DNA of 64,000 bases from Daejeonella lutea (GTDB taxonomy: Bacteria; Bacteroidota; Bacteroidia; Sphingobacteriales; Sphingobacteriaceae): NCBI RefSeq assembly GCF_900168015.1, contig NZ_FUYR01000001.1, forward strand, positions 680,943 to 744,942. Direction: 5' to 3'. The position numbers were made by a program, and so were the translations under genes. Below, piece after piece: positions 1 through 64,000 of the stretch. The stretch's first letter is position 1, and every line of letters begins with the position of its first letter. Below the pieces are notes generated by a model. It had not been told where the DNA came from. It was given only the letters and a program-made list of their open reading frames with translations, and did not search any database.

Positions 1-379
1 AGCGATCCTTTATATAACTTATGGCCGTTTTGCCATGTGGATGAGGATTACCCTGTGGATCAACATTTACAAATACCAGTCGGTCAATGGTCAGAATGCT
101 TTTTCGCGTTATCATATTTCGTACCTCACAGGTAAGAGTTATAGAAGTACGGCCAAAATGAGTCGCCGTAATACCCAATTCTATAATATCTCCTTGCCTC
201 GCTGAACTGACGAAATTGATTTCTGAAATAAGTTTGGTGACGACTTTCGGATTATCCAGCTGTACAATTGCATAGATCACGGCTTCTTCATCAATCCATT
301 TTAACAAGCTTCCACCGAAGAGTGTTCCATTCGGATTCAGATCCTCTGGTTTAACCCATTTTCGTGTATGAAAATTCAT
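1..379 (-). CDS. acyl-CoA thioesterase, hotdog family (3' end cut by window)
   Basis: Reading the minus strand from the ATG at 377-379 gives an open frame that runs off the window edge (126 codons seen). The start MNFHTRKWVKPEDLNPNGTL is followed by FGGSLLKWIDEEA, the characteristic N-terminal helix of YciA/BACH-type acyl-CoA hydrolases, then by beta strands including FVSSARQGDIIELG and HFGRTSITL, typical of the hotdog fold. The likely reaction is hydrolysis of acyl-CoA to free acid and CoA in the cytoplasm. The gene is divergent from the epimerase-like gene at 495. The C-terminus is not visible, so substrate class and domain number cannot be judged. Confidence 0.85.
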   Translation of the reverse strand, partial: MNFHTRKWVKPEDLNPNGTLFGGSLLKWIDEEAVIYAIVQLDNPKVVTKLISEINFVSSARQGDIIELGITATHFGRTSITLTCEVRNMITRKSILTIDRLVFVNVDPQGNPHPHGKTAISYIKDR

Positions 380-426
380 TATATATTTTATTGTAAATTT
401 ACGAAAACGAATATTTCGGTTTGTCA

Positions 427-439
427 TTAGACAGTCTAA
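427..439. promoter_or_regulatory. perfect 13-base dyad, possible operator
   Basis: TTAGAC-A-GTCTAA is a perfect dyad around a single central base, lying in the spacer between the divergent genes ending at 379 (minus) and starting at 495 (plus). Size and form suit a dimeric repressor site, but no regulator gene is adjacent and no clear promoter was identified, so function is inferred only. Confidence 0.3.
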
Positions 440-494
440 CATTTATTAAAACAAAGCAATTGAAAATGTTATTTAATAGTCATCAATAATTATT

Positions 495-1364
495 ATGGTA
501 ACTCTTCAGAATGAATTTTTAAAGGTTGAGATTAGTCCCTTAGGCGCCCAGCTTACTTCGATAGTTAATAAGTTCAACAAAGTCGAGCATCTTTGGCAGG
601 GAAATCCCGCAATTTGGGCTTTTCACGCACCCAATTTATTTCCGGTTGTGGGTGAATGCTTTAATAAGGAAATTAAAGTGAATGGCAGCGTTTATCCAAT
701 GGAAAGACATGGCTTTGCGAGGACTTCTCAATTTGTGATGCAGGACTGTACCGATGTCCATGCTAAATTCTCGCTGACACATTCGGAAGCAACACATAGA
801 TCTTATCCATTTAAGTTTACCTTTCAAGTTCTTTATGACCTTTTTGACTCTGAGTTAAGAGTTAGCTATAAAGTGATCAATTTGGATGAAGGCGCAATTT
901 GCTTTTCAGTTGGAGCCCATCCGGCATTTAATATTCCTTTTTTTAAAGGAGAAAAGTATGATGATTATTACATTGAGTTCGAACAAGAGGAAGAGCTTAT
1001 CAAACATCTTTTCTCGGATGACGGATATTTTAACGGTCAAACGGAAACCGTTGTGCAGAACGGTAATAGAATCGACCTCAAAAAGGATCTATTTTCAGCG
1101 GGAGCCCTTGTTTTTAAGAAACTGATATCCAGGGAGGTCCTTATCAAAAATCATAAAACACCAAATTTCATCTCAGTCTCGTTTCCACATTTTGAATCTC
1201 TTGGCATTTGGGCGGCACCTGGCGGTGACTTTGTTTGTATTGAGCCCTGGTTAGGATACGGTGACAACATTGGTGGGCCGGGCGAATTCCGGAATAAAGA
1301 AGGAATAAGAACACTTGAGCACGGGCATGTCTTCGAAGTCGATTATACGATCGGTATCACTTGA
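495..1364 (+). CDS. aldose 1-epimerase family protein (LacX-like)
   Basis: The 289-residue cytoplasmic protein has no signal peptide. It carries the landmarks of the galactose-mutarotase-like fold: ERHGFAR around residues 70-76 (His72), SVGAHPAF around 138-145 (His142, candidate proton donor) and CIEPWLGYGDN around 248-258 (Glu250, candidate catalytic base). The family interconverts alpha and beta anomers of aldoses or acts on sugar phosphates; the exact sugar cannot be read from sequence. The start is the ATG at 495 (MVTLQNEFLKVEISPLGAQL), which fits the family N-terminus. Its last 8 bases overlap the 3' end of the convergent methyltransferase gene. Confidence 0.88.
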   Translation: MVTLQNEFLKVEISPLGAQLTSIVNKFNKVEHLWQGNPAIWAFHAPNLFPVVGECFNKEIKVNGSVYPMERHGFARTSQFVMQDCTDVHAKFSLTHSEATHRSYPFKFTFQVLYDLFDSELRVSYKVINLDEGAICFSVGAHPAFNIPFFKGEKYDDYYIEFEQEEELIKHLFSDDGYFNGQTETVVQNGNRIDLKKDLFSAGALVFKKLISREVLIKNHKTPNFISVSFPHFESLGIWAAPGGDFVCIEPWLGYGDNIGGPGEFRNKEGIRTLEHGHVFEVDYTIGIT

Positions 1365-2043
1365 TGATCGTAAGCCGAGCAAGGTATTGATCCATATCAT
1401 CCTCCAATAAATGCTCGCACAGAAATCCATGCGAATGTGAAATGCTTTTTAAACGGTCGAAATCGATATACAGCCATTTGAACCATTCACCTTTAATCGA
1501 GTTATATTCATATTGATATGATATTTCTCCGAAGTATTGTTGTATCGGGAAATTGGATGTGTTATACAAGTAAGATATGTCAGACGAGTCCAGAATTATT
1601 TGGCCGTCCTTGTTAAGCATTTTCTTTAGGTGTGGGAGCAATTTATTTAAGCCATCAATATCACCGCATATACCTAGCCCATTCATTAGCAGTAAAAGTG
1701 TATCATAACTTCTCTGGCTTGAAAATATGTCCTCATTGATTATACTTTTTACGCCTCTCATTTTCATGATTTCGCAAGCAAGGGCTGAGATTTCCAGAGC
1801 TGTAACTTCAAATCCACTTGCCTGAAGTATTAGTGAATGAGCGCCAACACCTGCACCGATATCGAGAACCCGACCTTTACATGAGGTTAAAGCATATACT
1901 TCAAGATCTGAAAGGTCTTCTTCGGTTCTGAAAAACACTTCAATTGGCATATCTTCTGGCGAACCATAGTTATTATGTAGCCATAGTTTCCCGGGCTTAT
2001 CATTTTTAAGATAATCAAACAAGGCATTCCCAAAAACATCCAT
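1357..2043 (-). CDS. class I SAM-dependent methyltransferase
   Basis: The 228-residue protein has SAM-binding motif I at residues 59-69 (VLDIGAGVGAH) and the following acidic strand TALEIS at 81-86, whose Glu should bind the ribose hydroxyls. A later segment, LLLMNGLGICGDI, fits the post-motif region of small-molecule methyltransferases. Substrate is unknown. The gene converges on the epimerase-like gene with an 8-base 3' overlap and is divergent from the DUF2130 gene. A TAAATTTG box on the minus strand at 2109-2116 fits the Bacteroidota -7 element, but no good -33 partner is seen. Confidence 0.85.
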   Translation of the reverse strand: MDVFGNALFDYLKNDKPGKLWLHNNYGSPEDMPIEVFFRTEEDLSDLEVYALTSCKGRVLDIGAGVGAHSLILQASGFEVTALEISALACEIMKMRGVKSIINEDIFSSQRSYDTLLLLMNGLGICGDIDGLNKLLPHLKKMLNKDGQIILDSSDISYLYNTSNFPIQQYFGEISYQYEYNSIKGEWFKWLYIDFDRLKSISHSHGFLCEHLLEDDMDQYLARLTIIK

Positions 2044-2197
2044 ATTAATTTGCCAAAGGATTAGTTCTCAATCTTGCAGAACTTTTAAAATAACGCATTA
2101 TTTATATCCAAATTTACGGTTTGAGAATGTATGATACGATTAAAATTATTGTCTGATAATTCACTCAGCATCTGTTATAATAACAAGCCGTTGTTGA

Positions 2198-2216
2198 ATA
2201 CTAATAATGTTAGTAT
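2198..2216. promoter_or_regulatory. inverted repeat upstream of the DUF2130 gene
   Basis: ATACTAA and TTAGTAT are separated by 5 bases, 46 bases upstream of the ATG at 2263. It could be an operator or a weak hairpin. No regulator is adjacent and the surrounding DNA is AT-rich, so chance is possible. Confidence 0.25.
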
Positions 2217-2262
2217 ATTGCATTCCGATAATTTACCGATATTGAACCGCTAAATTTAGATT

Positions 2263-3501
2263 ATGTCGACTGAAGTCAAGTGCCCTGCATGTAATCACTC
2301 ATTTCCCCTGGAAGAGGCAATCGGAAAAGAATATGAGCAAGAGCTCCGGGATAAAATGATTGCCTGGCAGAAAAAGAAAGACGAGGAATTTCTAAGGAAA
2401 GAAGAAGAATTGAAGGGCCAGCACAAGGAATTAGCGCTCAAGTACGAACAACAATTGGTAGTTGAAAGAAAGAACCTGGAAGAGGGTGTGCGAAAAAGTA
2501 TCGCGGCAGATTTCGAAAATAAACTTGTACTGCTCCAGAATTCAAATAAGGAGAATGAGGAAAAATTGAGGCTCGCCCGCGAAAAGGAGCTCACTTTTTT
2601 GCAGAAGGAACAGGAACTGAAGGCCCGGGAAGCTGATATTGAACTAACTTTTCAGCGTAAACTTCAGGAAGAGCGTATCGTAATAGCAGATCAGATAAAA
2701 AAGATAGAACTCGAGAGAAATCTTGTAAAGGAAACTGAACATCAGCTGAAACTTAAGGAATACGAGAAACAAATAGAAGATCAAAAAAAGTTAGTCGAGG
2801 AAATGCGGCGCAAGGCGGAACAGGGATCAATGCAATTGCAGGGGGAAGTTCAGGAGCTAATACTTGAAGAACTTTTGCGCAATAATTTTCCTTTTGATGA
2901 GATAGGCGAAGTGGGTAAAGGGGTCAGAGGTGCGGATTGCGTTCAGACCGTTAGAAATAGATTCGGGCAAGATTGTGGCAAAATCATTTATGAAAGTAAA
3001 CGAACAAAGGATTTCGGGAATGATTGGATAGACAAGCTTAAAAAGGATATGCGTGGAGCAGGTGTGGATGTGGCAGTAATAGTCACCCAATGTTATCCCA
3101 AAGGGATGGATTGTTTCGGGGAAAAAGACGGCGTATGGATCTGTTCATTCGAGGAGGTTAAAGCTGTAGCTTACGTTCTGCGGGATGGCATTATCAAACT
3201 TTCTAATGCTTCCAAATCACAGGAAAACAAAGGCGATAAGATGCATATGCTTTACGATTATCTAACCGGAACTGAGTTTTCTGAACAATGGAAAGCTATT
3301 CGCGAAGGTTATATGAGCATGCGTCTGTCTATTCACAAAGAGCGTGATGCAATGGAAAAGATGTGGAAGATGAGGGAGAAGCAATTGGATAAAGTCCTGA
3401 TAAATGCATCCGGCATAAGGGGTTCTATTGAAGGCATCGCGGGGGCGGACACAATATCGCTAAGTTTGACGGATGATGATGAAACACTTTTATTAGAATA
3501 G
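2263..3501 (+). CDS. DUF2130 domain-containing coiled-coil protein
   Basis: The 412-residue protein begins with a short Cys-X2-Cys segment (CPACNHSFPLEEAI), a possible half zinc ribbon. A long charged helical region rich in Glu, Lys and Gln follows, about residues 30-195, predicted as coiled coil. The C-terminal half (about 195-360) has the conserved DUF2130 features, including GKGVRGADCVQTV, IIYESKRTKDF and a core resembling a restriction-endonuclease-like fold (YESKRTKDFGNDWIDKLKKDM). The family is widespread in bacteria and uncharacterised; a nucleic-acid role is inferred from that fold resemblance. The ATG at 2263 places the Cys motif right at the N-terminus, as is usual in the family. 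It stands alone on its strand, 82 bases before the next gene. Confidence 0.85.
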   Translation: MSTEVKCPACNHSFPLEEAIGKEYEQELRDKMIAWQKKKDEEFLRKEEELKGQHKELALKYEQQLVVERKNLEEGVRKSIAADFENKLVLLQNSNKENEEKLRLAREKELTFLQKEQELKAREADIELTFQRKLQEERIVIADQIKKIELERNLVKETEHQLKLKEYEKQIEDQKKLVEEMRRKAEQGSMQLQGEVQELILEELLRNNFPFDEIGEVGKGVRGADCVQTVRNRFGQDCGKIIYESKRTKDFGNDWIDKLKKDMRGAGVDVAVIVTQCYPKGMDCFGEKDGVWICSFEEVKAVAYVLRDGIIKLSNASKSQENKGDKMHMLYDYLTGTEFSEQWKAIREGYMSMRLSIHKERDAMEKMWKMREKQLDKVLINASGIRGSIEGIAGADTISLSLTDDDETLLLE

Positions 3502-3583
3502 CCTTAAGCCCTAATCTTACTCAACTTCAAACAATAAAAGTTAGCTTTGCAGTTCATCACCCATTGCCCCAAGCCCATAGCCC

Positions 3584-4867
3584 GTGCTACTCGACAAACT
3601 CAAACTCAGCAAACCCCTCATTAAATCAATGACTGAAGCTGGATTTCTTGGACCTAAAGAAATTCAATTGAAAACCATGTCACGTATCCTTGGGGGACAG
3701 GACATAATTGCTGTTGGTCCTGAAGGATCTGGTAAGACGACAGCATACGTCCTTGGAGTGTTGATGCGCTTAAAATATGGCTTTGAGGAGGCTCCAAGAG
3801 CACTAATTCTGGTACCGGATAGAGAGAGAATTGACGATGTTTTAGCGAAGTTTGAGCTCTTAAACAGAAATAATACGATCCGAATTGTGCCACTTTATCC
3901 CGATGGGAATATGGAAGCACAGATTAATGAAGTTACCGATGGTTCAGATATTGTAATAGCTACACCCGACAGGGCACGGGCAGTTTATCTAAAACTAGGT
4001 CTGAATCTCAACAAGATCATCATGTTCATTGTCGATGATGCCGCAGAAATCATAAAAAAAGGCATGCAGCTTCCCGTTGCTGAACTCGCCAGAAGCATTG
4101 TCAAGTGTCAGCATCTGGTGTTTACAGAAGTAGTACATGATAAATTACACTTACTAATTGATCAGTTCATGAATCAGCCCGCATTGCTTGAAGTTTCTGA
4201 ACTGGCTGAGAAAAGGCTTGAGACAATAGATCAACTCTTGTATCATGTTCCTGACTACAAAACAAAGCTAAACCTCATCAATTTATTGATGGTAGATGAG
4301 GAAGTTTTTAGTAAAGTGATTGTATTTGTCAATACAAGACTTACAGCAGAGAAAGTGTTCAAAAGCCTTTTTAAGAACTTCGATAAACAAGTAAGCGTGT
4401 ATAAACCATTGTTTTTCGATCATCCCGGATTTGATATAATTGATGATTTCAAGCAATCAGAAGATACAAGGATATTGATAGTCGCTGACGATCTTAAAGA
4501 ATCCGTTGATCTTAGCGGAATACCGTTTGTTGTCCATTTGGAAATTCCTGCTGAAAAAGAAGTCTTGATCAGCCGTATAGTGAAAGAATCAGGCAATGAG
4601 GACAAAATTGCAATAAGCTTTTCAACTGATATCGAACTTGTAACCGTTAAGAAAATTGAGCAGGCTATTGGACAGCTGATTCCGGTTGCCGAACTTCCGG
4701 CAGATCTCGTTATCGCAAAGGACGTAAAAATAAAGAAAGTAAAAACCAAAGCTCCGGAAGATGAGGGCCTCAGCGGAGCTGCTTTTCATGAAAAAAAGGA
4801 AAGCAATAATAAAGATTACAACTACAGTTCGAGAGAGAAAGCTAAGATGAAGTTCAAGAACAGGTAG
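3584..4867 (+). CDS. DEAD-box-like protein with degenerate helicase motifs
   Basis: The 427-residue protein follows the two-RecA-domain layout of DEAD-box RNA helicases, but only part of the catalytic set is intact. Walker A is good (GPEGSGKT, 45-52). Motif Ia is LVPDRER (76-82), Ib is TPDR (127-130). Motif II is VDDA (150-153) rather than DEAD, motif III is TEV (181-183) rather than SAT. Motif IV FVNTR (248-252) is kept, V is diverged (VADDLKESVDL), and the HRIGRTGR motif VI is replaced by SRIVKESGNED (330-340). The tail is Lys-rich. A GTG start at 3584 preserves the family N-terminus (FLGPKEIQ, Q-motif-like); the first ATG would lose it. ATP binding looks possible, strand unwinding doubtful. 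Confidence 0.8.
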   Translation: MLLDKLKLSKPLIKSMTEAGFLGPKEIQLKTMSRILGGQDIIAVGPEGSGKTTAYVLGVLMRLKYGFEEAPRALILVPDRERIDDVLAKFELLNRNNTIRIVPLYPDGNMEAQINEVTDGSDIVIATPDRARAVYLKLGLNLNKIIMFIVDDAAEIIKKGMQLPVAELARSIVKCQHLVFTEVVHDKLHLLIDQFMNQPALLEVSELAEKRLETIDQLLYHVPDYKTKLNLINLLMVDEEVFSKVIVFVNTRLTAEKVFKSLFKNFDKQVSVYKPLFFDHPGFDIIDDFKQSEDTRILIVADDLKESVDLSGIPFVVHLEIPAEKEVLISRIVKESGNEDKIAISFSTDIELVTVKKIEQAIGQLIPVAELPADLVIAKDVKIKKVKTKAPEDEGLSGAAFHEKKESNNKDYNYSSREKAKMKFKNR

Positions 4868-4897
4868 CGCAGTTATGGCTAGCAAATAAATTTAATA

Positions 4898-4927
4898 AAT
4901 AAAGCCGCGATGTGCCGCGGCTTTATT
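4898..4927. terminator. bidirectional intrinsic terminator
   Basis: A perfect 12-base-pair stem (AATAAAGCCGCG with its complement) closes a 6-base loop between two convergent genes, with T-rich ends on both strands. It can serve both the helicase-like gene and the RND operon. Confidence 0.85.
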
Positions 4928-4941
4928 TTGGAGCTATAAAA

Positions 4942-7900
4942 TCAGTCTTCGTCGGCATGGAGAACATCAGCATGATCTGCAGGTTTGTACGAGGCTTCTA
5001 ACTCCGCAAGCTTCTTTTTTCCATATGCTACTCTGCTAATAAGCACAAAAAGGACTGGGACTATAAAAATTGCTAGGAAGGTGGCAGCGAACATTCCACC
5101 GAAAACCGTCCACCCGATTGTTTGCCTCGACACGGCACCCGCACCTGACGAAATGATTAGGGGTACAACTCCAAGAATGAAGGCGAGCGATGTCATGACA
5201 ATCGGTCTTAACCTGAGTTTAATGGCATCCATAACCGAGGGTATTAATCCCATACCCCAATCCAGGCGCTCTTTAGCAAATTCTACTATAAGAATTGCAT
5301 TTTTTGCTGATAAGCCTATCAGGGTTACCAGTCCGATCTGCGCATAAATATTATTATCCAGGCGAGGGATTAGCGTCAATGCCAGGATTGCACCGAAGAC
5401 ACCGAGAGGCACAGCCAGCAAAATTGAAAATGGCACTGACCAGCTTTCATAAAGTGCAGCTAATAACAGAAATACGAATACGATACAAAGTGCGAAGATA
5501 TAAATCGTACTGCTGCCTGCTTCTTCCTCTTGCAGGCTTAAACCTGAGAAGCCATAAGTGTAGCCTGCCGGCAGCTGTGCGCCAATCTCTTTTAAAGCCT
5601 TATTCGCATCCCCACTGCTATATCCTGGGGCAGCACTTCCGCTGATCTCGATAGATCTGAACAAATTATAGTGATTAATGATCGATGCATTTTCAACCAT
5701 TTTGTACGTCACAAGGGTGCTTAGCGGAACAGACTCACCACGAGTACTTTTAACATATAATTTGCCAAGGTCTTCTATATGTGTTCTGAAAGAAGTGTCA
5801 GCCTGAGTCACTACCCGGAAATTGCGGCCATACTTCGTGAAATCATTTACATAACTACTACCCAGATAACTTGAAATGGTACTGTACACGGCGCCGATCG
5901 AAACCCCCATTTGTTTAACACGCTCGCGGTTTATCGTTAACTGGTAATTTGGTGTCCTTGAACTAAATAGAGTATAAGCCATCCCGATCTCTGGGCGCTG
6001 ATTTGCTGCTGCCAGAAACTTAGCTACTACAGCCTCGAACTGCTTAATGTCACCCGCTTGCTGTTCTTGAATCAGGAGTGAAAATCCCCCGCTAATACCG
6101 AGCCCTGGAATAGGAGGAGGGGCTACCGCTAGAACACTACCGTCCTTATCACCGGTAAATTCCGTTTTTATTAATCCAAGTATGGTGGGAACATTTCTCT
6201 CCCTTTCATCCCAGTTTTTTAGCTGAACAAAGAACGTCCCGGCATTTGATTTGAATGATCGGTTTAATACATTGATCCCCGCGATTGAAGTGATGTTTTG
6301 TATCTCCGGGATTTTTTCCTGTAGACGGCCTATGACCTTTGTAATAAATTGGTCGGTTCTGGCAGCTGAGGCTCCCTCGGGAAGGGTGATACCCATTATA
6401 AAAATACCAGCATCTTCATTCGGTATAAAACCTGCGGATTTTGCGCTGAACATACCAAATGTTCCAACATAGATACAGGCAAGAACAACAATTACCAACG
6501 GCGCTTTCTTTATCGACCTTTGTACCCCATTGGAATATCTGTTTGTTAGCCTGTGAAACCAGGCATTGAATTTAAAGAAAAACCGGTCAAGCCCTCTTGA
6601 ATCTTTGTTAAGATTCATGGGTTTGAGCAGGATGGAACATAAAGCTGGTGTAAGGGAAAGTGCAACAAATGCAGAAATCACCACCGAAACTGCAATAGTA
6701 ATTGCAAATTGCTGATATAGTTGTCCCACCATGCCGGGAATGAATCCAACAGGGACGAAAACAGCAGCCAGAATTAAAGCAATGGCGATAACGGGCCCTG
6801 TGATGTCTTTCATTGCCCTTCGTGTAGCGTCCTTAGCGGATAATCCATTATGGTCTATGTAATGTTGTACAGCTTCAACCACGACAATCGCATCATCAAC
6901 GACAATTCCTATCGCAAGCACAAAACCAAACATAGTCAGAACGTTGATGGAGAAACCCATCATTGTGAAAAAGATGAATGTACCGATTATCGACACTGGT
7001 ATTGCGAGTACAGGAATTAAGGTAGCCCTCCAACTTTGGAGAAAAAGAAAAACAACGATAGTTACAAGAACCAGGGCTTCTATTAATGTGTAAATAACTT
7101 CTTTGAGAGAGACTTTAACAATTGATACCGTTTCATAACTGATGGTGTAGTCCATGTCCTTCGGAAAGGATTTTTTAAGCGTTTCCAAAGTTTTTACAAT
7201 GCCCTCATAGGTTTCCACTGCATTTCCTCCAGGCATTTGGTTCACAGCCATCATGGAAGAGATTTTCCCATTGATTTTCGACCGTGTAACGTAGGAGAAT
7301 TCGCCCAGCTCAATCCGCGCTACATCTTTGAGATAGGTTATGGCTCCATCTGTGCCCGTTTTTACAACAATGTTCCTAAACTCTTCTTCGGAACTTAAAG
7401 CTCCGTCAAGTACGACTGAAAATTCAAATACCTGTGAGCCATTTTGAGGTGGGCCGCCCACACTGCCACCAGCGATCCTTGTATTTTGTTCCTGAATAGC
7501 TGCAGTTACATCGGCTGGTGAGATTGCGAGCTGAGCGAGTTTGTTTGCGTCGAGCCAGACCCTCATGCTAAACGGTTGCCCAAATGTTTGAACGTCGCCC
7601 ACGCCCTTGACTCTAAGGAGGGCATCTTTAACGTAAAGATTTACATAGTTGGAAAGAAATTTTTGATCATGAGTGCCATTAGGTGAGGTTAAACCAAGTA
7701 CCATCAGGATGTCTGTATTGGCTTTCTTTGTCGTTACACCTAAACGCCTAACTGCTTCTGGTAAAGCAGGCTCTGCAATGCCAACGCGATTTTGAACATC
7801 AAGGGCAGCAATGTCAATGTTAGTACCGACGTCAAACGTTACTGTTACAGCCGAACGACCATCAGAAGTACTGTTGGACGACATGTATTTCATACCCGGT

Positions 7901-8118
7901 GTACCGTTGATCTGGCTCTCTATAGGAGTTGTTACCGTTTGTTCAACCGTTTGAGCATCTGCTCCCGTATATGTACCTGAAACAGTTACAGTTGGGGGCG
8001 AAATATTTGGGTATTGACTAATAGGTAATCCCAGCATCACGATGGTCCCTATCAGAACAATTAAAACTGAAATAACAATAGCCGTAACCGGTCTTTTTAT
8101 AAAAACTTCTGATATCAT
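4942..8118 (-). CDS. RND multidrug efflux pump, inner-membrane subunit (HAE1/AcrB type)
   Basis: The 1058-residue protein matches AcrB/MexB in length and layout: TM1 at the N-terminus (FIKRPVTAIVISVLIVLIG), two large periplasmic porter loops, and two six-helix bundles. The proton-relay pair is kept in TM4 (GIVVDDAIVVVE), and the TM10 Lys in GLSAKNAILIVEF. It should exchange protons for hydrophobic drugs or other amphiphiles, working as a trimer with the adaptor and TolC-like subunits encoded just upstream. It is the last gene of the minus-strand operon tetR-tolC-adaptor-pump; the gap to the adaptor gene is 15 bases. Substrate range cannot be told from sequence. Confidence 0.95.
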   Translation of the reverse strand: MISEVFIKRPVTAIVISVLIVLIGTIVMLGLPISQYPNISPPTVTVSGTYTGADAQTVEQTVTTPIESQINGTPGMKYMSSNSTSDGRSAVTVTFDVGTNIDIAALDVQNRVGIAEPALPEAVRRLGVTTKKANTDILMVLGLTSPNGTHDQKFLSNYVNLYVKDALLRVKGVGDVQTFGQPFSMRVWLDANKLAQLAISPADVTAAIQEQNTRIAGGSVGGPPQNGSQVFEFSVVLDGALSSEEEFRNIVVKTGTDGAITYLKDVARIELGEFSYVTRSKINGKISSMMAVNQMPGGNAVETYEGIVKTLETLKKSFPKDMDYTISYETVSIVKVSLKEVIYTLIEALVLVTIVVFLFLQSWRATLIPVLAIPVSIIGTFIFFTMMGFSINVLTMFGFVLAIGIVVDDAIVVVEAVQHYIDHNGLSAKDATRRAMKDITGPVIAIALILAAVFVPVGFIPGMVGQLYQQFAITIAVSVVISAFVALSLTPALCSILLKPMNLNKDSRGLDRFFFKFNAWFHRLTNRYSNGVQRSIKKAPLVIVVLACIYVGTFGMFSAKSAGFIPNEDAGIFIMGITLPEGASAARTDQFITKVIGRLQEKIPEIQNITSIAGINVLNRSFKSNAGTFFVQLKNWDERERNVPTILGLIKTEFTGDKDGSVLAVAPPPIPGLGISGGFSLLIQEQQAGDIKQFEAVVAKFLAAANQRPEIGMAYTLFSSRTPNYQLTINRERVKQMGVSIGAVYSTISSYLGSSYVNDFTKYGRNFRVVTQADTSFRTHIEDLGKLYVKSTRGESVPLSTLVTYKMVENASIINHYNLFRSIEISGSAAPGYSSGDANKALKEIGAQLPAGYTYGFSGLSLQEEEAGSSTIYIFALCIVFVFLLLAALYESWSVPFSILLAVPLGVFGAILALTLIPRLDNNIYAQIGLVTLIGLSAKNAILIVEFAKERLDWGMGLIPSVMDAIKLRLRPIVMTSLAFILGVVPLIISSGAGAVSRQTIGWTVFGGMFAATFLAIFIVPVLFVLISRVAYGKKKLAELEASYKPADHADVLHADED

Positions 8119-8133
8119 CTTAGCGTCTTAAAA

Positions 8134-9276
8134 TTACTTTTTAGGTGCAGGCGTGTTACTTGCTGTTGTTACCACCGATCCGTTTTTGAGGTTTTGAACG
8201 CCTTCCGTAACATATATCTCTCCCGGTTTAAGACCGTCAGTTATTACGATTTTATCCGCCAACTTTAACCCGGTTTTGACTGCTCTCTGATCAACTTTAT
8301 TACTGTCGCCGACTACAAAGACTGTAAATTCACCGAGCTGTTCAGCAACTGCTTTGAAAGGGATTACGACCTGTTTTTCGGGAGATTTATTAAGTACTCG
8401 CACAGTGCAGTTCATACCTGGTATCAAAGTTCCGGCGCCATTCGGGAAGCTGATTCTGACTTTAATACTTCCTGTCTGAGAATCTACTGCACGATCAATG
8501 GTAACGATCTTCCCAGCAGCACTTGCTATCGAATTATCAGAGCGCTGGATTGAAAACAATGAGTCGGAAATCAAGCCTGGATTCTGGTGGAGATTTAAAA
8601 ACCTGGGAATTTGCTGTTGAGGAACCAATATATCTACTGCAATCGGATCATTTGTTGAAACTGTATTCAGTAATGTCGACCCCGGAGAAACTAAGGCTCC
8701 AAGCTTAACCTGTGAAATTCCGATCGTGCCGTTTAGAGGAGCGAGGATCACCGATCTGCGTAAGTCTGCCGCAGTATTTGCCAATATAGCCTGTGCACCG
8801 GCAATCTGCGATTCTGCATTAGCTAAGTCTGTTAATGCATAATCAACCCGTTGTTTCGCAATGGCATCCTGTTCTGCGAGCTTTTTATATCGTTCCGCAT
8901 CTTTTTTAGCCTTATCGCGATTTGACTTTGCGATTTGAACCCCGGCGAGTGCCTGACGATAGGCTGCATCGTATTTGCTGCGGTCTATTTCATATAATTT
9001 TTGACCCTTTCGAACTTTTTGCCCGTCTTTGATAAAAACTTTAGTAATATATCCGCCAACTTCTGCACGAAGTTCAACTTCATTCAAAGGAACAACAGTT
9101 CCCGGATAAATATCCTCGCCTGTCACAAGTTCGAGGCCGGCTGTTTGAGTACTAACCTGAACAGCTTGGGAGGCCATAGTTGCCTGACTACTTACTTTCT
9201 CAGTTTTTTTTCCACATGAAATCAGGGTTAGTAGGACTAAACAAAGGAAGCCTGATCGTAATAGGTTTATGTTCAT
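8134..9276 (-). CDS. RND efflux periplasmic adaptor (membrane fusion protein), lipoprotein
   Basis: The 380-residue protein has a lipoprotein signal (LTLISC, Cys21). The HlyD/AcrA layout follows: a barrel-sandwich half (VGGYITKVFIKDGQKVRKGQKLYEID), an alpha-helical hairpin of about 60 residues (YRQALAGVQIAKSNRDKAKKD onward), the second lipoyl half (APLNGTIGISQVKLGALVSPG), then beta-barrel and membrane-proximal domains. It should bridge the pump encoded at 4942 and the outer-membrane channel encoded at 9281. It is separated from the tolC-like gene by only 4 bases, consistent with one transcript. Confidence 0.93.
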   Translation of the reverse strand: MNINLLRSGFLCLVLLTLISCGKKTEKVSSQATMASQAVQVSTQTAGLELVTGEDIYPGTVVPLNEVELRAEVGGYITKVFIKDGQKVRKGQKLYEIDRSKYDAAYRQALAGVQIAKSNRDKAKKDAERYKKLAEQDAIAKQRVDYALTDLANAESQIAGAQAILANTAADLRRSVILAPLNGTIGISQVKLGALVSPGSTLLNTVSTNDPIAVDILVPQQQIPRFLNLHQNPGLISDSLFSIQRSDNSIASAAGKIVTIDRAVDSQTGSIKVRISFPNGAGTLIPGMNCTVRVLNKSPEKQVVIPFKAVAEQLGEFTVFVVGDSNKVDQRAVKTGLKLADKIVITDGLKPGEIYVTEGVQNLKNGSVVTTASNTPAPKK

Positions 9277-9280
9277 ATTT

Positions 9281-10612
9281 TTATTGATTGATATTTATTA
9301 TTCCTTGGGCTTGCTGTACATCAAGCTTGCTTGCTAATAGACTGAAAAGGGAATTAAGATAGTTAAGCTGCGATGATCGCAGATCCGATTCTGCAATCAA
9401 CAATTCGAGGTATGTTTTTATCCCTTCATTGTATTGCAGTTTTATGGTATTATAAACATCTCGAGAAAGGTCAACATTATCACGATAGGTTTTCCAATCG
9501 TTCAGGTTTGTTTTATAGGATGCTAATGCCTGTTGATACTCCGTGTTGATGACGTTTTTTGTTTGTACGATATCAAGGTCCAATCTTTTATCCTGCAATA
9601 TGGCTCGTTTTAAATTTTGAATCCGCCTTCCTCCCTGGAATACTGGGAGGGAAAGGCGTAAACCCGTTTGAGAGCTAGGAAAATCTTTATTATAGAGATC
9701 TCCGAAACTATTATTCTGGTAAATATTATTGTAATTAACGAAAGCGGATAGGGACGGTAAAAAATCGTATTTGTGAAACTGAATGTTTAGATCTTGAATT
9801 TGCTTTTGGGTCAACAGTTGCTTATATTCTATTCTATTCTCGTACAGCAGCGCCTGAGTTGTATCTAACAGTAATTCGGTTTCGAGAATAGTGCCGCTGT
9901 AATTTAAATTTACTTTATCATCGCTGCCAAGCCCCATCAATTGCTTCAGGTATGCATATTTAAAAGTGAGCGATTCATTTATTCTTTTCAAGTCTGCTCT
10001 TGAATTATTTAGTGAGATAGAGGCTCTTTTATAATCGGTTTTATCTACAAGGCCGGCATCATATTGCGCATACGAATCCTTAAACTGTTTTTCTACTCGT
10101 GCAATATTTTCATTTAGAATCTTCAGTTGTTCCTGACTGGTTAAAATATCGTAGAAAGCCTTACTAACAGCAACAACAGTGTTAATCTTGTTAGATTCTG
10201 TTTTCTGCTGACTGTTAAGCCGAGTAAATTTTGCCCCCTTTGCTGCAAAAAGAAGATCATTGCTAAACAAAGTTTGATCAGCCTGTATAAGAAAATTCGA
10301 ATTGTTTTTTGGTTGAAATATAACTGGCTGTCCGTTAAGTAATGATACCGGTTGTTTCAGGTATCTCGACAAATTTGCCTGCCCGCTAACTTGCGGATAA
10401 ATACCAGACAGTGCTATATCGATATCCCTTTCAGCGATTTCTTCATCAATAACTGATTGTTGAATCAAAGGTTGATTCTTTAAAGCAAAATTTATGCATT
10501 CTTTTAATGTCAGGCTTGTAGGGTGATTCTCATCGGTTCGCTGTGCATAAAGATGAACGGTTAGGAATGAAAAAGTAAGTAAGGCAAGCAGGTAAAATGT
10601 AGTTTTTTTCAT
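9281..10612 (-). CDS. TolC family outer-membrane efflux channel
   Basis: The 443-residue protein begins with a cleavable Sec signal (MKKTTFYLLALLTFSFLTVHLYAQ), then two homologous OEP repeats of long helices with short strands. LTLKECINFALKNQPLIQQ is the usual start of the first repeat, and SLPVFQGGRRIQNLKRA near residue 325 the start of the second half. TolC-type proteins form trimeric channels across the outer membrane and periplasm. It sits between the tetR and adaptor genes and is probably co-transcribed with them. Confidence 0.93.
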   Translation of the reverse strand: MKKTTFYLLALLTFSFLTVHLYAQRTDENHPTSLTLKECINFALKNQPLIQQSVIDEEIAERDIDIALSGIYPQVSGQANLSRYLKQPVSLLNGQPVIFQPKNNSNFLIQADQTLFSNDLLFAAKGAKFTRLNSQQKTESNKINTVVAVSKAFYDILTSQEQLKILNENIARVEKQFKDSYAQYDAGLVDKTDYKRASISLNNSRADLKRINESLTFKYAYLKQLMGLGSDDKVNLNYSGTILETELLLDTTQALLYENRIEYKQLLTQKQIQDLNIQFHKYDFLPSLSAFVNYNNIYQNNSFGDLYNKDFPSSQTGLRLSLPVFQGGRRIQNLKRAILQDKRLDLDIVQTKNVINTEYQQALASYKTNLNDWKTYRDNVDLSRDVYNTIKLQYNEGIKTYLELLIAESDLRSSQLNYLNSLFSLLASKLDVQQAQGIININQ

Positions 10613-10627
10613 AAAATTCTTGGCGAT

Positions 10628-11215
10628 TTAGGACTTGTTCACTTTGATTCCATCCCAGATTATTTGTGCCACATTAAGTAAAGATTCCTGAGTGAACTTA
10701 TAACGCCCCGTAATATGATGTTTAGCAGTTGATATGATCGTTCCGTGAAAAACCGGGGCTAGCAAATGATCGTCTATCTTTTTCAAATGACCATTCTCTA
10801 CTCCATAGTTAAAGAAATCGATCATTTCCTGATTGAAGTTTCTCTTTTGATGAATTGGATTACATTTCACAAACGGAGAACTGGTGTATTGTTCCAAAAA
10901 AGTCAGAACATTAGGATTCCTAATATAGTATGAGCATACATTTATAAAGAGATTGAAAAAGCGATGCTGAAATGACTGGTGTTGGTCGTCATTCTTAAAC
11001 ATAGCTTGCTCAATTCCTTTCTTGATATGAGCATATAACTCAAAAATCAAAACCTCTTTAGACGGAAAATAGTGGTATATCGTGCCGGCGGCTACACCGG
11101 CATTTTTTGCAATCAGGCTCATTGGTGAACCATGGAAGCCATTAGAGCCTATAAGTTCCAATGTGCTCTGAAGAATAGCTTCTTTCTTTTCGGGGTTATC
11201 TAATTGAACGTTCAT
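10628..11215 (-). CDS. TetR/AcrR family transcriptional regulator of RND operon 1
   Basis: The 195-residue protein has an N-terminal TetR helix-turn-helix at about residues 20-55 (SLIAKNAGVAAGTIYHYFPSKEVLI) and a helical ligand-binding domain after it. It is the first gene of the operon, 15 bases ahead of the tolC-like gene, so it most likely represses its own operon and releases DNA on binding a pump substrate. No perfect operator like that of the second operon was found upstream; a weak ATCATT/AATGAT repeat lies at 11265-11282. Confidence 0.92.
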   Translation of the reverse strand: MNVQLDNPEKKEAILQSTLELIGSNGFHGSPMSLIAKNAGVAAGTIYHYFPSKEVLIFELYAHIKKGIEQAMFKNDDQHQSFQHRFFNLFINVCSYYIRNPNVLTFLEQYTSSPFVKCNPIHQKRNFNQEMIDFFNYGVENGHLKKIDDHLLAPVFHGTIISTAKHHITGRYKFTQESLLNVAQIIWDGIKVNKS

Positions 11216-11396
11216 TCGGTCGGCAAATTAAAGACTTTTGATCGGTAGTTATTGTCACACTTAAATCATTAATAAAAATGATACAAAGGAAAACGGTCGA
11301 ATTTCGAAAAAGAATTTTTTTCGCGAACATCTAAATTATGTAGTAGATGGAAACTTCTGCGGTATTTTGCTCGCGTAATTTTCTTTTTGAAAAACC

Positions 11397-11426
11397 TTGC
11401 TAAATACGGCAATAGTAATATATTTG
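11397..11426 (+). promoter_or_regulatory. Bacteroidota-type promoter
   Basis: TTG at 11397-11399 is followed after exactly 19 bases by TATATTTG at 11419-11426, matching the -33/-7 consensus of this phylum. Transcription would begin near 11432, just before two hairpins, and well upstream of the ubiX start at 11564. Confidence 0.65.
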
Positions 11427-11431
11427 CTTTG

Positions 11432-11497
11432 CCCTTCTGAAGGGCATGTTTTTCATAGGTAGATGTAGGGTCGAATACTTGTATTCGGCCCTTTTTT
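11432..11497 (+). ncRNA. candidate small RNA or ubiX leader with intrinsic terminator
   Basis: Downstream of the promoter at 11397-11426 are two stem-loops. The first is GCCCTT-CTG-AAGGGC (11431-11445). The second, at 11468-11491, pairs GGGTCGAATA with TATTCGGCCC (one G-U pair) and is followed by six T's at 11492-11497, a standard intrinsic terminator. No open frame of note lies in these 66 bases. It is either a free-standing small RNA or an attenuator in the leader of ubiX, whose ATG is 66 bases further on. The rest of the 348-base spacer 11216-11563 shows nothing else clear. Confidence 0.5.
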
Positions 11498-11563
11498 ATA
11501 CCGGTAAAATGAGGGATATTTGAATATTCTATTTCAGGTGTAAATATTCCGGGTTAAATAATC

Positions 11564-12127
11564 ATGAAGAGAAAAATAGCGATTGCGATAACTGGTGCCA
11601 GTGGATCTGTGTATGCAAAAGTGTTGCTCGATAAAATTGTATCTCTTAATTCTCAAATTTCAGAAATTGGTATCGTAATGTCAGACAATGCAAAAGACGT
11701 TTGGCAACACGAACTTGGTAATACTGATTATGAACAATATGATTTGCCCTTCTTTGATAAACACGACTTTAATGCGCCATTTGCATCCGGATCGGCAGGC
11801 TTTGACACTCTAATTGTTTGCCCTTGCTCCATGGGGACACTTGGTCGGATTGCCGCAGGGATATCCAATGACCTGATTACCCGTGCTGCCGACGTGATAA
11901 TGAAGGAGCGGAGAAAGCTTATACTTGTGGCAAGAGAAACTCCCTACAATTTGATACATATCAATAATATGAAAACGGTGACGGAAGCTGGAGGGATAAT
12001 CTGTCCGGCGACCCCTTCATTTTACAGTTTGCCTAAAACCATTGAAGATGTAGCGGCAACTGTTATCAATCGGGTGATCGATTTGGTGGGACTGGAAGAT
12101 AATTCCTTTCGATGGGGCAATAGTTAA
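11564..12127 (+). CDS. ubiX: UbiX family flavin prenyltransferase
   Basis: The 187-residue flavoprotein carries the family N-terminus KIAIAITGASGSVYAKVLLD (residues 4-23) and the conserved segments PCSMGTLGRIAAGISNDLITRAADV, ERRKLILVARETP and LIHINNMKTVTEAGG. UbiX joins dimethylallyl monophosphate to FMN to make prenylated FMN, the cofactor of UbiD-type decarboxylases. No ubiD gene is in the window, so the partner is elsewhere. It is followed after 49 bases by mtaB on the same strand, but mtaB appears to have its own promoter. Confidence 0.93.
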   Translation: MKRKIAIAITGASGSVYAKVLLDKIVSLNSQISEIGIVMSDNAKDVWQHELGNTDYEQYDLPFFDKHDFNAPFASGSAGFDTLIVCPCSMGTLGRIAAGISNDLITRAADVIMKERRKLILVARETPYNLIHINNMKTVTEAGGIICPATPSFYSLPKTIEDVAATVINRVIDLVGLEDNSFRWGNS

Positions 12128-12161
12128 AGATTCCCCTTGCTGGGACCTTTCCACTTTTTTG

Positions 12162-12169
12162 TATCTTTG
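12162..12169 (+). promoter_or_regulatory. -7 promoter element directly before mtaB
   Basis: TATCTTTG matches the TAnnTTTG element and ends only 7 bases before the ATG at 12177. Transcription would begin at or next to the start codon, giving a leaderless or nearly leaderless message. The best -33 candidate is TTG at 12137-12139 with a 22-base spacer, longer than ideal. Confidence 0.5.
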
Positions 12170-12176
12170 CCCCTTT

Positions 12177-13496
12177 ATGAACAAAAAGGTTGCGTTTTAC
12201 ACTCTCGGTTGTAAGCTGAATTTTTCGGAAACGTCCGCTATTGGCCGTCAGTTCAAAGATGCAGGATTTGAAACCGTTTCCTTTATTGACAATGCCGATA
12301 TCTACATTATTAATACATGTTCTGTAACAGATCATGCAGATAAAAAATGCCGTAAGGTTGTTCAGGAAGCTTTAAAATATTCACCAAATGCTTACATAGC
12401 AATTGTGGGATGTTATGCACAGCTCAAACCGAAAGAAATTTCTGAAATTCCAGGAGTTGATATTGTACTTGGCGCAGCGGAAAAATTCAGGATCATCGAG
12501 TACATCACCGATCTGGCTAAAGAACCAAACACCAGGATTTTTAACAGTCCGATTGAAGCGGCAAGGGAATTCGTACCTTCTTTCTCATTTGGCGACAGAA
12601 CCCGTACATTCCTGAAAGTACAGGACGGCTGTGATTATCTGTGCACATTTTGCACAATACCCTTAGCAAGGGGGAGCAGCAGAAGCGATACCATAGAGAA
12701 TGTTCTTCATCGTGCAAAGGAAGTTGCTGCTTCTGGTGTTAAGGAAATAGTTCTTACAGGGGTAAATTTAGGCGACTTTGGTATCCGTGACGGGGAGCGT
12801 GAGGATCGATTTTTCGACCTGGTGAAGGCTTTGGATGTTATTGATGGAATAGACAGGATTCGTATTTCATCCATTGAACCTAATTTGTTGTCCGACGAAA
12901 TTATCCAGTTTGTAGCAAGGTCCGATAAATTTGTACCGCATTTCCATATTCCACTTCAATCAGGGTCTAATAAAATTCTGGGGCTTATGCGCCGTCGTTA
13001 CAAAAGAGAATTATACGCCGAGCGAGTTTCCTTAATCCGAAAATTAATTCCCGATTGCTGTATTGGCGTTGATGTCATTGTTGGTTTTCCAGGAGAGACC
13101 AGGGATGACTTTATTGATACATATAATTTTTTGAATGAACTGGATATATCCTACCTACATGTTTTCAATTATTCTGAGCGGGATAATACCCCGGCGGCCG
13201 GCATGAAAGGAAAGGTGCCGGGCTCTCAACGTTCAGACCGAAGCAAGATGCTTCACAGTCTTTCAGAAAAGAAGCGCCGGGCATTTTATGGGACTCAGAT
13301 TGGTAAATCAGAATCAGTTCTTTTCGAAGCTGATCATAAGGAAGGATTTATGCATGGCTTCAGTCGTAATTATGTGAAAGTTAAAACTCCTTATGATCCA
13401 TTACTCGTAAATGAGCTAAGATCTGTGAAATTTGAAAATATCGCAGCTGACGGAGATATGGAAATTAGTGAACAGTCCGAGGTGTTTGCTCAATGA
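12177..13496 (+). CDS. mtaB: tRNA (N6-L-threonylcarbamoyladenosine(37)-C2)-methylthiotransferase MtaB
   Basis: The protein of 439 residues from the ATG at 12177 is a radical-SAM methylthiotransferase. The N-terminal domain begins KVAFYTLGCKLNFSET and has the cluster cysteines in GCKLN, NTCSV and GCYAQL. The radical-SAM CxxxCxxC motif is CDYLCTFC. The GCKLN variant and the overall sequence favour MtaB, which adds a methylthio group to t6A37 of tRNAs reading ANN codons, over MiaB or RimO. A TTG codon at 12159 extends the frame by 6 residues, but it overlaps the promoter box, so the ATG is preferred. Confidence 0.92.
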   Translation: MNKKVAFYTLGCKLNFSETSAIGRQFKDAGFETVSFIDNADIYIINTCSVTDHADKKCRKVVQEALKYSPNAYIAIVGCYAQLKPKEISEIPGVDIVLGAAEKFRIIEYITDLAKEPNTRIFNSPIEAAREFVPSFSFGDRTRTFLKVQDGCDYLCTFCTIPLARGSSRSDTIENVLHRAKEVAASGVKEIVLTGVNLGDFGIRDGEREDRFFDLVKALDVIDGIDRIRISSIEPNLLSDEIIQFVARSDKFVPHFHIPLQSGSNKILGLMRRRYKRELYAERVSLIRKLIPDCCIGVDVIVGFPGETRDDFIDTYNFLNELDISYLHVFNYSERDNTPAAGMKGKVPGSQRSDRSKMLHSLSEKKRRAFYGTQIGKSESVLFEADHKEGFMHGFSRNYVKVKTPYDPLLVNELRSVKFENIAADGDMEISEQSEVFAQ

Positions 13497-13569
13497 ACTA
13501 ATCTATTCGATTGATTTCATTCGTAATTATCTTACCTTGCCTCTTATAATCCGCACGTATATTTAGCTT

Positions 13570-14742
13570 ATGTTTCCAACCATAACTCACTTAATAGAAT
13601 ACCTTACCGGAATTCAAATTCCACTTCCAGTACAGACTTTTGGTTTTTTTGTTGCGCTTGCATTTGCTGCAGGGTACTGGGCGTTGTCGCAAGAATTTAA
13701 GCGAAAGGAAAAACTCGGTCTTGTCCATCCCTTTACCCGCGAAGTTACGGTTGGCGAGCCTGCTTCCATCGCTGAACTATTTTTCAATGGTTTCTTTGGT
13801 TTTTTAATGGGTTTTAAACTAGTTGAAGGCTTATTTCATTATTCCGATTTCGTTGAGAATCCGCAAACATTTATATTATCATCTCGGGGAAATATACTTG
13901 GTGGTATACTGCTTGGGGCCTTGTTCGTGTATTGGTCCTATGCTGAAAAGAAAAAAGAAGCATTAGCCAAGCCAAAAACCGTAAAAGAAGTTGTTCACCC
14001 ACACCAAATAATGGGGAGTCTGCTCATGTGGGCTGCTGTGGGGGGATTCTTAGGAGCAAAGGTCTTTCATAACCTTGAATATTGGGACGATTTCATAAAA
14101 GATCCTATCGGAGGACTTTTTTCTTTTAGCGGACTGACATTTTACGGAGGTCTCCTGGTTGGTGGCGCTGCCGTTCTTTACAAGGCTAAACAATATGGGA
14201 TCAAGTGGATTCATATGGTTGATATTGCTGGACCTGGTTTGATGCTTGCCTATGCTGTCGGTAGAATTGGCTGTCACTTGTCAGGTGATGGTGATTGGGG
14301 GATAGTAAACCAGGAAGCAAAGCCAGGTTGGCTTAGCTGGGCTCCGGATTGGGTGTGGTCTTTTAAATATCCGCATAACGTAGTTAATGAAGGTGTTCCG
14401 ATTGCAGGATGCACCGGCAATTTTTGCAATGAACTGCCCCTTCCTGTATATCCGACGCCTTTTTACGAAGTTTTAATGGGACTTGCCATTTTTGCCTTTT
14501 TGTGGTCAATAAGACATAGGATCAAAATTCCGGGTGTAATGGTATCCATTTATTTAATACTTAATGGAATCGAACGATTTCTAATCGAATCAATCCGGGT
14601 GAATTCAAAGTACCATCTTTTCGGAGTAGGATTCACTCAAGCAGAACTAATCTCAACTATACTTGTTTTGACCGGTATCGCCGGCTTATTTTGGTTCACG
14701 AAACACGCAAAGAACCATCCTGAGAGTATTCCTGCTAAATAA
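13570..14742 (+). CDS. lgt: prolipoprotein diacylglyceryl transferase
   Basis: The 390-residue polytopic membrane protein has the Lgt signature [17 protein letters not shown] in the middle and the conserved C-terminal ending [18 protein letters not shown]. Lgt moves diacylglycerol from phosphatidylglycerol to the lipobox Cys of preprolipoproteins, the first step for the many lipoproteins encoded nearby. At 390 residues it is about 100 longer than typical proteobacterial Lgt. The extra length is a Lys-rich loop around residues 118-140 and a periplasmic-looking insertion with two Cys after the signature (CTGNFC). The stop is followed 2 bases later by the next gene. Confidence 0.93.
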
Positions 14743-14743
14743 T

Positions 14744-15535
14744 ATGGATCTTCAAGCACTCACCAAAGAAGTAATTTGTCTGACAAAAGTTGTTGGCGAA
14801 TTTATTCGTGGGGAATCGAAAATCTTTGATCGTGAACGTATAGAATATAAAGGTCTCCATGATATGGTCTCATATGTGGATAAAACCGCAGAAAGAGACC
14901 TTGTTAAAGGCCTTACCTCAATACTTCCTGAAGCTGGTTTCATTACAGAAGAAGAGACAAGCACAGTTCTTTCAGAAAGTTACAACTGGATTATCGACCC
15001 CTTGGATGGGACAACCAACTTCATCCATGGCATACCATCTTTTTGCATCAGCATAGCGCTTCAATATAAAGCTGAACTTGTCCTCGGTGTTGTCTATGAA
15101 ATTAATCGCGACGAATGTTTCTCAGCATGGCAGAATGGGGGAGCTTATCTTAATGGGATGCGGATTTCTGTATCAAATGCCCCCGCTGTAGAAAATACTC
15201 TGCTTGCCACAGGATTTCCATTTTACGAATTTTCAAAAATGGAAAAATACCTGAGAGTATTGCGCACCCTGATGCAAAAATGTCACGGCCTGCGCCGTAT
15301 AGGTTCTGCAGCCCTCGACCTGGCATACGTTGCTTGTGGCCGGTTTGACGGATATTTCGAGTATAATCTCAATTCATATGATATTGCGGCTGGCATGGTT
15401 CTGGTACGAGAAGCAGGAGGTCAAACGTTTGACTTCAACGGTGGCAATGATTGTTTTGAGCGACGCGAGATTGTCGCCACGAACGGCCGTATTTCTTCAG
15501 AACTACTTGAATCAATTAAGAAGGAGTTCAACTAG
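14744..15535 (+). CDS. inositol monophosphatase family protein
   Basis: The 263-residue protein has the metal-binding motifs of the IMPase fold: ITEEE around residue 66, DPLDGTTNFIHG around 86-97 and the C-terminal YDIAAGMVLVREAGG. These residues bind two or three Mg ions that activate water for phosphate-ester hydrolysis. Possible substrates include inositol phosphates, and SuhB-like roles are known, so the substrate is left open. It follows lgt by one base and is likely co-transcribed. The inositol oxygenase locus is 36 kb away, so a functional link is speculative. Confidence 0.92.
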   Translation: MDLQALTKEVICLTKVVGEFIRGESKIFDRERIEYKGLHDMVSYVDKTAERDLVKGLTSILPEAGFITEEETSTVLSESYNWIIDPLDGTTNFIHGIPSFCISIALQYKAELVLGVVYEINRDECFSAWQNGGAYLNGMRISVSNAPAVENTLLATGFPFYEFSKMEKYLRVLRTLMQKCHGLRRIGSAALDLAYVACGRFDGYFEYNLNSYDIAAGMVLVREAGGQTFDFNGGNDCFERREIVATNGRISSELLESIKKEFN

Positions 15536-15560
15536 AAAATTTAATACTTAAATCGGTTGT

Positions 15561-16022
15561 ATGTTAAAGAAGATTCTGCTCGGATTGCTAGTAATATTGG
15601 TTCTGATCCAGTTTATAAGACCAGCCAAAAATCAGTCAAATTCAGCGACCCCAGATGATATCTTCAATCACTACCAGGCTCCGGATAGCATCAAAACGAT
15701 GATCAAGACTTCCTGCTATGACTGTCATTCCGATAATACAAATTACCCCTGGTATTCCGAAATCCAGCCTGTTGCATGGTGGTTAGACCATCATATTGAA
15801 GAGGGGAGGAATGAGCTCAATTTTTCAGATTTCGAGGCATTTAATGCCCGCTTCAAATCTCACAAACTAGACGAAGTAATGGATGAAGTAGAGAGTGAAA
15901 ATATGCCACTGAAATCGTACCTCATCTCACATCAGGACGCGAAACTCACGGTTTCACAAAGGGAGGCTATCGTAAATTGGGCTAATCAGGTTCGTAATAT
16001 TATAAAACCGAGGGACCAGTAA
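15561..16022 (+). CDS. haem-binding domain protein (cytochrome c-like CxxCH)
   Basis: The 153-residue protein has an N-terminal membrane anchor (residues 4-19) and a CYDCHSDNTNYPWY segment with a c-type haem attachment motif, Cys52, Cys55 and His56. This is the layout of the Haem_bd (DUF-type) family, common in Bacteroidota and usually facing the periplasm. Its redox partner is unknown. It lies 25 bases after the phosphatase gene on the same strand and ends the lgt gene run. Confidence 0.88.
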   Translation: MLKKILLGLLVILVLIQFIRPAKNQSNSATPDDIFNHYQAPDSIKTMIKTSCYDCHSDNTNYPWYSEIQPVAWWLDHHIEEGRNELNFSDFEAFNARFKSHKLDEVMDEVESENMPLKSYLISHQDAKLTVSQREAIVNWANQVRNIIKPRDQ

Positions 16023-16065
16023 ATTTGAAACTTGAGTTTCCTTCCATTTGGTCGTGATGTACCAT

Positions 16066-16114
16066 GTTAGGGGATCCTTCGTTCAAAGGGTATTTGAACG
16101 AAGGATCCCCTAAC
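16066..16114. terminator. 22-base perfect inverted repeat between convergent genes
   Basis: Two perfectly complementary 22-base arms (16066-16087 and 16093-16114) flank the 5-base loop GGGTA. The position between convergent genes suggests a bidirectional terminator, but there is no T run after either arm, and a stem this long and exact is unusual. A mobile palindromic repeat is an alternative. Confidence 0.6.
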
Positions 16115-16169
16115 TTGAACCTTACCAGTCCCTAATATGGACAAATGTATTTTTGTGGGAAGTTTTTTC

Positions 16170-16733
16170 TTATAACGCTTCCGAAACTACTTCAGTAACT
16201 TCAGGTACCATGCGTTTTAAAAGGTTTTCTATCCCTGATTTTAGCGTGATAGTTGATGAAGGACATCCGCTGCATGATCCGCGCAGCTCAACTGTTACAA
16301 CTCCTTCATTGTAAGATTTATAGCTTATGGCACCGCCATCCTGTTCAACTGCCGGACGTACATAATCATGCAGAATTTGCTGTATTTTAATCTCAGTTTC
16401 AGTACCTTCAAAGTTCGCCGCCGCTTCTTCTTTCTCAAGAATATTCAGTTCAGATTCAACTGCACCTTTAACAAATTCTTTAAGAATTGGTTCAATATCC
16501 TGCCAGTCTGAGCCCTCAGACTTGGTAATAGTAACAAAATTGCTCGCGAAAAAAACTCCAGTAACAAAATTAAACTTGAACAATTCGCGTGCAAAATGCG
16601 ATTTTTCTGCACTTTCTTTAGTTGGAAAGTCGACGCTGTTATTAGTTAGCAATTTGTTAACTAAAAATTTCCGTGTGGCCGGGTTAGGGGTACTTTCGGT
16701 ATAGACGTTCGTAGTTGATGTTGCAGTGCTCAT
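16170..16733 (-). CDS. Nfu/NifU-type iron-sulfur cluster carrier
   Basis: The 187-residue protein has an N-terminal Nfu_N domain (YTESTPNPATRKFLVNK, about residues 11-100) and a C-terminal NifU domain with the cluster-binding pair Cys154 and Cys157 in RGSCSGCPSSTITLKSGIEN. Proteins of this layout receive Fe-S clusters from the scaffold machinery and pass them to client enzymes. Nearby clients could include MtaB and the NuoB subunit. It lies downstream of purB on the same strand, with a 79-base gap. Confidence 0.93.
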   Translation of the reverse strand: MSTATSTTNVYTESTPNPATRKFLVNKLLTNNSVDFPTKESAEKSHFARELFKFNFVTGVFFASNFVTITKSEGSDWQDIEPILKEFVKGAVESELNILEKEEAAANFEGTETEIKIQQILHDYVRPAVEQDGGAISYKSYNEGVVTVELRGSCSGCPSSTITLKSGIENLLKRMVPEVTEVVSEAL

Positions 16734-16812
16734 ATCATTAAAATATCCACAAAATTACTAATTTTTAAACTTCCTGCTGCGGCGGATAAAGTTATGACAT
16801 GTGTATGACTGC

Positions 16813-18156
16813 CTATACTCCGGTGTAGTTAAACGGACTGATGGCCTTAAGTTCAGTCTTAACCTCATCCTTGATGTCCAATGTATCTACAAACTGACTA
16901 ATTGTTTGTTCATTTACATGGGTGTTAGTCCGCGTAAGTTCTTTAAGTGCTTCGTAGGGATTTGGATAACCCTCTCTGCGAAGGATAGTCTGGATCGCTT
17001 CAGCAACAACGGCCCAATTTGCATCAAGGTCTCCTTTTATCGAATCCTTGTTGATGAGAAGTTTTTTAAGACCTCGTATAGTTGATTTGATTGCAATTAA
17101 TGTATGCGAAACCGGTACTCCGATATTGCGGAGTACAGTCGAGTCTGTGAGGTCGCGCTGGAGACGCGAAATCGGAAGCTTTGCTGATAAATGCTCGAAA
17201 AGGGCGTTTGCAAGGCCTAAATTCCCTTCAGAGTTCTCAAAATCTATGGGGTTGACTTTATGAGGCATTGCAGATGATCCAACTTCACCTGCTTTAATTT
17301 GCTGTTTAAAATAGTTCATAGAAATGTAAGACCAAATATCGCGGTTCAGATCAGTTAAGATGTTGTTAATACGCTTTAGTGCATCGCAATGAGCAGCAAA
17401 ATTATCGTAATGCTCAATTTGTGTTGTGTATTGGGAGCGGTTCAGTTTCAGTCGAATGTTAACAAATTTATCAGCGAATTCAATCCAGTTAATTTTTGGA
17501 TAGGCGATATGATGTGCATTGAAATTACCTGTTGCTCCGCCAAATTTCGCTGAGTATGGAACTGCACTAAGCTGCGAAAGCTGAGCTTCGAGTCGTTCAA
17601 TGTATACCTGAAGTTCTTTCCCGAGTCGTGTAGGTGAAGCCGGTTGACCATGAGTATGGGCCAACATCGGAATTTCCGCCCATTCTGATGCTCGATCTTT
17701 GAGCTGACCAATAAGCTCGTTCAATGCCGGTAGATATGAATTTTCAATTGCTAGTTTGAACGAGTGCGGTATTGCTGTGTTATTAATATCCTGTGATGTA
17801 AGTCCGAAGTGGATAAATTCTTTGTGCTTGTCCAGGCCAAGTTTTGAAAACTCATCTTTTATAAAGTATTCAACAGCTTTAACATCGTGGTTAGTTGTTT
17901 TTTCAATCTCTTTAACGGCTTGTGCATCAGTATCATTGAAATTATTATAGATCGATTGCAGGGCTTCGAATTTTGAACTGTCAAAATCGGCAAGCTGTGG
18001 CAATGGGAGCTCACACAGAGATATGAAATATTCAATCTCAACGAATACTCGGAATTTTATTAATGCAGATTCTGAAAAATATCCTGATAGTTCTGATGTT
18101 GCTTTGTGATAACGCCCGTCAATAGGGGATATAGCTGATAATGGCGAGAAATTCAT
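16813..18156 (-). CDS. purB: adenylosuccinate lyase
   Basis: The 447-residue protein opens with LSAISPIDGRYHKATSEL, the PurB N-terminus of the longer (E. coli-like) branch. It contains FGLTSQDINNTA, THGQPASPTRLGKE and the superfamily signature GSSAMPHKVNPIDFEN near residue 295. It cleaves fumarate from SAICAR and from adenylosuccinate in purine synthesis. purE and purK lie 13 kb away inside the nuo cluster. The preceding 206-base spacer is shared with the divergent tetR of the second efflux operon. Confidence 0.95.
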   Translation of the reverse strand: MNFSPLSAISPIDGRYHKATSELSGYFSESALIKFRVFVEIEYFISLCELPLPQLADFDSSKFEALQSIYNNFNDTDAQAVKEIEKTTNHDVKAVEYFIKDEFSKLGLDKHKEFIHFGLTSQDINNTAIPHSFKLAIENSYLPALNELIGQLKDRASEWAEIPMLAHTHGQPASPTRLGKELQVYIERLEAQLSQLSAVPYSAKFGGATGNFNAHHIAYPKINWIEFADKFVNIRLKLNRSQYTTQIEHYDNFAAHCDALKRINNILTDLNRDIWSYISMNYFKQQIKAGEVGSSAMPHKVNPIDFENSEGNLGLANALFEHLSAKLPISRLQRDLTDSTVLRNIGVPVSHTLIAIKSTIRGLKKLLINKDSIKGDLDANWAVVAEAIQTILRREGYPNPYEALKELTRTNTHVNEQTISQFVDTLDIKDEVKTELKAISPFNYTGV

Positions 18157-18294
18157 TCGTATAAAATTTTTTCGAAGTTAAGCTTTTTGAAATTAGTAGA
18201 AGCTTTTGCCTAATCACCATTCCTAAATGCCTGTTCCATTGAAATCCCACACTCATCATGGTAATGTCATTTGCCATTAAATTAATATTATTTT

Positions 18295-18330
18295 CTATGG
18301 AAACTTTGGAATTGAAAAAAGTTTCCATAG
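18295..18330. promoter_or_regulatory. 13-base perfect inverted repeat, predicted TetR operator
   Basis: CTATGGAAACTTT at 18295-18307 and its exact complement at 18318-18330 are separated by 10 bases. The two arms cover the -33 and part of the -7 box of the tetR promoter, so a bound dimer would exclude RNA polymerase. The adjacent TetR gene is the obvious candidate to bind it. Confidence 0.7.
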
Positions 18331-18335
18331 TTTTG
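18305..18335 (+). promoter_or_regulatory. consensus promoter of efflux operon 2
   Basis: TTTG at 18305-18308, a 19-base spacer, and TAGTTTTG at 18328-18335 match the Bacteroidota consensus exactly. The transcript would start near 18341 and include a purine-rich GAAGGAG at 18348-18354 before the TTG start at 18363. Confidence 0.75.
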
Positions 18336-18362
18336 CGACGCAATAATGAAGGAGTGTAATAA

Positions 18363-18980
18363 TTGGAAGTAAAAGAATATATAATCTCTGAATCAGACAA
18401 TCTTTTTTGTCAGCATGGGTTCAAGAGTGTGACGATGGATGACCTCGCCAAACACCTTGGCATGTCTAAAAAGACGATCTACACGCATTTCAGCGATAAG
18501 AACGAGATCGTAAATATGGTAATCGAGAATAAGCTTAATGGCCAGAAATGTTTGATCAAAGACGGTTCAGAGAAGGCAGAGAATGCAGTGCACGAAATGT
18601 TCTTTGCTGTAACAAACATGAAGGAATTACTCTCTAACATGAACCCGAATTTGTTTTACGACCTGCAGAAATACCACCCGCAAGCCTGGATGTCGTTTAA
18701 AAAATTTCGTCAAACAAGCCTTTACGAAACGATCTACAGTAACCTGCTGAGAGGAATTAAGGAGGGGTATTATAGAAATGATATTAAATGTGACATCCTT
18801 ACACAGATGCGGCTTGAGCAGGTTGACCTGATCTTTTCAAACAGCTCTGAATATACAAATGGAAAGTATGGGATAGCACAGGTAATGGCTGAACTTACTG
18901 AACATTTTCTTTACGGCATATGCTCGTTGAGAGGACATAAATTGATTAATAAATACAAAGAGGTAATAGAGGAAGAATAA
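18363..18980 (+). CDS. TetR/AcrR family transcriptional regulator of RND operon 2
   Basis: The 205-residue protein has a TetR helix-turn-helix at about residues 20-48 (VTMDDLAKHLGMSKKTIYTHFSDKNEI). The start is TTG at 18363: an in-frame TAA directly precedes it, and GAAGGAG lies 8 bases upstream, an unusually clear ribosome-binding site for this phylum. It heads the operon with the tolC-like gene 8 bases downstream. The perfect inverted repeat across its promoter suggests autorepression together with the efflux genes. Confidence 0.92.
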   Translation: MEVKEYIISESDNLFCQHGFKSVTMDDLAKHLGMSKKTIYTHFSDKNEIVNMVIENKLNGQKCLIKDGSEKAENAVHEMFFAVTNMKELLSNMNPNLFYDLQKYHPQAWMSFKKFRQTSLYETIYSNLLRGIKEGYYRNDIKCDILTQMRLEQVDLIFSNSSEYTNGKYGIAQVMAELTEHFLYGICSLRGHKLINKYKEVIEEE

Positions 18981-18988
18981 TAGCTACC

Positions 18989-20326
18989 ATGAAATACAAA
19001 TATCTAACGTTAATAATTTGCCTTTGCCTGGGTTTAACCGCGAAGGCCCAGCAAGCCGATACAGTTGCTGCCTTTAGTTTAAGACAGGCCATCGATTATG
19101 CACAAAATCATCAGGTCTCGGTGTTAAACGCTCAGGTAGATGAGGAAATTGCAATAAATACAGTTAAGCAGACGATTGGGATCGGACTTCCTCAAGTAAG
19201 TGGAAATGCGAATTTTCAGGACTTTATAAAGCTTCCGACGAGCCTTTTGCCCGGTGAGTTTTTCGGCCAGCCTGGAACCCAAATTCCAGTTCAATTCGGA
19301 GTAAAATACCAGTCTTCAGTTGGACTTGAGTTAAATCAGTTGCTGTTTGATGGGTCATACCTTGTTGGCTTACAGGCTTCCAAGACTTATAAGGAATTAT
19401 CTCAGAAAAACCTTAAAAGAACACGAATTGAAACATCGGTTGCAGTCACAAAGGCATATTATTCAGTGCTTGTAAGTAATGAGCAGCTGAGTTTGATCGA
19501 TGCGAATCTTGAAAGACTCCGCAAATCGCTAAGCGACACAGAAGCTATGTTTAAAAACGGTTTCGTTGAGAAAATTGATGTTGACCGATTAACTGTTTTG
19601 AAAAACAATCTCGAAACTGAGCGCGAAAATGTTATTCGCTTGCTAGCATTAAATGTCAACCTTCTAAAGTTCCAGATGGGGATGACAGTTAATAGCAAGT
19701 TAACTTTGACTGATTCCATCGCGAGCCTTCAGGCGGATCAGGCACTCGTGTCAAGAGACACCACTGCTTATCGCAACCGGATCGAATATTCCTTGCTGGA
19801 AACTCAGAAAAAACTTAATGAATTTGATCTCAAAAGGTATAAAAGTCAGTTTTTACCGTCTTTGTCCGCATTTGGAAGTACTTCGCAAAGTTTTCAATCG
19901 AATAATTTTTCTCAATTATTCGACACCAACTTCCCAAGCACAATTATTGGTTTGCGACTATCTGTTCCAATCTTTTCCGGGGGTATCAAGCTAAACCAGG
20001 TTCGTAACGCCAAATTGGCAATCGTGAAAACTCAAAACGATCTCATCAATCTTCAAAACGGGATCAACCTGGAAGTTGACCAGGCACAAACCACTTATTT
20101 GAACAGTCAGAAATCTCTTGAGAATCAAAAGAGAAATATGGACCTGGCTCAGGAGGTTTTACGAGTTTCTAAAATTAAATATGAACAGGGGGTAGGTTCG
20201 AGTATTGAAGTCACCACTGCTGAAACGGCCTTAAAGGAAGCACAGAATAATTATATAAATGCTTTATATGATCAAATGATCAACAGAGTGAATGTGGATA
20301 AAGCTTTAGGGAAAATAATATACTAA
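18989..20326 (+). CDS. TolC family outer-membrane efflux channel
   Basis: The 445-residue protein has a Sec signal (MKYKYLTLIICLCLGLTAKAQ) and the two-repeat OEP layout. FSLRQAIDYAQNHQVSVLNAQ starts the first repeat, and RLSVPIFSGGIKLNQVRNA is the counterpart of the motif seen in the first operon's channel. It should supply the outer-membrane duct for the pump at 21573. Second gene of the plus-strand operon. Confidence 0.93.
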   Translation: MKYKYLTLIICLCLGLTAKAQQADTVAAFSLRQAIDYAQNHQVSVLNAQVDEEIAINTVKQTIGIGLPQVSGNANFQDFIKLPTSLLPGEFFGQPGTQIPVQFGVKYQSSVGLELNQLLFDGSYLVGLQASKTYKELSQKNLKRTRIETSVAVTKAYYSVLVSNEQLSLIDANLERLRKSLSDTEAMFKNGFVEKIDVDRLTVLKNNLETERENVIRLLALNVNLLKFQMGMTVNSKLTLTDSIASLQADQALVSRDTTAYRNRIEYSLLETQKKLNEFDLKRYKSQFLPSLSAFGSTSQSFQSNNFSQLFDTNFPSTIIGLRLSVPIFSGGIKLNQVRNAKLAIVKTQNDLINLQNGINLEVDQAQTTYLNSQKSLENQKRNMDLAQEVLRVSKIKYEQGVGSSIEVTTAETALKEAQNNYINALYDQMINRVNVDKALGKIIY

Positions 20327-20434
20327 TCGCAATCGAAATATAACGATATGATCATCACATATAACAATAAGTCTGGCAAAAATCCTTTAGGAACAGACTT
20401 CAAGAATCTAAAAATTAAAACCAATAACAGTTCT

Positions 20435-21529
20435 ATGAAAAATTTAATATTTATGGGTATTGTCCTTTTTCTTGCAGCGTGTGGAGGAAAAACAACCGAT
20501 AAAAAAACCGAACTCGAAACACTTAAAAAACAAAGAGTCGAGATTAACTCGAAAATTGCCGCTCTTGAAGCCGAAGTTGGATCAGCTAAGACTGCTGAGG
20601 ATGTTAAAACTGTTGGTATCCTGGAAGTTCAGGAAAGCACATTTAGTAACTTCCTTGAAGTTCAGGGTCGCATTGATGCAGAAGACAACGTTCAGGTGAG
20701 CCCGGAAGCTCAGGGAGTTGTTACAGCAGTGTATGCTTCTGTTGGACAGAATGTTGGTCGTGGGCAGGTTCTTGCTCAAATTGATGATAAAGTCCTAAGA
20801 CAAAACATATCTGAGCTACAAACCCAGTTATCTCTTGCAACAACTTTATATCAGCGCCAAAAAAATCTCTGGGATCAAAAAATTGGAACTGAAGTTCAGT
20901 TCATCAATGCCAGAACTCAAAAGGAAGCCGCGGAACGTCGTATCTCAACCTTAAGATCCCAGATCGCCATGTATAAAATTAAAGCACCAATTTCCGGAAC
21001 CATTGACGCTATGGATATGAAAGTAGGGTCAGTTGCCTCTCCGGGAATGTCTTCAATCAGGATTATTAATGCCAACAAATTGAAAGCTAAGGCTCAGGTT
21101 GCCGAATCTTATGCTGGTCGTGTAAATCAAGGTGATAATGTACAAGTGATTCTTCCGGATGTACCGGATTCAATAAATACTAAGATTTCTTTTGCATCTA
21201 AAACTATCGATCCGGTATCTAGAAGTTTCAATGTAGAAATTAAGCTTCCCGCGAATAGCAGATACCGTCCGAACATGCTTAGTATCCTGAAGATCATTGA
21301 TTATAAGAATGACAAAGCATTAATTGTTCCAGTAAATGCTATTCAAAAAGCTGAAAATGGTGATTACCTGTTTATCTCTGATAATGGAAAAGCCAAACGA
21401 GTTAATATCCAAACCGGTAAAATCTCAGAAGGTAAAGCAGAGATACTGAGTGGTCTGAAAGTGGGTGACAAAGTAGTGATAGCTGGTACAGATGGTCTCA
21501 GCGAAGGTGACGTTATAAAAGCTAATTAA
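20435..21529 (+). CDS. RND efflux periplasmic adaptor, lipoprotein
   Basis: From the ATG at 20435 the protein has 364 residues and a clean lipoprotein signal (MKNLIFMGIVLFLAAC, Cys16). An ATG at 20348 would add 29 residues that bury the signal, so it is rejected as the start. A coiled segment (ELETLKKQRVEINSKIAAL) precedes the adaptor core, which contains the lipoyl halves VYASVGQNVGRGQVLAQID and APISGTIDAMDMKVGSVASPG. It links the TolC-like channel encoded upstream to the pump encoded 43 bases downstream. Confidence 0.92.
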   Translation: MKNLIFMGIVLFLAACGGKTTDKKTELETLKKQRVEINSKIAALEAEVGSAKTAEDVKTVGILEVQESTFSNFLEVQGRIDAEDNVQVSPEAQGVVTAVYASVGQNVGRGQVLAQIDDKVLRQNISELQTQLSLATTLYQRQKNLWDQKIGTEVQFINARTQKEAAERRISTLRSQIAMYKIKAPISGTIDAMDMKVGSVASPGMSSIRIINANKLKAKAQVAESYAGRVNQGDNVQVILPDVPDSINTKISFASKTIDPVSRSFNVEIKLPANSRYRPNMLSILKIIDYKNDKALIVPVNAIQKAENGDYLFISDNGKAKRVNIQTGKISEGKAEILSGLKVGDKVVIAGTDGLSEGDVIKAN

Positions 21530-21572
21530 TTCCAACTGTCTGCTTTCTAACAGCGTTTAACAAAGAAATAAA

Positions 21573-24500
21573 ATGGAAGACATTAACAAAGAGTTTAAAC
21601 CCTCCAGTTGGGCAATTGAAAACCGTACAGCCATATACGTGCTGACGCTGATTATTGCCATAATTGGATATTCATCATATAATAACCTCCCGAAAGAGAA
21701 TTTTCCTGAGGTAATTATTCCAAAAATTTTCGTTCAGACAGTTTATCCGGGTACATCTCCTGCAAACATGGAAAACCTGGTTACCAAGCAGATCGAGAAA
21801 CAATTGAAATCGACCTCCGGTTTGAAGAAGATAACATCAAATTCCTACCAGGATTTTTCAATCATAACGGCAGAATTCAACACAAATGTTGACATCAAAG
21901 ATGCAAAACAACGGGTAAAGGACGCAGTTGATAAAGCTCGTCAGGACCTTCCTTCTGATCTTCCGAATGATCCAAATGTGATGGATATTAATCTTGCTGA
22001 CCTTCCTATCATGTATCTGAATATTTCGGGTGATTATGATTTGAAGAGTCTCAAAAAATATGCTGAAGATATCCAGGACGAGGTCGAAAGTCTTAAAGAG
22101 ATCTCTGGTGTCGATATTGTTGGTGCCCTGGATCAAGAAGTACAAATTAATGCCGATTTGATTAAAATGGCTGCGGCACAAATCTCTTTCAGCGATATTG
22201 AACGTGCTGTGGGATATGAAAACTTAACGATTTCTGGTGGGACGATCAAGATGGATGGCATTAGACGTACGCTTAACGTTAAAAAAGAGTTCGCAAGTGC
22301 TGATGAAATTTCAAATCTTATTATTAAAACACCTACCGGTGCGTCTGTTTATCTTCGTGATATCGCAGAAGTTAAAGATTCTTTCAAGGAGCAGGAGAGT
22401 TATGCCCGCTTATATGGAAAGAATGTAATAACCCTGAACGTAAAGAAAAGAAGCGGCGAGAACCTCATCGATGCTTCGGATAAAATTAATGCCCTTGTAA
22501 ATGAATTAAAGGCAACTACTTTACCTAAGAACCTGGAAGTTACGATCACTGGCGATCAGTCAGACAAGACCCGCGTTACCCTGCATGACCTTATTAATAC
22601 CATAATTATTGGTTTTATTCTGGTAACGGTGATACTGATGTTTTTCATGGGTGTAACAAACGCTCTTTTTGTTGCTTTGTCGGTGCCATTATCCATGTTC
22701 ATCGCCTTTATGGCGATGCCGGCACTCGGTGGTTTATTCGGGTTCAGCTTTACCATGAACATGATGGTATTGTTCTCGTTCCTACTCGGTCTGGGAATTG
22801 TAGTTGACGATGCGATCGTAGTAATTGAAAATACTCACAGGATATTTGACAATGGAAAAGTTCCAATCAAAAAGGCTGCGAAAGCAGCAGCTGCGGAAGT
22901 TTTTTTACCGGTACTTTCTGGAACTCTAACAACACTTGCACCATTCGTACCGCTATTGTTCTGGCCAGGGGTGATCGGGGAGTTTATGTTCTTCCTGCCA
23001 ATGACGTTGATCATCACTCTTTTGGCATCTCTTGTTGTTGCTTATATAATTAACCCGGTATTTGCGGTTGATTTCATGCAGCCTGAAGATCATAGTCCGG
23101 TTAAACCAAGGTTTGATAAAGGAGTTAAGAAAACCCTGCTGATATTTCTTGGAGCAGCCGTGCTTTCTTATCTAATAAGTTTTGGCCTGGGTAATTTTGT
23201 TGTGTTCCTGGCATTACTTTATTTATTGCACCATTTTTACCTCGCTAAAGGCATACAGCGGTTTCAAACTCGTATATGGCCAGCAGTTCAGGATAAGTAT
23301 GTTTCTGTTCTGAAATGGGCACTGAACTGGCCAAGGGCAATTCTCTGGGGTACGGTCGGATTGTTCATCTTCACAATCGGTCTGATGATGGTTGTTCCAC
23401 CAAAGGTAGTGTTCTTCCCAAGCAGCGATCCCAACTTCGTATTCGTTTATATTCACCTGCCAGTTGGAACAGACCAGGCGTTTACAAATGAAGTTGTTAA
23501 GAAAGTTGAAAATGATGTAACGAAGGTTGTGGGCAGAAATAATCCTGACGTTTCTTCCATTATCTCAAACGTCACTATCGGTGTAACCGATCCTCAGAGT
23601 GAGGACCAGGGTCAGTATTCGAATATGGGTAAAGTGACAGTGGCTTTTGTGAATTTTGGCGAAAGGACCGGAGAAAGCACTTCTATTTATCTTGATAAGA
23701 TCCGTAAAGCTGTGAAAGGTATTCCTGGCGCAGAGATCACAGTTGCACAGGAGCAGGGGGGACCACCAACAGCCAAGCCAATCAGTATCGAGATCACTGG
23801 TAATAACCTGGATTCTTTGGTGAAGACATCTGAGAACTTAAAACAGTATCTCATTTCAAAGCAGATTGCCGGAGTTGAAGAATTAAAATCTGATTTTCAA
23901 AATAACAAGCCTGAGATCATATTTGACATCGACAGGGAACGGGCAAATCGTGAAGGAATCTCTTCTGGCCAAATCGGTATGGACCTTCGTACCGCTATAT
24001 TTGGTAAAGAAGTTTCTAAATTCAGAGATGCTGATGAGGACTATGAAATTAACCTTCGTGCAACCGAGTCACAGCGAAATAATCTGGATGCACTCAGGAA
24101 CATGAAAATGACCTACCGTGATATGGGAATGGGCGGAATTATTCGCCAGGTTCCATTGTCATCATTCGCATCAATTGATTATGTTAATACATATGGTGGA
24201 ATCAAACGTAAACAGGAAAAGCGCATTATCATTTTGTCTTCGAATGTATTGGGCGAATACAATCCAAACGAGGTTGTTGCTAATATTCAAAATGAAATTG
24301 ATCAATACAACCCGCCGGCTGGAATCGAAGTGAAAATGGCAGGTGAGCAGGAGGAGCAGCAGGAGACCATGAATTTCCTTGGTACGGCTTTAATGATTTC
24401 AATGGGCTTGATTCTAATGATCCTTGTTGCACAGTTTAACTCTATCTCAAAACCTCTGATTATCCTAAGTGAAATTGGCCTGAGTATCATTGGTGTGTTA

Positions 24501-24974
24501 CTGGGTGTAATCATTTTCCGAATGGATATGTCGATCGTTATGTCCGGAGTTGGTATTATCGCCCTCGCAGGAATCGTAGTCCGAAATGGTATTCTGCTTG
24601 TAGAATTTTTCGAGTTAATGATTGCTGATGGTATGACCGTTCGTGATGCAATCCTCGAAGCAGGTCGTACCCGTATGACGCCGGTGTTATTGACAGCTAC
24701 TGCAACGATGTTAGGACTTATTCCTCTGGCAGTGGGATTGAATATGGATTTTACAACCTTGTTCAGCGAGTTTAATCCTCATCTATATTTTGGAGGTGAC
24801 AACGTAGCCTTCTGGGGTCCATTGTCGTGGACAATGATATTTGGACTAAGTTTCGCTACGTTCCTGACTTTGATATTAGTGCCTTGTATGTTGCTGATAG
24901 CTGACTCGAATTCGAAAAAGATAAAAGGTTGGTTTAAAAAGAAACCTGCAGCAGAACCAGCGGAAACAGTATAA
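21573..24974 (+). CDS. RND family efflux transporter with extra membrane segment
   Basis: The 1133-residue protein is about 80 longer than AcrB-type pumps. The TM4 aspartate pair is present (GIVVDDAIVVIE), while the TM10 lysine of AcrB is replaced by Arg (GIVVRNGILLVEF, about residues 999-1011). Between TM6 and TM7, residues about 517-560 form a strongly hydrophobic stretch long enough for two additional membrane helices (KTLLIFLGAAVLSYLISFGL and FVVFLALLYLLHHFYLAKG). Another insertion precedes the last helix. It should be a proton-driven exporter; the substrate class is uncertain. Last gene of the tetR-tolC-adaptor-pump operon. Confidence 0.92.
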   Translation: MEDINKEFKPSSWAIENRTAIYVLTLIIAIIGYSSYNNLPKENFPEVIIPKIFVQTVYPGTSPANMENLVTKQIEKQLKSTSGLKKITSNSYQDFSIITAEFNTNVDIKDAKQRVKDAVDKARQDLPSDLPNDPNVMDINLADLPIMYLNISGDYDLKSLKKYAEDIQDEVESLKEISGVDIVGALDQEVQINADLIKMAAAQISFSDIERAVGYENLTISGGTIKMDGIRRTLNVKKEFASADEISNLIIKTPTGASVYLRDIAEVKDSFKEQESYARLYGKNVITLNVKKRSGENLIDASDKINALVNELKATTLPKNLEVTITGDQSDKTRVTLHDLINTIIIGFILVTVILMFFMGVTNALFVALSVPLSMFIAFMAMPALGGLFGFSFTMNMMVLFSFLLGLGIVVDDAIVVIENTHRIFDNGKVPIKKAAKAAAAEVFLPVLSGTLTTLAPFVPLLFWPGVIGEFMFFLPMTLIITLLASLVVAYIINPVFAVDFMQPEDHSPVKPRFDKGVKKTLLIFLGAAVLSYLISFGLGNFVVFLALLYLLHHFYLAKGIQRFQTRIWPAVQDKYVSVLKWALNWPRAILWGTVGLFIFTIGLMMVVPPKVVFFPSSDPNFVFVYIHLPVGTDQAFTNEVVKKVENDVTKVVGRNNPDVSSIISNVTIGVTDPQSEDQGQYSNMGKVTVAFVNFGERTGESTSIYLDKIRKAVKGIPGAEITVAQEQGGPPTAKPISIEITGNNLDSLVKTSENLKQYLISKQIAGVEELKSDFQNNKPEIIFDIDRERANREGISSGQIGMDLRTAIFGKEVSKFRDADEDYEINLRATESQRNNLDALRNMKMTYRDMGMGGIIRQVPLSSFASIDYVNTYGGIKRKQEKRIIILSSNVLGEYNPNEVVANIQNEIDQYNPPAGIEVKMAGEQEEQQETMNFLGTALMISMGLILMILVAQFNSISKPLIILSEIGLSIIGVLLGVIIFRMDMSIVMSGVGIIALAGIVVRNGILLVEFFELMIADGMTVRDAILEAGRTRMTPVLLTATATMLGLIPLAVGLNMDFTTLFSEFNPHLYFGGDNVAFWGPLSWTMIFGLSFATFLTLILVPCMLLIADSNSKKIKGWFKKKPAAEPAETV

Positions 24975-25005
24975 AAATAGTTTTAGTTTAGTTTTAGTTG
25001 ATGAG

Positions 25006-25033
25006 CGAGCTTCGAAAGAGGCTCGTTTTTTTT
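25006..25033 (+). terminator. intrinsic terminator of efflux operon 2
   Basis: An 8-base-pair stem (CGAGCTTC with GAGGCTCG, one G-U pair) closes a GAAA tetraloop and is followed by eight T's, 31 bases after the RND stop codon. Confidence 0.9.
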
Positions 25034-25037
25034 GTTG

Positions 25038-25065
25038 GAATCAAGAACCTGGGAACAAGATAGAA
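25038..25065. repeat. heptamer array A (weak, four units) with a reverse arm at 25170-25183
   Basis: GAATCAA, GAACCTG, GGAACAA and GATAGAA follow one another in 7-base register. About 105 bases later TTGATTC and TTGCCTC (25170-25183) are units of the same kind on the other strand. It is the most degenerate example of the pattern seen at later spacers. The rest of spacer 24975-25248 holds only two terminators. Confidence 0.45.
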
Positions 25066-25196
25066 GCGAGTTAAGTTGAAGTATAAATTTTGAAGTGTTG
25101 CATGACCCAACTTGCTGTTAAGAGACTATCTATCCGACATGCCCCATACTGGTGTAAGCCACCAAAATTTTGATTCTTGCCTCAAATAATACCCAC

Positions 25197-25226
25197 AAAA
25201 AAACCCTCTCAAATGAATGAGAAGGT
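25197..25226 (-). terminator. intrinsic terminator of the small lipoprotein gene
   Basis: On the minus strand a 9-base-pair stem (ACCTTCTCA with TGAGAGGGT, one wobble) closes a 6-base loop and is followed by seven T's, 22 bases after the stop of the gene at 25249. Confidence 0.85.
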
Positions 25227-25248
25227 CTTTCTTGTAATTTTTGGTTAA

Positions 25249-25446
25249 TTAGTGTTTTACTGAATCAACAGCAACTGCAGCAGCTGAATCAACAGTATCG
25301 ATTTGAGCTTCTAAAGAATCAGTAGTTACTTCTGCAGTAGAATCAATTGTGTCAGCAGCAGCTTCTTCAGTTTTGTTTGAGTTACAAGCAGCAACTGATA
25401 AAGAGATAGCTAGAGCTAAGAAACCGAATTTGAATAAATTTTTCAT
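25249..25446 (-). CDS. small Asp/Ser/Thr/Ala-rich lipoprotein
   Basis: The 65-residue protein has a good lipobox (ALAISLSVAAC, Cys21) after a short basic N-terminus (MKNLFKFG). The mature part of 45 residues is acidic and low in complexity, with repeated TxDS or DS steps (ADTIDSTAE, TTDSLE, DTVDSAA, AVDSV). No fold or function is recognised. Similar small lipoproteins are common in this family of bacteria. It has its own terminator, is transcribed away from the ECF sigma gene and shares its upstream spacer. Confidence 0.75.
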   Translation of the reverse strand: MKNLFKFGFLALAISLSVAACNSNKTEEAAADTIDSTAEVTTDSLEAQIDTVDSAAAVAVDSVKH

Positions 25447-25516
25447 TGTTTAGTGGTTAAAAGTTATTTAAATAATTTACACTTAATACCCGTTAATTGA
25501 AAAGGTAACCCGCTGA

Positions 25517-25545
25517 TTTGAAAAAAATATAAAAAAATATTTTTG
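25517..25545 (+). promoter_or_regulatory. promoter of the ECF sigma operon
   Basis: TTTG at 25517-25520 and TATTTTTG at 25538-25545 are separated by 17 A/T-only bases. Spacing is slightly short of 19. The transcript would have a leader of about 33 bases before the GTG at 25585. Confidence 0.5.
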
Positions 25546-25584
25546 CTATCATTGGGTTACAATTCCCCGTAAAAAGTATTAATA

Positions 25585-26151
25585 GTGAGAAAAGAGATAA
25601 AAAGTTCAGTTCCAGCCGATAATGAGATCATACTGGGAATACTGAATGACTCTAAAGATATATTAAACCGGCTTTACAAAACTTATTTCCCTATGGTACT
25701 TCAATTAGTACTGAACAATAATGGAAATGAGGATGATGCAAAGGATATTTTTCAGGAGTCGGTTATCGTTCTTTATAATAAGGTTAAAAGCGGAAATTTT
25801 GAGCTGAACAGTAAGCTCAAAACTTTTTTATATTCTGTTTGTCGGCGATTGTGGCTGAAACGCCTGAACGCTCAGAGTCGCAATGTTCGAAACATTGAGG
25901 ATTTTTCTGAAATAATTCCTATCGAGGATGATTTGGAGAAGCACGAAGAGAAAGACAGACAGTTTACAATGATGGAACATGCGCTTAAGCAATTGGGAGA
26001 GCCATGCAAGACCATAATTGAAGATTACTACTTACAAAATAGATCTATGCAGGAGATCTCTGAAAAGTTCGGCTATACCAATGCGGATAATGCCAAAACT
26101 CAGAAGTATAAATGCCTGCAGCGATTGAAAAAGCTATTTTTTCAATCATAA
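25585..26151 (+). CDS. RNA polymerase sigma-70 factor, ECF type
   Basis: The 188-residue protein has sigma region 2 at about residues 30-95 (EDDAKDIFQESVIVLYNKV and KTFLYSVCRRLWLKRLN) and region 4 at about 128-185 (KTIIEDYYLQNRSMQEISEKFGYTNADNAKTQKYKC). There is no sigma 1.1 or region 3, as expected for extracytoplasmic-function factors. GTG is taken as start because it gives a full-length N-terminus and no ATG lies upstream in frame. The stop is 9 bases before the gene for the anti-sigma/protease fusion, which probably controls it. Confidence 0.9.
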   Translation: MRKEIKSSVPADNEIILGILNDSKDILNRLYKTYFPMVLQLVLNNNGNEDDAKDIFQESVIVLYNKVKSGNFELNSKLKTFLYSVCRRLWLKRLNAQSRNVRNIEDFSEIIPIEDDLEKHEEKDRQFTMMEHALKQLGEPCKTIIEDYYLQNRSMQEISEKFGYTNADNAKTQKYKCLQRLKKLFFQS

Positions 26152-26160
26152 TTAAAGAAA

Positions 26161-27246
26161 ATGAATAAGGATACTGAAATTACCAATTTGATCGATGCGT
26201 ATCTAAGGGGTGAGCTGTCACCCGCTGAACTTGCGGATTTTCAACAGAAAAGAAGTACCGATCCGGCTTTTGATCTCAATGTAGTTGAACATGAAAACCT
26301 TGTAAGTCACCTGACTGAATATGGCGAAAGAGTTCGGCTGACAGCGGAGATGAACACTATTCACCAGGAAATCGATGTTGATTCGTTAAAAAGAGAAGTG
26401 AAACCAGATCTTCCGGTTATCCACAAACTTTGGAATAAATATCGTGTAAGTACAGCAATTGCTGCAACTGTTGCGATGATTGCTGTATTCGGGACATTAT
26501 TTTCTACAGGCTATTTTACGGAGAAAATTTCTGACAGCTATTTGAGACGTAAATTGAGCAGCATTGAGCGCTCTCAAAATGCCCTTAATAAAAAGCTTAC
26601 TGATAAGCCCGCGAGAGGGCCAGTTAATCCAGGTCAGTTTGGTGGTACCGGTTTTGCAATTACGTCTAACGGGTATGTCGTAACTAATTATCATGTTGTT
26701 AAAGACGCAGATTCTATTTATGTACAGAACTCTGCAGGTGAATCTTACAAGGCAAAGCAAATTTATATCGATCCATCCTATGATCTGGCTGTATTACAAA
26801 TTGTAGATACTGCCTTTAAGGATCTGGCTTCACTGCCTTACACGTTTAAAAGATCTGCATCTAATGTCGCGGAAGGCGTTTATACCGTAGGTTTTCCAAA
26901 AGATGATTTGGTATATAATGAGGGTTATGTAAGCTCTAAAAATGGTTATGCTGGAGATACAGTTGCATACCAGGTTTCTATCGCTGTTAATCCGGGAAAT
27001 AGTGGTGGACCACTTCTGGATAATAGAGGTAACGTGGTGGGAATTATCAACCGTAAACAGACCCTTGTAGACGGGGTGGCATTCGCTGTGAAGTCGAGTT
27101 ATTTGTTAAAAGCCATAGAGGCGATTCCACAAGATTCATTGATCGATAAGTTAGTTTTGAATAAACGTAACCAGATGGCAGGTTTAAAACCTTCTGAACA
27201 GTTCAAAAAACTGGAACCTTATATCTTTATGGTAAAAGTATATTAA
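26161..27246 (+). CDS. membrane protein: anti-sigma-like N-terminus fused to a trypsin-like (S1C) protease
   Basis: The 361-residue protein has three parts. Residues 1-90 are cytoplasmic and resemble Bacteroidota anti-sigma N-termini (IDAYLRGELSPAELADFQQK, then a DPAF segment and helices). Residues 97-117 form one membrane helix. A short linker helix (RRKLSSIERSQNALNKKL) leads to a periplasmic chymotrypsin-fold domain at about 158-325, with the full catalytic triad: His178 in NYHVV, Asp208 in YDLAVL and Ser281 in NPGNSGGP. There is no PDZ domain, unlike DegP or DegS. Following a sigma factor gene by 9 bases, it is inferred to hold the sigma at the membrane and to couple its release to periplasmic proteolysis. 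Confidence 0.85.
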   Translation: MNKDTEITNLIDAYLRGELSPAELADFQQKRSTDPAFDLNVVEHENLVSHLTEYGERVRLTAEMNTIHQEIDVDSLKREVKPDLPVIHKLWNKYRVSTAIAATVAMIAVFGTLFSTGYFTEKISDSYLRRKLSSIERSQNALNKKLTDKPARGPVNPGQFGGTGFAITSNGYVVTNYHVVKDADSIYVQNSAGESYKAKQIYIDPSYDLAVLQIVDTAFKDLASLPYTFKRSASNVAEGVYTVGFPKDDLVYNEGYVSSKNGYAGDTVAYQVSIAVNPGNSGGPLLDNRGNVVGIINRKQTLVDGVAFAVKSSYLLKAIEAIPQDSLIDKLVLNKRNQMAGLKPSEQFKKLEPYIFMVKVY

Positions 27247-27270
27247 GGTAATTAATAAATTGAGGTCATA

Positions 27271-27296
27271 AATCCTGGCTTTAGCCGGGATTTTTT
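27271..27296 (+). terminator. intrinsic terminator of the sigma/protease operon
   Basis: AATCCTGGC pairs with GCCGGGATT (one wobble) around a TTTA loop and runs into six T's, 25 bases after the protease stop codon. Confidence 0.85.
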
Positions 27297-27365
27297 GTTA
27301 TTAGGCTGACTGATTCTACTTGAATTGCCATTGATATAGGGTATCCTTGGCTCGCACCTTGAACA

Positions 27366-28547
27366 TTACCTGTCTACTTCACCAAGCACGATATCAATTG
27401 AACCCAGTATCGCTACCAAATCAGCAATCAAAACCCCTCGAGTTATTTCTGGTAGTACAGATAGGTTATTGAAGCTCGGTGCACGTGCCTTTACACGTTT
27501 CGGGATCTCTGTTTTTCCATCAGTAATAAAATAATAGCCAAGTTCGCCTTTAGGATTCTCGGCGCGGATATAAAAATCCTGCTCTTTGGGTATAATCTTT
27601 TTAGGAAGTTTTGCACGTGGGTCGAATTCAGGGGTCCGTTTCAGCTCTTTTTGAAGACGCTCCAGGCATTGCTCAATGATACGAACTGATTCTACTATCT
27701 CGTCGACGCGTACTTTGTAGCGGTCCCAGCAATCTCCTGCTTTACCCATTTCGCCTTTTCCGATAGGAATGTCGAATTCTAGTTCAGGGTATACCGAATA
27801 TTCGTCTATACGACGCAGATCCCATTTCAATCCGGACCCCCTTAACATTGGTCCCGAACAGCCATAATTGATCGCAACATCCAGAGGAAGAATGCCGACA
27901 CCGGCAGTCCTGTTAATAAAGATCTGGTTATCGGTTAGCAACTCATTGAGCTCTTGTAGCTTCGGTTTGAAATAGTCTATAAACTCTTTGCAGCGCTCTT
28001 CAAACCCAACAGGTAAATCGTAAAACAAACCGCCAACCCAGATGTAATTGTAAAGCATCCGCGATCCTGAAGCCCATTCTAGCATATTCATGATATGTTC
28101 CCGGTCGCGGAAGCACCACAGGAAAGGAGTGAAGGCGCCAATGTCAATCCCATAAGTTCCAATGGCTATCAGGTGCGAACCAATACGATTCAGCTCGCAG
28201 ACAAGAACACGTATGTATTCGATCCGCTTAGGAATATCCTTATCGATACCCATCATCCGTTCAACCCCCATTACAAAGGCATGGTCGTTATTCATGGATG
28301 CCAGATAATCCATTCTGTCGACAAAAGGAATGATCTGCTGGTAGCTCAGGCTTTCACAGTGTTTTTCAAAGCAGCGATGTAGATAGCCCATATGAGGAAG
28401 GACCTCTTTAACGATTTCCCCATCTGTAATTAATTCAAGTCGCAGGACACCGTGGGTTGAAGGATGCTGCGGACCCATGTTGATGATCATCTCTTCCGGT
28501 TCGAGATGTTCCGTAAGCTGGGTATATCTTGTTTTAACTGGGCGCAT
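27366..28547 (-). CDS. nuoD: NADH-quinone oxidoreductase subunit D
   Basis: The 393-residue protein contains the NuoD (49 kDa) signatures [20 protein letters not shown] near residue 22, [24 protein letters not shown] and the C-terminal [20 protein letters not shown]. It belongs to the peripheral arm of complex I and forms the quinone-binding pocket with NuoB. The gene is 50 bases after nuoC on the minus strand. No nuoE follows; the next gene lies on the opposite strand, so the remaining nuo genes must be elsewhere. Confidence 0.95.
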
Positions 28548-28597
28548 TAGTGTGAGCTGTGAATCTTCAATACGAATAATGTGTGCAATTTCTGCAA

Positions 28598-29101
28598 CTA
28601 ACTTATTTTTATGCCTTTATATTCATCGGCAGCAACATAATCTTTACGAAGGGGATATCCTTCCCAGTCATCAGGAAGAAGTATTCGCCTAAGATCAGGA
28701 TTTCCTTCGAATAAGATACCGAACAAATCATAGGCTTCTCTTTCATGCCACTCCGCAGTTTTCCAGACGTGGGAAACACTTTGGAAGGATGGGGACTTCT
28801 CAGCGTTGCGATCATGTTCTTTAATTACTTTAAGTGTAAGCTGAGATTTGAATGGTATCGATGCGAGATGATATACCACACCGAATTTATTTTCTTCAAC
28901 ACCGTAATCTACCCCGGTAAGACAAGACAGAAAATCAAAATAGGTTTGCTCATTATTGCGTAATTCCAGACACACGCTGGCAATTTGATCAGGGTTAATG
29001 ATAAGAGCATGCTGAAGTCCGCCGCTTTGTTCCTCAACAATGGCTGAAACACCGAATTTTTCAGTAATAAGGTTCTTAATATCGTCGAATTCCATTTCCA
29101 T
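28598..29101 (-). CDS. nuoC: NADH-quinone oxidoreductase subunit C
   Basis: The 167-residue protein has the 30 kDa subunit signature [36 protein letters not shown] in its C-terminal half. It packs against NuoD and NuoB in the peripheral arm of complex I. Its ATG shares one base with the TAA stop of pdxH (TAATG), which suggests translational coupling between two functionally unrelated genes. A second ATG two codons later is an alternative start. Confidence 0.94.
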
Positions 29102-29754
29102 TAAGGGGCAAGCCGAACAATCTTCCAGTTTTGCTTGTCCGCTTTTTTATATACAATTCTGTCGTGAAGCCTGCTGGGACGCCCTTGCCAGAACTCCACT
29201 ACCTGTGGCCTCACCACGTAACCACCCCAATATGCGGGTTTAGGAATATCTCTGTTTTCATATCGGGATTCAGTTTCGTGCCAGCTTTTCTCCAGTCCTG
29301 CACGGCCGTCGATTACCTGGCTTTGAGGTGATACGACCGCGCCAATCTGACTTCCCTTAGGTCGCGAATGGAAATATTTTTCAGATTCTTCCTTGGTCAG
29401 TTTATCGACGGTTCCCTCAATGCGGATTTGTCGGGCCAGTTCCGGCCAGAAAAATACAAGTGCAACCACCGGGTTTTTAGCCATTTCTTTGCCCTTAGCA
29501 CTCAAATAATTGCTATAGAAAATAAAACCTCTTTCCTCGTAGCCTTTCATAAGTACTATCCGTGCAGATGGTTTTCTGTCGATGCTAGTCGTAGCCAGCG
29601 TCATGGCGTTTGGCTCGTTGATACCAGCATCCATTGCCTCCTTAAACCACTTTCCGAACTGCTTAATAGGGTCTTTAGCCACATCCTTTTCAGATAAACT
29701 CTCGGAGCTGTATTCCTGGCGTAAGTTTTCGATAACTGTTTTTTCTACTGACAT
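29101..29754 (-). CDS. pdxH: pyridoxamine 5'-phosphate oxidase
   Basis: From the ATG at 29754 the protein has 217 residues, close to the usual 210-220, beginning MSVEKTVIENLRQEYSSESL. FMN- and substrate-binding segments are visible: RIVLMKGYEERGFIFYSNY, ALVFFWPELARQIRIEG, SRPKGSQIGAVVSPQSQVI and the C-terminal FWQGRPSRLHDRIVYKK. It oxidises pyridoxamine or pyridoxine phosphate to pyridoxal phosphate. A TTG at 29811 would add 19 residues without family resemblance. It directly precedes nuoC with a one-base overlap. Confidence 0.94.
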   Translation of the reverse strand: MSVEKTVIENLRQEYSSESLSEKDVAKDPIKQFGKWFKEAMDAGINEPNAMTLATTSIDRKPSARIVLMKGYEERGFIFYSNYLSAKGKEMAKNPVVALVFFWPELARQIRIEGTVDKLTKEESEKYFHSRPKGSQIGAVVSPQSQVIDGRAGLEKSWHETESRYENRDIPKPAYWGGYVVRPQVVEFWQGRPSRLHDRIVYKKADKQNWKIVRLAP

Positions 29755-29965
29755 TCTTTGATAATAAGCACAATGAGGGCGGGAAGGTATTTCCCTGCAC
29801 AAACTTAACAAATGCGAGCTGGATTTTATTAGTTTGGGGTGTATCCTTTATATTTATCTTATAGAAATGAGTTATGAGGTACTAGAAATGATCTGAAAAA
29901 AGATGAATATAAGACTACTTAATTCCTATGATTTAATAACTGGTTGGTGCGCTAGAAAGAAGTCC

Positions 29966-29992
29966 ATATGTCACAGCCAATATGTCACAGCC
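29966..29992. repeat. 14-base tandem duplication upstream of yqgE
   Basis: ATATGTCACAGCC occurs twice with a 14-base step (29966-29978 and 29980-29992). Each copy holds an ATG, in two different frames. It bears on where yqgE translation begins. Confidence 0.7.
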
Positions 29993-30033
29993 TACTCCGT
30001 AAAACACTTTATGACCGATCTTGTTATCCTCCT

Positions 30034-30594
30034 ATGCTAACTCCCGTTAAACCTCAAAAAGGAAGCCTGCTTGTTTCAGAGCCATTCATGCTGGATCCGA
30101 ATTTTAAACGCTCAGTCGTTCTTCTAACTGAATTTGAAGAGCAGGGAGCTATTGGTTTTATTTTGAACCAAAGAAGCGATTTTATTGTCAGTGATATACT
30201 TCCAGAATCTAATTGTTCATTGCCGGTTTATATCGGCGGCCCGGTAGCCAACGATACCCTCCACTTTATCCATTCTTGTTATGACAAACTGAGCAGCGGC
30301 ATCGAAATTATGGAAGGTGTATATTGGGGTGGGAACTTTGAAGCCCTGCAAATTTTGATCAGCAACAATCAAATTGACAGTTCTGAAATTAAGTTCTTTA
30401 TGGGATACTCTGGGTGGGCAGAAGAACAGCTTGAAAGTGAACTGGATCAGAACTCATGGCTGGTCGCCAGCAAGTATAATTCAGAGGTAATTTTTGTTGA
30501 GGATGAAGAAAACTTGTGGAAAGAGGTGGTGATTGGATTAGGTCCAAAATATGCCCACATTGCAAATTTCCCGGAAAATCCGCAGTGGAACTAG
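30034..30594 (+). CDS. YqgE/AlgH family protein
   Basis: The protein of 186 residues from the ATG at 30034 starts MLTPVKPQKGSLLVSEPFM, the usual family N-terminus, and has LDPNFKRSVVLLTEF, GAIGFILNQ, YIGGPVANDTLHFIH and FFMGYSGWAEEQLESEL. The biochemical role of YqgE is not established. An ATG at 29968 would add 22 residues but lies inside a tandem duplication and gives an atypical sequence. It is the only plus-strand gene inside the nuo/pur/pdx cluster. Confidence 0.88.
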   Translation: MLTPVKPQKGSLLVSEPFMLDPNFKRSVVLLTEFEEQGAIGFILNQRSDFIVSDILPESNCSLPVYIGGPVANDTLHFIHSCYDKLSSGIEIMEGVYWGGNFEALQILISNNQIDSSEIKFFMGYSGWAEEQLESELDQNSWLVASKYNSEVIFVEDEENLWKEVVIGLGPKYAHIANFPENPQWN

Positions 30595-30598
30595 CTTT

Positions 30599-30684
30599 GA
30601 GATGAGCCATAAGTTGTGAGAAATGAGCATAAACCTGACGTACCATTTGTGGAACTGGAGCAGATCTCAAATCTCATTTCTCAT
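30599..30684. repeat. heptamer array B, paired inverted arms
   Basis: Five 7-base units run from 30599 to 30633 (GAGATGA, GCCATAA, GTTGTGA, GAAATGA, GCATAAA). Three units of the opposite orientation occupy 30664-30684 (ATCTCAA, ATCTCAT, TTCTCAT). It lies between the convergent yqgE and purE genes; the arms could pair as a hairpin and end transcription from both sides. Confidence 0.65.
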
Positions 30685-31193
30685 CACCCTTCCATCTCTT
30701 TCGCACTCTCTTCCACCTTTTTTCTCAACTCTTCCTTAAAATCAATTAATTTTTGTGATAAAGTCGTATCAGCGGTTCCAAGTATTTGAGCTGCCAGTAT
30801 GCCTGCGTTCTTTGCCGCGTTAAGTGCTACTGTGGCTACAGGAATTCCATTAGGCATTTGAAGGATCGAAAGTACAGAATCCCAGCCGTCAATAGAATTT
30901 GACGATTTTACCGGAACACCGATAACAGGTATATGCGTAATGGACGCAACCATTCCAGGCAGATGAGCAGCACCACCCGCACCAGCGATGATCACACGTA
31001 ATCCTCTTCCATGAGCTGATTTTGCATAATGGAACATCCGCTCAGGGGTTCTGTGAGCTGATACCACTGTCAGTTCATAGCTAACACCTAATTCCTTCAA
31101 AACATCAGCAGCATCCTGCATCACATTAAGATCGGATTTGCTTCCCATTATTATTCCAACCAGCGGTACGTTGGTTTGCTTAGTATTATCCAT
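30684..31193 (-). CDS. purE: 5-(carboxyamino)imidazole ribonucleotide mutase
   Basis: The 169-residue protein has the class I PurE signature [20 protein letters not shown] near the N-terminus, then [11 protein letters not shown] and [16 protein letters not shown]. It converts N5-CAIR, the product of PurK encoded next to it, to CAIR in purine synthesis. The gene follows purK by 32 bases on the minus strand. Its stop abuts the reverse arm of a heptamer array. Confidence 0.95.
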
Positions 31194-31225
31194 TGTATTG
31201 AATATAAGTATTTTAACTTAATAAA

Positions 31226-32365
31226 TTAAATCTTTACTTTAATAGTTGTCTGCACAAACTTTGCCTTTTCTATGGCTTTTTCCCTGTCATCGTCAAGAAT
31301 TGTCACATGGCCCATTTTTCGAAAAGGCTTAGTAAGCTTCTTACCATAAAGATGTACATACACTCCATCTATTTTAAGAATATTATTCAGTCCTTCATAT
31401 TCAGCGGGTCCTTCAAATCCTTTTTCTCCCAAAAGATTGATCATCACGGCATTGCTTATTGAACGGGTATCGCCAAGTGGTAAATTAAAAATCGCCCGTA
31501 GATGCTGCTCATATTGAGAGGTATAGTTTCCCTCAATGGTTTGATGTCCACTATTGTGCGGACGGGGAGCGAGTTCATTCACGAGTATTTCTCCGTCTTT
31601 AGTCAGGAATAGTTCAACGGCCAATACCCCGACAATTTTGAGATCCTGGGCAATCTTTACAGCCAGTTCATCGGCTTTCTTAAGTATTTCTTCAGGCAGC
31701 GTAGATGGAGATATGAGAAATTCAACCAAGTTCGCTTCCGGATTAAACTCCATTTCTACACACGGAAAGGTCTTAATTTCCCCATCTTCATTCCGGGAAA
31801 CGATCACTGCCAGCTCTTTTTCAAAATCAACCCAATCTTCAATAAGGCTGGGAGCATCGAATGCAGCATCCAGATCGGCAGTGCTTCTGACAGGATGAAC
31901 ACCTCGTCCGTCGTACCCGTCTTTTCGGAGTTTTTGAATGAATGGCAGCGAAAATTCTACATTCTTGAGCTCAGTACGGTTTTGAATCAACTGAAATCTT
32001 GAGCTGGGTATGTCATTCTCTTTGAAAAACTGCTTTTGTACACCTTTGTCCTGGATCAACCTGATTACACGCGACTGTGGATAAACCAAAACGCCTTCGT
32101 TTTCAAGTTGCTCCAATGCATCTACATTAACTTTTTCTATCTCTATCGTGATCAGATCAACACCCTTGCCAAATTCATATACTGTTTGATAATCTGTAAG
32201 TGAACCTTTAACGAACTTATTACAAAGGTCTTTACAGGGGGCATCAGCATCTGGATCCAGGACATGAGTAGTGATATTGAAGTTTATTGATTCCTGGATA
32301 AGCATCCGCCCAAGCTGACCGCCGCCTAATATTCCAAGTTTCAAATCCCCGTAAAATGATTTCAT
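31226..32365 (-). CDS. purK: 5-(carboxyamino)imidazole ribonucleotide synthase
   Basis: The 379-residue ATP-grasp enzyme has the PurK N-terminus LKLGILGGGQLGRMLIQE, the ATP-grasp segments FIQKLRKDGYDGRGV and LIEDWVDFEKELAVIVSRN, and LVNELAPRPHNSGHQTIEG. It carboxylates AIR using ATP and bicarbonate. It lies 21 bases downstream of nuoB, so it is probably transcribed with nuoAB. Confidence 0.95.
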   Translation of the reverse strand: MKSFYGDLKLGILGGGQLGRMLIQESINFNITTHVLDPDADAPCKDLCNKFVKGSLTDYQTVYEFGKGVDLITIEIEKVNVDALEQLENEGVLVYPQSRVIRLIQDKGVQKQFFKENDIPSSRFQLIQNRTELKNVEFSLPFIQKLRKDGYDGRGVHPVRSTADLDAAFDAPSLIEDWVDFEKELAVIVSRNEDGEIKTFPCVEMEFNPEANLVEFLISPSTLPEEILKKADELAVKIAQDLKIVGVLAVELFLTKDGEILVNELAPRPHNSGHQTIEGNYTSQYEQHLRAIFNLPLGDTRSISNAVMINLLGEKGFEGPAEYEGLNNILKIDGVYVHLYGKKLTKPFRKMGHVTILDDDREKAIEKAKFVQTTIKVKI

Positions 32366-32386
32366 AGTGTATTAAATTGTTTGCTC

Positions 32387-32869
32387 TTAGCTATTAAGTA
32401 AACTTTCCTGCTCTATCTTCTTCTGTAATTCAAGTATACCGCCTATTAACGATTCCGGTCGTGGCGGACATCCCTGCACATAAACGTCAACAGGTATGAT
32501 CCGGTCGACCCCTTTGACCACATGGTAGCCATGCTGCCAATATGGACCCCCGCAGTTTGAGCATGACCCCATAGAGATCACATATCTCGGCTCTGGCATT
32601 TGTTCATAAAGCCTTCTAATGCGCTCTGCCATCTTGAACGTGACTGTACCGGCTATAATTATGACGTCCGACTGTCGTGGTGAGGGCCTTGGAAAAACTC
32701 CAAAACGATCCAGGTCGTAGGTTGATGCCATTGACCCCATCATTTCGATAGCACAGCATGCTATCCCAAAACTCATAGGCCACAAAGATGAAAGACGCGC
32801 CCAATTCAGCAGATCATCCATTTTCGTGATTACAAAACCACCGTTATCATTCTTAATTTCTAAACTCAC
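32387..32869 (-). CDS. nuoB: NADH-quinone oxidoreductase subunit B
   Basis: The 160-residue protein has the four cysteines that bind cluster N2: Cys38 and Cys39 (ACCAIEMM), Cys103 ([11 protein letters not shown]) and Cys134 ([12 protein letters not shown]). N2 passes electrons to quinone. The gene is 2 bases after nuoA and is followed by purK. Confidence 0.95.
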
Positions 32870-32871
32870 TC

Positions 32872-33459
32872 TTAGCGTTTTTTAAATTGCGGTTTAAATG
32901 CAGGCTTTACCGAAAGGGGTTTGCTATCTTCCTGGATAATCGAGTCATGAAGGACCTGGTTTTCCAAAGAAAACTTTCTTACAATGTAATTGTCATTGTT
33001 AATCTTTGCATACATCGACATTGGAACTTTGCCGGGACCAACTGGCAGCTCATTCACAGGTTTGATCCAATTCAGATCACCCTTTTTCCAAACATACATT
33101 AAGCCGATTAGAAGAATGCCGATAAAAATGAACATTTCAATCATGGTCAACCAGCCCCAGCGACTGTCCGCAGCCAGCAGTGTCTCCTGGCTAAATATCG
33201 TAGCCCAGGGGAAAATAAAAACCATCTCGACATCGAACAGCAAGAATATTAAAGCGACGACATAAAAACGTGAATTGAATTGAATCCACGAACTGCCTGT
33301 TGGTTCTTCACCACATTCGTAGGAGCTTAGCTTAGCGGGATTTGGCCTTTTAAGGGCAACGAGCCATCCAAGGAAGAATGTGAACAGGACAAATAAAATG
33401 CCCATCACCATGTAGATAAATACCTTGCCGAATTCTGATAGCTGAGATGGTTCGATCAT
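32872..33459 (-). CDS. nuoA: NADH-quinone oxidoreductase subunit A (C-terminally extended)
   Basis: The 195-residue protein has three membrane helices and the NuoA core [41 protein letters not shown]. NuoA is usually 115-150 residues. Here about 55 extra residues follow the third helix, hydrophilic and basic at the end ([11 protein letters not shown]). A minus-strand TATTTTTG box at 33465-33472 lies only 5 bases before the ATG, suggesting a nearly leaderless transcript. First gene of the nuoAB-purKE unit. Confidence 0.93.
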
Positions 33460-33553
33460 CAGGCCAAAAATAGTAATAAATCGGCAATGGTAACAGTATT
33501 CGGGAAACAGAAGTTACCAGGGGCGGAGCCGACTGATCGGTTAAAGGGTGATT

Positions 33554-33662
33554 AGTAATCAGTAGTCAGTAGTCAGTAATCAGTAGTCAGAAATCGGTAA
33601 TCCGTAATCGGTAAACGTTTGGTACTGCATATTCGTTGGCACTGATTACTGAATACTGTTTC
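33554..33662. repeat. heptamer array C, nine units plus reverse arm
   Basis: Nine units in exact 7-base register span 33554-33616: AGTAATC and AGTAGTC variants, degenerating to GGTAATC, CGTAATC and GGTAAAC. A reverse arm of three units (CTGATTA, CTGAATA, CTGTTTC) spans 33642-33662. The arms are complementary in part. It occupies the 284-base spacer between the divergent nuoA and tex genes, in which no gene was found. Confidence 0.75.
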
Positions 33663-33743
33663 TAAATCCCAGGCACATGTGGATAAGGTTTTTTTGATTT
33701 TAAAACTCTTAACTGCAAATTCGCATCACAATTACGAACAGGA

Positions 33744-36008
33744 ATGAGCCAGAGCAATTATAAAAAAATAGCATCAGAATTATCCGTGCAGGAGAAGCAG
33801 GTTGAGGTAACTGTAAAATTATTAGATGAAGGAGGTACGGTTCCGTTCATTTCCCGTTACCGTAAAGAGATGACCGGAAGTCTTGATGAGGTTCAAGTCG
33901 CTGCTATAAGGGATAGGATGCAGCAATTACTCGATCTGGATAAGCGGAGGGAAGCGATATTGAAATCTATGACTGATCTGAATGTGCTCACACCCGAGTT
34001 AGAAACGCTGATTAAGAATGCAGAGACGATGGTTGCCCTGGAAGATATTTACCTTCCCTACAAACCTAAACGTAAAACCAAAGCATCGGCAGCCAGGGAG
34101 CGTGGGTTACAGCCATTGGCAGATAAAGTGCTCGAACAGCTGAATATTGATCTGGAGCTTGAAGCCGCTAAATATATTGATGAAGAAAAAGGAGTAGCTA
34201 CCACTGCTGATGCCCTCGCGGGTGCCAGGGATATACTTGCAGAGTTTATGGCCGAAAATGCTGATCTCCGGTCTAAAATGCGTGAGTTTTTTCTTAACAA
34301 AGGGAGTTTTCATTCCAAGCTTATAAAGGGAAAAGAAGAAGCCGGACAGAAATACAAAGATTACTTCGACTGGAGTGAACCCGTAAAATCTGCGCCGTCA
34401 CATCGTGTACTTGCGCTGAGGAGGGCAGAGAAAGAGATCATACTTACCCTGGATATTGAAGTACCGGAAGACGAGGCCCTGATCATATTAGAAAATATGT
34501 TTGTCACCAGCAACAACCCATCATCTGCTGAAGTAAAGCTTGCTGCTGCTGATTCCTTTAAACGCCTCATCAAGCCGTCAATGGAAACGGAAGTAAGATT
34601 ACTGACGAAAAAGGCTGCTGATACTGAAGCCATTCGTGTTTTTGCTGATAACGCTCGCCAATTATTGCTTGCCGCACCTGTCGGACAAAAACGTATTATG
34701 GCAATTGACCCTGGTTTCAGGACCGGATGTAAAGTTGTTTGTTTAGACGAACAAGGCCAGCTCCTGGAAAACACCAACATTTACCCCCATAATGGGAATG
34801 AAAGTTCGAAAGAAGCTGCAAAAACAGTACGATTTTTGGCAGAGAAATATAAAATCGAAGCTATCGCAATCGGGAACGGTACTGCCGGACGTGAAACGGA
34901 GACATTTGTGCGATCACTTGATCTCACAGATATCATTGTAGTGATGGTAAATGAAAGCGGCGCATCCATATATTCAGCCTCAGAGGTTGCGCGGGAAGAA
35001 TTTCCAGATAAAGATATCACCGTAAGAGGGGCCGTTTCAATAGGGCGACGCCTGATGGATCCTTTAGCTGAACTCGTTAAAATTGACCCTAAATCGATAG
35101 GGGTTGGACAATATCAGCATGATGTTGACCAAAATCATTTACAGACCTCCCTGGATGATACGGTAATCAGCTGTGTGAATTCAATCGGAGTGGAACTCAA
35201 CACAGCATCTAAACAGATCCTTTCGTATATCTCCGGTCTTGGTCCCCAACTTGCTCAAAACATAGTAGAGCATAGAAACAAGAACGGAGCATTTAAAAGA
35301 AGATCGGATCTCAAGCAAATTCCCCGGCTGGGTGAAAAAGCTTTTGAGCAGGCAGCCGGCTTTCTCCGGATTAGAAATTCGGATCATCCGCTAGACGGCA
35401 GTGCAGTACATCCTGAAAGGTATAGCCTGGTTGAAAAAATGGCAAGAGACCTGGGATGTTCACTTGAAGAGCTTATCAAAGAAGATAAATTCAGGAAGCA
35501 GATAAAGCTGCAAAATTATGTGAGTGAAACCGTTGGATTGCCCACATTAAACGATATACTAAATGAACTGGCTAAGCCGGGATTGGATCCCAGAGAGCAG
35601 TTCGAGGCATTTACTTTTTCTGACGGAATCAATGCGATCACTGATTTGCATGTTGGTATGACTCTGCCCGGAATTGTTACTAATATCACAGCCTTTGGAG
35701 CATTTGTTGATATTGGTGTTCATCAGGATGGCCTCGTCCATGTTAGCCAGCTGTCAAATAAATTTGTAAAAGACCCGAACGAAGTAGTTAAAGTAAGTCA
35801 GAAGGTTCAGGTTAAAGTAACAGAAATCGATGTTGCACGCAAGCGGATAGCACTGACAATGAAAACGGAGGAAGCGCCGGCAGCTAAACCAAAACCTAAA
35901 TTTGTAAAACCTGAGCGGACAGAATCGCGGCCAGTACAGAAACCGCGGCCTGAGCCTGAAACCGATATCGCCATAAAACTGGCGGCATTGAAAGATAAGT
36001 TTTCATGA
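33744..36008 (+). CDS. tex: Tex family RNA-binding transcription accessory protein
   Basis: The 754-residue protein has the Tex layout: N-terminal helical domain (KKIASELSVQEKQVEVTVKLLDEGGTVPFISRYRKE), a YqgF/RNase H-like domain at about 320-450 (IMAIDPGFRTGCKVVCLD), helix-hairpin-helix motifs near 490-560 (LNTASKQILSYISGLGP) and a C-terminal S1 domain at about 640-710 (GIVTNITAFGAFVDIGVHQDGLVHVSQLS). A basic, Pro-rich tail follows. Tex binds nucleic acids and affects transcription or RNA turnover; the exact role varies between species. Its stop overlaps the next ATG (ATGA). Confidence 0.95.
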   Translation: MSQSNYKKIASELSVQEKQVEVTVKLLDEGGTVPFISRYRKEMTGSLDEVQVAAIRDRMQQLLDLDKRREAILKSMTDLNVLTPELETLIKNAETMVALEDIYLPYKPKRKTKASAARERGLQPLADKVLEQLNIDLELEAAKYIDEEKGVATTADALAGARDILAEFMAENADLRSKMREFFLNKGSFHSKLIKGKEEAGQKYKDYFDWSEPVKSAPSHRVLALRRAEKEIILTLDIEVPEDEALIILENMFVTSNNPSSAEVKLAAADSFKRLIKPSMETEVRLLTKKAADTEAIRVFADNARQLLLAAPVGQKRIMAIDPGFRTGCKVVCLDEQGQLLENTNIYPHNGNESSKEAAKTVRFLAEKYKIEAIAIGNGTAGRETETFVRSLDLTDIIVVMVNESGASIYSASEVAREEFPDKDITVRGAVSIGRRLMDPLAELVKIDPKSIGVGQYQHDVDQNHLQTSLDDTVISCVNSIGVELNTASKQILSYISGLGPQLAQNIVEHRNKNGAFKRRSDLKQIPRLGEKAFEQAAGFLRIRNSDHPLDGSAVHPERYSLVEKMARDLGCSLEELIKEDKFRKQIKLQNYVSETVGLPTLNDILNELAKPGLDPREQFEAFTFSDGINAITDLHVGMTLPGIVTNITAFGAFVDIGVHQDGLVHVSQLSNKFVKDPNEVVKVSQKVQVKVTEIDVARKRIALTMKTEEAPAAKPKPKFVKPERTESRPVQKPRPEPETDIAIKLAALKDKFS

Positions 36009-37210
36009 ATAAGGAACAAGACTTTGATGCTATTATTATCGGTGGAGGTGCATGCGGACTAATGTGTGCGGTTCAGGCAGGGTATCTAGGCAAAAAGGTC
36101 CTGATTCTTGAAAAGAATGATAAAGTAGGGGCGAAGATCCTTATTTCGGGAGGCGGCAGGTGCAATTTTGCCAACTTATATGCTACTGAAGCCAATTTCA
36201 TTTCGCAGAATCCTCATTTCTGCAAGTCTGCATTTTCACAGTTCACCGTTCAGGATACCATAAGTTTTTTCGAGACCTATGGCATAAATGGCCAGGAGAA
36301 AACGCTGGGACAGCTGTTTCCTGAAACCAATAATGCAAAGGATATTGTCAGGGTGTTTGAAGATTTGTGCTATGAAATGGGGCAGGAGATTATTTGCGGG
36401 GCCGAAGTTAAGCAGATCACTCAATGCGCCAACGGAGGATTTGATATTTCCTATGAGAAAAATGCTAAACTCAAAACTCTATCAGCGGCAAAGGTTGTAG
36501 TCACATCAGGGGGATTGCCGATACCAAAAATGGGGGCTACAGACTTCGGAATTCGTATTGCAAAGCAATTTGGATTAAAGGTAATACCAACAGCACCCGC
36601 GCTGGTGCCCCTCACCATTACCGGGAAAGATGCAGAATGGTATGCTCAACTGTCTGGCAATTCGATTTTTTGCAGGGTATCAAATACTCGCATCAGTTTT
36701 GAGGAGAATATACTTTTTACGCACTGGGGTCTCAGCGGACCAGCAATCCTCCAAATTTCTTCGTACTGGCGGCCTGGTGAACACATTGAAATTGATCTTC
36801 TTCCCAATGATAAAATCAAAGATCTAATTGAGGCTGGTCGAGCAGTAAATGGGCGAAAGACACTTGGGGGTATGCTGGCTGAGATCTATACCAAGAAGTT
36901 TGCTGATGCCCTTGCTAAATTTCTCCCGGTAACTAAGAACCTGGCCTCCCTAACAAAAGCCGAGCTGAATGAAATAGAAAGAATGATACATTTCTTTATC
37001 GTGAAGCCGGCGGGTGATAAAGGCTATGATAAAGCTGAGGTTATGCGTGGAGGCATTGACACCGATGAATTATCATCCAAATCCCTGGAGTCAAAAAAAA
37101 TTCCCGGCCTATTCTTTGGTGGCGAATGTGTAGACGTAACCGGCTGGCTTGGAGGGTATAACTTTCAGTGGGCCTGGTCTAGTGGATATATTATGGCTCA
37201 ACATTTGTAG
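36005..37210 (+). CDS. HI0933-like FAD-dependent oxidoreductase
   Basis: The 401-residue flavoprotein begins with a dinucleotide-binding motif (IIIGGGACGLMCAVQAG) and has the family motif KVGAKILISGGGRCNFAN. The C-terminal FAD contact FFGGECVDVTGWLGGYNFQWAWSSGYIMAQ is intact. Members of this family (also called BaiN/RdsA-type) have few assigned reactions, so no substrate is proposed. The ATG at 36005 overlaps the tex stop codon, implying translational coupling. Confidence 0.9.
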   Translation: MNKEQDFDAIIIGGGACGLMCAVQAGYLGKKVLILEKNDKVGAKILISGGGRCNFANLYATEANFISQNPHFCKSAFSQFTVQDTISFFETYGINGQEKTLGQLFPETNNAKDIVRVFEDLCYEMGQEIICGAEVKQITQCANGGFDISYEKNAKLKTLSAAKVVVTSGGLPIPKMGATDFGIRIAKQFGLKVIPTAPALVPLTITGKDAEWYAQLSGNSIFCRVSNTRISFEENILFTHWGLSGPAILQISSYWRPGEHIEIDLLPNDKIKDLIEAGRAVNGRKTLGGMLAEIYTKKFADALAKFLPVTKNLASLTKAELNEIERMIHFFIVKPAGDKGYDKAEVMRGGIDTDELSSKSLESKKIPGLFFGGECVDVTGWLGGYNFQWAWSSGYIMAQHL

Positions 37211-37233
37211 AGGAAGCTATAAAACACAAGATC

Positions 37234-37632
37234 ATGAAACTTTTTTTACTAATGTGCCTGATTAGTTTGGCATCATGTAATGCCATACAACCCACCGCCG
37301 ACCAGCCAAAGCTTGGTGAATCAAACTGGAAGTTGATTTCAATCGAGAAACGACCAGTTAATTATGGCGATAGGGCTTTTATTAAATTTGATGAAAAAGA
37401 AAACAAGATCAGCGGAAAAGCTGCTTGCAACTCATTCTTTTCAGAATATGAAATGATTGGCCAAAAGATTACGTTTTCAGGAATAGGATCAACCAAAATG
37501 TATTGTGAAGGAATTATGGATGATGAAAATCAGATCATCACTCACCTTCAAAAAACAACAAAGTATGAAGTTAAAGCTGATATGCTTTATTTATACGCCG
37601 GTGATAAGCTTGCGCTTACGTTTAAGAGATAG
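37234..37632 (+). CDS. META domain lipoprotein
   Basis: The 132-residue protein has a lipoprotein signal (MKLFLLMCLISLASC, Cys15) and one META domain resembling HslJ: GESNWKLISI, INGKAAC-like ISGKAACNSFFSEYE, and the Cys-containing TKMYCEGIMDDENQIITHL. META domain proteins are periplasmic or surface proteins of unclear function. It follows the flavoprotein gene by 23 bases and converges on the amidohydrolase gene. Confidence 0.88.
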   Translation: MKLFLLMCLISLASCNAIQPTADQPKLGESNWKLISIEKRPVNYGDRAFIKFDEKENKISGKAACNSFFSEYEMIGQKITFSGIGSTKMYCEGIMDDENQIITHLQKTTKYEVKADMLYLYAGDKLALTFKR

Positions 37633-37637
37633 GGATT

Positions 37638-37845
37638 AAGTATCAAGTAGCAAGTAGCAAGTATTGAGTACCAAGTATCAACCTGCCCGGCGGCAGGCTG
37701 AGCATCGCGTATCAAGATTTGACCGTCGGCAGCGTTTATGGCAGGGCTTAATTTCCGTGTCTTACTACCACATTTTTCGTGTGATCCTGCTAAATCCAAA
37801 CAGGCTTATCTTGATTCTTGATACATACTACTTAATTCTTCGTCT
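37638..37845. repeat. heptamer array D with opposite-strand arm
   Basis: Six units at 37638-37679 (AAGTATC, AAGTAGC twice, AAGTATT, GAGTACC, AAGTATC) are followed by a CCTGCC/GGCAGG hairpin at 37683-37698. A reverse arm at 37811-37845 has TTGATTC, TTGATAC, ATACTAC and TTAATTC. It fills the spacer between convergent genes; the reverse arm ends at the amidohydrolase stop codon. A unit string of array F, 10 kb away, is identical but inverted. Confidence 0.75.
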
Positions 37846-40800
37846 TAGTCACATTCGGGATGCGTAAAAACGTGAGTTTCAACATTTCCTTGCGGGATAG
37901 TAAAGCTTTCGCCACGGCTCATCTTCCACCAGAATAAGCCCCGCGGTTTTTCGCGGCTGATTGTTTCGTTCATCGTTTCTGCATCGTATACGCGGCCGTT
38001 GATCATCACATACCTAATCTTTTCAGTATTCCTGATATCTTCCAGAGGGTTAGCATCCAAAACGATCAGATCGGCAAGCTTGCCGGTCTCCAGTGAGCCT
38101 AATTCTTTTCCCATACCCAGGTGCTCGGCTCCGTTTAACGTAGCACTCCGAATAGCTTGTAGCGGGCTCATGCCACCCTGCGCGAGCATCCACAATTCCC
38201 AGTGAGCACCTATTCCCTGGATCTGTCCGTGCGCTCCTAAATTAACTTTAGTGCCACCATCCGCAAGCTGTTTCGCTGCCCTCGACACATCAATGTGACC
38301 GTAGTCAGCAAATTCAGAAGTTGTCCGTCTTCTGGAGCGTGAGTCAATAATATTTCTTGGAGTATAACTGAGCAGACGCTCGTTCTCCCAGACGTTTGTA
38401 CGGTCGTACCAGAAATTCTCACCTGATTGAGATCCGTAGCTAACAATCAGCGTTGGGGTGTAAGAAGTAGTGCTTTTATTCCAGAATGTTTTTACATCCT
38501 TATAAACCGGAACAGGAGGAATGTTATGCTCGATGCTGGTGTGTCCATCCGCGATATGAGTAAGATTATGAAAAAACGTAGAGCCACCTTCAGGTACAAC
38601 CTCCATCTGCAGCTCGCGAGCTGCCTGGATAATTTGCTGCCTTTGGTCGCGGCGCGGCTGATTGTATGATTTTACTGAAAAGGCACCCACAGCTTTCATT
38701 CTTCTGAGGGCCGATCTGGCATCATCGAGATTGTTAATTACTGCTTTGAAATCCCCGTCTGCTCCATACAGAATAGTTCCTGTTGAATAAACCCTTGGAC
38801 CGACCATTCTGCCTGACTTTAGCATTTCAGACTGGCTAAAAACCATTTCCGTGTTTGCAGAAGGGTCGTGCGATGTTGTCACTCCGTATGCGAGGTTAGC
38901 ATAATAACTCCAATCCTGCTGCGGGGATACACCATCACCGCTGGCTCTAAGATGGCCATGAACATCGATAATTCCCGGCATAATAGTTTTTCCGTTCGCA
39001 TTGATAACCTTTGCATCAGCCGGAACCGCAATATTAGCTCCAATAGCAATAATCTTATTCTTTTCAATCACGATTGTTCCATTCTCAATAACTTCATCGC
39101 CCTTCATCGTTATGATGCGTGCACCGGTGATTGCGATGATTCCGTCAGGAAGATCAGATTTAAGCTTCAAGCCAATATCAATTCCAGCAGTGTCAACCTT
39201 TGCAGACTTATCGCCGCTTCCTTCGAGGAAGGGAAATACATTTTTTATCTCCCTGGTAAAGTAACGCGGACCCAAAGTCCAGTTTAATTTTTGCGAATCC
39301 TTACTCCAGTGAATATATGTTCCGGCGTCCCTTGTAATTTTAGTCAGCGGTATAGATTTATTGCTGGCCGAAAGATCAACCGCGGTACCTGTGTTGACCA
39401 ATGGGGTTATATAAACGTTAAATAGCTCGGTGAATGCAATCCATTTCCCATCAGGACTTGGAGCGAATATATTTGCATATTGAGAAGTAAAATGAGTACG
39501 GACACCACCGCCATTCAAGTCAACACTTTTAAGTGCTTTTTTTCCAGATTCATTGCTTTGAAACCAAATGCGCGTGTCATCCTGATTGAAGATCGGGCGG
39601 ATACCGTTATTCAAAACAAGTTTTGGCTTGCCACCTTCAGATGGCATAATGTACATTCCCGGATTTTTGCCAAAAGCATAGCCTAAAACATCGTTTCCAA
39701 TACCTTTCCTGAAAACGATCTTATCGCCCCTGTTCGAAAATCTTGGACTGTAATAGTATCCTTTTTCTGAAGTGAGCTTAGTTATCATCTGCGACTGCAG
39801 GTCCTTTTTAAAAATAGAACCTCTTTGCTCATCATTCCAGCTTACATATATGATTGAACGTCCGTCGGGACTGAATTCAGGTTCGAATTCAAAATCGGTC
39901 CCGGTGCTTATGCGCACAGGAACACCATCCGGAAGTACTTTGGTATAAATATATCCGGCTGCATTAAAGGCAATCATCTTTCCATCTGGAGACGTGCTAA
40001 GCTGACGCACCATCTTCACATCGAACTCATCACGGAAAACCTTTTGCTCAAAATGTAGTGCCTCAGTAATCGAGTGGGTAGCATTAACTTCAAAAGGAAT
40101 TTCAGAAACATATTGCGTTAACACCTCCAGGTTTTTTATTTTACCATTGGCGTAGAAGATGATGTTTTTGCTATCCGGAGTCCAGGAGAAGTTTGGATAC
40201 ACCCCAAAAATCGCCCAGGCTTCCTGCTGATCATGAGTAAGGTCTTCATAAACCGGCCATTCTTCACCAGTTTCCAGATCCTGCAAAAATAAAACACTTT
40301 TTAGCCGTACGCGCTTTACAAAGGCCAGTTTCTTGCCATCCGGCGATACTTGCGGTCGTACTGCGCCGCCATCACCACCAGCTATGGTTTCTATTTCGCC
40401 AGTTTCCCTGTTCAGTCTCCTGATATTATAAATTTCGCCATTGGGATCTTTATTGTACTGGAATGTTGGTCCCGGGCTAACATCTTCCGAAAAATAAACA
40501 TACTTACCATCTGGGGATACTTCCGGCTCGCCTGCATCCTGCTGATCATTTTTTCTTTTTGTAAGCTGTACTCCATCACCACCACCTGCTACGTGATACA
40601 TCCACATTTCGCCGGCACCGAGCGAACGGCTGCTTGTAAAATGCTTTCTGGCTATCAGGTATTGATTGTCAGGAGTCCATACAGCATTGTTTAAGAGGCG
40701 AAAAGTTTCCTTCGTAATGGCACGTTTGCCTGAGCCATCGGCATTCATCACCCAAATATTATCCCCTCCTTCTTTATCGCTGGTATACGAGATCAGTTTT

Positions 40801-41084
40801 CCATTAGGGCTAAATCGGGGTTGAACTTCTGAAGCGAGTCCACCTGCAAGCAAAGTCGCTTTACCGCCGCTAACAGGCATTTTATATATATCCCCCAGCA
40901 TGTCAAAAACAATTTCTTTACCGTCAGGACTAAGATCCAAATTCATCCAGGTGCCTTCGTTGGTCTGAAAGGAAAAAGATTTACTAGGGCCAGCTGGTTT
41001 CTCAACATTCCATTTCGCGTTCTGCTGTCCGAAAACTGTGTGGCTAAATATCAGGGCTAAAATTATAAAAAGGGATTTCTTCAT
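37845..41084 (-). CDS. secreted TolB-type propeller protein fused to amidohydrolase
   Basis: The 1079-residue protein has a Sec signal (MKKSLFIILALIFSHTVFGQ). Residues about 40-640 contain many PD40/TolB-like propeller blades (repeated LSPDGKEIVFD, FSPNGKLISYTSDKEGGDNIWVMNADG and the like). Residues about 650-1050 form a metal-dependent amidohydrolase: IDVHGHL supplies the HxH pair, with later His in SIEHNIP and LGAHGQIQGIG, and the family ending ETGKLADLIVLDANPLEDI. It is predicted to hydrolyse an amide or peptide-like compound in the periplasm, as imidazolonepropionase/prolidase-type members do; the substrate is unknown. Convergent with the META gene, divergent from recQ. Confidence 0.9.
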   Translation of the reverse strand: MKKSLFIILALIFSHTVFGQQNAKWNVEKPAGPSKSFSFQTNEGTWMNLDLSPDGKEIVFDMLGDIYKMPVSGGKATLLAGGLASEVQPRFSPNGKLISYTSDKEGGDNIWVMNADGSGKRAITKETFRLLNNAVWTPDNQYLIARKHFTSSRSLGAGEMWMYHVAGGGDGVQLTKRKNDQQDAGEPEVSPDGKYVYFSEDVSPGPTFQYNKDPNGEIYNIRRLNRETGEIETIAGGDGGAVRPQVSPDGKKLAFVKRVRLKSVLFLQDLETGEEWPVYEDLTHDQQEAWAIFGVYPNFSWTPDSKNIIFYANGKIKNLEVLTQYVSEIPFEVNATHSITEALHFEQKVFRDEFDVKMVRQLSTSPDGKMIAFNAAGYIYTKVLPDGVPVRISTGTDFEFEPEFSPDGRSIIYVSWNDEQRGSIFKKDLQSQMITKLTSEKGYYYSPRFSNRGDKIVFRKGIGNDVLGYAFGKNPGMYIMPSEGGKPKLVLNNGIRPIFNQDDTRIWFQSNESGKKALKSVDLNGGGVRTHFTSQYANIFAPSPDGKWIAFTELFNVYITPLVNTGTAVDLSASNKSIPLTKITRDAGTYIHWSKDSQKLNWTLGPRYFTREIKNVFPFLEGSGDKSAKVDTAGIDIGLKLKSDLPDGIIAITGARIITMKGDEVIENGTIVIEKNKIIAIGANIAVPADAKVINANGKTIMPGIIDVHGHLRASGDGVSPQQDWSYYANLAYGVTTSHDPSANTEMVFSQSEMLKSGRMVGPRVYSTGTILYGADGDFKAVINNLDDARSALRRMKAVGAFSVKSYNQPRRDQRQQIIQAARELQMEVVPEGGSTFFHNLTHIADGHTSIEHNIPPVPVYKDVKTFWNKSTTSYTPTLIVSYGSQSGENFWYDRTNVWENERLLSYTPRNIIDSRSRRRTTSEFADYGHIDVSRAAKQLADGGTKVNLGAHGQIQGIGAHWELWMLAQGGMSPLQAIRSATLNGAEHLGMGKELGSLETGKLADLIVLDANPLEDIRNTEKIRYVMINGRVYDAETMNETISREKPRGLFWWKMSRGESFTIPQGNVETHVFTHPECD

Positions 41085-41114
41085 TTAATCAAACAATTAA
41101 CTCGCAAAATAACG

Positions 41115-41154
41115 AATTAGTAAATTAGTAAATGCGCAAATTAGTAAATTAGCC
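41115..41154. repeat. octamer array E, five units
   Basis: AATTAGTA repeats with an exact 8-base step at 41115, 41123 and 41139, with variants AATGCGCA at 41131 and AATTAGCC at 41147. It lies in the 106-base spacer between the divergent amidohydrolase and recQ genes, so it may overlap promoters. No reverse arm was seen. Confidence 0.65.
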
Positions 41155-41190
41155 ATCTGGCGAAGCATTAGCCATTTCTACCTTCTCCCA

Positions 41191-43086
41191 ATGACCATAC
41201 ATCAGATCCTCCATTCATACTGGGGCTTTGCCAAATTTCGCCCTATGCAGGAGGAGATTATCCAGTCTGTACTCGATGGACATGATACCCTGGCGCTAAT
41301 GCCAACCGGTGGGGGTAAGTCCGTTTGTTTCCAGGTGCCTGCTTTATTAAAGCCAGGGATATGCATCGTTGTGTCGCCGCTGATCGCCCTCATGAAAGAT
41401 CAGGTTGAGAATCTCAGGGAGAAAGGCATTTCAGCCATCGCAATCATTTCAGGGATGGGGAAGAGGGAGGTCGATATTGCACTTGATAACTGTATATATG
41501 GTAATATCAAGTTTCTGTACCTTTCACCTGAACGTTTGCTTTCAGACCTTGTACGTGAAAGGATCAGGCATATGAACGTAAACCTGATAACAATTGATGA
41601 AGCACATTGCATCTCACAATGGGGATATGATTTTCGTCCGCCTTATCTTCATATATCTGAATTGCGCGAACTGCATGCAAAAGTCCCCGTTCTGGCCTTA
41701 ACAGCTACGGCTACCGACACTGTTGCGCTGGATATTCAGGATAAGCTTAAATTTCGTAAAAGCAACGTATTCCGCAAGTCGTTTGAAAGAAGAAATCTGG
41801 GCTATCTGGTTTACAACGAGGAAAATAAATTGCGTAAGCTTTATGCAATTGCCAGGAATGTTAAAGGTACCGGAATTGTGTACGTCAGGAATCGAAGAGA
41901 AACCCAGGAAATTGCCCGTCTGCTCAATTTGGAAGGAATAACAGCAGAGTACTACCATGCGGGACTGGACAGTGCTGCCCGAACAAAAAAACAGATGTTA
42001 TGGAAGAACTCCCAAACGCGTGTGATGGTAGCAACTAATGCGTTTGGAATGGGCATCGACAAGGGCGATGTTCGCTTCGTGGTGCATCTGGACCTGCCAG
42101 AAAGCCTTGAAGCCTACTATCAGGAGGCGGGGCGTGCCGGCAGGGATGAGAAGAAAGCCTATGCTGTTTTACTTCATAATAATGCTGATAAGACCCGGTT
42201 GCTAAAAAAGCTCGAGCAAAGCTATCCCTCAGTCCGTGAGATTAAGCTGGCCTATCATCATCTGGGCAATTACTTTCAGATTGCATATGGTGCAGGAGAG
42301 GGCTTGACTTTAGAAATCGACATAGCTGATTTCTGTAATCGGTTTAAACTGGATGCCATAAAAACTTTGAATGCATTTAAATTTCTGGAGCACGACGAAT
42401 ATATTGCATTAAGCGAAACGGTTTACCTGCCTTCGCGGGTGCAGATATTAATTGGACAGGAAGAGATCTACCGGTTTCAGGTTGAACAGCCAGCGTATGA
42501 TTCGTTCATAAAAATCCTGCTTCGATCATATGGAGGCTTATTTGATCAGTTTGTTGGAATAAAGGAAACCGATCTGGCCAAAAGACTGGGGATATCCAAG
42601 TTGGAAGTAAGCCAAATACTGCGCAAGCTTCACGATATGGAGATCCTTAGCTATATCGAACAAACTGACAAACCGCATATTACTTTTTTAAAACAAAGAC
42701 TTGATGACCAGCACCTGCAGATCAATGCCCGTTATCTTGCTGATAGGTTTAAAATTAACCAGGAGCAGGTCAGCTCAGTTATTTCTTACGCCGAAACACC
42801 TAAATGCCGCAGCCAGCAGTTGCTCAAGTATTTCAACGAAAGTCATGTCCCTGAATGTGGAATTTGTGATGTTTGTATTGAGAAAAAACGAGCAGGTAAA
42901 AAGGAGACGATCACCGATGAGATTATCAAAGATGTGCTTAATGTTTTAAGCAATAACTCTTTGCTGCTGGATAATCTTATAAACGCGGTTAAGGCAGGAA
43001 ACGATAAGGAAAAACTTGAGGTTATCCGAATCTTGCTCGACGCAGGAACTATAAAGGCGAATGGCGAATACTATTACATTTCCTGA
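41191..43086 (+). CDS. RecQ-type ATP-dependent DNA helicase
   Basis: The 631-residue protein has RecQ motif 0 (FAKFRPMQEEII), Walker A PTGGGKS (38-44), the DEAH box with aromatic loop (IDEAHCISQWGYDFRP, from about 135), motif VI QEAGRAGRDEKKA and a four-Cys zinc site (CRSQQLLKYF and CGICDVC). Winged-helix sequence lies between the helicase and zinc regions in modified order, and no HRDC domain is present at the short C-terminus. It should unwind DNA 3' to 5' in repair or recombination. Bacteroidota often encode more than one RecQ, so the symbol is withheld. Confidence 0.93.
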   Translation: MTIHQILHSYWGFAKFRPMQEEIIQSVLDGHDTLALMPTGGGKSVCFQVPALLKPGICIVVSPLIALMKDQVENLREKGISAIAIISGMGKREVDIALDNCIYGNIKFLYLSPERLLSDLVRERIRHMNVNLITIDEAHCISQWGYDFRPPYLHISELRELHAKVPVLALTATATDTVALDIQDKLKFRKSNVFRKSFERRNLGYLVYNEENKLRKLYAIARNVKGTGIVYVRNRRETQEIARLLNLEGITAEYYHAGLDSAARTKKQMLWKNSQTRVMVATNAFGMGIDKGDVRFVVHLDLPESLEAYYQEAGRAGRDEKKAYAVLLHNNADKTRLLKKLEQSYPSVREIKLAYHHLGNYFQIAYGAGEGLTLEIDIADFCNRFKLDAIKTLNAFKFLEHDEYIALSETVYLPSRVQILIGQEEIYRFQVEQPAYDSFIKILLRSYGGLFDQFVGIKETDLAKRLGISKLEVSQILRKLHDMEILSYIEQTDKPHITFLKQRLDDQHLQINARYLADRFKINQEQVSSVISYAETPKCRSQQLLKYFNESHVPECGICDVCIEKKRAGKKETITDEIIKDVLNVLSNNSLLLDNLINAVKAGNDKEKLEVIRILLDAGTIKANGEYYYIS

Positions 43087-43261
43087 CTGCAGAAACTTAT
43101 TAGTTTGCCTGAAAAGCCAAAACATACCAGTTAATTTAGTTGTTAGTGGCCGATATTTCTGAGAGTGAACCCGTGCCAGTGATTTCCAGTATCCTGTACA
43201 TCTTTACACTAAGCAATCGCAGGGATTTCGCCTTTTTCATTGAAAAACTTAAATTGCGGCC

Positions 43262-45535
43262 ATGGGACACCTGCCTGACCTTATCCGCGATTTAGCTCTC
43301 ATACTAATAGCTGGCGCAATCACAACTCTTATTTTTAGGAAAATAAAGCAACCATTGGTGCTCGGTTATATTATCGCCGGCTTTTTGGTTGGTCCTCATT
43401 TCCATCTTTTACCTACGGTTGCTGATAATGAAAACATTGAAATTCTCGCCGAGATCGGTGTGATATTCCTGCTTTTCAATCTGGGCCTGGAATTCAGTTT
43501 TAAGAAATTATTACGGGTAGGTGGGTCCGCCTCGATTACAGCATTTGTAGAGATCGTTTTTATAACAGTAGCCGGATATTTCACCGGTAAATTGATGGGT
43601 TGGTCTACCATGGACAGCTTGTTCCTTGGAGGGATGCTTGCCAGTTCATCTACAACAATCATAATAAGGGCATTTGACGAATTAGGTGTAAAAACCAAAC
43701 AGTATGCCCGTATCGTTTTTGGTGTGCTGGTGGTAGAAGATATTGTGGTGATCTTACTGATGGTTTTGCTTTCAACTATAGCTGTTACCAAGCAATTTGC
43801 AGGGGGGGAAATAATATACACCATATCCAAACTGCTGTTCTTTCTGGCTTTGTGGTTTATTGGCGGGATCTTTCTTATACCAACTCTGCTCAAAAAAGCA
43901 AAATCGCTGATTGATGATGAAACTTTGCTGATCATTTCAATAGGGCTTTGTCTTGGGATGGTTGTGTTGGCTACCCAGGTTGGATTTTCTGCCGAGCTTG
44001 GGGCATTTATTATGGGTTCCATCCTTGCCGAGACTACATCTGCGGAGAAAGTGGAACATGTAACCAAGCCAGTTAAGGACCTTTTCGGTGCAGTATTTTT
44101 CGTTTCTGTTGGAATGATGATCGACCCGGAAGCTATTGTTCAATATGGCTGGCCGGTAGTCATTGTAACCCTTCTTACTTTGTTCGGAAAGCTATTCAGC
44201 ACCACTATCGGTGCTGTCATCTCGGGGCAACCCTTAAAACAATCCGTCCAAGTGGGGATGAGTATGGCTCAAATCGGAGAGTTTGCGTTCATCGTAGCTA
44301 CCCTGGGCTTGTCCCTGGGTGTAATATCGGATTTCCTGTTTCCCGTTGCTGTTGGTGCTTCTGCTATTACAACTTTTACTACTCCATATCTCATCCGGTT
44401 TTCAGGTCCCTTTTACGACTTTTTGGAACGTGTTCTGCCGGCCAGGCTGGTAAAACGACTAAACAACTACTCCTCAGGAACCCAGGCTATCCAGGCTGAG
44501 AACGACTGGAAAATTGTTTTGAAATCGTACGGAATGATTATTCTCACAAACGGCGTCATTTTACTGGCGCTAATTGTGTTCTCAATAAATTTCTTCATGC
44601 CCTTTTTGAGCGAACAGATCAAGGATGCTACCACAAGAAGTACTATTGGCCTGCTTGTCTCTTTAATATTTGCTTCTCCGTTTTTATGGGCTTTAATGGC
44701 CAAACGTCCAAATAATATGGCCTATAAAGAAATGTGGCTGGAGAAAAAATACAGTCGCGGCCCCCTTTTACTTCTGGAGATAGCCCGGATTTTAATCGGC
44801 GGTCTGCTGGTTGCTTTTTGGGTATTTGAGTTATTCGATACCGAAATAGCAATATTTATCGCCGTGCCGATAATCCTGGTGATCATATTTGTATTTACTA
44901 AACGCATCCAGGCTTTCTATCAGCGCATTGAATTAAGGTTTCTTGGTAATCTCAACGCCCGTGAGGACGATGAATACAACTCGCTTGATGCAAACGTGTC
45001 GCGTAAAAATGCTGCCCTCGAAGCTAAACTAACTCCGTGGGATGCTCATATCGTACAGCTGGAAGTTCCCCCTGGTGCGGATTATATTGGACGAACACTG
45101 CCGGAACTAGCCTGGCGGGAAAAGTATGGAGTTAATCTTGTTTACGTTAAACGGGGAGATAAAATGATTCTTGCCCCCGATCGTAACAGCATACTCCTGC
45201 CATTTGACCAGGTTGGAATTATTGCAACTGATGATCAGATCCAATCATTTAAGCCTGTGTTTGATTCCGTGGTTCATGTGGAGAGTACCGTAATGCATGT
45301 GAATGATATTTCCTTACAGCGGATCGTGGTGAACGAATATACAAGGCTGAAAGGTGTTACAATTCGTAATTCAGGCCTTCGTGAACGTACCAATGGTTTG
45401 ATCATCGGGATTGAACGAAATAATGAGCGGATTCTCAACCCTGAATCAACAACTGTTTTCGAATGGGATGATATTGTTTGGATAGTAGGCGAACGGAAAA
45501 AAATCCAGGAATTGTCTTCACGAAATGCAGGTTAA
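43262..45535 (+). CDS. CPA2 family cation:proton antiporter (KefB-like) with RCK_C domain
   Basis: The 757-residue protein has an N-terminal sodium/proton-exchanger fold of about 12-13 helices (residues 8-390), including LVVEDIVVILLMVLLST and LGAFIMGSILAETTSAEKVEHVTKPVKDLFGAVFFVSVGMMID. A second membrane block of about four helices follows (about 425-550). The C-terminus (about 600-757) has RCK_C-like TrkA-C sequence (LKGVTIRNSGLRERTNGLIIGIERN and a final VWIVGERKKIQEL), with no NAD-binding RCK_N. It probably exchanges K or Na for protons. The ATG at 43262 is taken as start. Confidence 0.9.
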   Translation: MGHLPDLIRDLALILIAGAITTLIFRKIKQPLVLGYIIAGFLVGPHFHLLPTVADNENIEILAEIGVIFLLFNLGLEFSFKKLLRVGGSASITAFVEIVFITVAGYFTGKLMGWSTMDSLFLGGMLASSSTTIIIRAFDELGVKTKQYARIVFGVLVVEDIVVILLMVLLSTIAVTKQFAGGEIIYTISKLLFFLALWFIGGIFLIPTLLKKAKSLIDDETLLIISIGLCLGMVVLATQVGFSAELGAFIMGSILAETTSAEKVEHVTKPVKDLFGAVFFVSVGMMIDPEAIVQYGWPVVIVTLLTLFGKLFSTTIGAVISGQPLKQSVQVGMSMAQIGEFAFIVATLGLSLGVISDFLFPVAVGASAITTFTTPYLIRFSGPFYDFLERVLPARLVKRLNNYSSGTQAIQAENDWKIVLKSYGMIILTNGVILLALIVFSINFFMPFLSEQIKDATTRSTIGLLVSLIFASPFLWALMAKRPNNMAYKEMWLEKKYSRGPLLLLEIARILIGGLLVAFWVFELFDTEIAIFIAVPIILVIIFVFTKRIQAFYQRIELRFLGNLNAREDDEYNSLDANVSRKNAALEAKLTPWDAHIVQLEVPPGADYIGRTLPELAWREKYGVNLVYVKRGDKMILAPDRNSILLPFDQVGIIATDDQIQSFKPVFDSVVHVESTVMHVNDISLQRIVVNEYTRLKGVTIRNSGLRERTNGLIIGIERNNERILNPESTTVFEWDDIVWIVGERKKIQELSSRNAG

Positions 45536-45619
45536 CGTTAACATTCCTGTTTGTTTTCCTGCAAATTCATATCTTGTGTAACCAGATTTAAAACTTTGCG
45601 TCCAAGTAAAAAACGTAAC

Positions 45620-46339
45620 ATGAATATTTCTTCAAAAATTATAGCCGGAAGCCTTGCTGTAGGTGTGCTTTTCAGTTCATGCAATGGATTCAATTGCGTG
45701 AGCGGGTCTGGAAACCAGGTTTCCGAAACCAGGGATGTAGGTTCGTTTACACGCGTGGAAACGAGTGGGTCAATTAAAGTGATATTGAAACAGGGACCTG
45801 TTAACTCTTTGAAAATAACAGCAGATGATAATATAATGAAGGAGCTTGAGACCTATGTTCGAGGCAACAGGCTGATCATCGACCTCGACGGAAGTTTCTG
45901 TGATGTTGGTCCGATAACGGTATTTGTTACATCCAAGGAATATCAGGGAATCGAGGCATCAGGAGCCGTTGAAATTCTTGGGGACGGAAAGCTTACCGTA
46001 AACGACTTTGACTTGGATTTAAGCGGTTCAAGCAAAGTAGACCTCGAAATCAACGCTGCTAATGTAAAGACTTCTTCAAGTGGTGCGTCAGAGATATTTC
46101 TTAAAGGTCAGGCAGGTTCTCACGAATTGGACCTGAGCGGGTCGAGCTCGGTTGACGCACTTGACTTTGTTGTGGGGAGGTACCGCATTGAAAGTTCCGG
46201 CGCCAGTGATTCACGCATCAACGTGCTCAATGAATTGGAAATCAGTTCAAGCGGGTCGAGTGATGTACAGTACCGCGGAAATCCCACAAAAATAAAGAAC
46301 GACGAATCCGGTGCTTCGAGCCTGAAGAAGATCGACTAA
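45620..46339 (+). CDS. DUF2807 (head GIN domain) lipoprotein
   Basis: From the ATG at 45620 the protein has 239 residues with a lipoprotein signal (Cys21 in VLFSSC). The rest is a beta-helical DUF2807 domain with characteristic repeated segments (VDLSGSSKVDL, TSSSGASEIFL, DLSGSSSVDAL, ESSGASDSRINV, SSSGSSDVQYRG). The family is abundant in Bacteroidota and lacks a known activity; an adhesive or structural role is plausible. An upstream start at 45551 would add 23 residues that mask the signal. It ends at a clear terminator. Confidence 0.9.
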   Translation: MNISSKIIAGSLAVGVLFSSCNGFNCVSGSGNQVSETRDVGSFTRVETSGSIKVILKQGPVNSLKITADDNIMKELETYVRGNRLIIDLDGSFCDVGPITVFVTSKEYQGIEASGAVEILGDGKLTVNDFDLDLSGSSKVDLEINAANVKTSSSGASEIFLKGQAGSHELDLSGSSSVDALDFVVGRYRIESSGASDSRINVLNELEISSSGSSDVQYRGNPTKIKNDESGASSLKKID

Positions 46340-46354
46340 TTCAATGTTTTTATA

Positions 46355-46386
46355 ATTCCAGCCGATTACTTTGATCGGACTGGAAT
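46355..46386 (+). terminator. intrinsic terminator after the DUF2807 gene
   Basis: ATTCCAG pairs with CTGGAAT, and CGAT with ATCG inside it, separated by a small internal loop; a T-rich CTCTTTATTT follows. Confidence 0.7.
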
Positions 46387-46453
46387 CTCTTTATTTAGCC
46401 TGCGGTTTCGATGGTATTTTCCTATATTCAATCCCGAAACAAAGCTCCCTTAA

Positions 46454-47764
46454 ATGCAAAATAACAAATCGACTATTAAAGCCTGGGCTATGTTTGACTG
46501 GGCAAATTCTTCCTATAATCTTGTTATTACATCTACGATCTTTCCTGCTTACTACACCATCATCACCACAACACAGGAACATGGCGACCAGGTTTCATTT
46601 TTCGGCCGGACTTTCACTAATACTGCACTTTCAAATTATGCACTGAGTGTGTCGTACCTCATCATGGCGTTGCTGCTGCCGGTTCTTTCATCTATAGCTG
46701 ACTTTCGTGGCAACAAAAAGACGTTTATGAAAGTCTTTACTTATGTAGGAAGTATAGCATGTGCCGGATTATTTTTCTTCAAGTTGGAAACCCTTGAACT
46801 CGGTATTATCTGCTTTTCCCTTGCAGCGATGGGTTATATCGGTGGCGTGATGTTCAATAATTCCTATTTACCCGAGATTGCGAGCGTGGATCAGCAGGAC
46901 CGCGTTAGTGCAAAAGGATTCGCTTACGGGTATGTGGGAAGTGTCGTCCTGCAGATCATTTGTTTTGTGTTTGTGCTAAAACCTGAGCTTTTCGGGATAA
47001 CCGACGGTTCCTTTCCTGCAAGGCTTTCCTTCCTGCTGGTGGGACTTTGGTGGATTGGATTTGCTCAGATCCCGTTCCGAAAACTCCCGGCAGGTAGTAT
47101 GAATCATGCTAAGATTGTCAAAAGCAAAGTGAGCAATGGTTTTGAAGAGCTCGTGAAGGTGTGGCAGCAGCTAAAATCGATGACCCAGGTCAAACGGTTC
47201 TTGTTGGCATTCTTTTTCTATTCTATGGGAGTGCAAACGATCATGCTCGTGGCCGCTGGCTTTGGCGAGAAGGTCCTTAAGCTCGGAACATCCAAGTTGA
47301 TTGCAATTATTCTGGTCATACAGATCGTAGCAATACTGGGAGCCCTTATCATGTCATATTTCGCGAAGAAGATTGGGAATATACGAGTGATCATCTTTGT
47401 TCTTACCATCTGGATAGGCGTTTGCTGTGCTGCATACTTCGTTCAGAATGAATTTCAATTTTACATCATTGCCGCGGTTGTCGGCCTTGTGATGGGAGGG
47501 ATCCAGTCCATTTCACGTTCCACATACTCCAAGTTCCTGCCCGAGAATACACCTGATACGGCTTCATTTTTCAGCTTTTATGATGTAACGGAGAAAATTG
47601 CGATAGTCATTGGCCTGTTTAGCTTTGCTTATATCGAAGAATTTACCGGCAGCATGCGTAATTCAGCTATCAGTCTCGCCGGATTTTTTATCATCGGCCT
47701 GCTGATTTTGCTGTCACTACTATTAATAAAAGATAAAAATCAACCTGAGATTACCCGCAGGTAG
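46454..47764 (+). CDS. MFS transporter, UMF1/Atg22-like
   Basis: The 436-residue protein has about 12 membrane helices. Its N-terminus, IKAWAMFDWANSSYNLVITSTIFPAYY, is the hallmark of the UMF1 branch of the major facilitator superfamily (related to fungal vacuolar Atg22). GGIQSISRSTYSKFLPENTPDTASFFSFYDVTEKIAIVIG near the C-terminus is equally typical. Substrates in bacteria are not established. It is a single gene, preceded by a terminator and followed by heptamer array F. Confidence 0.92.
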   Translation: MQNNKSTIKAWAMFDWANSSYNLVITSTIFPAYYTIITTTQEHGDQVSFFGRTFTNTALSNYALSVSYLIMALLLPVLSSIADFRGNKKTFMKVFTYVGSIACAGLFFFKLETLELGIICFSLAAMGYIGGVMFNNSYLPEIASVDQQDRVSAKGFAYGYVGSVVLQIICFVFVLKPELFGITDGSFPARLSFLLVGLWWIGFAQIPFRKLPAGSMNHAKIVKSKVSNGFEELVKVWQQLKSMTQVKRFLLAFFFYSMGVQTIMLVAAGFGEKVLKLGTSKLIAIILVIQIVAILGALIMSYFAKKIGNIRVIIFVLTIWIGVCCAAYFVQNEFQFYIIAAVVGLVMGGIQSISRSTYSKFLPENTPDTASFFSFYDVTEKIAIVIGLFSFAYIEEFTGSMRNSAISLAGFFIIGLLILLSLLLIKDKNQPEITRR

Positions 47765-47793
47765 TATTTTTTTCGGAATTTAGCACTCTGAAT

Positions 47794-48010
47794 AGTATCA
47801 AGAATCAGGTATCAAGTATCAAGATTTTGGGCGGTTTTATTTTATGAGCCTCTAAAAGTCGACGTCATTGGACAAGTTATATTTCGTTTAGCTACGCATT
47901 TCAATATAGATACCCATTACCTGATAGACGATACTCGAATCTTGATATTTGCTACTTGCTACTTGCTACTTGCTACTGGATACTTGCTACTTGATACTTT
48001 ATACCTGATA
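47794..48010. repeat. heptamer array F: four forward units and thirteen reverse units
   Basis: AGTATCA, AGAATCA, GGTATCA and AGTATCA occupy 47794-47821. The reverse arm, 47920-48010, consists of thirteen consecutive heptamers in perfect register, mostly CTTGCTA and CTTGATA with variants CCTGATA, GACGATA, CTCGAAT, CTGGATA and CTTTATA. The reverse arm ends 8 bases before the lutA-like ATG, so it lies in its leader. It is the longest heptamer array in the window. Confidence 0.85.
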
Positions 48011-48018
48011 CTCCTTAT

Positions 48019-48747
48019 ATGACCGTCGAACTCTTCATACCCTGTTTTATTGATCAGCTATACCCGCAAACCGCTTTCAATACAGCCAAGCTGATTGAGA
48101 AGGCCGGCTATAAGGTGGAATATAATCCGGAACAGACCTGCTGCGGGCAGCCTGCTTTCAATGCGGGGTATTGGGAGGAAGCAAAAGCCGTTGGCGGAAA
48201 ATTCTTAAATGATTTTTCTGAAACGAATTATATTGTTTCGCCGTCTGCGTCTTGTACGGGCATGGTTAAAAATTACTATAATGACTTATTTACCAATACA
48301 ATAGTGCATAACAAGTGCAGGAATATACAAGGTAATATTCATGAGCTGTCAGATTTCCTCGTCAACGTTGCCGGTAAAGATTATTTCGGAGCTGAGCTGG
48401 AAGGGCGGGCTGTGTATCACGATTCATGTGCCGGCCTTCGTGAATGTAATATCAGGGCAGAACCGCGTCAACTCCTGAATAAAGTGCATGGCCTTGACCT
48501 GGTAGAGATGAAGGATACCGATGTCTGCTGCGGATTTGGTGGCACCTTTGCCGTGAAGTTTGATGGAATCTCCAGTGCCATGGCCGAGCAGAAAATCAAT
48601 AATGCGCTTGAGATGGAGGCCGATTATATTATTTCAACAGATGCATCCTGCCTGATCAACCTGCAGGCTTATATCGATGAGCATGGGCTTAAAATTAAGA
48701 CGATGCATTTGGCGGATGTGCTGACGCATGGTTGGGGGAACGTTTAA
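48019..48747 (+). CDS. LutA/YkgE-like (Fe-S)-binding cysteine-rich protein
   Basis: The 242-residue protein has two CCG domains: TCCGQPAFNAGYW near residue 40 and DVCCGFGGTFAVKF near 173, each preceded by other conserved Cys and His (SASCTGM, YHDSCAGLRE). These bind iron-sulfur clusters or act in electron transfer. LutA belongs to the LutABC complex that oxidises lactate, but lutB and lutC are not adjacent, so the role here is uncertain. The gene has a heptamer array in its leader and converges on the GDPD-like gene. Confidence 0.88.
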   Translation: MTVELFIPCFIDQLYPQTAFNTAKLIEKAGYKVEYNPEQTCCGQPAFNAGYWEEAKAVGGKFLNDFSETNYIVSPSASCTGMVKNYYNDLFTNTIVHNKCRNIQGNIHELSDFLVNVAGKDYFGAELEGRAVYHDSCAGLRECNIRAEPRQLLNKVHGLDLVEMKDTDVCCGFGGTFAVKFDGISSAMAEQKINNALEMEADYIISTDASCLINLQAYIDEHGLKIKTMHLADVLTHGWGNV

Positions 48748-48753
48748 CTAGTG

Positions 48754-48781
48754 GACAGTTGATTGTTGACAGTTGACAGCT
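48754..48781. repeat. heptamer array G, four units
   Basis: GACAGTT, GATTGTT, GACAGTT and GACAGCT follow in register in the 64-base spacer between two convergent genes. The 15-mer GTTGACAGTTGACAG at 48765-48779 recurs at 61931-61945 in array J, 13 kb away. Confidence 0.65.
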
Positions 48782-48811
48782 GTCTAAACGCTTGTAAAGG
48801 TGAACGTTTTA

Positions 48812-49579
48812 CTATTTCCGTAGGAATGTTGCCAGTTCCTCAATCTTATCGGTGCCAATCAGGTCAACGCGTAGTTTCTTTTGTAGCTTCCAGGACGTAG
48901 TATTATCGGGTGCGGCCCAGAATCGGATGGTTTTGCCTGCGTTGTGGACGCTGTCAACGGTATGCTTTAGCTTTTTAAGATCAGCTTTAGACGGTTTCCC
49001 GTCACCTTTCCATGTCGAGTAACGGGTAAATGAGAGGCTAACCTGGCCGATCCGTTGCCATTCCGCAGGAGTATGTGCGAGTTTGAGATCATCATCGAAC
49101 ATCAGATACGAAGGGTAATTTTTATATTCTGATGGCGGCGGCCTTGTTCCCGTAATTAAAATAGTCAGGGGTTTGTTGGCATCTGGCGAAGAAAGGAACG
49201 CTTTGAGTGGTGACAGTTCCTGAATAAGAAGGTCTAAACTGGCCTTATAATTATCCTTTATATCAACCAGCAGTTTTATTTTCCTTGACGGATTAAAAGA
49301 AAGTTCCAGAGCTAGCGGTTCGAGGTATAGTTTTTTTAGGGTCGCTTCAGCATTGATTTCCTTTTTACTGTGCGCAACAAGTAATTTCCCATTAAGCGGA
49401 TAAATGTCCGCCTCTATCGATGCGAAGCCATTTTTAAACGCTGCATAAAAGGGTGAGGCATTGAGGTAGTCGTTGTGCGAGTGTGCGTTTGAGGTAGAAT
49501 ATTTCTTTGGCTGCGCAATTGCGAAATTGCATAGGATTGTAAGTAATACCAGCGAAATTGATTTTATGTTTCTTTTCAT
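48812..49579 (-). CDS. glycerophosphodiester phosphodiesterase-like secreted protein
   Basis: The 255-residue protein has a signal peptide (MKRNIKSISLVLLTILCNFAIA) and the PI-PLC/GDPD TIM-barrel motifs SNAHSHNDYLNASPFYAAF and GFASIEADIYPLNGKLLVAH. The His and the Glu/Asp residues fit the metal-binding catalytic set. Related proteins cleave glycerophosphodiesters or phosphoinositides; which applies here is not known. It lies 16 bases downstream of the lacI-like gene on the same strand, so it is probably co-transcribed with it. A phosphodiesterase that frees inositol would fit this locus, but that is inference. Confidence 0.82.
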   Translation of the reverse strand: MKRNIKSISLVLLTILCNFAIAQPKKYSTSNAHSHNDYLNASPFYAAFKNGFASIEADIYPLNGKLLVAHSKKEINAEATLKKLYLEPLALELSFNPSRKIKLLVDIKDNYKASLDLLIQELSPLKAFLSSPDANKPLTILITGTRPPPSEYKNYPSYLMFDDDLKLAHTPAEWQRIGQVSLSFTRYSTWKGDGKPSKADLKKLKHTVDSVHNAGKTIRFWAAPDNTTSWKLQKKLRVDLIGTDKIEELATFLRK

Positions 49580-49595
49580 GATAATGTACTTCTGG

Positions 49596-50606
49596 TTATA
49601 TGGTCGACCCCCTCATTATAAAACGTGATGGAACTACCTGGCTTTCTTTGCTTAAATTAAAATCATTTTTTTCCAGGGATTTGAACAGGAGGGTGGCTGC
49701 TATTTTTCCCATTTCGAATGCGGGCTGGGTAATGGTGGTTAGGGATGGGTTAAGTATGGAGGCTGTTTCAAGATTGGAAAAACAAACAAATTTCAGATCG
49801 GCTGGAATGTTGAGGCCTAACGCTTCAGATGCTCTGTAAACCGGGGTAGTTAGTTTCTCCACAGTTGCAACAATGCCGTTCGGTCGGTTCGGCCCCTGCA
49901 ATAATTCCCTGATCAGAATGTCATTTTGAACCGCATCATTTGTACAGTTTATGATCTGTTGACTATCGTAACGCACATGATAATCGTTAAGGGCTTTTTG
50001 ATACCCTTCAAGCCGTCGGTTGCTAATCGAAAGGCATTCTGAGATTCCCAGAAATCCAATGTTATCACAACCTTGCTGAATCAAGTGTTCAGTGGCCTTG
50101 TAGCCACTTTCAAAATCATCAGTGGTGATCTTGGCGGTATCTATCTCATCTAAAACTCTGTCGAAGAATACTAACGGTACTCCGTTGCCCATCAGGTTCA
50201 GGATGTGTGCACTTTCGGATGTTTCCCGCGAAACGGACATCAATACACCGTCAACTCGTCCGCCCTGGAATTCCTGCAGTATAGTTTTTTCGTTCTCGAA
50301 GCTCTCGTGGGTAAGGCAAATAAGTACATGATAGCCTTTTTCCTTGGCCACTGATTCAATCCCGTTGATAGCCAGCGAAAAAAAGCTGTCAGCAACCTCA
50401 GGGATAACAACCGCAATATTCTTGCTCCGTCGCCCGCGTAAACTGCTGGCGTAGGGGTTGGGTACATAGTTCAGCCTTCGCGCAGTTTCCAGCACGCGGT
50501 TCTTTGTATCCTCACTTATCTCATAGCTGTCGTGAAACGCCTTGGATATTGTTCCCACGGAAAGATTCAGCTCTCGCGCAAGATCTTTAATATTGATATT
50601 CTTCAT
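49596..50606 (-). CDS. LacI family transcriptional regulator of the inositol locus
   Basis: The 336-residue protein has an N-terminal LacI helix-turn-helix and hinge (INIKDLARELNLSVGTISKAFHDSYEIS and NPYASSLRGRRS) and a periplasmic-binding-protein-like sensor domain (KNIAVVIPEVADSFFSLAINGIE). It is divergent from the inositol oxygenase gene, with a 12-base-arm palindrome of LacI type between them. It is therefore predicted to repress the locus and to release DNA on binding inositol or a derivative. Confidence 0.93.
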   Translation of the reverse strand: MKNINIKDLARELNLSVGTISKAFHDSYEISEDTKNRVLETARRLNYVPNPYASSLRGRRSKNIAVVIPEVADSFFSLAINGIESVAKEKGYHVLICLTHESFENEKTILQEFQGGRVDGVLMSVSRETSESAHILNLMGNGVPLVFFDRVLDEIDTAKITTDDFESGYKATEHLIQQGCDNIGFLGISECLSISNRRLEGYQKALNDYHVRYDSQQIINCTNDAVQNDILIRELLQGPNRPNGIVATVEKLTTPVYRASEALGLNIPADLKFVCFSNLETASILNPSLTTITQPAFEMGKIAATLLFKSLEKNDFNLSKESQVVPSRFIMRGSTI

Positions 50607-50669
50607 AGCTAAAATTGGCTGTACCCTGCGTTGCTAATAGAGCGAACAAAACAACAGACCATTTCCTCC

Positions 50670-50697
50670 TTATTTGCGAAAACGGTTTCGCAAATAA
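50670..50697. promoter_or_regulatory. palindromic LacI-type operator
   Basis: TTATTTGCGAAA and TTTCGCAAATAA are exact complements separated by ACGG. The core GCGAAAACGGTTTCGC has the CG-rich centre usual for LacI-family operators. It sits between the divergent lacI and inositol oxygenase genes. Confidence 0.8.
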
Positions 50698-50734
50698 AGT
50701 CAGAGTAATATACAACAGTATAGCATAAAAATTA

Positions 50735-50766
50735 CAAAATTAGATTTGCAATTCTTTAAAATCAAA
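50735..50766 (-). promoter_or_regulatory. possible lacI promoter
   Basis: On the minus strand TTTG (50763-50766) is followed after 20 bases by TAATTTTG (50735-50742). The operator lies downstream in the predicted leader, suiting autorepression. A plus-strand TAGATTTG at 50741-50748 overlaps it and may be the -7 box for the oxygenase gene, but lacks a -33 partner. Confidence 0.4.
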
Positions 50767-50776
50767 ACTGTTTGCT

Positions 50777-51667
50777 ATGATTAACGATCAAAAGAAGTTC
50801 ACCGAAAAAGAATTAAATCCTTTATCGAGCCTCGATGTATGGGAAGATGATGTCCTTGAAAGATATCCGGAGCCTGATACTATCGCTACCTCTAAATCAA
50901 CTGAAGAGTATCGTAATTACGACGACCCTGCCAGAGATACTGTAAAGGAGTTCTATCGTTTAAATCATACGCATCAGACCTTTGATTTCGTTCAGGAAAA
51001 GCGCAATAATTATCTCAATTTCAATAAAAAGGAAATGCCGGTTTGGGAAGCTTTCCAGTTCCTCAATCAACTGGTAGATGACTCAGATCCTGATACAGAT
51101 CTTGATCAGTTCCAGCATTTACTGCAGACATCCGAGGCAATCCGCCGCGACGGCCACCCGGACTGGATGGTATTGGTAGGACTTATGCACGACATGGGTA
51201 AAGTACTCTGCCTTTTCGGCGAACCTCAGTGGGCTGTGGTAGGTGATACCTTCCCGGTAGGCTGTGCGTATTCCGATAAAATTGTTTATCCTGAATTCTT
51301 CAAATATAACTCTGACTTTTCCATCCCTGAATATCAAACGAAATACGGCGTCTACGAAAAAGGCTGCGGTTTACGGAATGTGAATATGTCCTGGGGACAT
51401 GATGAATATGTTTATCAGATGATGAAAGATCATTTACCCGAAGAAGGCTTGTATATGCTGCGCTACCATTCATTCTACGCATGGCATCGTGAAGGGGAGT
51501 ATGAATACCTTCTGGATGACCATGACAGAAGCATGTTGAAATGGGTAAAATTATTCAACCCCTACGATCTCTACTCAAAAAATCCTGAGCCACCTGACTG
51601 GAAAAAGCTGAAGCCTTACTATGAGGATCTGGTGGCAAAGTATCTTCCCGCTACCCTTAAGTTTTAA
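50777..51667 (+). CDS. myo-inositol oxygenase
   Basis: The 296-residue protein closely follows animal MIOX. The di-iron ligands are all in place: His114 (QFQHLLQTSEAI), His138 and Asp139 (GLMHDMGKVL), His208 (SWGHDEYVYQ), His231 (RYHSFYAWH) and Asp264 (NPYDLYSK). The segment FGEPQWAVVGDTFPVGC is also kept. MIOX uses oxygen to cleave the inositol ring, giving D-glucuronate. It is the first plus-strand gene after the LacI-type operator, ahead of SusC/SusD and a sodium symporter, which together form an uptake-and-oxidation locus. Confidence 0.95.
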   Translation: MINDQKKFTEKELNPLSSLDVWEDDVLERYPEPDTIATSKSTEEYRNYDDPARDTVKEFYRLNHTHQTFDFVQEKRNNYLNFNKKEMPVWEAFQFLNQLVDDSDPDTDLDQFQHLLQTSEAIRRDGHPDWMVLVGLMHDMGKVLCLFGEPQWAVVGDTFPVGCAYSDKIVYPEFFKYNSDFSIPEYQTKYGVYEKGCGLRNVNMSWGHDEYVYQMMKDHLPEEGLYMLRYHSFYAWHREGEYEYLLDDHDRSMLKWVKLFNPYDLYSKNPEPPDWKKLKPYYEDLVAKYLPATLKF

Positions 51668-51823
51668 GAAAAAACTGATCAAAAAAAGGACTTCCCTGTA
51701 TAAGGGACGCTAACTGAGTACACCTATAATTTAATAATTAGATAACCAGCATCGTAAAAGAAACAGCAATTAAATTGTTTTTCTTCACAACAGTCAATTT
51801 CATTTTTTAAAAGAACATTATTT

Positions 51824-54800
51824 ATGGTAAAAATTTACTATTCAAGGCATTGCGTACATCTTGGTCTGGCATTACTACTTGCCGCTCCATGCGCATTCTT
51901 CCCTGATGTGGCTCTCGCAGAACAAGGTTTCGCCAGGAAAAATGCCACATTTTTAATTCAACAGACGGTTTCAGGCCTTGTACTTGATGGGCTCGACGGC
52001 AAGCCGATGGTTGGGGCCAGTGTCGCTGTAAAAGGAGGCGGTCAATCCACCAGTACCGACGCGAATGGTGCATTCAGTTTGCAGGTACCGGACAATAATG
52101 CGGTGCTTGTCATCCGGTATGTGGGCTATATCACCCAGGAAATTACTGTTGGAAGCAGGTCGCGACTTGAAATTACACTTAAGCCTGATCAGGCGGAACT
52201 GGCGCAGGTTGTGGTGGTTGGTTATGGTACCCAAAATAAAAAAGATATCACTGGTGCGGTTAAGTCGTTAAAAAGTGAGGAATTTAACAAAGGGATAATA
52301 AGCTCGCCTCAGCAGCTCCTGCAAGGTAAAGTTTCCGGGGTTAACGTTACGGCAGCCAGCGGCGAGCCAGGAGCGGCAACCGGAATAACGGTGCGGGGAC
52401 CGGGCGGACTTAGGACAGGAAGTACCCCTTTATTCGTCATCGACGGTTTACCGCTGGATAATTCCAGCACCGGGGGCGGTGATCCACTGGCTTTTATCAA
52501 TACACAAGACATCGAATCGATCGACGTGTTGAAGGATGCATCTGCAACGGCGATCTACGGATCCCGCGGTGCTAATGGTGTTATCATCGTCACGACAAAA
52601 AGGGGCAAGGCGGGTACATCAATGCTTGGCTTTTCAAGCAGCGTAGGTATTTCTAAAATAGCCAGAGCATTGCCTGTTTTTACTGCGGCGCAGTTTCGTA
52701 CCGAAGTTCCAAAGGTTGGAGGCGTGTTAGATGATAAAGGAGGGGATACCGACTGGCAAGATGAAATTACAAGACAAGGTCTGACACAGAATTATAACCT
52801 TAACCTTAGCGGTGGCTCGGAGAAGCTATCTTATTTTGCATCCTTAGGTTCACAGCAGGAGGAAGGCATCATCAGGAAAAACCAAATGGGAAGATATTCA
52901 GGGAGGTTCAACGCAACCCAAAAGTTCCTGGACGATCGCCTGATGGTCGATGTGAATATCAGTGCAAATAATACAAAAAATAGCAGGCCGCCAATCACCA
53001 GTTTACTGAACGATGCTATTGTTTACAATCCGACCTACCCAGCCCGCAATTCGGCCGGAGCCCCTGCGGTTTATCAGGGAACCAATAACCCGCTTCTTTA
53101 CCTGGACCTGAATAAGGAGATAACCACTATCAACCGGGTGATCGGAAACATCTCGCCATCCCTAAGAATACTTAAAGGTTTGGTCTATAAATTGAATTTT
53201 GGAGTAGATAATTCTACCTCTACACGTGATGTTGAATCGCTTCCTAGTACCGTGCCACTGATTGACGGCAGGCTGGAAACCTATTACAACATAAATAAAA
53301 ACACCTTGATAGAAAACTATCTGACCTGGAACTGGAGCAACGATAAGCACAATGTTTCAGCATTGGGTGGTCACTCATTCCAGAAGATCTTTGTTCAGGG
53401 CCGTAATTACAGTATTAACAAATTTATTGTGGGTAATGCAGACCCGATTTATAACCCTGGTGTTGGTCAGGAGCTTACCCTCGCAAATAATCGCCCCGGA
53501 GGTTTTGCATTCAATAATGAGCTGCAATCATTCTTTGGCCGGGTAACCTACCAATACAACAGTAAATATTTGCTGACGGCTAATTTCCGGACCGACGGTT
53601 CTTCGAAGTTCGGAGCGAACAACAAGTATGGCTATTTCCCGTCGTTCTCATTGGGATGGAAGATATCTGAAGAAAGTTTTCTTAAGAATTCCATGTTCAG
53701 CAACCTCATGCTGCGTGCGGGTTACGGAATCACCGGAAACCAGGAAATTCCACCAAAGATCACCCAGGCCCTGTTTAGTTCACTGGCATCGGCCAGCTAC
53801 CCGCTCAACTCTACTTCTGTTTACGCCGCAGGTACAACGTATTCAAGGCTTGCCAATCCGGATATTCAGTGGGAAACTTCGAAGCAAACTAACATAGGAC
53901 TTGATTTTGGATTGTTTAATGGCGCATTGTCAGGAACCCTTGATGTGTTTAACAAAGTCTCTGATAATATCCTGTTACAGGTAATACCAGCAGATCCTGT
54001 TCAACCGGCATCAACGGTATGGTCGAATGTGAAAGACATGACCGTTACCAACAAGGGTGTTGAATTTGCCCTTAACTACAGCCATACCACTGGAAATAAT
54101 TTCACTTATAATATTGGCGGAAATATCACCCATACCAAGAACAAAGTTGAGAATTCGCCATATTCTATAATTCCTTCCGGTTCGGTATCAGGTGCAGGGA
54201 TCACCTCATCCACTATCAATGGATACCTCAATGGTCAGCCAATCGGGACATTCTTCCTGAAAGAATTCACCGGATTTGATGCCAACGGTTTAAGCACCTA
54301 CCGCGACCTCGACGGAGATAATATCATTACAGATAAAGACCGGATCTCTGCAGGAACCGCAGTACCTGATATGCTTTATAGTGTATTTGGAAGCGTGGCA
54401 TTTAAAGGCTTTGATCTGAGCGTAAACATGAACGGGGTGTCAGGCAACAAAACCTACGACTATACCGCTAATGTGGGCTTCTCTAAATTAAGACTTGCCA
54501 AGAACGTGAATGCAACACCAGAATCAGTTGCTAATACAAAAGAATCGATCAATAATGCAGCCATGGTGAGCACCCGTTATCTGAAGGATGGAGCTTATTT
54601 CAGGCTGAACAATGCTTCACTTGGTTATAACTTCAATACCAGTAAACTCGGCATAGGCTGGGCTAATACCTTGCGTCTGTCGGTAACCGGACAAAACCTT
54701 TTTGTGATCACCAAATACGATGGTTACGATCCAGAAGTAAATGCTGACCGTGCCATTGGCGGGGTATCGTCTTACGGTATAGACTTTCTAAGTTATCCGA

Positions 54801-54841
54801 GGGCAAAATCAGTAATCTTTGGTCTAAACCTTTCATTTTAA
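51824..54841 (+). CDS. SusC/RagA family TonB-linked outer-membrane transporter
   Basis: The 1005-residue protein has a signal region, a carboxypeptidase-like domain (about 48-125, VSGLVLDGLDGKPMVGASVAVKG), a TonB-dependent plug beginning VVVVGYGTQNKKDITGAV, and the SusC hallmark KDASATAIYGSRGANGVIIVTTKRG around residue 235. The rest is a 22-strand barrel that ends in an aromatic residue (FGLNLSF). It imports a ligand captured by the SusD partner, using energy from TonB. The locus context suggests an inositol-containing compound. The 156-base spacer before it shows no clear promoter. Confidence 0.95.
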   Translation: MVKIYYSRHCVHLGLALLLAAPCAFFPDVALAEQGFARKNATFLIQQTVSGLVLDGLDGKPMVGASVAVKGGGQSTSTDANGAFSLQVPDNNAVLVIRYVGYITQEITVGSRSRLEITLKPDQAELAQVVVVGYGTQNKKDITGAVKSLKSEEFNKGIISSPQQLLQGKVSGVNVTAASGEPGAATGITVRGPGGLRTGSTPLFVIDGLPLDNSSTGGGDPLAFINTQDIESIDVLKDASATAIYGSRGANGVIIVTTKRGKAGTSMLGFSSSVGISKIARALPVFTAAQFRTEVPKVGGVLDDKGGDTDWQDEITRQGLTQNYNLNLSGGSEKLSYFASLGSQQEEGIIRKNQMGRYSGRFNATQKFLDDRLMVDVNISANNTKNSRPPITSLLNDAIVYNPTYPARNSAGAPAVYQGTNNPLLYLDLNKEITTINRVIGNISPSLRILKGLVYKLNFGVDNSTSTRDVESLPSTVPLIDGRLETYYNINKNTLIENYLTWNWSNDKHNVSALGGHSFQKIFVQGRNYSINKFIVGNADPIYNPGVGQELTLANNRPGGFAFNNELQSFFGRVTYQYNSKYLLTANFRTDGSSKFGANNKYGYFPSFSLGWKISEESFLKNSMFSNLMLRAGYGITGNQEIPPKITQALFSSLASASYPLNSTSVYAAGTTYSRLANPDIQWETSKQTNIGLDFGLFNGALSGTLDVFNKVSDNILLQVIPADPVQPASTVWSNVKDMTVTNKGVEFALNYSHTTGNNFTYNIGGNITHTKNKVENSPYSIIPSGSVSGAGITSSTINGYLNGQPIGTFFLKEFTGFDANGLSTYRDLDGDNIITDKDRISAGTAVPDMLYSVFGSVAFKGFDLSVNMNGVSGNKTYDYTANVGFSKLRLAKNVNATPESVANTKESINNAAMVSTRYLKDGAYFRLNNASLGYNFNTSKLGIGWANTLRLSVTGQNLFVITKYDGYDPEVNADRAIGGVSSYGIDFLSYPRAKSVIFGLNLSF

Positions 54842-54851
54842 TATTTAAGTA

Positions 54852-56540
54852 ATGAAAAAGAAAATATCAACCCTGTTCCTGCTTACTATAGGCCTGACAG
54901 TAATGAATAGCTGCTCGAAGCTCGAAGAAGATATCCTCGACGAAGCCTCAACCAGCGGATTAACCAGTCTCCAACAGGCAGAAGGCATAACAGTGCCGGC
55001 ATACGCAAAGCTTGAAGATATCTTTACGCACACCAATTATTTTTCACTGCAGGAGATCTCGACTGATGAGGCCATCCTGCCATTCCGCGGCGGTACCGAC
55101 TGGGGCGATAACGGCATCTATCAGCAGCTTCACAAACATGAAAACATCAGTTCGGATGTGAATGTGAAGAACACCTGGGACCATATCCTGATTGGATTGT
55201 CGCGGGCTGTAACGGCAATCAATGCGCTGCCGTCTAACCCTGATCCGAGTGCAAAACTTCTTTTGGCAGAAGCACGAGGTATGAGAGCTTATTACTCCAT
55301 GCTTACGCTTGACCTTTGGGGTTTAATCTTTGTGAAAGAAGATGTAAAAGAAACATCGAAGATCCTTCGAGGAGAGGAAGCTATTGCCTACATCAAATCA
55401 GAACTACTTGCCATCGAGCCAGTACTTGAAAATACCACCGGCCCCGGCCGTTTAACCAAAGGTGGGGTTTGGGGGCTGCTTGCCCGTCTATACCTGAACT
55501 CAGCGGTATATCGCGACGTATATGCACCCACATTTACCTTCAAAACGGAGGACATGGATAAGGTAATCGAATACAGTGATAAGATCATTAATTCAGGTCA
55601 GTATGCTTTAGCAGCAGATTACTTCTCCATTTTCAATGATAACAATCACACCAATAAAGAACTGATCTTCGCTGTGGATCAGCGCGCGAACCTTAACGGC
55701 CATAACCGTATGGCATACTTCTCTATATCCGGCGACCAGTTCCCGCTTCCGGCCTATACCGGAGCCAACGGAACCGATGGACCGGCTATTACCCCAGACT
55801 TTTACCGCACCTGGGTGAATGCTAATCTTCCGCTTGATCCGGCAGTAGCTGATCCGCGTTTCCACAGACAAAACCTGGACATCTATACCAATCCAGCTGC
55901 CGAGTGTGTAGATGCTGCCGTATTTAATGTGAACAGGGGTATCCTGCGCGGTCAGCAATACGGACTGCTGAGAACTAACGGCGTATTTGAAAAGTGCGCA
56001 GATGGCAAGATGAAAGTTGGTAAACTATTTTACAATACCCGCAACAGGCCGACACTGCCAGTTGATTTCACTGAAAATGTGGATTATACCGTTGCCGGCA
56101 GTAATTATAATACCGGCTACAGAGTGCTGAAATATGAATTCAGTAAGACCTCGGTAAGCGGCCGTAACTTCGGGGAGCACGATATCGTGATCCTGCGTCT
56201 TGCTGATGTTTACCTGATGCGTGCTGAAGCCAAGCTAAGAAAAGGAGATGCTGCCAGTGCACTAGCTGACGCGAACTTTGTGAGAGCCGCACGTACATTC
56301 ACTAAACCAGCGGCTCCGCTTACATCCATGACCCTGGATATTCTTTTCCGCGAGCGTGGCTTTGAATTTTACTGGGAGATGCTCAGACGCCCTGATATGA
56401 TCCGCTTTGGAAAATATGAAGGCACCTGGACTGAAAAGACCAATTCTGATAAGAATAAAAGGGTGTTTCCGATACCACAAACTGCAATCGACGGTGCGTC
56501 GAATTTGCCGGGGTATTTGAAGCAGAATCCGGGATACTAG
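54852..56540 (+). CDS. SusD/RagB family surface lipoprotein
   Basis: The 562-residue protein has a lipoprotein signal (VMNSC, Cys21) and the SusD fold: helical TPR-like segments (EARGMRAYYSMLTLDLWGLIFV) and the C-terminal block VYLMRAEAKLRKGDAASALADANFVRAAR, followed by LDILFRERGFEFYWEMLRRPDMIRFGKYEG. It should cap the SusC barrel outside the cell and bind its substrate. It follows susC by 10 bases. Confidence 0.94.
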   Translation: MKKKISTLFLLTIGLTVMNSCSKLEEDILDEASTSGLTSLQQAEGITVPAYAKLEDIFTHTNYFSLQEISTDEAILPFRGGTDWGDNGIYQQLHKHENISSDVNVKNTWDHILIGLSRAVTAINALPSNPDPSAKLLLAEARGMRAYYSMLTLDLWGLIFVKEDVKETSKILRGEEAIAYIKSELLAIEPVLENTTGPGRLTKGGVWGLLARLYLNSAVYRDVYAPTFTFKTEDMDKVIEYSDKIINSGQYALAADYFSIFNDNNHTNKELIFAVDQRANLNGHNRMAYFSISGDQFPLPAYTGANGTDGPAITPDFYRTWVNANLPLDPAVADPRFHRQNLDIYTNPAAECVDAAVFNVNRGILRGQQYGLLRTNGVFEKCADGKMKVGKLFYNTRNRPTLPVDFTENVDYTVAGSNYNTGYRVLKYEFSKTSVSGRNFGEHDIVILRLADVYLMRAEAKLRKGDAASALADANFVRAARTFTKPAAPLTSMTLDILFRERGFEFYWEMLRRPDMIRFGKYEGTWTEKTNSDKNKRVFPIPQTAIDGASNLPGYLKQNPGY

Positions 56541-56543
56541 AAG

Positions 56544-56768
56544 GGAGCAAGGAGCAAGAACCAAGAAACAAGAGCCAAGAATCAAGACTCGGGGGTGTGA
56601 ATTCCAAGGGGATCGTAATTTCCCAAAAGATAGTTGTTCATTGGAGCAAGGAATAAGGAGCAAAGATAAAAGACTTTTTCAGGTCGGTAAATGACCATTT
56701 TGGCCACCCGAACAATATGTTTATTTAACCGGGTATAGTCTTTACTCTTTGCTCCTTGCTCTTTGTTC
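56544..56768. repeat. heptamer array H: two forward blocks and one reverse block
   Basis: Six units at 56544-56585 (GGAGCAA twice, GAACCAA, GAAACAA, GAGCCAA, GAATCAA). Three clear units at 56643-56663 (GGAGCAA, GGAATAA, GGAGCAA) with AGATAAA after them. Four reverse units at 56741-56768 (TTTACTC, TTTGCTC, CTTGCTC, TTTGTTC). It fills the 300-base spacer between the susD-like gene and the symporter gene; no gene or terminator was seen there. Confidence 0.75.
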
Positions 56769-56840
56769 ATTTCTACTTTACCCTTTATCTTAACTAAATA
56801 TTTATCTTAAAAAATAATCTCATCCAATCACAAGCCCGCT

Positions 56841-58487
56841 ATGAACCATTTACAATCCCTGGATTATGTAGTTTTCTTTATATATTTTATCGTTGTAAGT
56901 GGTTATGGGTACTGGGTGTACCATCAAAAAACAGCCAAACAGAAGCTGGCAGGGGGGATGGATTCGAAGGAGTTCTTCCTGGCTGAGGGCTCGCTTACCT
57001 GGTGGGCAATAGGGGCATCGCTGATTGCTTCGAATATTTCGGCCGAGCACTTCATCGGGATGTCGGGTTCAGGCTTCGCGCTGGGGCTTGCTATATCATC
57101 CTATGAGTGGATGGCAGCGGCTACGCTGATCATTGTGGCGGTATTTTTTATTCCGATCTATTTGAAGAACGGCATATTTACGATGCCGCAGTTTCTTTCA
57201 CAGCGTTATAATGATACTGTAGCAACGCTGATGGCGATATTCTGGTTGCTGGTATATGTGTTTGTCAATTTAACCTCCATCATTTACCTGGGTGCTCTGG
57301 CTATTAATTCCATCTCGGGCATCAGCTTCGAATGGTGCATGGTTGGCCTGGGGATATTTTCTATCGTCGTTACCCTCGGAGGGATGAAAGTTATTGGATA
57401 TACGGATGTGATCCAGGTTCTGGTGCTCATCCTCGGCGGACTGGTAACCTGTTACCTCGCACTTACACTGGTATCCGAAAAATTCGGTTATGGAGGAGAT
57501 ATTCTGAAAGGCCTCGCGGTTATTAAAGACAAAGCACCTTCCCACTTCCACATGATTTTTGATAAGTCGAACCCATATTATACCGACTTGCCCGGCCTGT
57601 CGGTATTGATCGGAGGGATGTGGATCAATAACCTGAACTACTGGGGCTGTAATCAATATATCACGCAGCGCGCTTTGGGAGCAAGTTTGCCGGTAGCACG
57701 AAAAGGAATTCTTTTCGCGGCATTCCTGAAGCTCCTTATCCCGCTTATTGTTGTGATCCCGGGAATCACGATGTATGTCATGTATCAGAATGGCATGTTC
57801 CAGGCGGAGATGACGGACGTGAACGGATTGGTAAAACCGGATCATTCGTACCCGACCTTAATGAACCTGTTACCGAACGGTCTTAAGGGACTTGCATTTG
57901 CAGCATTGACCGCAGCGATCGTTGCATCGCTTGCAGGAAAAGCAAATAGTATCTCAACTATATTTTCACTGGACATCTACAAAAAGTTCTTCAAAAAAGA
58001 CGCTTCAGACAAGCAGCTGGTACGCACCGGGAGGATCACCGTCATCGTGGCCATGGTGCTGGCAAGTATTGTTGCGCCGGCATTGCGGAACCTCGATCAG
58101 GCCTACCAATTTATCCAGGAATATGTCGGCTTTATTTCTCCGGGAGTACTTTCCATCTTCCTGCTGGGATTCTTTTGGAAAAGAACCACATCCGCTGCAG
58201 CTCTTACATCCGCTATCCTGACTATTCCGCTTTCTACAGTACTTAAATTCCTGCCATTGTGGACGAACGGTGCCTTCCCGGATTTTCCTTTTATGGATCG
58301 GATGACAGTTGTTTTTGTTTTCCTCATGCTGCTTATGGTTGTGATGAGCCTTGCTGACAGGAGTGGTAAGGAAAGGCATAAAGCGCTGGTTATTGATACG
58401 AGTATGTTCAGGTGTTCGCCAGGGTTTATTGTGGGGTCGGTGATTATTGTGGGGATATTGACGGCGTTGTATACGGTGTTTTATTGA
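56841..58487 (+). CDS. sodium/solute symporter (SSS family, SGLT-like)
   Basis: The 548-residue protein has about 14 membrane helices. FFLAEGSLTWWAIGASLIASNISAEHFIGMSGSGFALGLA matches the sugar-binding and sodium-binding N-terminal region of SGLT/SMIT transporters, and LAFAALTAAIVASLAGKANSISTIFSLDIYKKF the conserved Na2-site helix. It should bring a sugar or polyol across the inner membrane with sodium. Next to inositol oxygenase, myo-inositol is the best guess for its substrate. Confidence 0.92.
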   Translation: MNHLQSLDYVVFFIYFIVVSGYGYWVYHQKTAKQKLAGGMDSKEFFLAEGSLTWWAIGASLIASNISAEHFIGMSGSGFALGLAISSYEWMAAATLIIVAVFFIPIYLKNGIFTMPQFLSQRYNDTVATLMAIFWLLVYVFVNLTSIIYLGALAINSISGISFEWCMVGLGIFSIVVTLGGMKVIGYTDVIQVLVLILGGLVTCYLALTLVSEKFGYGGDILKGLAVIKDKAPSHFHMIFDKSNPYYTDLPGLSVLIGGMWINNLNYWGCNQYITQRALGASLPVARKGILFAAFLKLLIPLIVVIPGITMYVMYQNGMFQAEMTDVNGLVKPDHSYPTLMNLLPNGLKGLAFAALTAAIVASLAGKANSISTIFSLDIYKKFFKKDASDKQLVRTGRITVIVAMVLASIVAPALRNLDQAYQFIQEYVGFISPGVLSIFLLGFFWKRTTSAAALTSAILTIPLSTVLKFLPLWTNGAFPDFPFMDRMTVVFVFLMLLMVVMSLADRSGKERHKALVIDTSMFRCSPGFIVGSVIIVGILTALYTVFY

Positions 58488-58498
58488 GATTTCCGCTA

Positions 58499-58705
58499 AT
58501 GCCGCGTGGGCATCTTTACTTTTCCTTCAGCTGAAAAGTAACAAAAAGCCGCCGCTGCGCCTGATGCTATTGAAGCAACTACTGAGGCGTGGCCTGCGGT
58601 TGCCGCACCAGCCAATGCGGATTGACGGTGAACGGGGATGCAGTGCTGAGGCTTAAGAAACGTACACATCGCTTAGCTTTTGTAGACGGGCCGGCCTTCG
58701 GCCCG
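58499..58705. repeat. GC-rich palindrome-bearing intergenic segment
   Basis: The 248-base spacer 58488-58735 has no convincing gene. It is richer in G+C than its surroundings and carries hairpins: ATGCC/GGCAT at 58499-58513, ACTTTTC/GAAAAGT near 58515-58540 and CGGGCCG/CGGCCCG at 58687-58705. It may be a decayed insertion or a dispersed repeat; other copies would have to be sought in the genome. Confidence 0.4.
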
Positions 58706-58735
58706 CGGGTCTCCCGTACCTTATGACCTACTAAC

Positions 58736-59122
58736 ATGCAGATAAGTTTTAAAACCTTCAAGCTCTTTTTCATAACTTTTTCCTGGCTGTATGTAGTTAT
58801 ATGCGTCGTTTTATTCTATGAGTCGCTGCACACTGGAGATGATAAGGACCCGATCATAGGGATGGTTGCCTTAATAATGGGCGTGCTGTTTGGGATTATA
58901 GGCTTCAAAAAGTCAAGTGCTGCAAAAGATCTATTCAATTTATACATGTTCAAAAAATACATGTTCATAGAATTCTTTTTACTACTATTTACTTCCGGCC
59001 TTTACTCGGCAATTATAAACCGTTCTGAATTTGGAAATTTTGCTGCAACGCCAATTATCTTTTATATGTGCTGGATGATTTTTGTGGTTAATGTTATTTT
59101 GGTGGCGAAATATGTGGAGTGA
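58736..59122 (+). CDS. hypothetical small membrane protein
   Basis: The 128-residue protein has four predicted membrane helices (about 8-28, 40-58, 73-93 and 102-125) joined by short loops, one holding TGDDKDP. Neither a catalytic motif nor a known family was recognised. Residue use is typical of a real membrane protein, and the frame is intact from the ATG at 58736. It stands alone between two repeat-rich spacers. Confidence 0.6.
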   Translation: MQISFKTFKLFFITFSWLYVVICVVLFYESLHTGDDKDPIIGMVALIMGVLFGIIGFKKSSAAKDLFNLYMFKKYMFIEFFLLLFTSGLYSAIINRSEFGNFAATPIIFYMCWMIFVVNVILVAKYVE

Positions 59123-59173
59123 ATTGTCGTGAGGCTTCTGTATGTTAATATAATCGTATATTTAAACCCCTCA

Positions 59174-59216
59174 GTCCCGCAATAAGCGGGACAGCTCCCC
59201 TTGAAAAAAGGGGAGC
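59174..59216. repeat. pair of adjacent stem-loops in the thrS upstream spacer
   Basis: GTCCCGC-AATAA-GCGGGAC (59174-59192) is directly followed by GCTCCCCTT-GAAAA-AAGGGGAGC (59194-59216). Each stem is perfect. There is no T run after the second, so termination is unproven; a dispersed repeat is possible. Confidence 0.55.
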
Positions 59217-59281
59217 ACTAGCGTACCCATCGCTAATACCAAATCTATCGACATCATACCCGGTACCGTGTATGACAAGAA

Positions 59282-59323
59282 CGTACAACGTATAACGTAC
59301 AACGTATAACGTACAACGTATAA
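59282..59323. repeat. heptamer array I, six units
   Basis: CGTACAA and CGTATAA alternate three times without error, giving both a 7-base and a 14-base period. It lies about 90 bases ahead of thrS, where it would be in or near the leader. No reverse arm is needed: the ACGT steps make the units partly self-complementary. Confidence 0.85.
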
Positions 59324-59412
59324 CTTAAATCCCTACTTTTACACCCGAATTGATGGTCACTCTGTATATGACCGCTTGTTTCATTTTACATAACTAATAA
59401 ATCATTTTGTAT

Positions 59413-61338
59413 ATGATTAAGATTACCCTTCCGGACGGCTCCGTTCGTGAATATGAGCAGGGCGTGACAGCCCACCAGATTGCCCTTTCGATATCGGAAG
59501 GCTTAGCGCGAAATGTACTAGCAGCACAGGTTAACGGACAGGTTTGGGATTCTTCCCGCCCGATCGAGGCTGATGCCGAAGTTAAATTGCTTACCTGGAA
59601 CGACCTCGAAGGCAAGAATACGTTCTGGCATTCTTCAGCTCACCTGATGGCAGAGGCTTTGGAGGCGCTATACCCCGGAACTAAGTTTGGTATTGGTCCG
59701 GCGATAGAAACCGGCTTTTATTATGATGTAGATTTCGGCGACCGCGAGTTTTCTTCCGACGACTTTAAGCAGATTGAAGAGAAGATTATGGAACTGGCCC
59801 GCACCAAGGCTGAGTTTTCCAGAACAGCAGTTTCTAAAGATGAGGCTGTTAAATATTTTACTGAAAAGGATGATGAGTATAAGCTGGATCTGATCAAGGA
59901 TCTTACTGACGGCACCATCACATTCTATACCCAGGGCAATTTTACTGATCTCTGCCGCGGGCCGCATATCCCCAATACTGGCTTCATTAAGGCGGTTAAG
60001 CTGATGAACGTTGCCGGGGCATACTGGCGCGGGGATGAAACCCGTAAACAGCTTACCAGGATCTATGGAGTTACCTTTCCGAAACAAAGCGAACTGACCG
60101 ATTACCTGCACATGATCGAAGAAGCCAAGAAACGCGATCATCGCAAGCTTGGTAAAGAGCTGGAGCTTTTTGCTTTCTCGGAAAAAGTAGGAATGGGCCT
60201 GCCGCTATGGCTTCCAAAAGGAACTGCTTTACGCGAGAAGCTGGTGAATTTCCTGCAGCGCGCACAGGTTAAGTCCGGTTATGAGCAGGTGATTACCCCG
60301 CATATTGGGCACAAGAATCTTTATGTTACTTCCGGCCACTATGATAAATATGGTGCTGATGCATTTCAGCCGATAAAAACCCCGCAGGAAGGAGAGGAGT
60401 TCTTCTTAAAACCAATGAATTGTCCGCACCACTGCGAAATTTATAAAACTAAACCAAGATCCTATAAAGATCTGCCTGTACGGTATGCCGAGTTCGGAAC
60501 AGTATACCGTTATGAGCAAAGTGGCGAGCTGCATGGCCTGACCCGTGTACGTGGTTTCACCCAGGACGATGCGCACTTATTCTGTCGCCCGGACCAGGTA
60601 AAGGAAGAGTTCAAGAAGGTAATTGACCTGGTATTATATGTTTTTAAAGCCCTTGGCTTTGAGGACTATACCGCTCAAATTTCACTTCGTGATCCGGCAA
60701 ACAAAACCAAGTATATCGGTACTGATGAGAACTGGCAGCTGGCTGAAACGTCCATCATTGAAGCAGCCGAAGAGAAAGGACTGAAAACTGTAGTTGAGCT
60801 TGGCGAAGCCGCATTTTACGGTCCGAAGCTCGATTTCATGGTAAAGGATGCATTGGGCAGAAAATGGCAGCTGGGAACCATCCAGGTAGATTATAATCTG
60901 CCGGAGCGATTTGAACTCGAGTACACTGGCCGCGATAATCAGAAACACCGCCCGGTAATGATCCACAGGGCACCTTTCGGATCGCTGGAGCGCTTTGTAG
61001 CGGTGCTTATTGAACATTGCGCCGGCGAATTTCCATTATGGCTTACACCCGAGCAATTTATCGTGCTGCCGATCTCTGAAAAATATGAGGATTATGCAAA
61101 AAAAGTTTTAGAATCGCTTAATAATTCCGATATTCGCGGCTTGATTGACTCCAGAGATGAGAAGATTGGCCGCAAAATACGCGATGCCGAAGTGAAGAAG
61201 ATACCGTACATGCTCATAATTGGTGAAAAGGAAATGAATGATGGTATGGTTTCTGTTAGGAAACATGGCCACGGGGATGCAGGAAGCATGACCTTGGAAG
61301 AGTTTAGCAATCAGTTAGTTAAAGAAATAACAATTTAA
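59413..61338 (+). CDS. thrS: threonyl-tRNA synthetase
   Basis: The protein of 641 residues from the ATG at 59413 has the full bacterial layout. TGS domain ([20 protein letters not shown]), editing domain with [11 protein letters not shown] and [12 protein letters not shown], class II catalytic core (motif 2 [26 protein letters not shown]; motif 3 [19 protein letters not shown]) and anticodon-binding domain. It charges tRNA-Thr. A TTG two codons upstream is less likely as start. It heads the classical thrS-infC-rpmI-rplT order, with infC 12 bases downstream. Confidence 0.96.
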
Positions 61339-61350
61339 GTAAATAGTAAT

Positions 61351-61923
61351 TTGGCATTAGGAAGACCAGGATTTAATAGAGGACCACGCCCTCCGTTTAA
61401 AAAGAAGGAAGCTGAGCACAAGATCAATGATCTGATCAGGGCCCCGGAGGTCCGGGTTACCGGTGACAACGTTGTCACGGGTATTTATCCGTTCAGAGAA
61501 GCTTTAGCAATGGCGATTGAACAAGATCTTGATCTTGTTGAGATTTCCCCAAATGCAGTTCCGCCTGTATGTAAGATTGTTGACTACAACAAGTTTATCT
61601 ACGAGCAGAAAAAGAAAATGAAGGAAATTAAGTCCAATGCAAAACAAACGATCATTAAAGAGATCCGTTTTGGGCCTAATACCAACGATCATGATTTCCA
61701 GTTTAAGCTGAAGCATGCGATCGGATTCCTTGAAGGTGGTGAGAAGGTGAGAGCCTATGTTCACTTCAAGGGCCGTGCAATTGTTTACAAAGAGCAGGGA
61801 GAGATCCTTTTATTAAAGTTCGCCCAGGCATTGGAAGATGTGGGTAAAGTAGAACAGTTACCGAAGTTAGAAGGAAAGAGGATGTTTTTGACGGTAGCGC
61901 CGAAAAACGCGGGTAAAAAGTAA
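61351..61923 (+). CDS. infC: translation initiation factor IF-3, with TTG start
   Basis: The 190-residue protein has the N-terminal domain segment [20 protein letters not shown] and the C-terminal domain ([37 protein letters not shown]). The protein begins at the TTG at 61351; it is the only usable initiator because an in-frame TAA lies 15 bases upstream and the next ATG is about 50 codons in. E. coli infC likewise uses a rare codon (AUU), against which IF-3 itself discriminates, so feedback control is plausible here too. Located 12 bases after thrS. Confidence 0.95.
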
Positions 61924-61930
61924 TTGATAA

Positions 61931-61951
61931 GTTGACAGTTGACAGTTATCA
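61931..61951. repeat. heptamer array J inside the infC-rpmI spacer
   Basis: GTTGACA, GTTGACA and GTTATCA follow in register, 7 bases after the infC stop. The first 15 bases are identical to part of array G at 48765-48779. It would lie within the thrS-infC-rpmI-rplT transcript. Confidence 0.55.
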
Positions 61952-61990
61952 CGAATAAGAATCATTGACAAATAAATATAAAACAGAGTT

Positions 61991-62191
61991 ATGCCAAAAA
62001 TGAAGACGTGTTCCAGTGCAAAAAAGCGCTTCAAGCTTACTGGAACAGGTAAAATCAAAAGAAAGAACGCTTTCAAGAGCCACATCTTAACCAAGATGAG
62101 CACTAAACGCAAGCGTGCTTTAGGTCAGAGCAGTTTAGTATCTGACGCAGATATGGGCAACGTTAAACGTATGCTTACAATCGGCAAATAA
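61991..62191 (+). CDS. rpmI: 50S ribosomal protein bL35
   Basis: The 66-residue basic protein [20 protein letters not shown] continues [22 protein letters not shown], the whole bL35 family signature. Full length is 64-66 residues in most bacteria. It lies between infC and rplT in the conserved order and is likely under the same control. Confidence 0.96.
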
Positions 62192-62268
62192 GTAACAAAT
62201 TAATTTAACCAGGTATCAGGTCTTAAAGTTTCCGAGAAGGGACACCGCTTACCAAAACACAAAACAAC

Positions 62269-62613
62269 ATGCCACGTTCGGTTAACGCAGTAGCGTCAAG
62301 AAGAAGAAGAAAAAAGGTCTTAGACCTAGCCAAAGGCTATTGGGGATCAAGAAGCAAGGTTTTTACCGTTGCTAAGAACACAGTCGAGAAAGGTTTGCAA
62401 TATGCATACCGTGACCGTAAAACCAAGAAAAGAGAATTCAGAGCATTATGGATCCAGCGTATCAACGCAGGTGCCCGTCAGCACGGATTATCATATTCAG
62501 CATTAATGGGAAAATTAACTGCAAACGGCAACCAATTAAACCGTAAGGTTTTGGCTGATCTTGCAATGAATCACCCGGAAGCTTTCAAAGCGGTAGTTGA
62601 TACCGTGAAATAA
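62269..62613 (+). CDS. rplT: 50S ribosomal protein bL20
   Basis: The 114-residue protein has the bL20 N-terminal basic extension ([20 protein letters not shown]) and the core [33 protein letters not shown]. bL20 binds 23S rRNA early in assembly, and in several bacteria also represses its operon by binding the leader; no such site is claimed here. It ends the operon at a strong terminator. Confidence 0.96.
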
Positions 62614-62636
62614 GATTGTTTATTATGTAATTATGA

Positions 62637-62664
62637 AAAGGGGGTCGAGAGGCTCCCTTTTTTT
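62637..62664 (+). terminator. intrinsic terminator of the thrS-infC-rpmI-rplT operon
   Basis: A 10-base-pair stem (AAAGGGGGTC with GGCTCCCTTT, two wobbles) closes a GAGA tetraloop of GNRA type and leads into a run of T's, 23 bases after rplT. Confidence 0.9.
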
Positions 62665-62670
62665 GTTTAG

Positions 62671-62888
62671 GACTAGGATTAATAGGATACCAGGATTCAT
62701 AGGATGATAGGATTCATAGGATTCATAGGATGATAGGATTCATAGGATGATAGGATTGATAGGATACTAGGATTCATAGGATGATAGGATTAATAGGATG
62801 ATAGGATTCATAGGATGATAGGATTCATAGGATTAATGGGGATTGATAGGAGACAGGATTCATAGGATGATAGGATTCATAGGATTAA
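62671..62888. repeat. tandem array K of 8- and 9-base units
   Basis: About 25 units built on AGGAT fill this stretch, alternating AGGATTCAT (9 bases) and AGGATGAT (8 bases), with variants AGGATTAAT, AGGATTGAT and AGGATACT. There are no spacers of constant length, so it is not CRISPR. With the two palindromes that follow, it occupies the 378-base spacer 62614-62991, which holds no gene. Confidence 0.9.
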
Positions 62889-62900
62889 GGGTAGTCGGCG

Positions 62901-62967
62901 TGACCCTGAAGGGGTCAAATCTATATAGAAATTGTTTATGGTGTCATCCCGACCCCGAAGGTGGTCG
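62901..62967. repeat. two related GACCC-type palindromes
   Basis: TGACCC-TGAAG-GGGTCA (62901-62917) and CGACC...GGTCG (62950-62967, inner CCCGAAGGT) share the pattern GACCC, CGAAGG or TGAAGG, GGTC. They look like two copies of one short palindromic element next to array K. Confidence 0.45.
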
Positions 62968-62991
62968 CATATGGACCAAAAGTAATCACTG

Positions 62992-63870
62992 CTATACACT
63001 ATGTTCTGCGAAGATAGCACGGACCCGCTCCAGTGAGACTGGAAAAGTTTCTATATCCTCCTGATGGATGGTAAAATAAACATTTGTCAGGCCTTGAGCT
63101 TTCCATCTAGCGATCCGTTTAGCCCAATTCCTGATGCGATTTTCATCGGCCGGATGATCGCCGTTCCCGTTAAAACGAACGAACAGCTTTGGTACGGTAA
63201 GCGCCATATGTAAGACATCCCGTCGGACAGGAGTATCATTAAGCACAAGGCCAATATTCCGTGCAGCCAGGTCGGTGGCAACGCGATCGAAAAACTCCGG
63301 ATCTGCGAACCACTCTTCATGGCGTAGCTCGACAAACACGGTAAATGTCCCGGTCTTATATGATGATGTCGCATTATCCAGCGCTTCGATTAGCAAAGGA
63401 TACTGGTCAGGTCTGAAATTATCATTACATTGAAAGAATACCGGCCCGAGCTTTTCTTTTAACCCACTGACCACATCAAGGAATTCGCGGATGCGTTCAC
63501 CTGTATTTTTAAACCTCAGGATATGGGTGATGCTTCTTGGTATTTTTGGGGCAAATATAAAATCCCTACCGGCGGCCTTTTCATACCAGCCGTCTATACG
63601 GGAGCGGGGAGGCATTCCGTAAAATGTAGCGTTTAATTCAATGTAGTTGACTTTCCGGGCGTACTCTGTCAAAAAGTTCTTTTCTGAAGTCTTTTCAGGA
63701 AACAAGGTTCCAATCCATTCCTTGCGGCCCCAGAGTGAACTGCCGATTCGCAGATCGAAATTTGAGGGATCACCTTTGCGTTGCAGGGTGTCCGAAGTAA
63801 CCGGATGATCCGGCGGCAGTGTAAAGTCAATGTCGCCTAATTCTGTGCTACTGTCTCTGCCGAAATGCAT
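62992..63870 (-). CDS. DUF72 domain-containing protein
   Basis: The 292-residue protein has the DUF72 TIM-barrel features: RIGSSLWGRKEWIGTLFP (the family GTSGW-like start), KVNYIELNATFYGMPPRSRIDGWYEKA, FAPKIPRSITHILR, GPVFFQCNDNFRPDQYPLL and ELRHEEWFADPEFF. The family is uncharacterised; the fold suggests an enzyme. The N-terminal 40 residues before RIGSSLWG are extra and may include a start later than the ATG at 63870. Confidence 0.9.
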   Translation of the reverse strand: MHFGRDSSTELGDIDFTLPPDHPVTSDTLQRKGDPSNFDLRIGSSLWGRKEWIGTLFPEKTSEKNFLTEYARKVNYIELNATFYGMPPRSRIDGWYEKAAGRDFIFAPKIPRSITHILRFKNTGERIREFLDVVSGLKEKLGPVFFQCNDNFRPDQYPLLIEALDNATSSYKTGTFTVFVELRHEEWFADPEFFDRVATDLAARNIGLVLNDTPVRRDVLHMALTVPKLFVRFNGNGDHPADENRIRNWAKRIARWKAQGLTNVYFTIHQEDIETFPVSLERVRAIFAEHSV

Positions 63871-63924
63871 GGGAAATAATTTGATAAAAATGCCTATCCG
63901 CTTTTTCGGATTCGTTAACCTGGT

Positions 63925-64000
63925 TTAAAGGTAATGTTCTTCGATTAGTTCGCCAATCTGCATAGCCTGGTCTATCGACATGTCCTTCGACTTCCAGATC
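63925..64000 (-). CDS. unidentified gene, 3' end only
   Basis: On the minus strand a frame enters from the right edge and ends at TAA (63925-63927). The visible C-terminus is IWKSKDMSIDQAMQIGELIEEHYL, helical and protein-like in composition. Too little is present to name a family. It lies 54 bases upstream of the DUF72 gene on the same strand. Confidence 0.5.
   Translation of the reverse strand, partial: IWKSKDMSIDQAMQIGELIEEHYL

Follow-up and report, generated by a model that had tools for sequence, protein, structure and literature searches.

Our analysis identifies intergenic arrays of a 7-nt unit in Daejeonella lutea that we read, tentatively and at less than even confidence, as the Bacteroidota counterpart of the heptameric repeats found between genes in Xanthomonas, Nostoc and Beggiatoaceae, with arms built mainly by templated copying and not by one-unit slippage. 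The period-7 arrays are real and far above chance. An occupied spacer has one arm, two or occasionally more, composed of 7-nt units from a small vocabulary. In three species the strand richer in G runs for the most part into the spacer from the gene on either side, whether the spacer is convergent or tandem in either direction; this polarity rule is new to us.

In the window, by which we mean the whole stretch of 64,000 nucleotides analysed, the first-pass annotation had listed nine period-7 sites, and Tandem Repeats Finder (TRF) returned period-7 arrays at seven of them (33554, 37638, 47794, 48750, 56544, 59280 and 61930), as well as at two partner arms, 47930-48012 and 56739, that had no entry there. 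The lag-7 signal of six of the nine spacers was equalled in 0/1000 dinucleotide shuffles of the same spacer; by the same test spacers 30599 and 61931 gave p=0.010 and p=0.015, and array 25038 was not significant alone (p=0.43). We read this last array as decayed because the orthologous spacer of the relative G003 has a clear two-armed array of the same family (Table 1). The inventory was incomplete, the inverted partner arms at 33640, 37810, 47930 and 56739 having been overlooked, and the order in which it gave the units disagrees with the coordinate order of the arrays. The uneven distribution that it described holds insofar as the first 25 kb are empty (0/12 spacers, against 7/24 in the remainder), although this is weak evidence of unevenness; over a contiguous 290 kb, 25-kb bins contained 0 to 10 arrays. 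Gene positions come from a simple purpose-made caller, which missed rpmI. Identity with an Rfam RNA was rejected, as positions 25000-64000 of the window gave no match at the gathering threshold and hence no known structured RNA.

Table 1. Array arms and adjoining features in the window, with the state of the corresponding site in the relative G003.
Feature	Position	Strand	Support	Site in G003
Left arm, decayed, CAAGAAC/AAGTATC family	25037..25063	+	lag-7 alone p=0.43	clear array, same family, both arms
Weak right arm, partner of 25037 arm	25172-25183			
Degenerate left arm, units like ATGAGNN, convergent spacer	30602..30627	+	by eye	spacer of about 8 nt only
Inverted right arm, CTCATNN	30666..30685	-	spacer lag-7 p=0.010, best stretch from 30656	
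Left arm, AGTAATC family, 8.7 copies	33554..33614	+	TRF score 73	AGTAATC family too
Short inverted right arm, AGTAATC family	33640..33658	-	by eye	
Left arm, AAGTATC family, 6.3 copies, 5 nt past stop codon	37638..37681	+	TRF score 53	spacer without array
Degenerate inverted right arm, AAGTATC family	37810..37840	-	by eye	
Left arm, AGTATCA, 4.3 copies	47794..47823	+	TRF score 46	
Right arm, GATACTT/CTTGCTA, 11.9 copies, end 6 nt 5' of ATG	47930..48012	-	TRF score 82	GATACCT array; none in 14 other genus loci (by eye)
Left arm, AGTTGAC, 4.3 copies, 2 nt past stop codon	48750..48779	+	TRF score 39	
CTAAACGC motif near AGTTGAC arm	48784-48791			
Left arm, GGAGCAA/CAAGAAC, 3 nt past stop codon	56544..56587	+	TRF scores 30 and 45	
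Inverted right arm, TCTTTGC	56739..56765	-	TRF score 40	
Right arm, AACGTAC/AACGTAT in alternation, 5' of thrS	59280..59324	-	TRF score 69	same family ahead of thrS
Left arm, AGTTGAC, 2.6 copies, infC-rpmI spacer	61930..61947	+	TRF score 36	no array
rpmI	61991-62188			

The excess of period 7 over other periods, the check that the annotation had named, is borne out across 864 kb of the source genome. Of the intergenic tandem repeats scoring at least 30 there, 101 had period 7, where a shuffle gave 3.5 on average; raising the minimum score to 40 left 56, and 0.0 in shuffles. The runner-up, period 11, reached 18 (3.2 in shuffles), and coding period-7 arrays also numbered 18. Period 7 is foremost in three species of the genus, and one unit family by itself turns up in 68/247 Bacteroidia genomes, both of which support the annotation's argument from a shared period to a common process. 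That family was sought as CAACT-type arrays, beside which the scrambled word CTACA occurred in 9/247 genomes; CTACA reversed, ACATC, is itself present in a number of genomes and seems to be a separate heptamer word, and the reversed control in this search overlaps the target pattern. The dominance is not phylum-wide, as period 7 was found in 14 of 80 thrS loci and, with coding repeats counted in, periods 9 and 12 were more frequent.

The arrays were first described as each having its own unit. Several units do exist, but 117 arrays from 985 kb of the source genome fall into six dispersed families and one lone array, so that an absence of shared sequence was wrong as worded. Minority letters are unevenly spread across the unit columns in 6/6 families (p from 1e-4 to 6e-44; 108/116 arrays, eight being left out for poor fit), with fixed and free columns sharpest in TTAGGNN, GTTNTAC and AGTTGAN and more blurred in the AGTAATC and GGTCTGA families. 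Adjacent units resemble each other no more than distant ones do, lag-1 similarity against shuffled units giving z=-1.8, -1.1 and -0.5 in the three species (32, 12 and 7 arrays). Nor is unit order mirrored between paired arms, since 0/21 pairs did better than shuffled unit orders at the 5% level, in a test of low power where units are nearly identical; we therefore rejected mirror-copied hairpin arms. Simple one-unit slippage explains the arrays poorly, because the arms are unmirrored, the columns uneven and adjacent units no more alike than shuffled ones. A fuller version, slippage during replication that favors steps of 7 nt (credited to Mrazek 2007 by MacGregor 2015, PMC4679880, and Rehm 2015, PMC4692102), in which ordinary long simple-sequence repeats are tolerated in spacers, has well under an even chance in our view, though it accounts for the dominance of period 7 and fits the statement in those two papers that most genomes studied have more heptamers than any other class. 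It is also consistent with some 14-nt duplication (a lag-2 excess of z=3.3, in the source genome only), with slippage-like local growth before rpmI in the relative G010 and in some other spacers, and with the minority letters of the AGTAATC family, which are mostly transitions (73, vs 33 transversions; the AGTTGAC family has 129 transversions and 45 transitions). It does not predict the missing lag-1 similarity in three species, the uneven columns or the recurrence of the same families at many loci, nor a polarity tied to spacer edges.

That polarity emerges together with a distinct placement. Arrays lie no more than 10 nt from a stop codon in 36/83 cases and as close to a start in 3/65, and they occupy 20/87 convergent, 43/356 tandem and 11/114 divergent spacers. 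Among adjacent array pairs 28/41 are inverted, 26 of these 28 in one order, and lone arrays of that orientation make up 22/25 in the left half of spacers and 1/19 in the right half; mixed-family pairs obey the polarity in 7/9 cases. The pair counts quoted use family orientation labels set after the data were seen (pairing by word overlap instead counts 22 pairs as inverted, 8 as direct and 9 as mixed-family). The G-C skew test is free of such labels and uses 115/117 arrays of the source genome; it recovered the polarity in all three species (p=1.5e-9, 7.5e-4 and 9.2e-4). With the species pooled, the ratio of arrays with G>C to those with G<C was 28:13 on the left and 5:19 on the right of ++ spacers, 12:1 and 5:14 in -- spacers, 23:0 and 5:23 in convergent spacers, and 8:3 and 2:10 in divergent ones. 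Transcription direction as the source was rejected, as ++ and -- spacers are alike from left to right. Divergent spacers do not settle the matter, since those free of arrays carry the same bias (71:28 in the source genome, 26:6 in G003); array-free spacers overall show it mildly (259:176 in the source genome, 118:92 in G010). Further afield, the polarity was recovered in 12 distant Bacteroidia selected for carrying CAACT arrays (p=0.0015) but did not reach significance across 80 thrS loci (p=0.29); measured as purine skew it was not significant in G010 (p=0.49).

The annotation had named absence from all relatives, explained by assembly error, as one refutation, and this fails, since relatives carry arrays in part of the same spacers. 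Sites common to two species numbered 10 against a stratified expectation of 4.33 in the first comparison (1/5000) and 6 against 2.67 in the second (64/5000); the third was not significant (3 against 1.90; 1391/5000). At a stricter identity cut the orthologous spacer counts were 9, 6, 6 and 96. A first sample of G010, chosen at known arrays, was excluded from the rates, and the contiguous 1-500 kb served for the site, polarity, column and lag tests. At common sites the exact sequence differs, and the unit family differs about half the time (by eye, 5/10 sites in common with G003 and 5/6 with G010). These results bear on whether the arrays are selected, polar binding-site arrays, with fixed bases and one or two free ones per 7 nt, recognized by a putative DNA- or RNA-binding factor at gene ends as a boundary, a transcription end or a Chi-like brake. 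The fixed and free columns, the sharing of sites beyond chance in two of three comparisons and the persistence of polarity across families are what such arrays would display, but the six families within one genome, the change of family at common sites, the third comparison and the want of a candidate factor all count against them, and we consider this explanation unlikely. Array spacers were not enriched at broken gene order (OR 1.36, p=0.5 vs each of two species), and an origin at synteny breakpoints is unsupported. One 10-kb indel has arrays on its flanks, a single anecdote.

Four enzymes were tested, and none is present throughout the genus genomes that are rich in arrays. Reverse transcriptase occurs in 3/20 genus genomes, all array-rich (p=0.026); this association is weak and the enzyme is absent from array-rich G010 and G018, so that it is unsupported as a common cause, and the two proteins inspected look unlike each other. 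Ku, in 6/20 genomes, has no association with arrays (p=0.34) and is likewise missing from G010 and G018, which leaves Ku end joining unsupported. Loss of the SbcCD hairpin nuclease, through which inverted arrays would accumulate, draws on sbcD being present in 2/20 genus genomes, both without AGTTGANAGTTGA matches (p=0.05; the reversed control is void here, AGTTGANAGTTGA being palindromic as a plain reversal). One of the two, G013, nevertheless has 5 CAACT-type matches, and among 247 Bacteroidia 8/46 genomes with sbcD above the cut-off carry CAACT arrays, some of them many, vs 60/201 others (p=0.10), making this explanation highly improbable. The REP transposase or RAYT domain Y1_Tnp had no match in G000, where AGTTGA arrays are most numerous, and a REP/RAYT mobile element was rejected on that ground. 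More broadly, the arms could be those of palindromic mobile elements, REP/REPIN- or MITE-like and moved by a transposase, as their inverted pairing, their dispersal and the array-less sites in relatives would suggest. A common core also points that way within the source genome, where CTAAACGC, a motif chosen post hoc as the top word, adjoins several families and occurs in 13/76 array spacers and 0/511 others. Yet ACTAAACGCTG exceeds its control in the source genome alone and lies near it elsewhere in the genus (19 genomes), which speaks against a genus-wide core motif; the arms are unmirrored and pair across families, and compared sites had no conserved ends or target duplication by eye. Together with the missing transposase, this renders a mobile element very doubtful.

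Facing polarity, unmirrored arms, uneven columns and lack of likeness between neighbours argue against plain slippage, and we return to templated copying as the preferred reading, with low confidence in it as the mechanism of array formation. DNA 3' ends in a spacer would be extended along dispersed heptamer tracts and then sealed; strand-specific copying of existing units would be the main route of arm growth, and arms would last wherever coding sequence and promoters are left undisturbed. The presence of CTAAACGC next to several families counts in favor of copying as the route of spread, and a gene-regulatory role, though there may be one, is not needed for the distribution. A bolder proposal, which we regard as improbable, is telomere-like writing, in which a putative activity extends 3' ends on the G-richer strand with a small, species-specific heptamer vocabulary, producing two independently written facing arms; the same process, with other words, would then lie behind the heptamers of Xanthomonas, Nostoc and Beggiatoa. 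Reports of excess heptamers in the spacers of bacteria go back years, with the cause unsettled, and that cause can now be put as answerable questions: whether the polarity holds genome-wide and across phyla, what the copying agent is, and whether sister strains gain arms or single units.

REP/BIME and REPIN elements form inverted pairs, mostly past stop codons and between convergent genes. The arrays resemble them in their inverted pairs and in their stop-codon-side and convergent placement, and differ in a unit that is 7 nt and tandem and in the lack of a RAYT-type domain in G000. Cyanobacterial STRR sequences are heptamer tandem repeats, and the likeness extends to that. Three heptanucleotides are given for Calothrix in Rehm 2015 (PMC4692102), which also cites a general heptamer excess in bacteria. 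Heptameric intergenic repeats are thus already in print, and the annotation's remark that it knew of no counterpart described in Bacteroidota misses one, since MacGregor 2015 (PMC4679880) gives TAACTGA direct repeats in Beggiatoaceae, Cyanobacteria and five Bacteroidetes. Those repeats likewise lie between genes as direct copies of a 7-nt unit, interspersed with related units; they mostly form short sets directly 5' of starts, whereas ours cluster past stop codons in facing pairs and their dominant units are not TAACTGA, of which 985 kb held one pair, inside an AGTAATC-family array. The closest likeness is to Xanthomonas and Nostoc, for which Rehm 2015 (PMC4692102) describes GGGAATC and GGGGA(C/T)T repeats, mostly intergenic, with fixed and variable positions; ours share the 7-nt tandem unit, such positions and the mostly intergenic location. 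Xanthomonas, by the same account, has inverted pairs of the convergent kind (70 and 75), G-rich units that nearly always lie closer to their own 5' ORF (28 vs 160 nt) and more repeats between convergent (16%) than divergent ORFs (7-8%). Our arrays also form facing inverted pairs with the G-richer unit beside its 5' ORF, the divergent background having the same sign, and favor convergent over divergent spacers. The main units AGTTGAC, AAGTATC, AGTAATC and GTTGTAC lack the GGG tracts for quadruplexes, which argues against these as the common cause, and the repeats are a variant of the Xanthomonas and Nostoc type and not a member of it, distinguished by six unit families, by mixed-family pairs and by a family that differs between species in some orthologous spacers.

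Our findings highlight intergenic period-7 arrays as a true, patchily widespread class that has been described in part before. The window spans 680943-744942 of contig 10, and the host looks Sphingobacteriaceae-like by its thrS, whose 24 best hits among named genomes belong mostly to Pedobacter, Mucilaginibacter or Sphingobacterium. TRF found far more of them than shuffled sequence yields: 101 versus 3.5 in 864 kb of the Daejeonella lutea genome (G000, 4.03 Mb), 29 versus 2.0 in 420 kb of G003 and 35 versus 3.4 in 500 kb of G010, both of the same genus, which upholds the first-pass annotation in treating such arrays as real. Period 7 is not dominant everywhere, with three intergenic arrays each in 100-kb samples of the congeners G004 and G013; among 80 thrS loci of named genomes, 14 had a period-7 array, and periods 9 and 12 were commoner with coding sequence included. 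Of nine sites proposed in that annotation, TRF recovered a period-7 array at seven, together with partner arms overlooked there, and a lag-7 test gave support at 30599 (p=0.010) and at 61931 (p=0.015). At 25038 it gave none (p=0.43), yet we take this site for the remnant of an array, since its orthologue in G003 carries an unmistakable one of that family. Since counts of AGTTGANAGTTGA range from 188 in G000 and 115 in G010 down to 0 in 4 of 20 genus genomes (G000 included), the trait is patchy within the genus.

The suggestion that each array has its own unit holds only in part: when 117 G000 arrays were clustered, six dispersed families, every one occurring in several stretches, covered all but a singleton. 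Other species of the genus use part of this vocabulary plus different words, such as AATAGGA and GAAAACT. In three AGTAATC-family stretches (L179, L187, L122), composite modules of the GGCTTCGCC and GCCTTCGGC types alternate with AGTAATC units; common to several loci, these modules may be tight hairpins.

Unit families in G000 and the gene rpmI
Feature	Window position	Arrays	Basis
AGTTGAC family		28	clustering, 985 kb
AAGTATC family		27	clustering, 985 kb
AGTAATC family		21	clustering, 985 kb
TTAGGCx family		18	clustering, 985 kb
GTTGTAC family		12	clustering, 985 kb
GGTCTGA family		10	clustering, 985 kb
rpmI, ribosomal protein L35 gene	61991-62188		named from its sequence

Arrays occur in 20/87 convergent, 43/356 tandem and 11/114 divergent spacers, and lie within 10 nt of a flanking stop codon in 36 of 83 cases versus 3 of 65 for start codons. 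Adjacent pairs within one spacer (n=41) comprise 28 inverted and 13 same-direction pairs; 26 of the inverted pairs share one outside-in order, the two exceptions both lying in a composite stretch (L138), and lone arrays take that orientation in 22/25 cases in the left half of the spacer and 1/19 in the right. The sign of G minus C in each array, a measure free of family labels, gave the same facing polarity, with the G-richer strand mostly reading inward from the flanking genes (arrays G>C : G<C): left 47:13 and right 11:41 in G000, 14:1 and 3:9 in G003, and 10:3 and 3:16 in G010. Pooled over these species, left and right ratios were 28:13 and 5:19 in ++ spacers, 12:1 and 5:14 in -- spacers, 23:0 and 5:23 in convergent spacers, and 8:3 and 2:10 in divergent spacers. 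Purine skew was consistent with this polarity in G000 and G003 and showed no agreement in G010 (p=0.49). Twelve distant Bacteroidia, chosen for carrying CAACT arrays, gave left 11:11 and right 1:20 (p=0.0015), and polarity in the 80 thrS loci was not significant (p=0.29).

Spacers without arrays are mildly biased in the same direction in G000 (259:176) and G010 (118:92), that of G003 (100:71) not being significant. The polarity of divergent arrays proves little, because array-free divergent spacers are strongly biased too in G000 (71:28) and G003 (26:6); those of G010 are not (22:25). Array-free convergent spacers lack such bias in G000 (29:33) and G003 (2:14) and show it weakly in G010 (16:10), whereas arrays in convergent spacers are almost one-sided. 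Facing polarity across unit families is new to us; so are, as described below, the lack of mirroring between arms, the unequal variability of unit columns and the results that speak against slippage by single units.

Among 21 same-family inverted pairs, no arm fitted its partner's mirrored unit order better than unit-shuffled versions did (5% level), although this comparison has limited power where units resemble one another. Variation, scored on 108 of 116 arrays, was uneven across unit columns in all six families, falling mostly in one or two columns in AGTTGAC, AAGTATC, TTAGGC and GTTGTAC and less clearly concentrated in AGTAATC and GGTCTGA. GTTNTAC hardly varies except at position four (86% at the final position), and AGTTGAN ends in G, C or A, T accounting for about 2%. 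Among minority letters, transversions prevail in AGTTGAC (129:45) and transitions in AGTAATC (73:33). Stepwise slippage would be expected to leave neighbouring units alike, yet in three species (32, 12 and 7 indel-free arrays of five or more units) adjacent units resembled each other no more than after shuffling; G000 shows an excess of similarity at lag 2. The proposed mechanism by which the arrays are written is an inference, in which our confidence is slightly reduced by the bias of array-free divergent spacers and by the AGTAATC family.

Arrays recur at orthologous sites. Across 121 G000-G003 spacers, 10 had arrays in both, 6 in G000 only, 6 in G003 only and 99 in neither, against 4.33 shared sites expected after stratification by spacer type and length (10 reached in 1 of 5000 permutations). 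The corresponding figures were 6 versus 2.67 for G000-G010 (64/5000) and, not significantly, 3 versus 1.90 for G003-G010 (1391/5000). Judged by eye, the family was the same at 5 of the 10 G000-G003 sites, different at the other 5, and the same at 1 of 6 G000-G010 sites. At least 4 of the 12 one-sided G000-G003 sites hold a decayed same-family array in the other species. Gain or loss is exemplified by two arrays that G003 lacks, the one at 37638 and the AGTTGAC one in the infC-rpmI gap; the position of rpmI, overlooked by our simple gene caller, shows this gap, which contains the 61930 array, to be short. At the spacer before 48019, the 14 genus loci inspected by eye, G003 not among them, bore no arrays. 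Before rpmI, G010 has a ATAGACAA-like tandem expansion of local sequence where G000 has AGTTGAC units. Separately, a segment of about 10 kb (48812-59280), with heptamer arrays at both edges, is missing between the same flanking genes of the compared G003 stretch.

The motif CTAAACGC, chosen post hoc as the top word, occurred in 13/76 array spacers versus 0/511 others, positioned after left arms of several families. Genus-wide, ACTAAACGCTG was clearly above control only in G000 (15 versus 1). Palindromes of the CCTGCCTGCCGGCAGGCAGG type (e.g., at 37682-37697) are enriched in array-bearing spacers, CGGCAGGC occurring in 9/76 of them versus 0/511 others. After rplT (62674-62886), mixed 8- and 9-nt units, TAGGATGA and TAGGATTCA, form 12.9 copies of a 17-nt period, which recalls the style of the heptamer arrays without being of period 7.

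Candidate enzymes were also considered. Y1_Tnp had no match in G000. Reverse transcriptase occurs in 3 of 20 genus genomes, all array-rich (p=0.026); as a shared cause it is unsupported, being absent from G010 and G018, and the proteins of G000 and G003 (genes at L274 and L275) look unlike each other. The gene adjoining that of G003 may encode a HerA-type ATPase, as in defence loci. Ku (6/20 genomes) and broken gene order showed no association with arrays. Both of the genus genomes with sbcD (2/20) lack AGTTGA matches, and one, G013, has CAACT-type matches; among 247 Bacteroidia, CAACT arrays occurred in 8/46 genomes with sbcD versus 60/201 others.

A search of the open-licence literature yielded no publication on such arrays in Sphingobacteriaceae. 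Tandem repeats have been surveyed phylum by phylum (PMC4060949). The first-pass annotation knew of no described counterpart in Bacteroidota, but TAACTGA repeats are published with five Bacteroidetes among the organisms covered (PMC4679880). A close likeness is to the Xanthomonas GGGAATC repeats, whose anatomy, according to PMC4692102, is nearly that of the arrays described here: 70 and 75 convergent inverted pairs, a position closer to the 5' ORF (28 versus 160 nt), and 16% between convergent versus 7-8% between divergent ORFs, with few paired repeats reported there for Nostoc.
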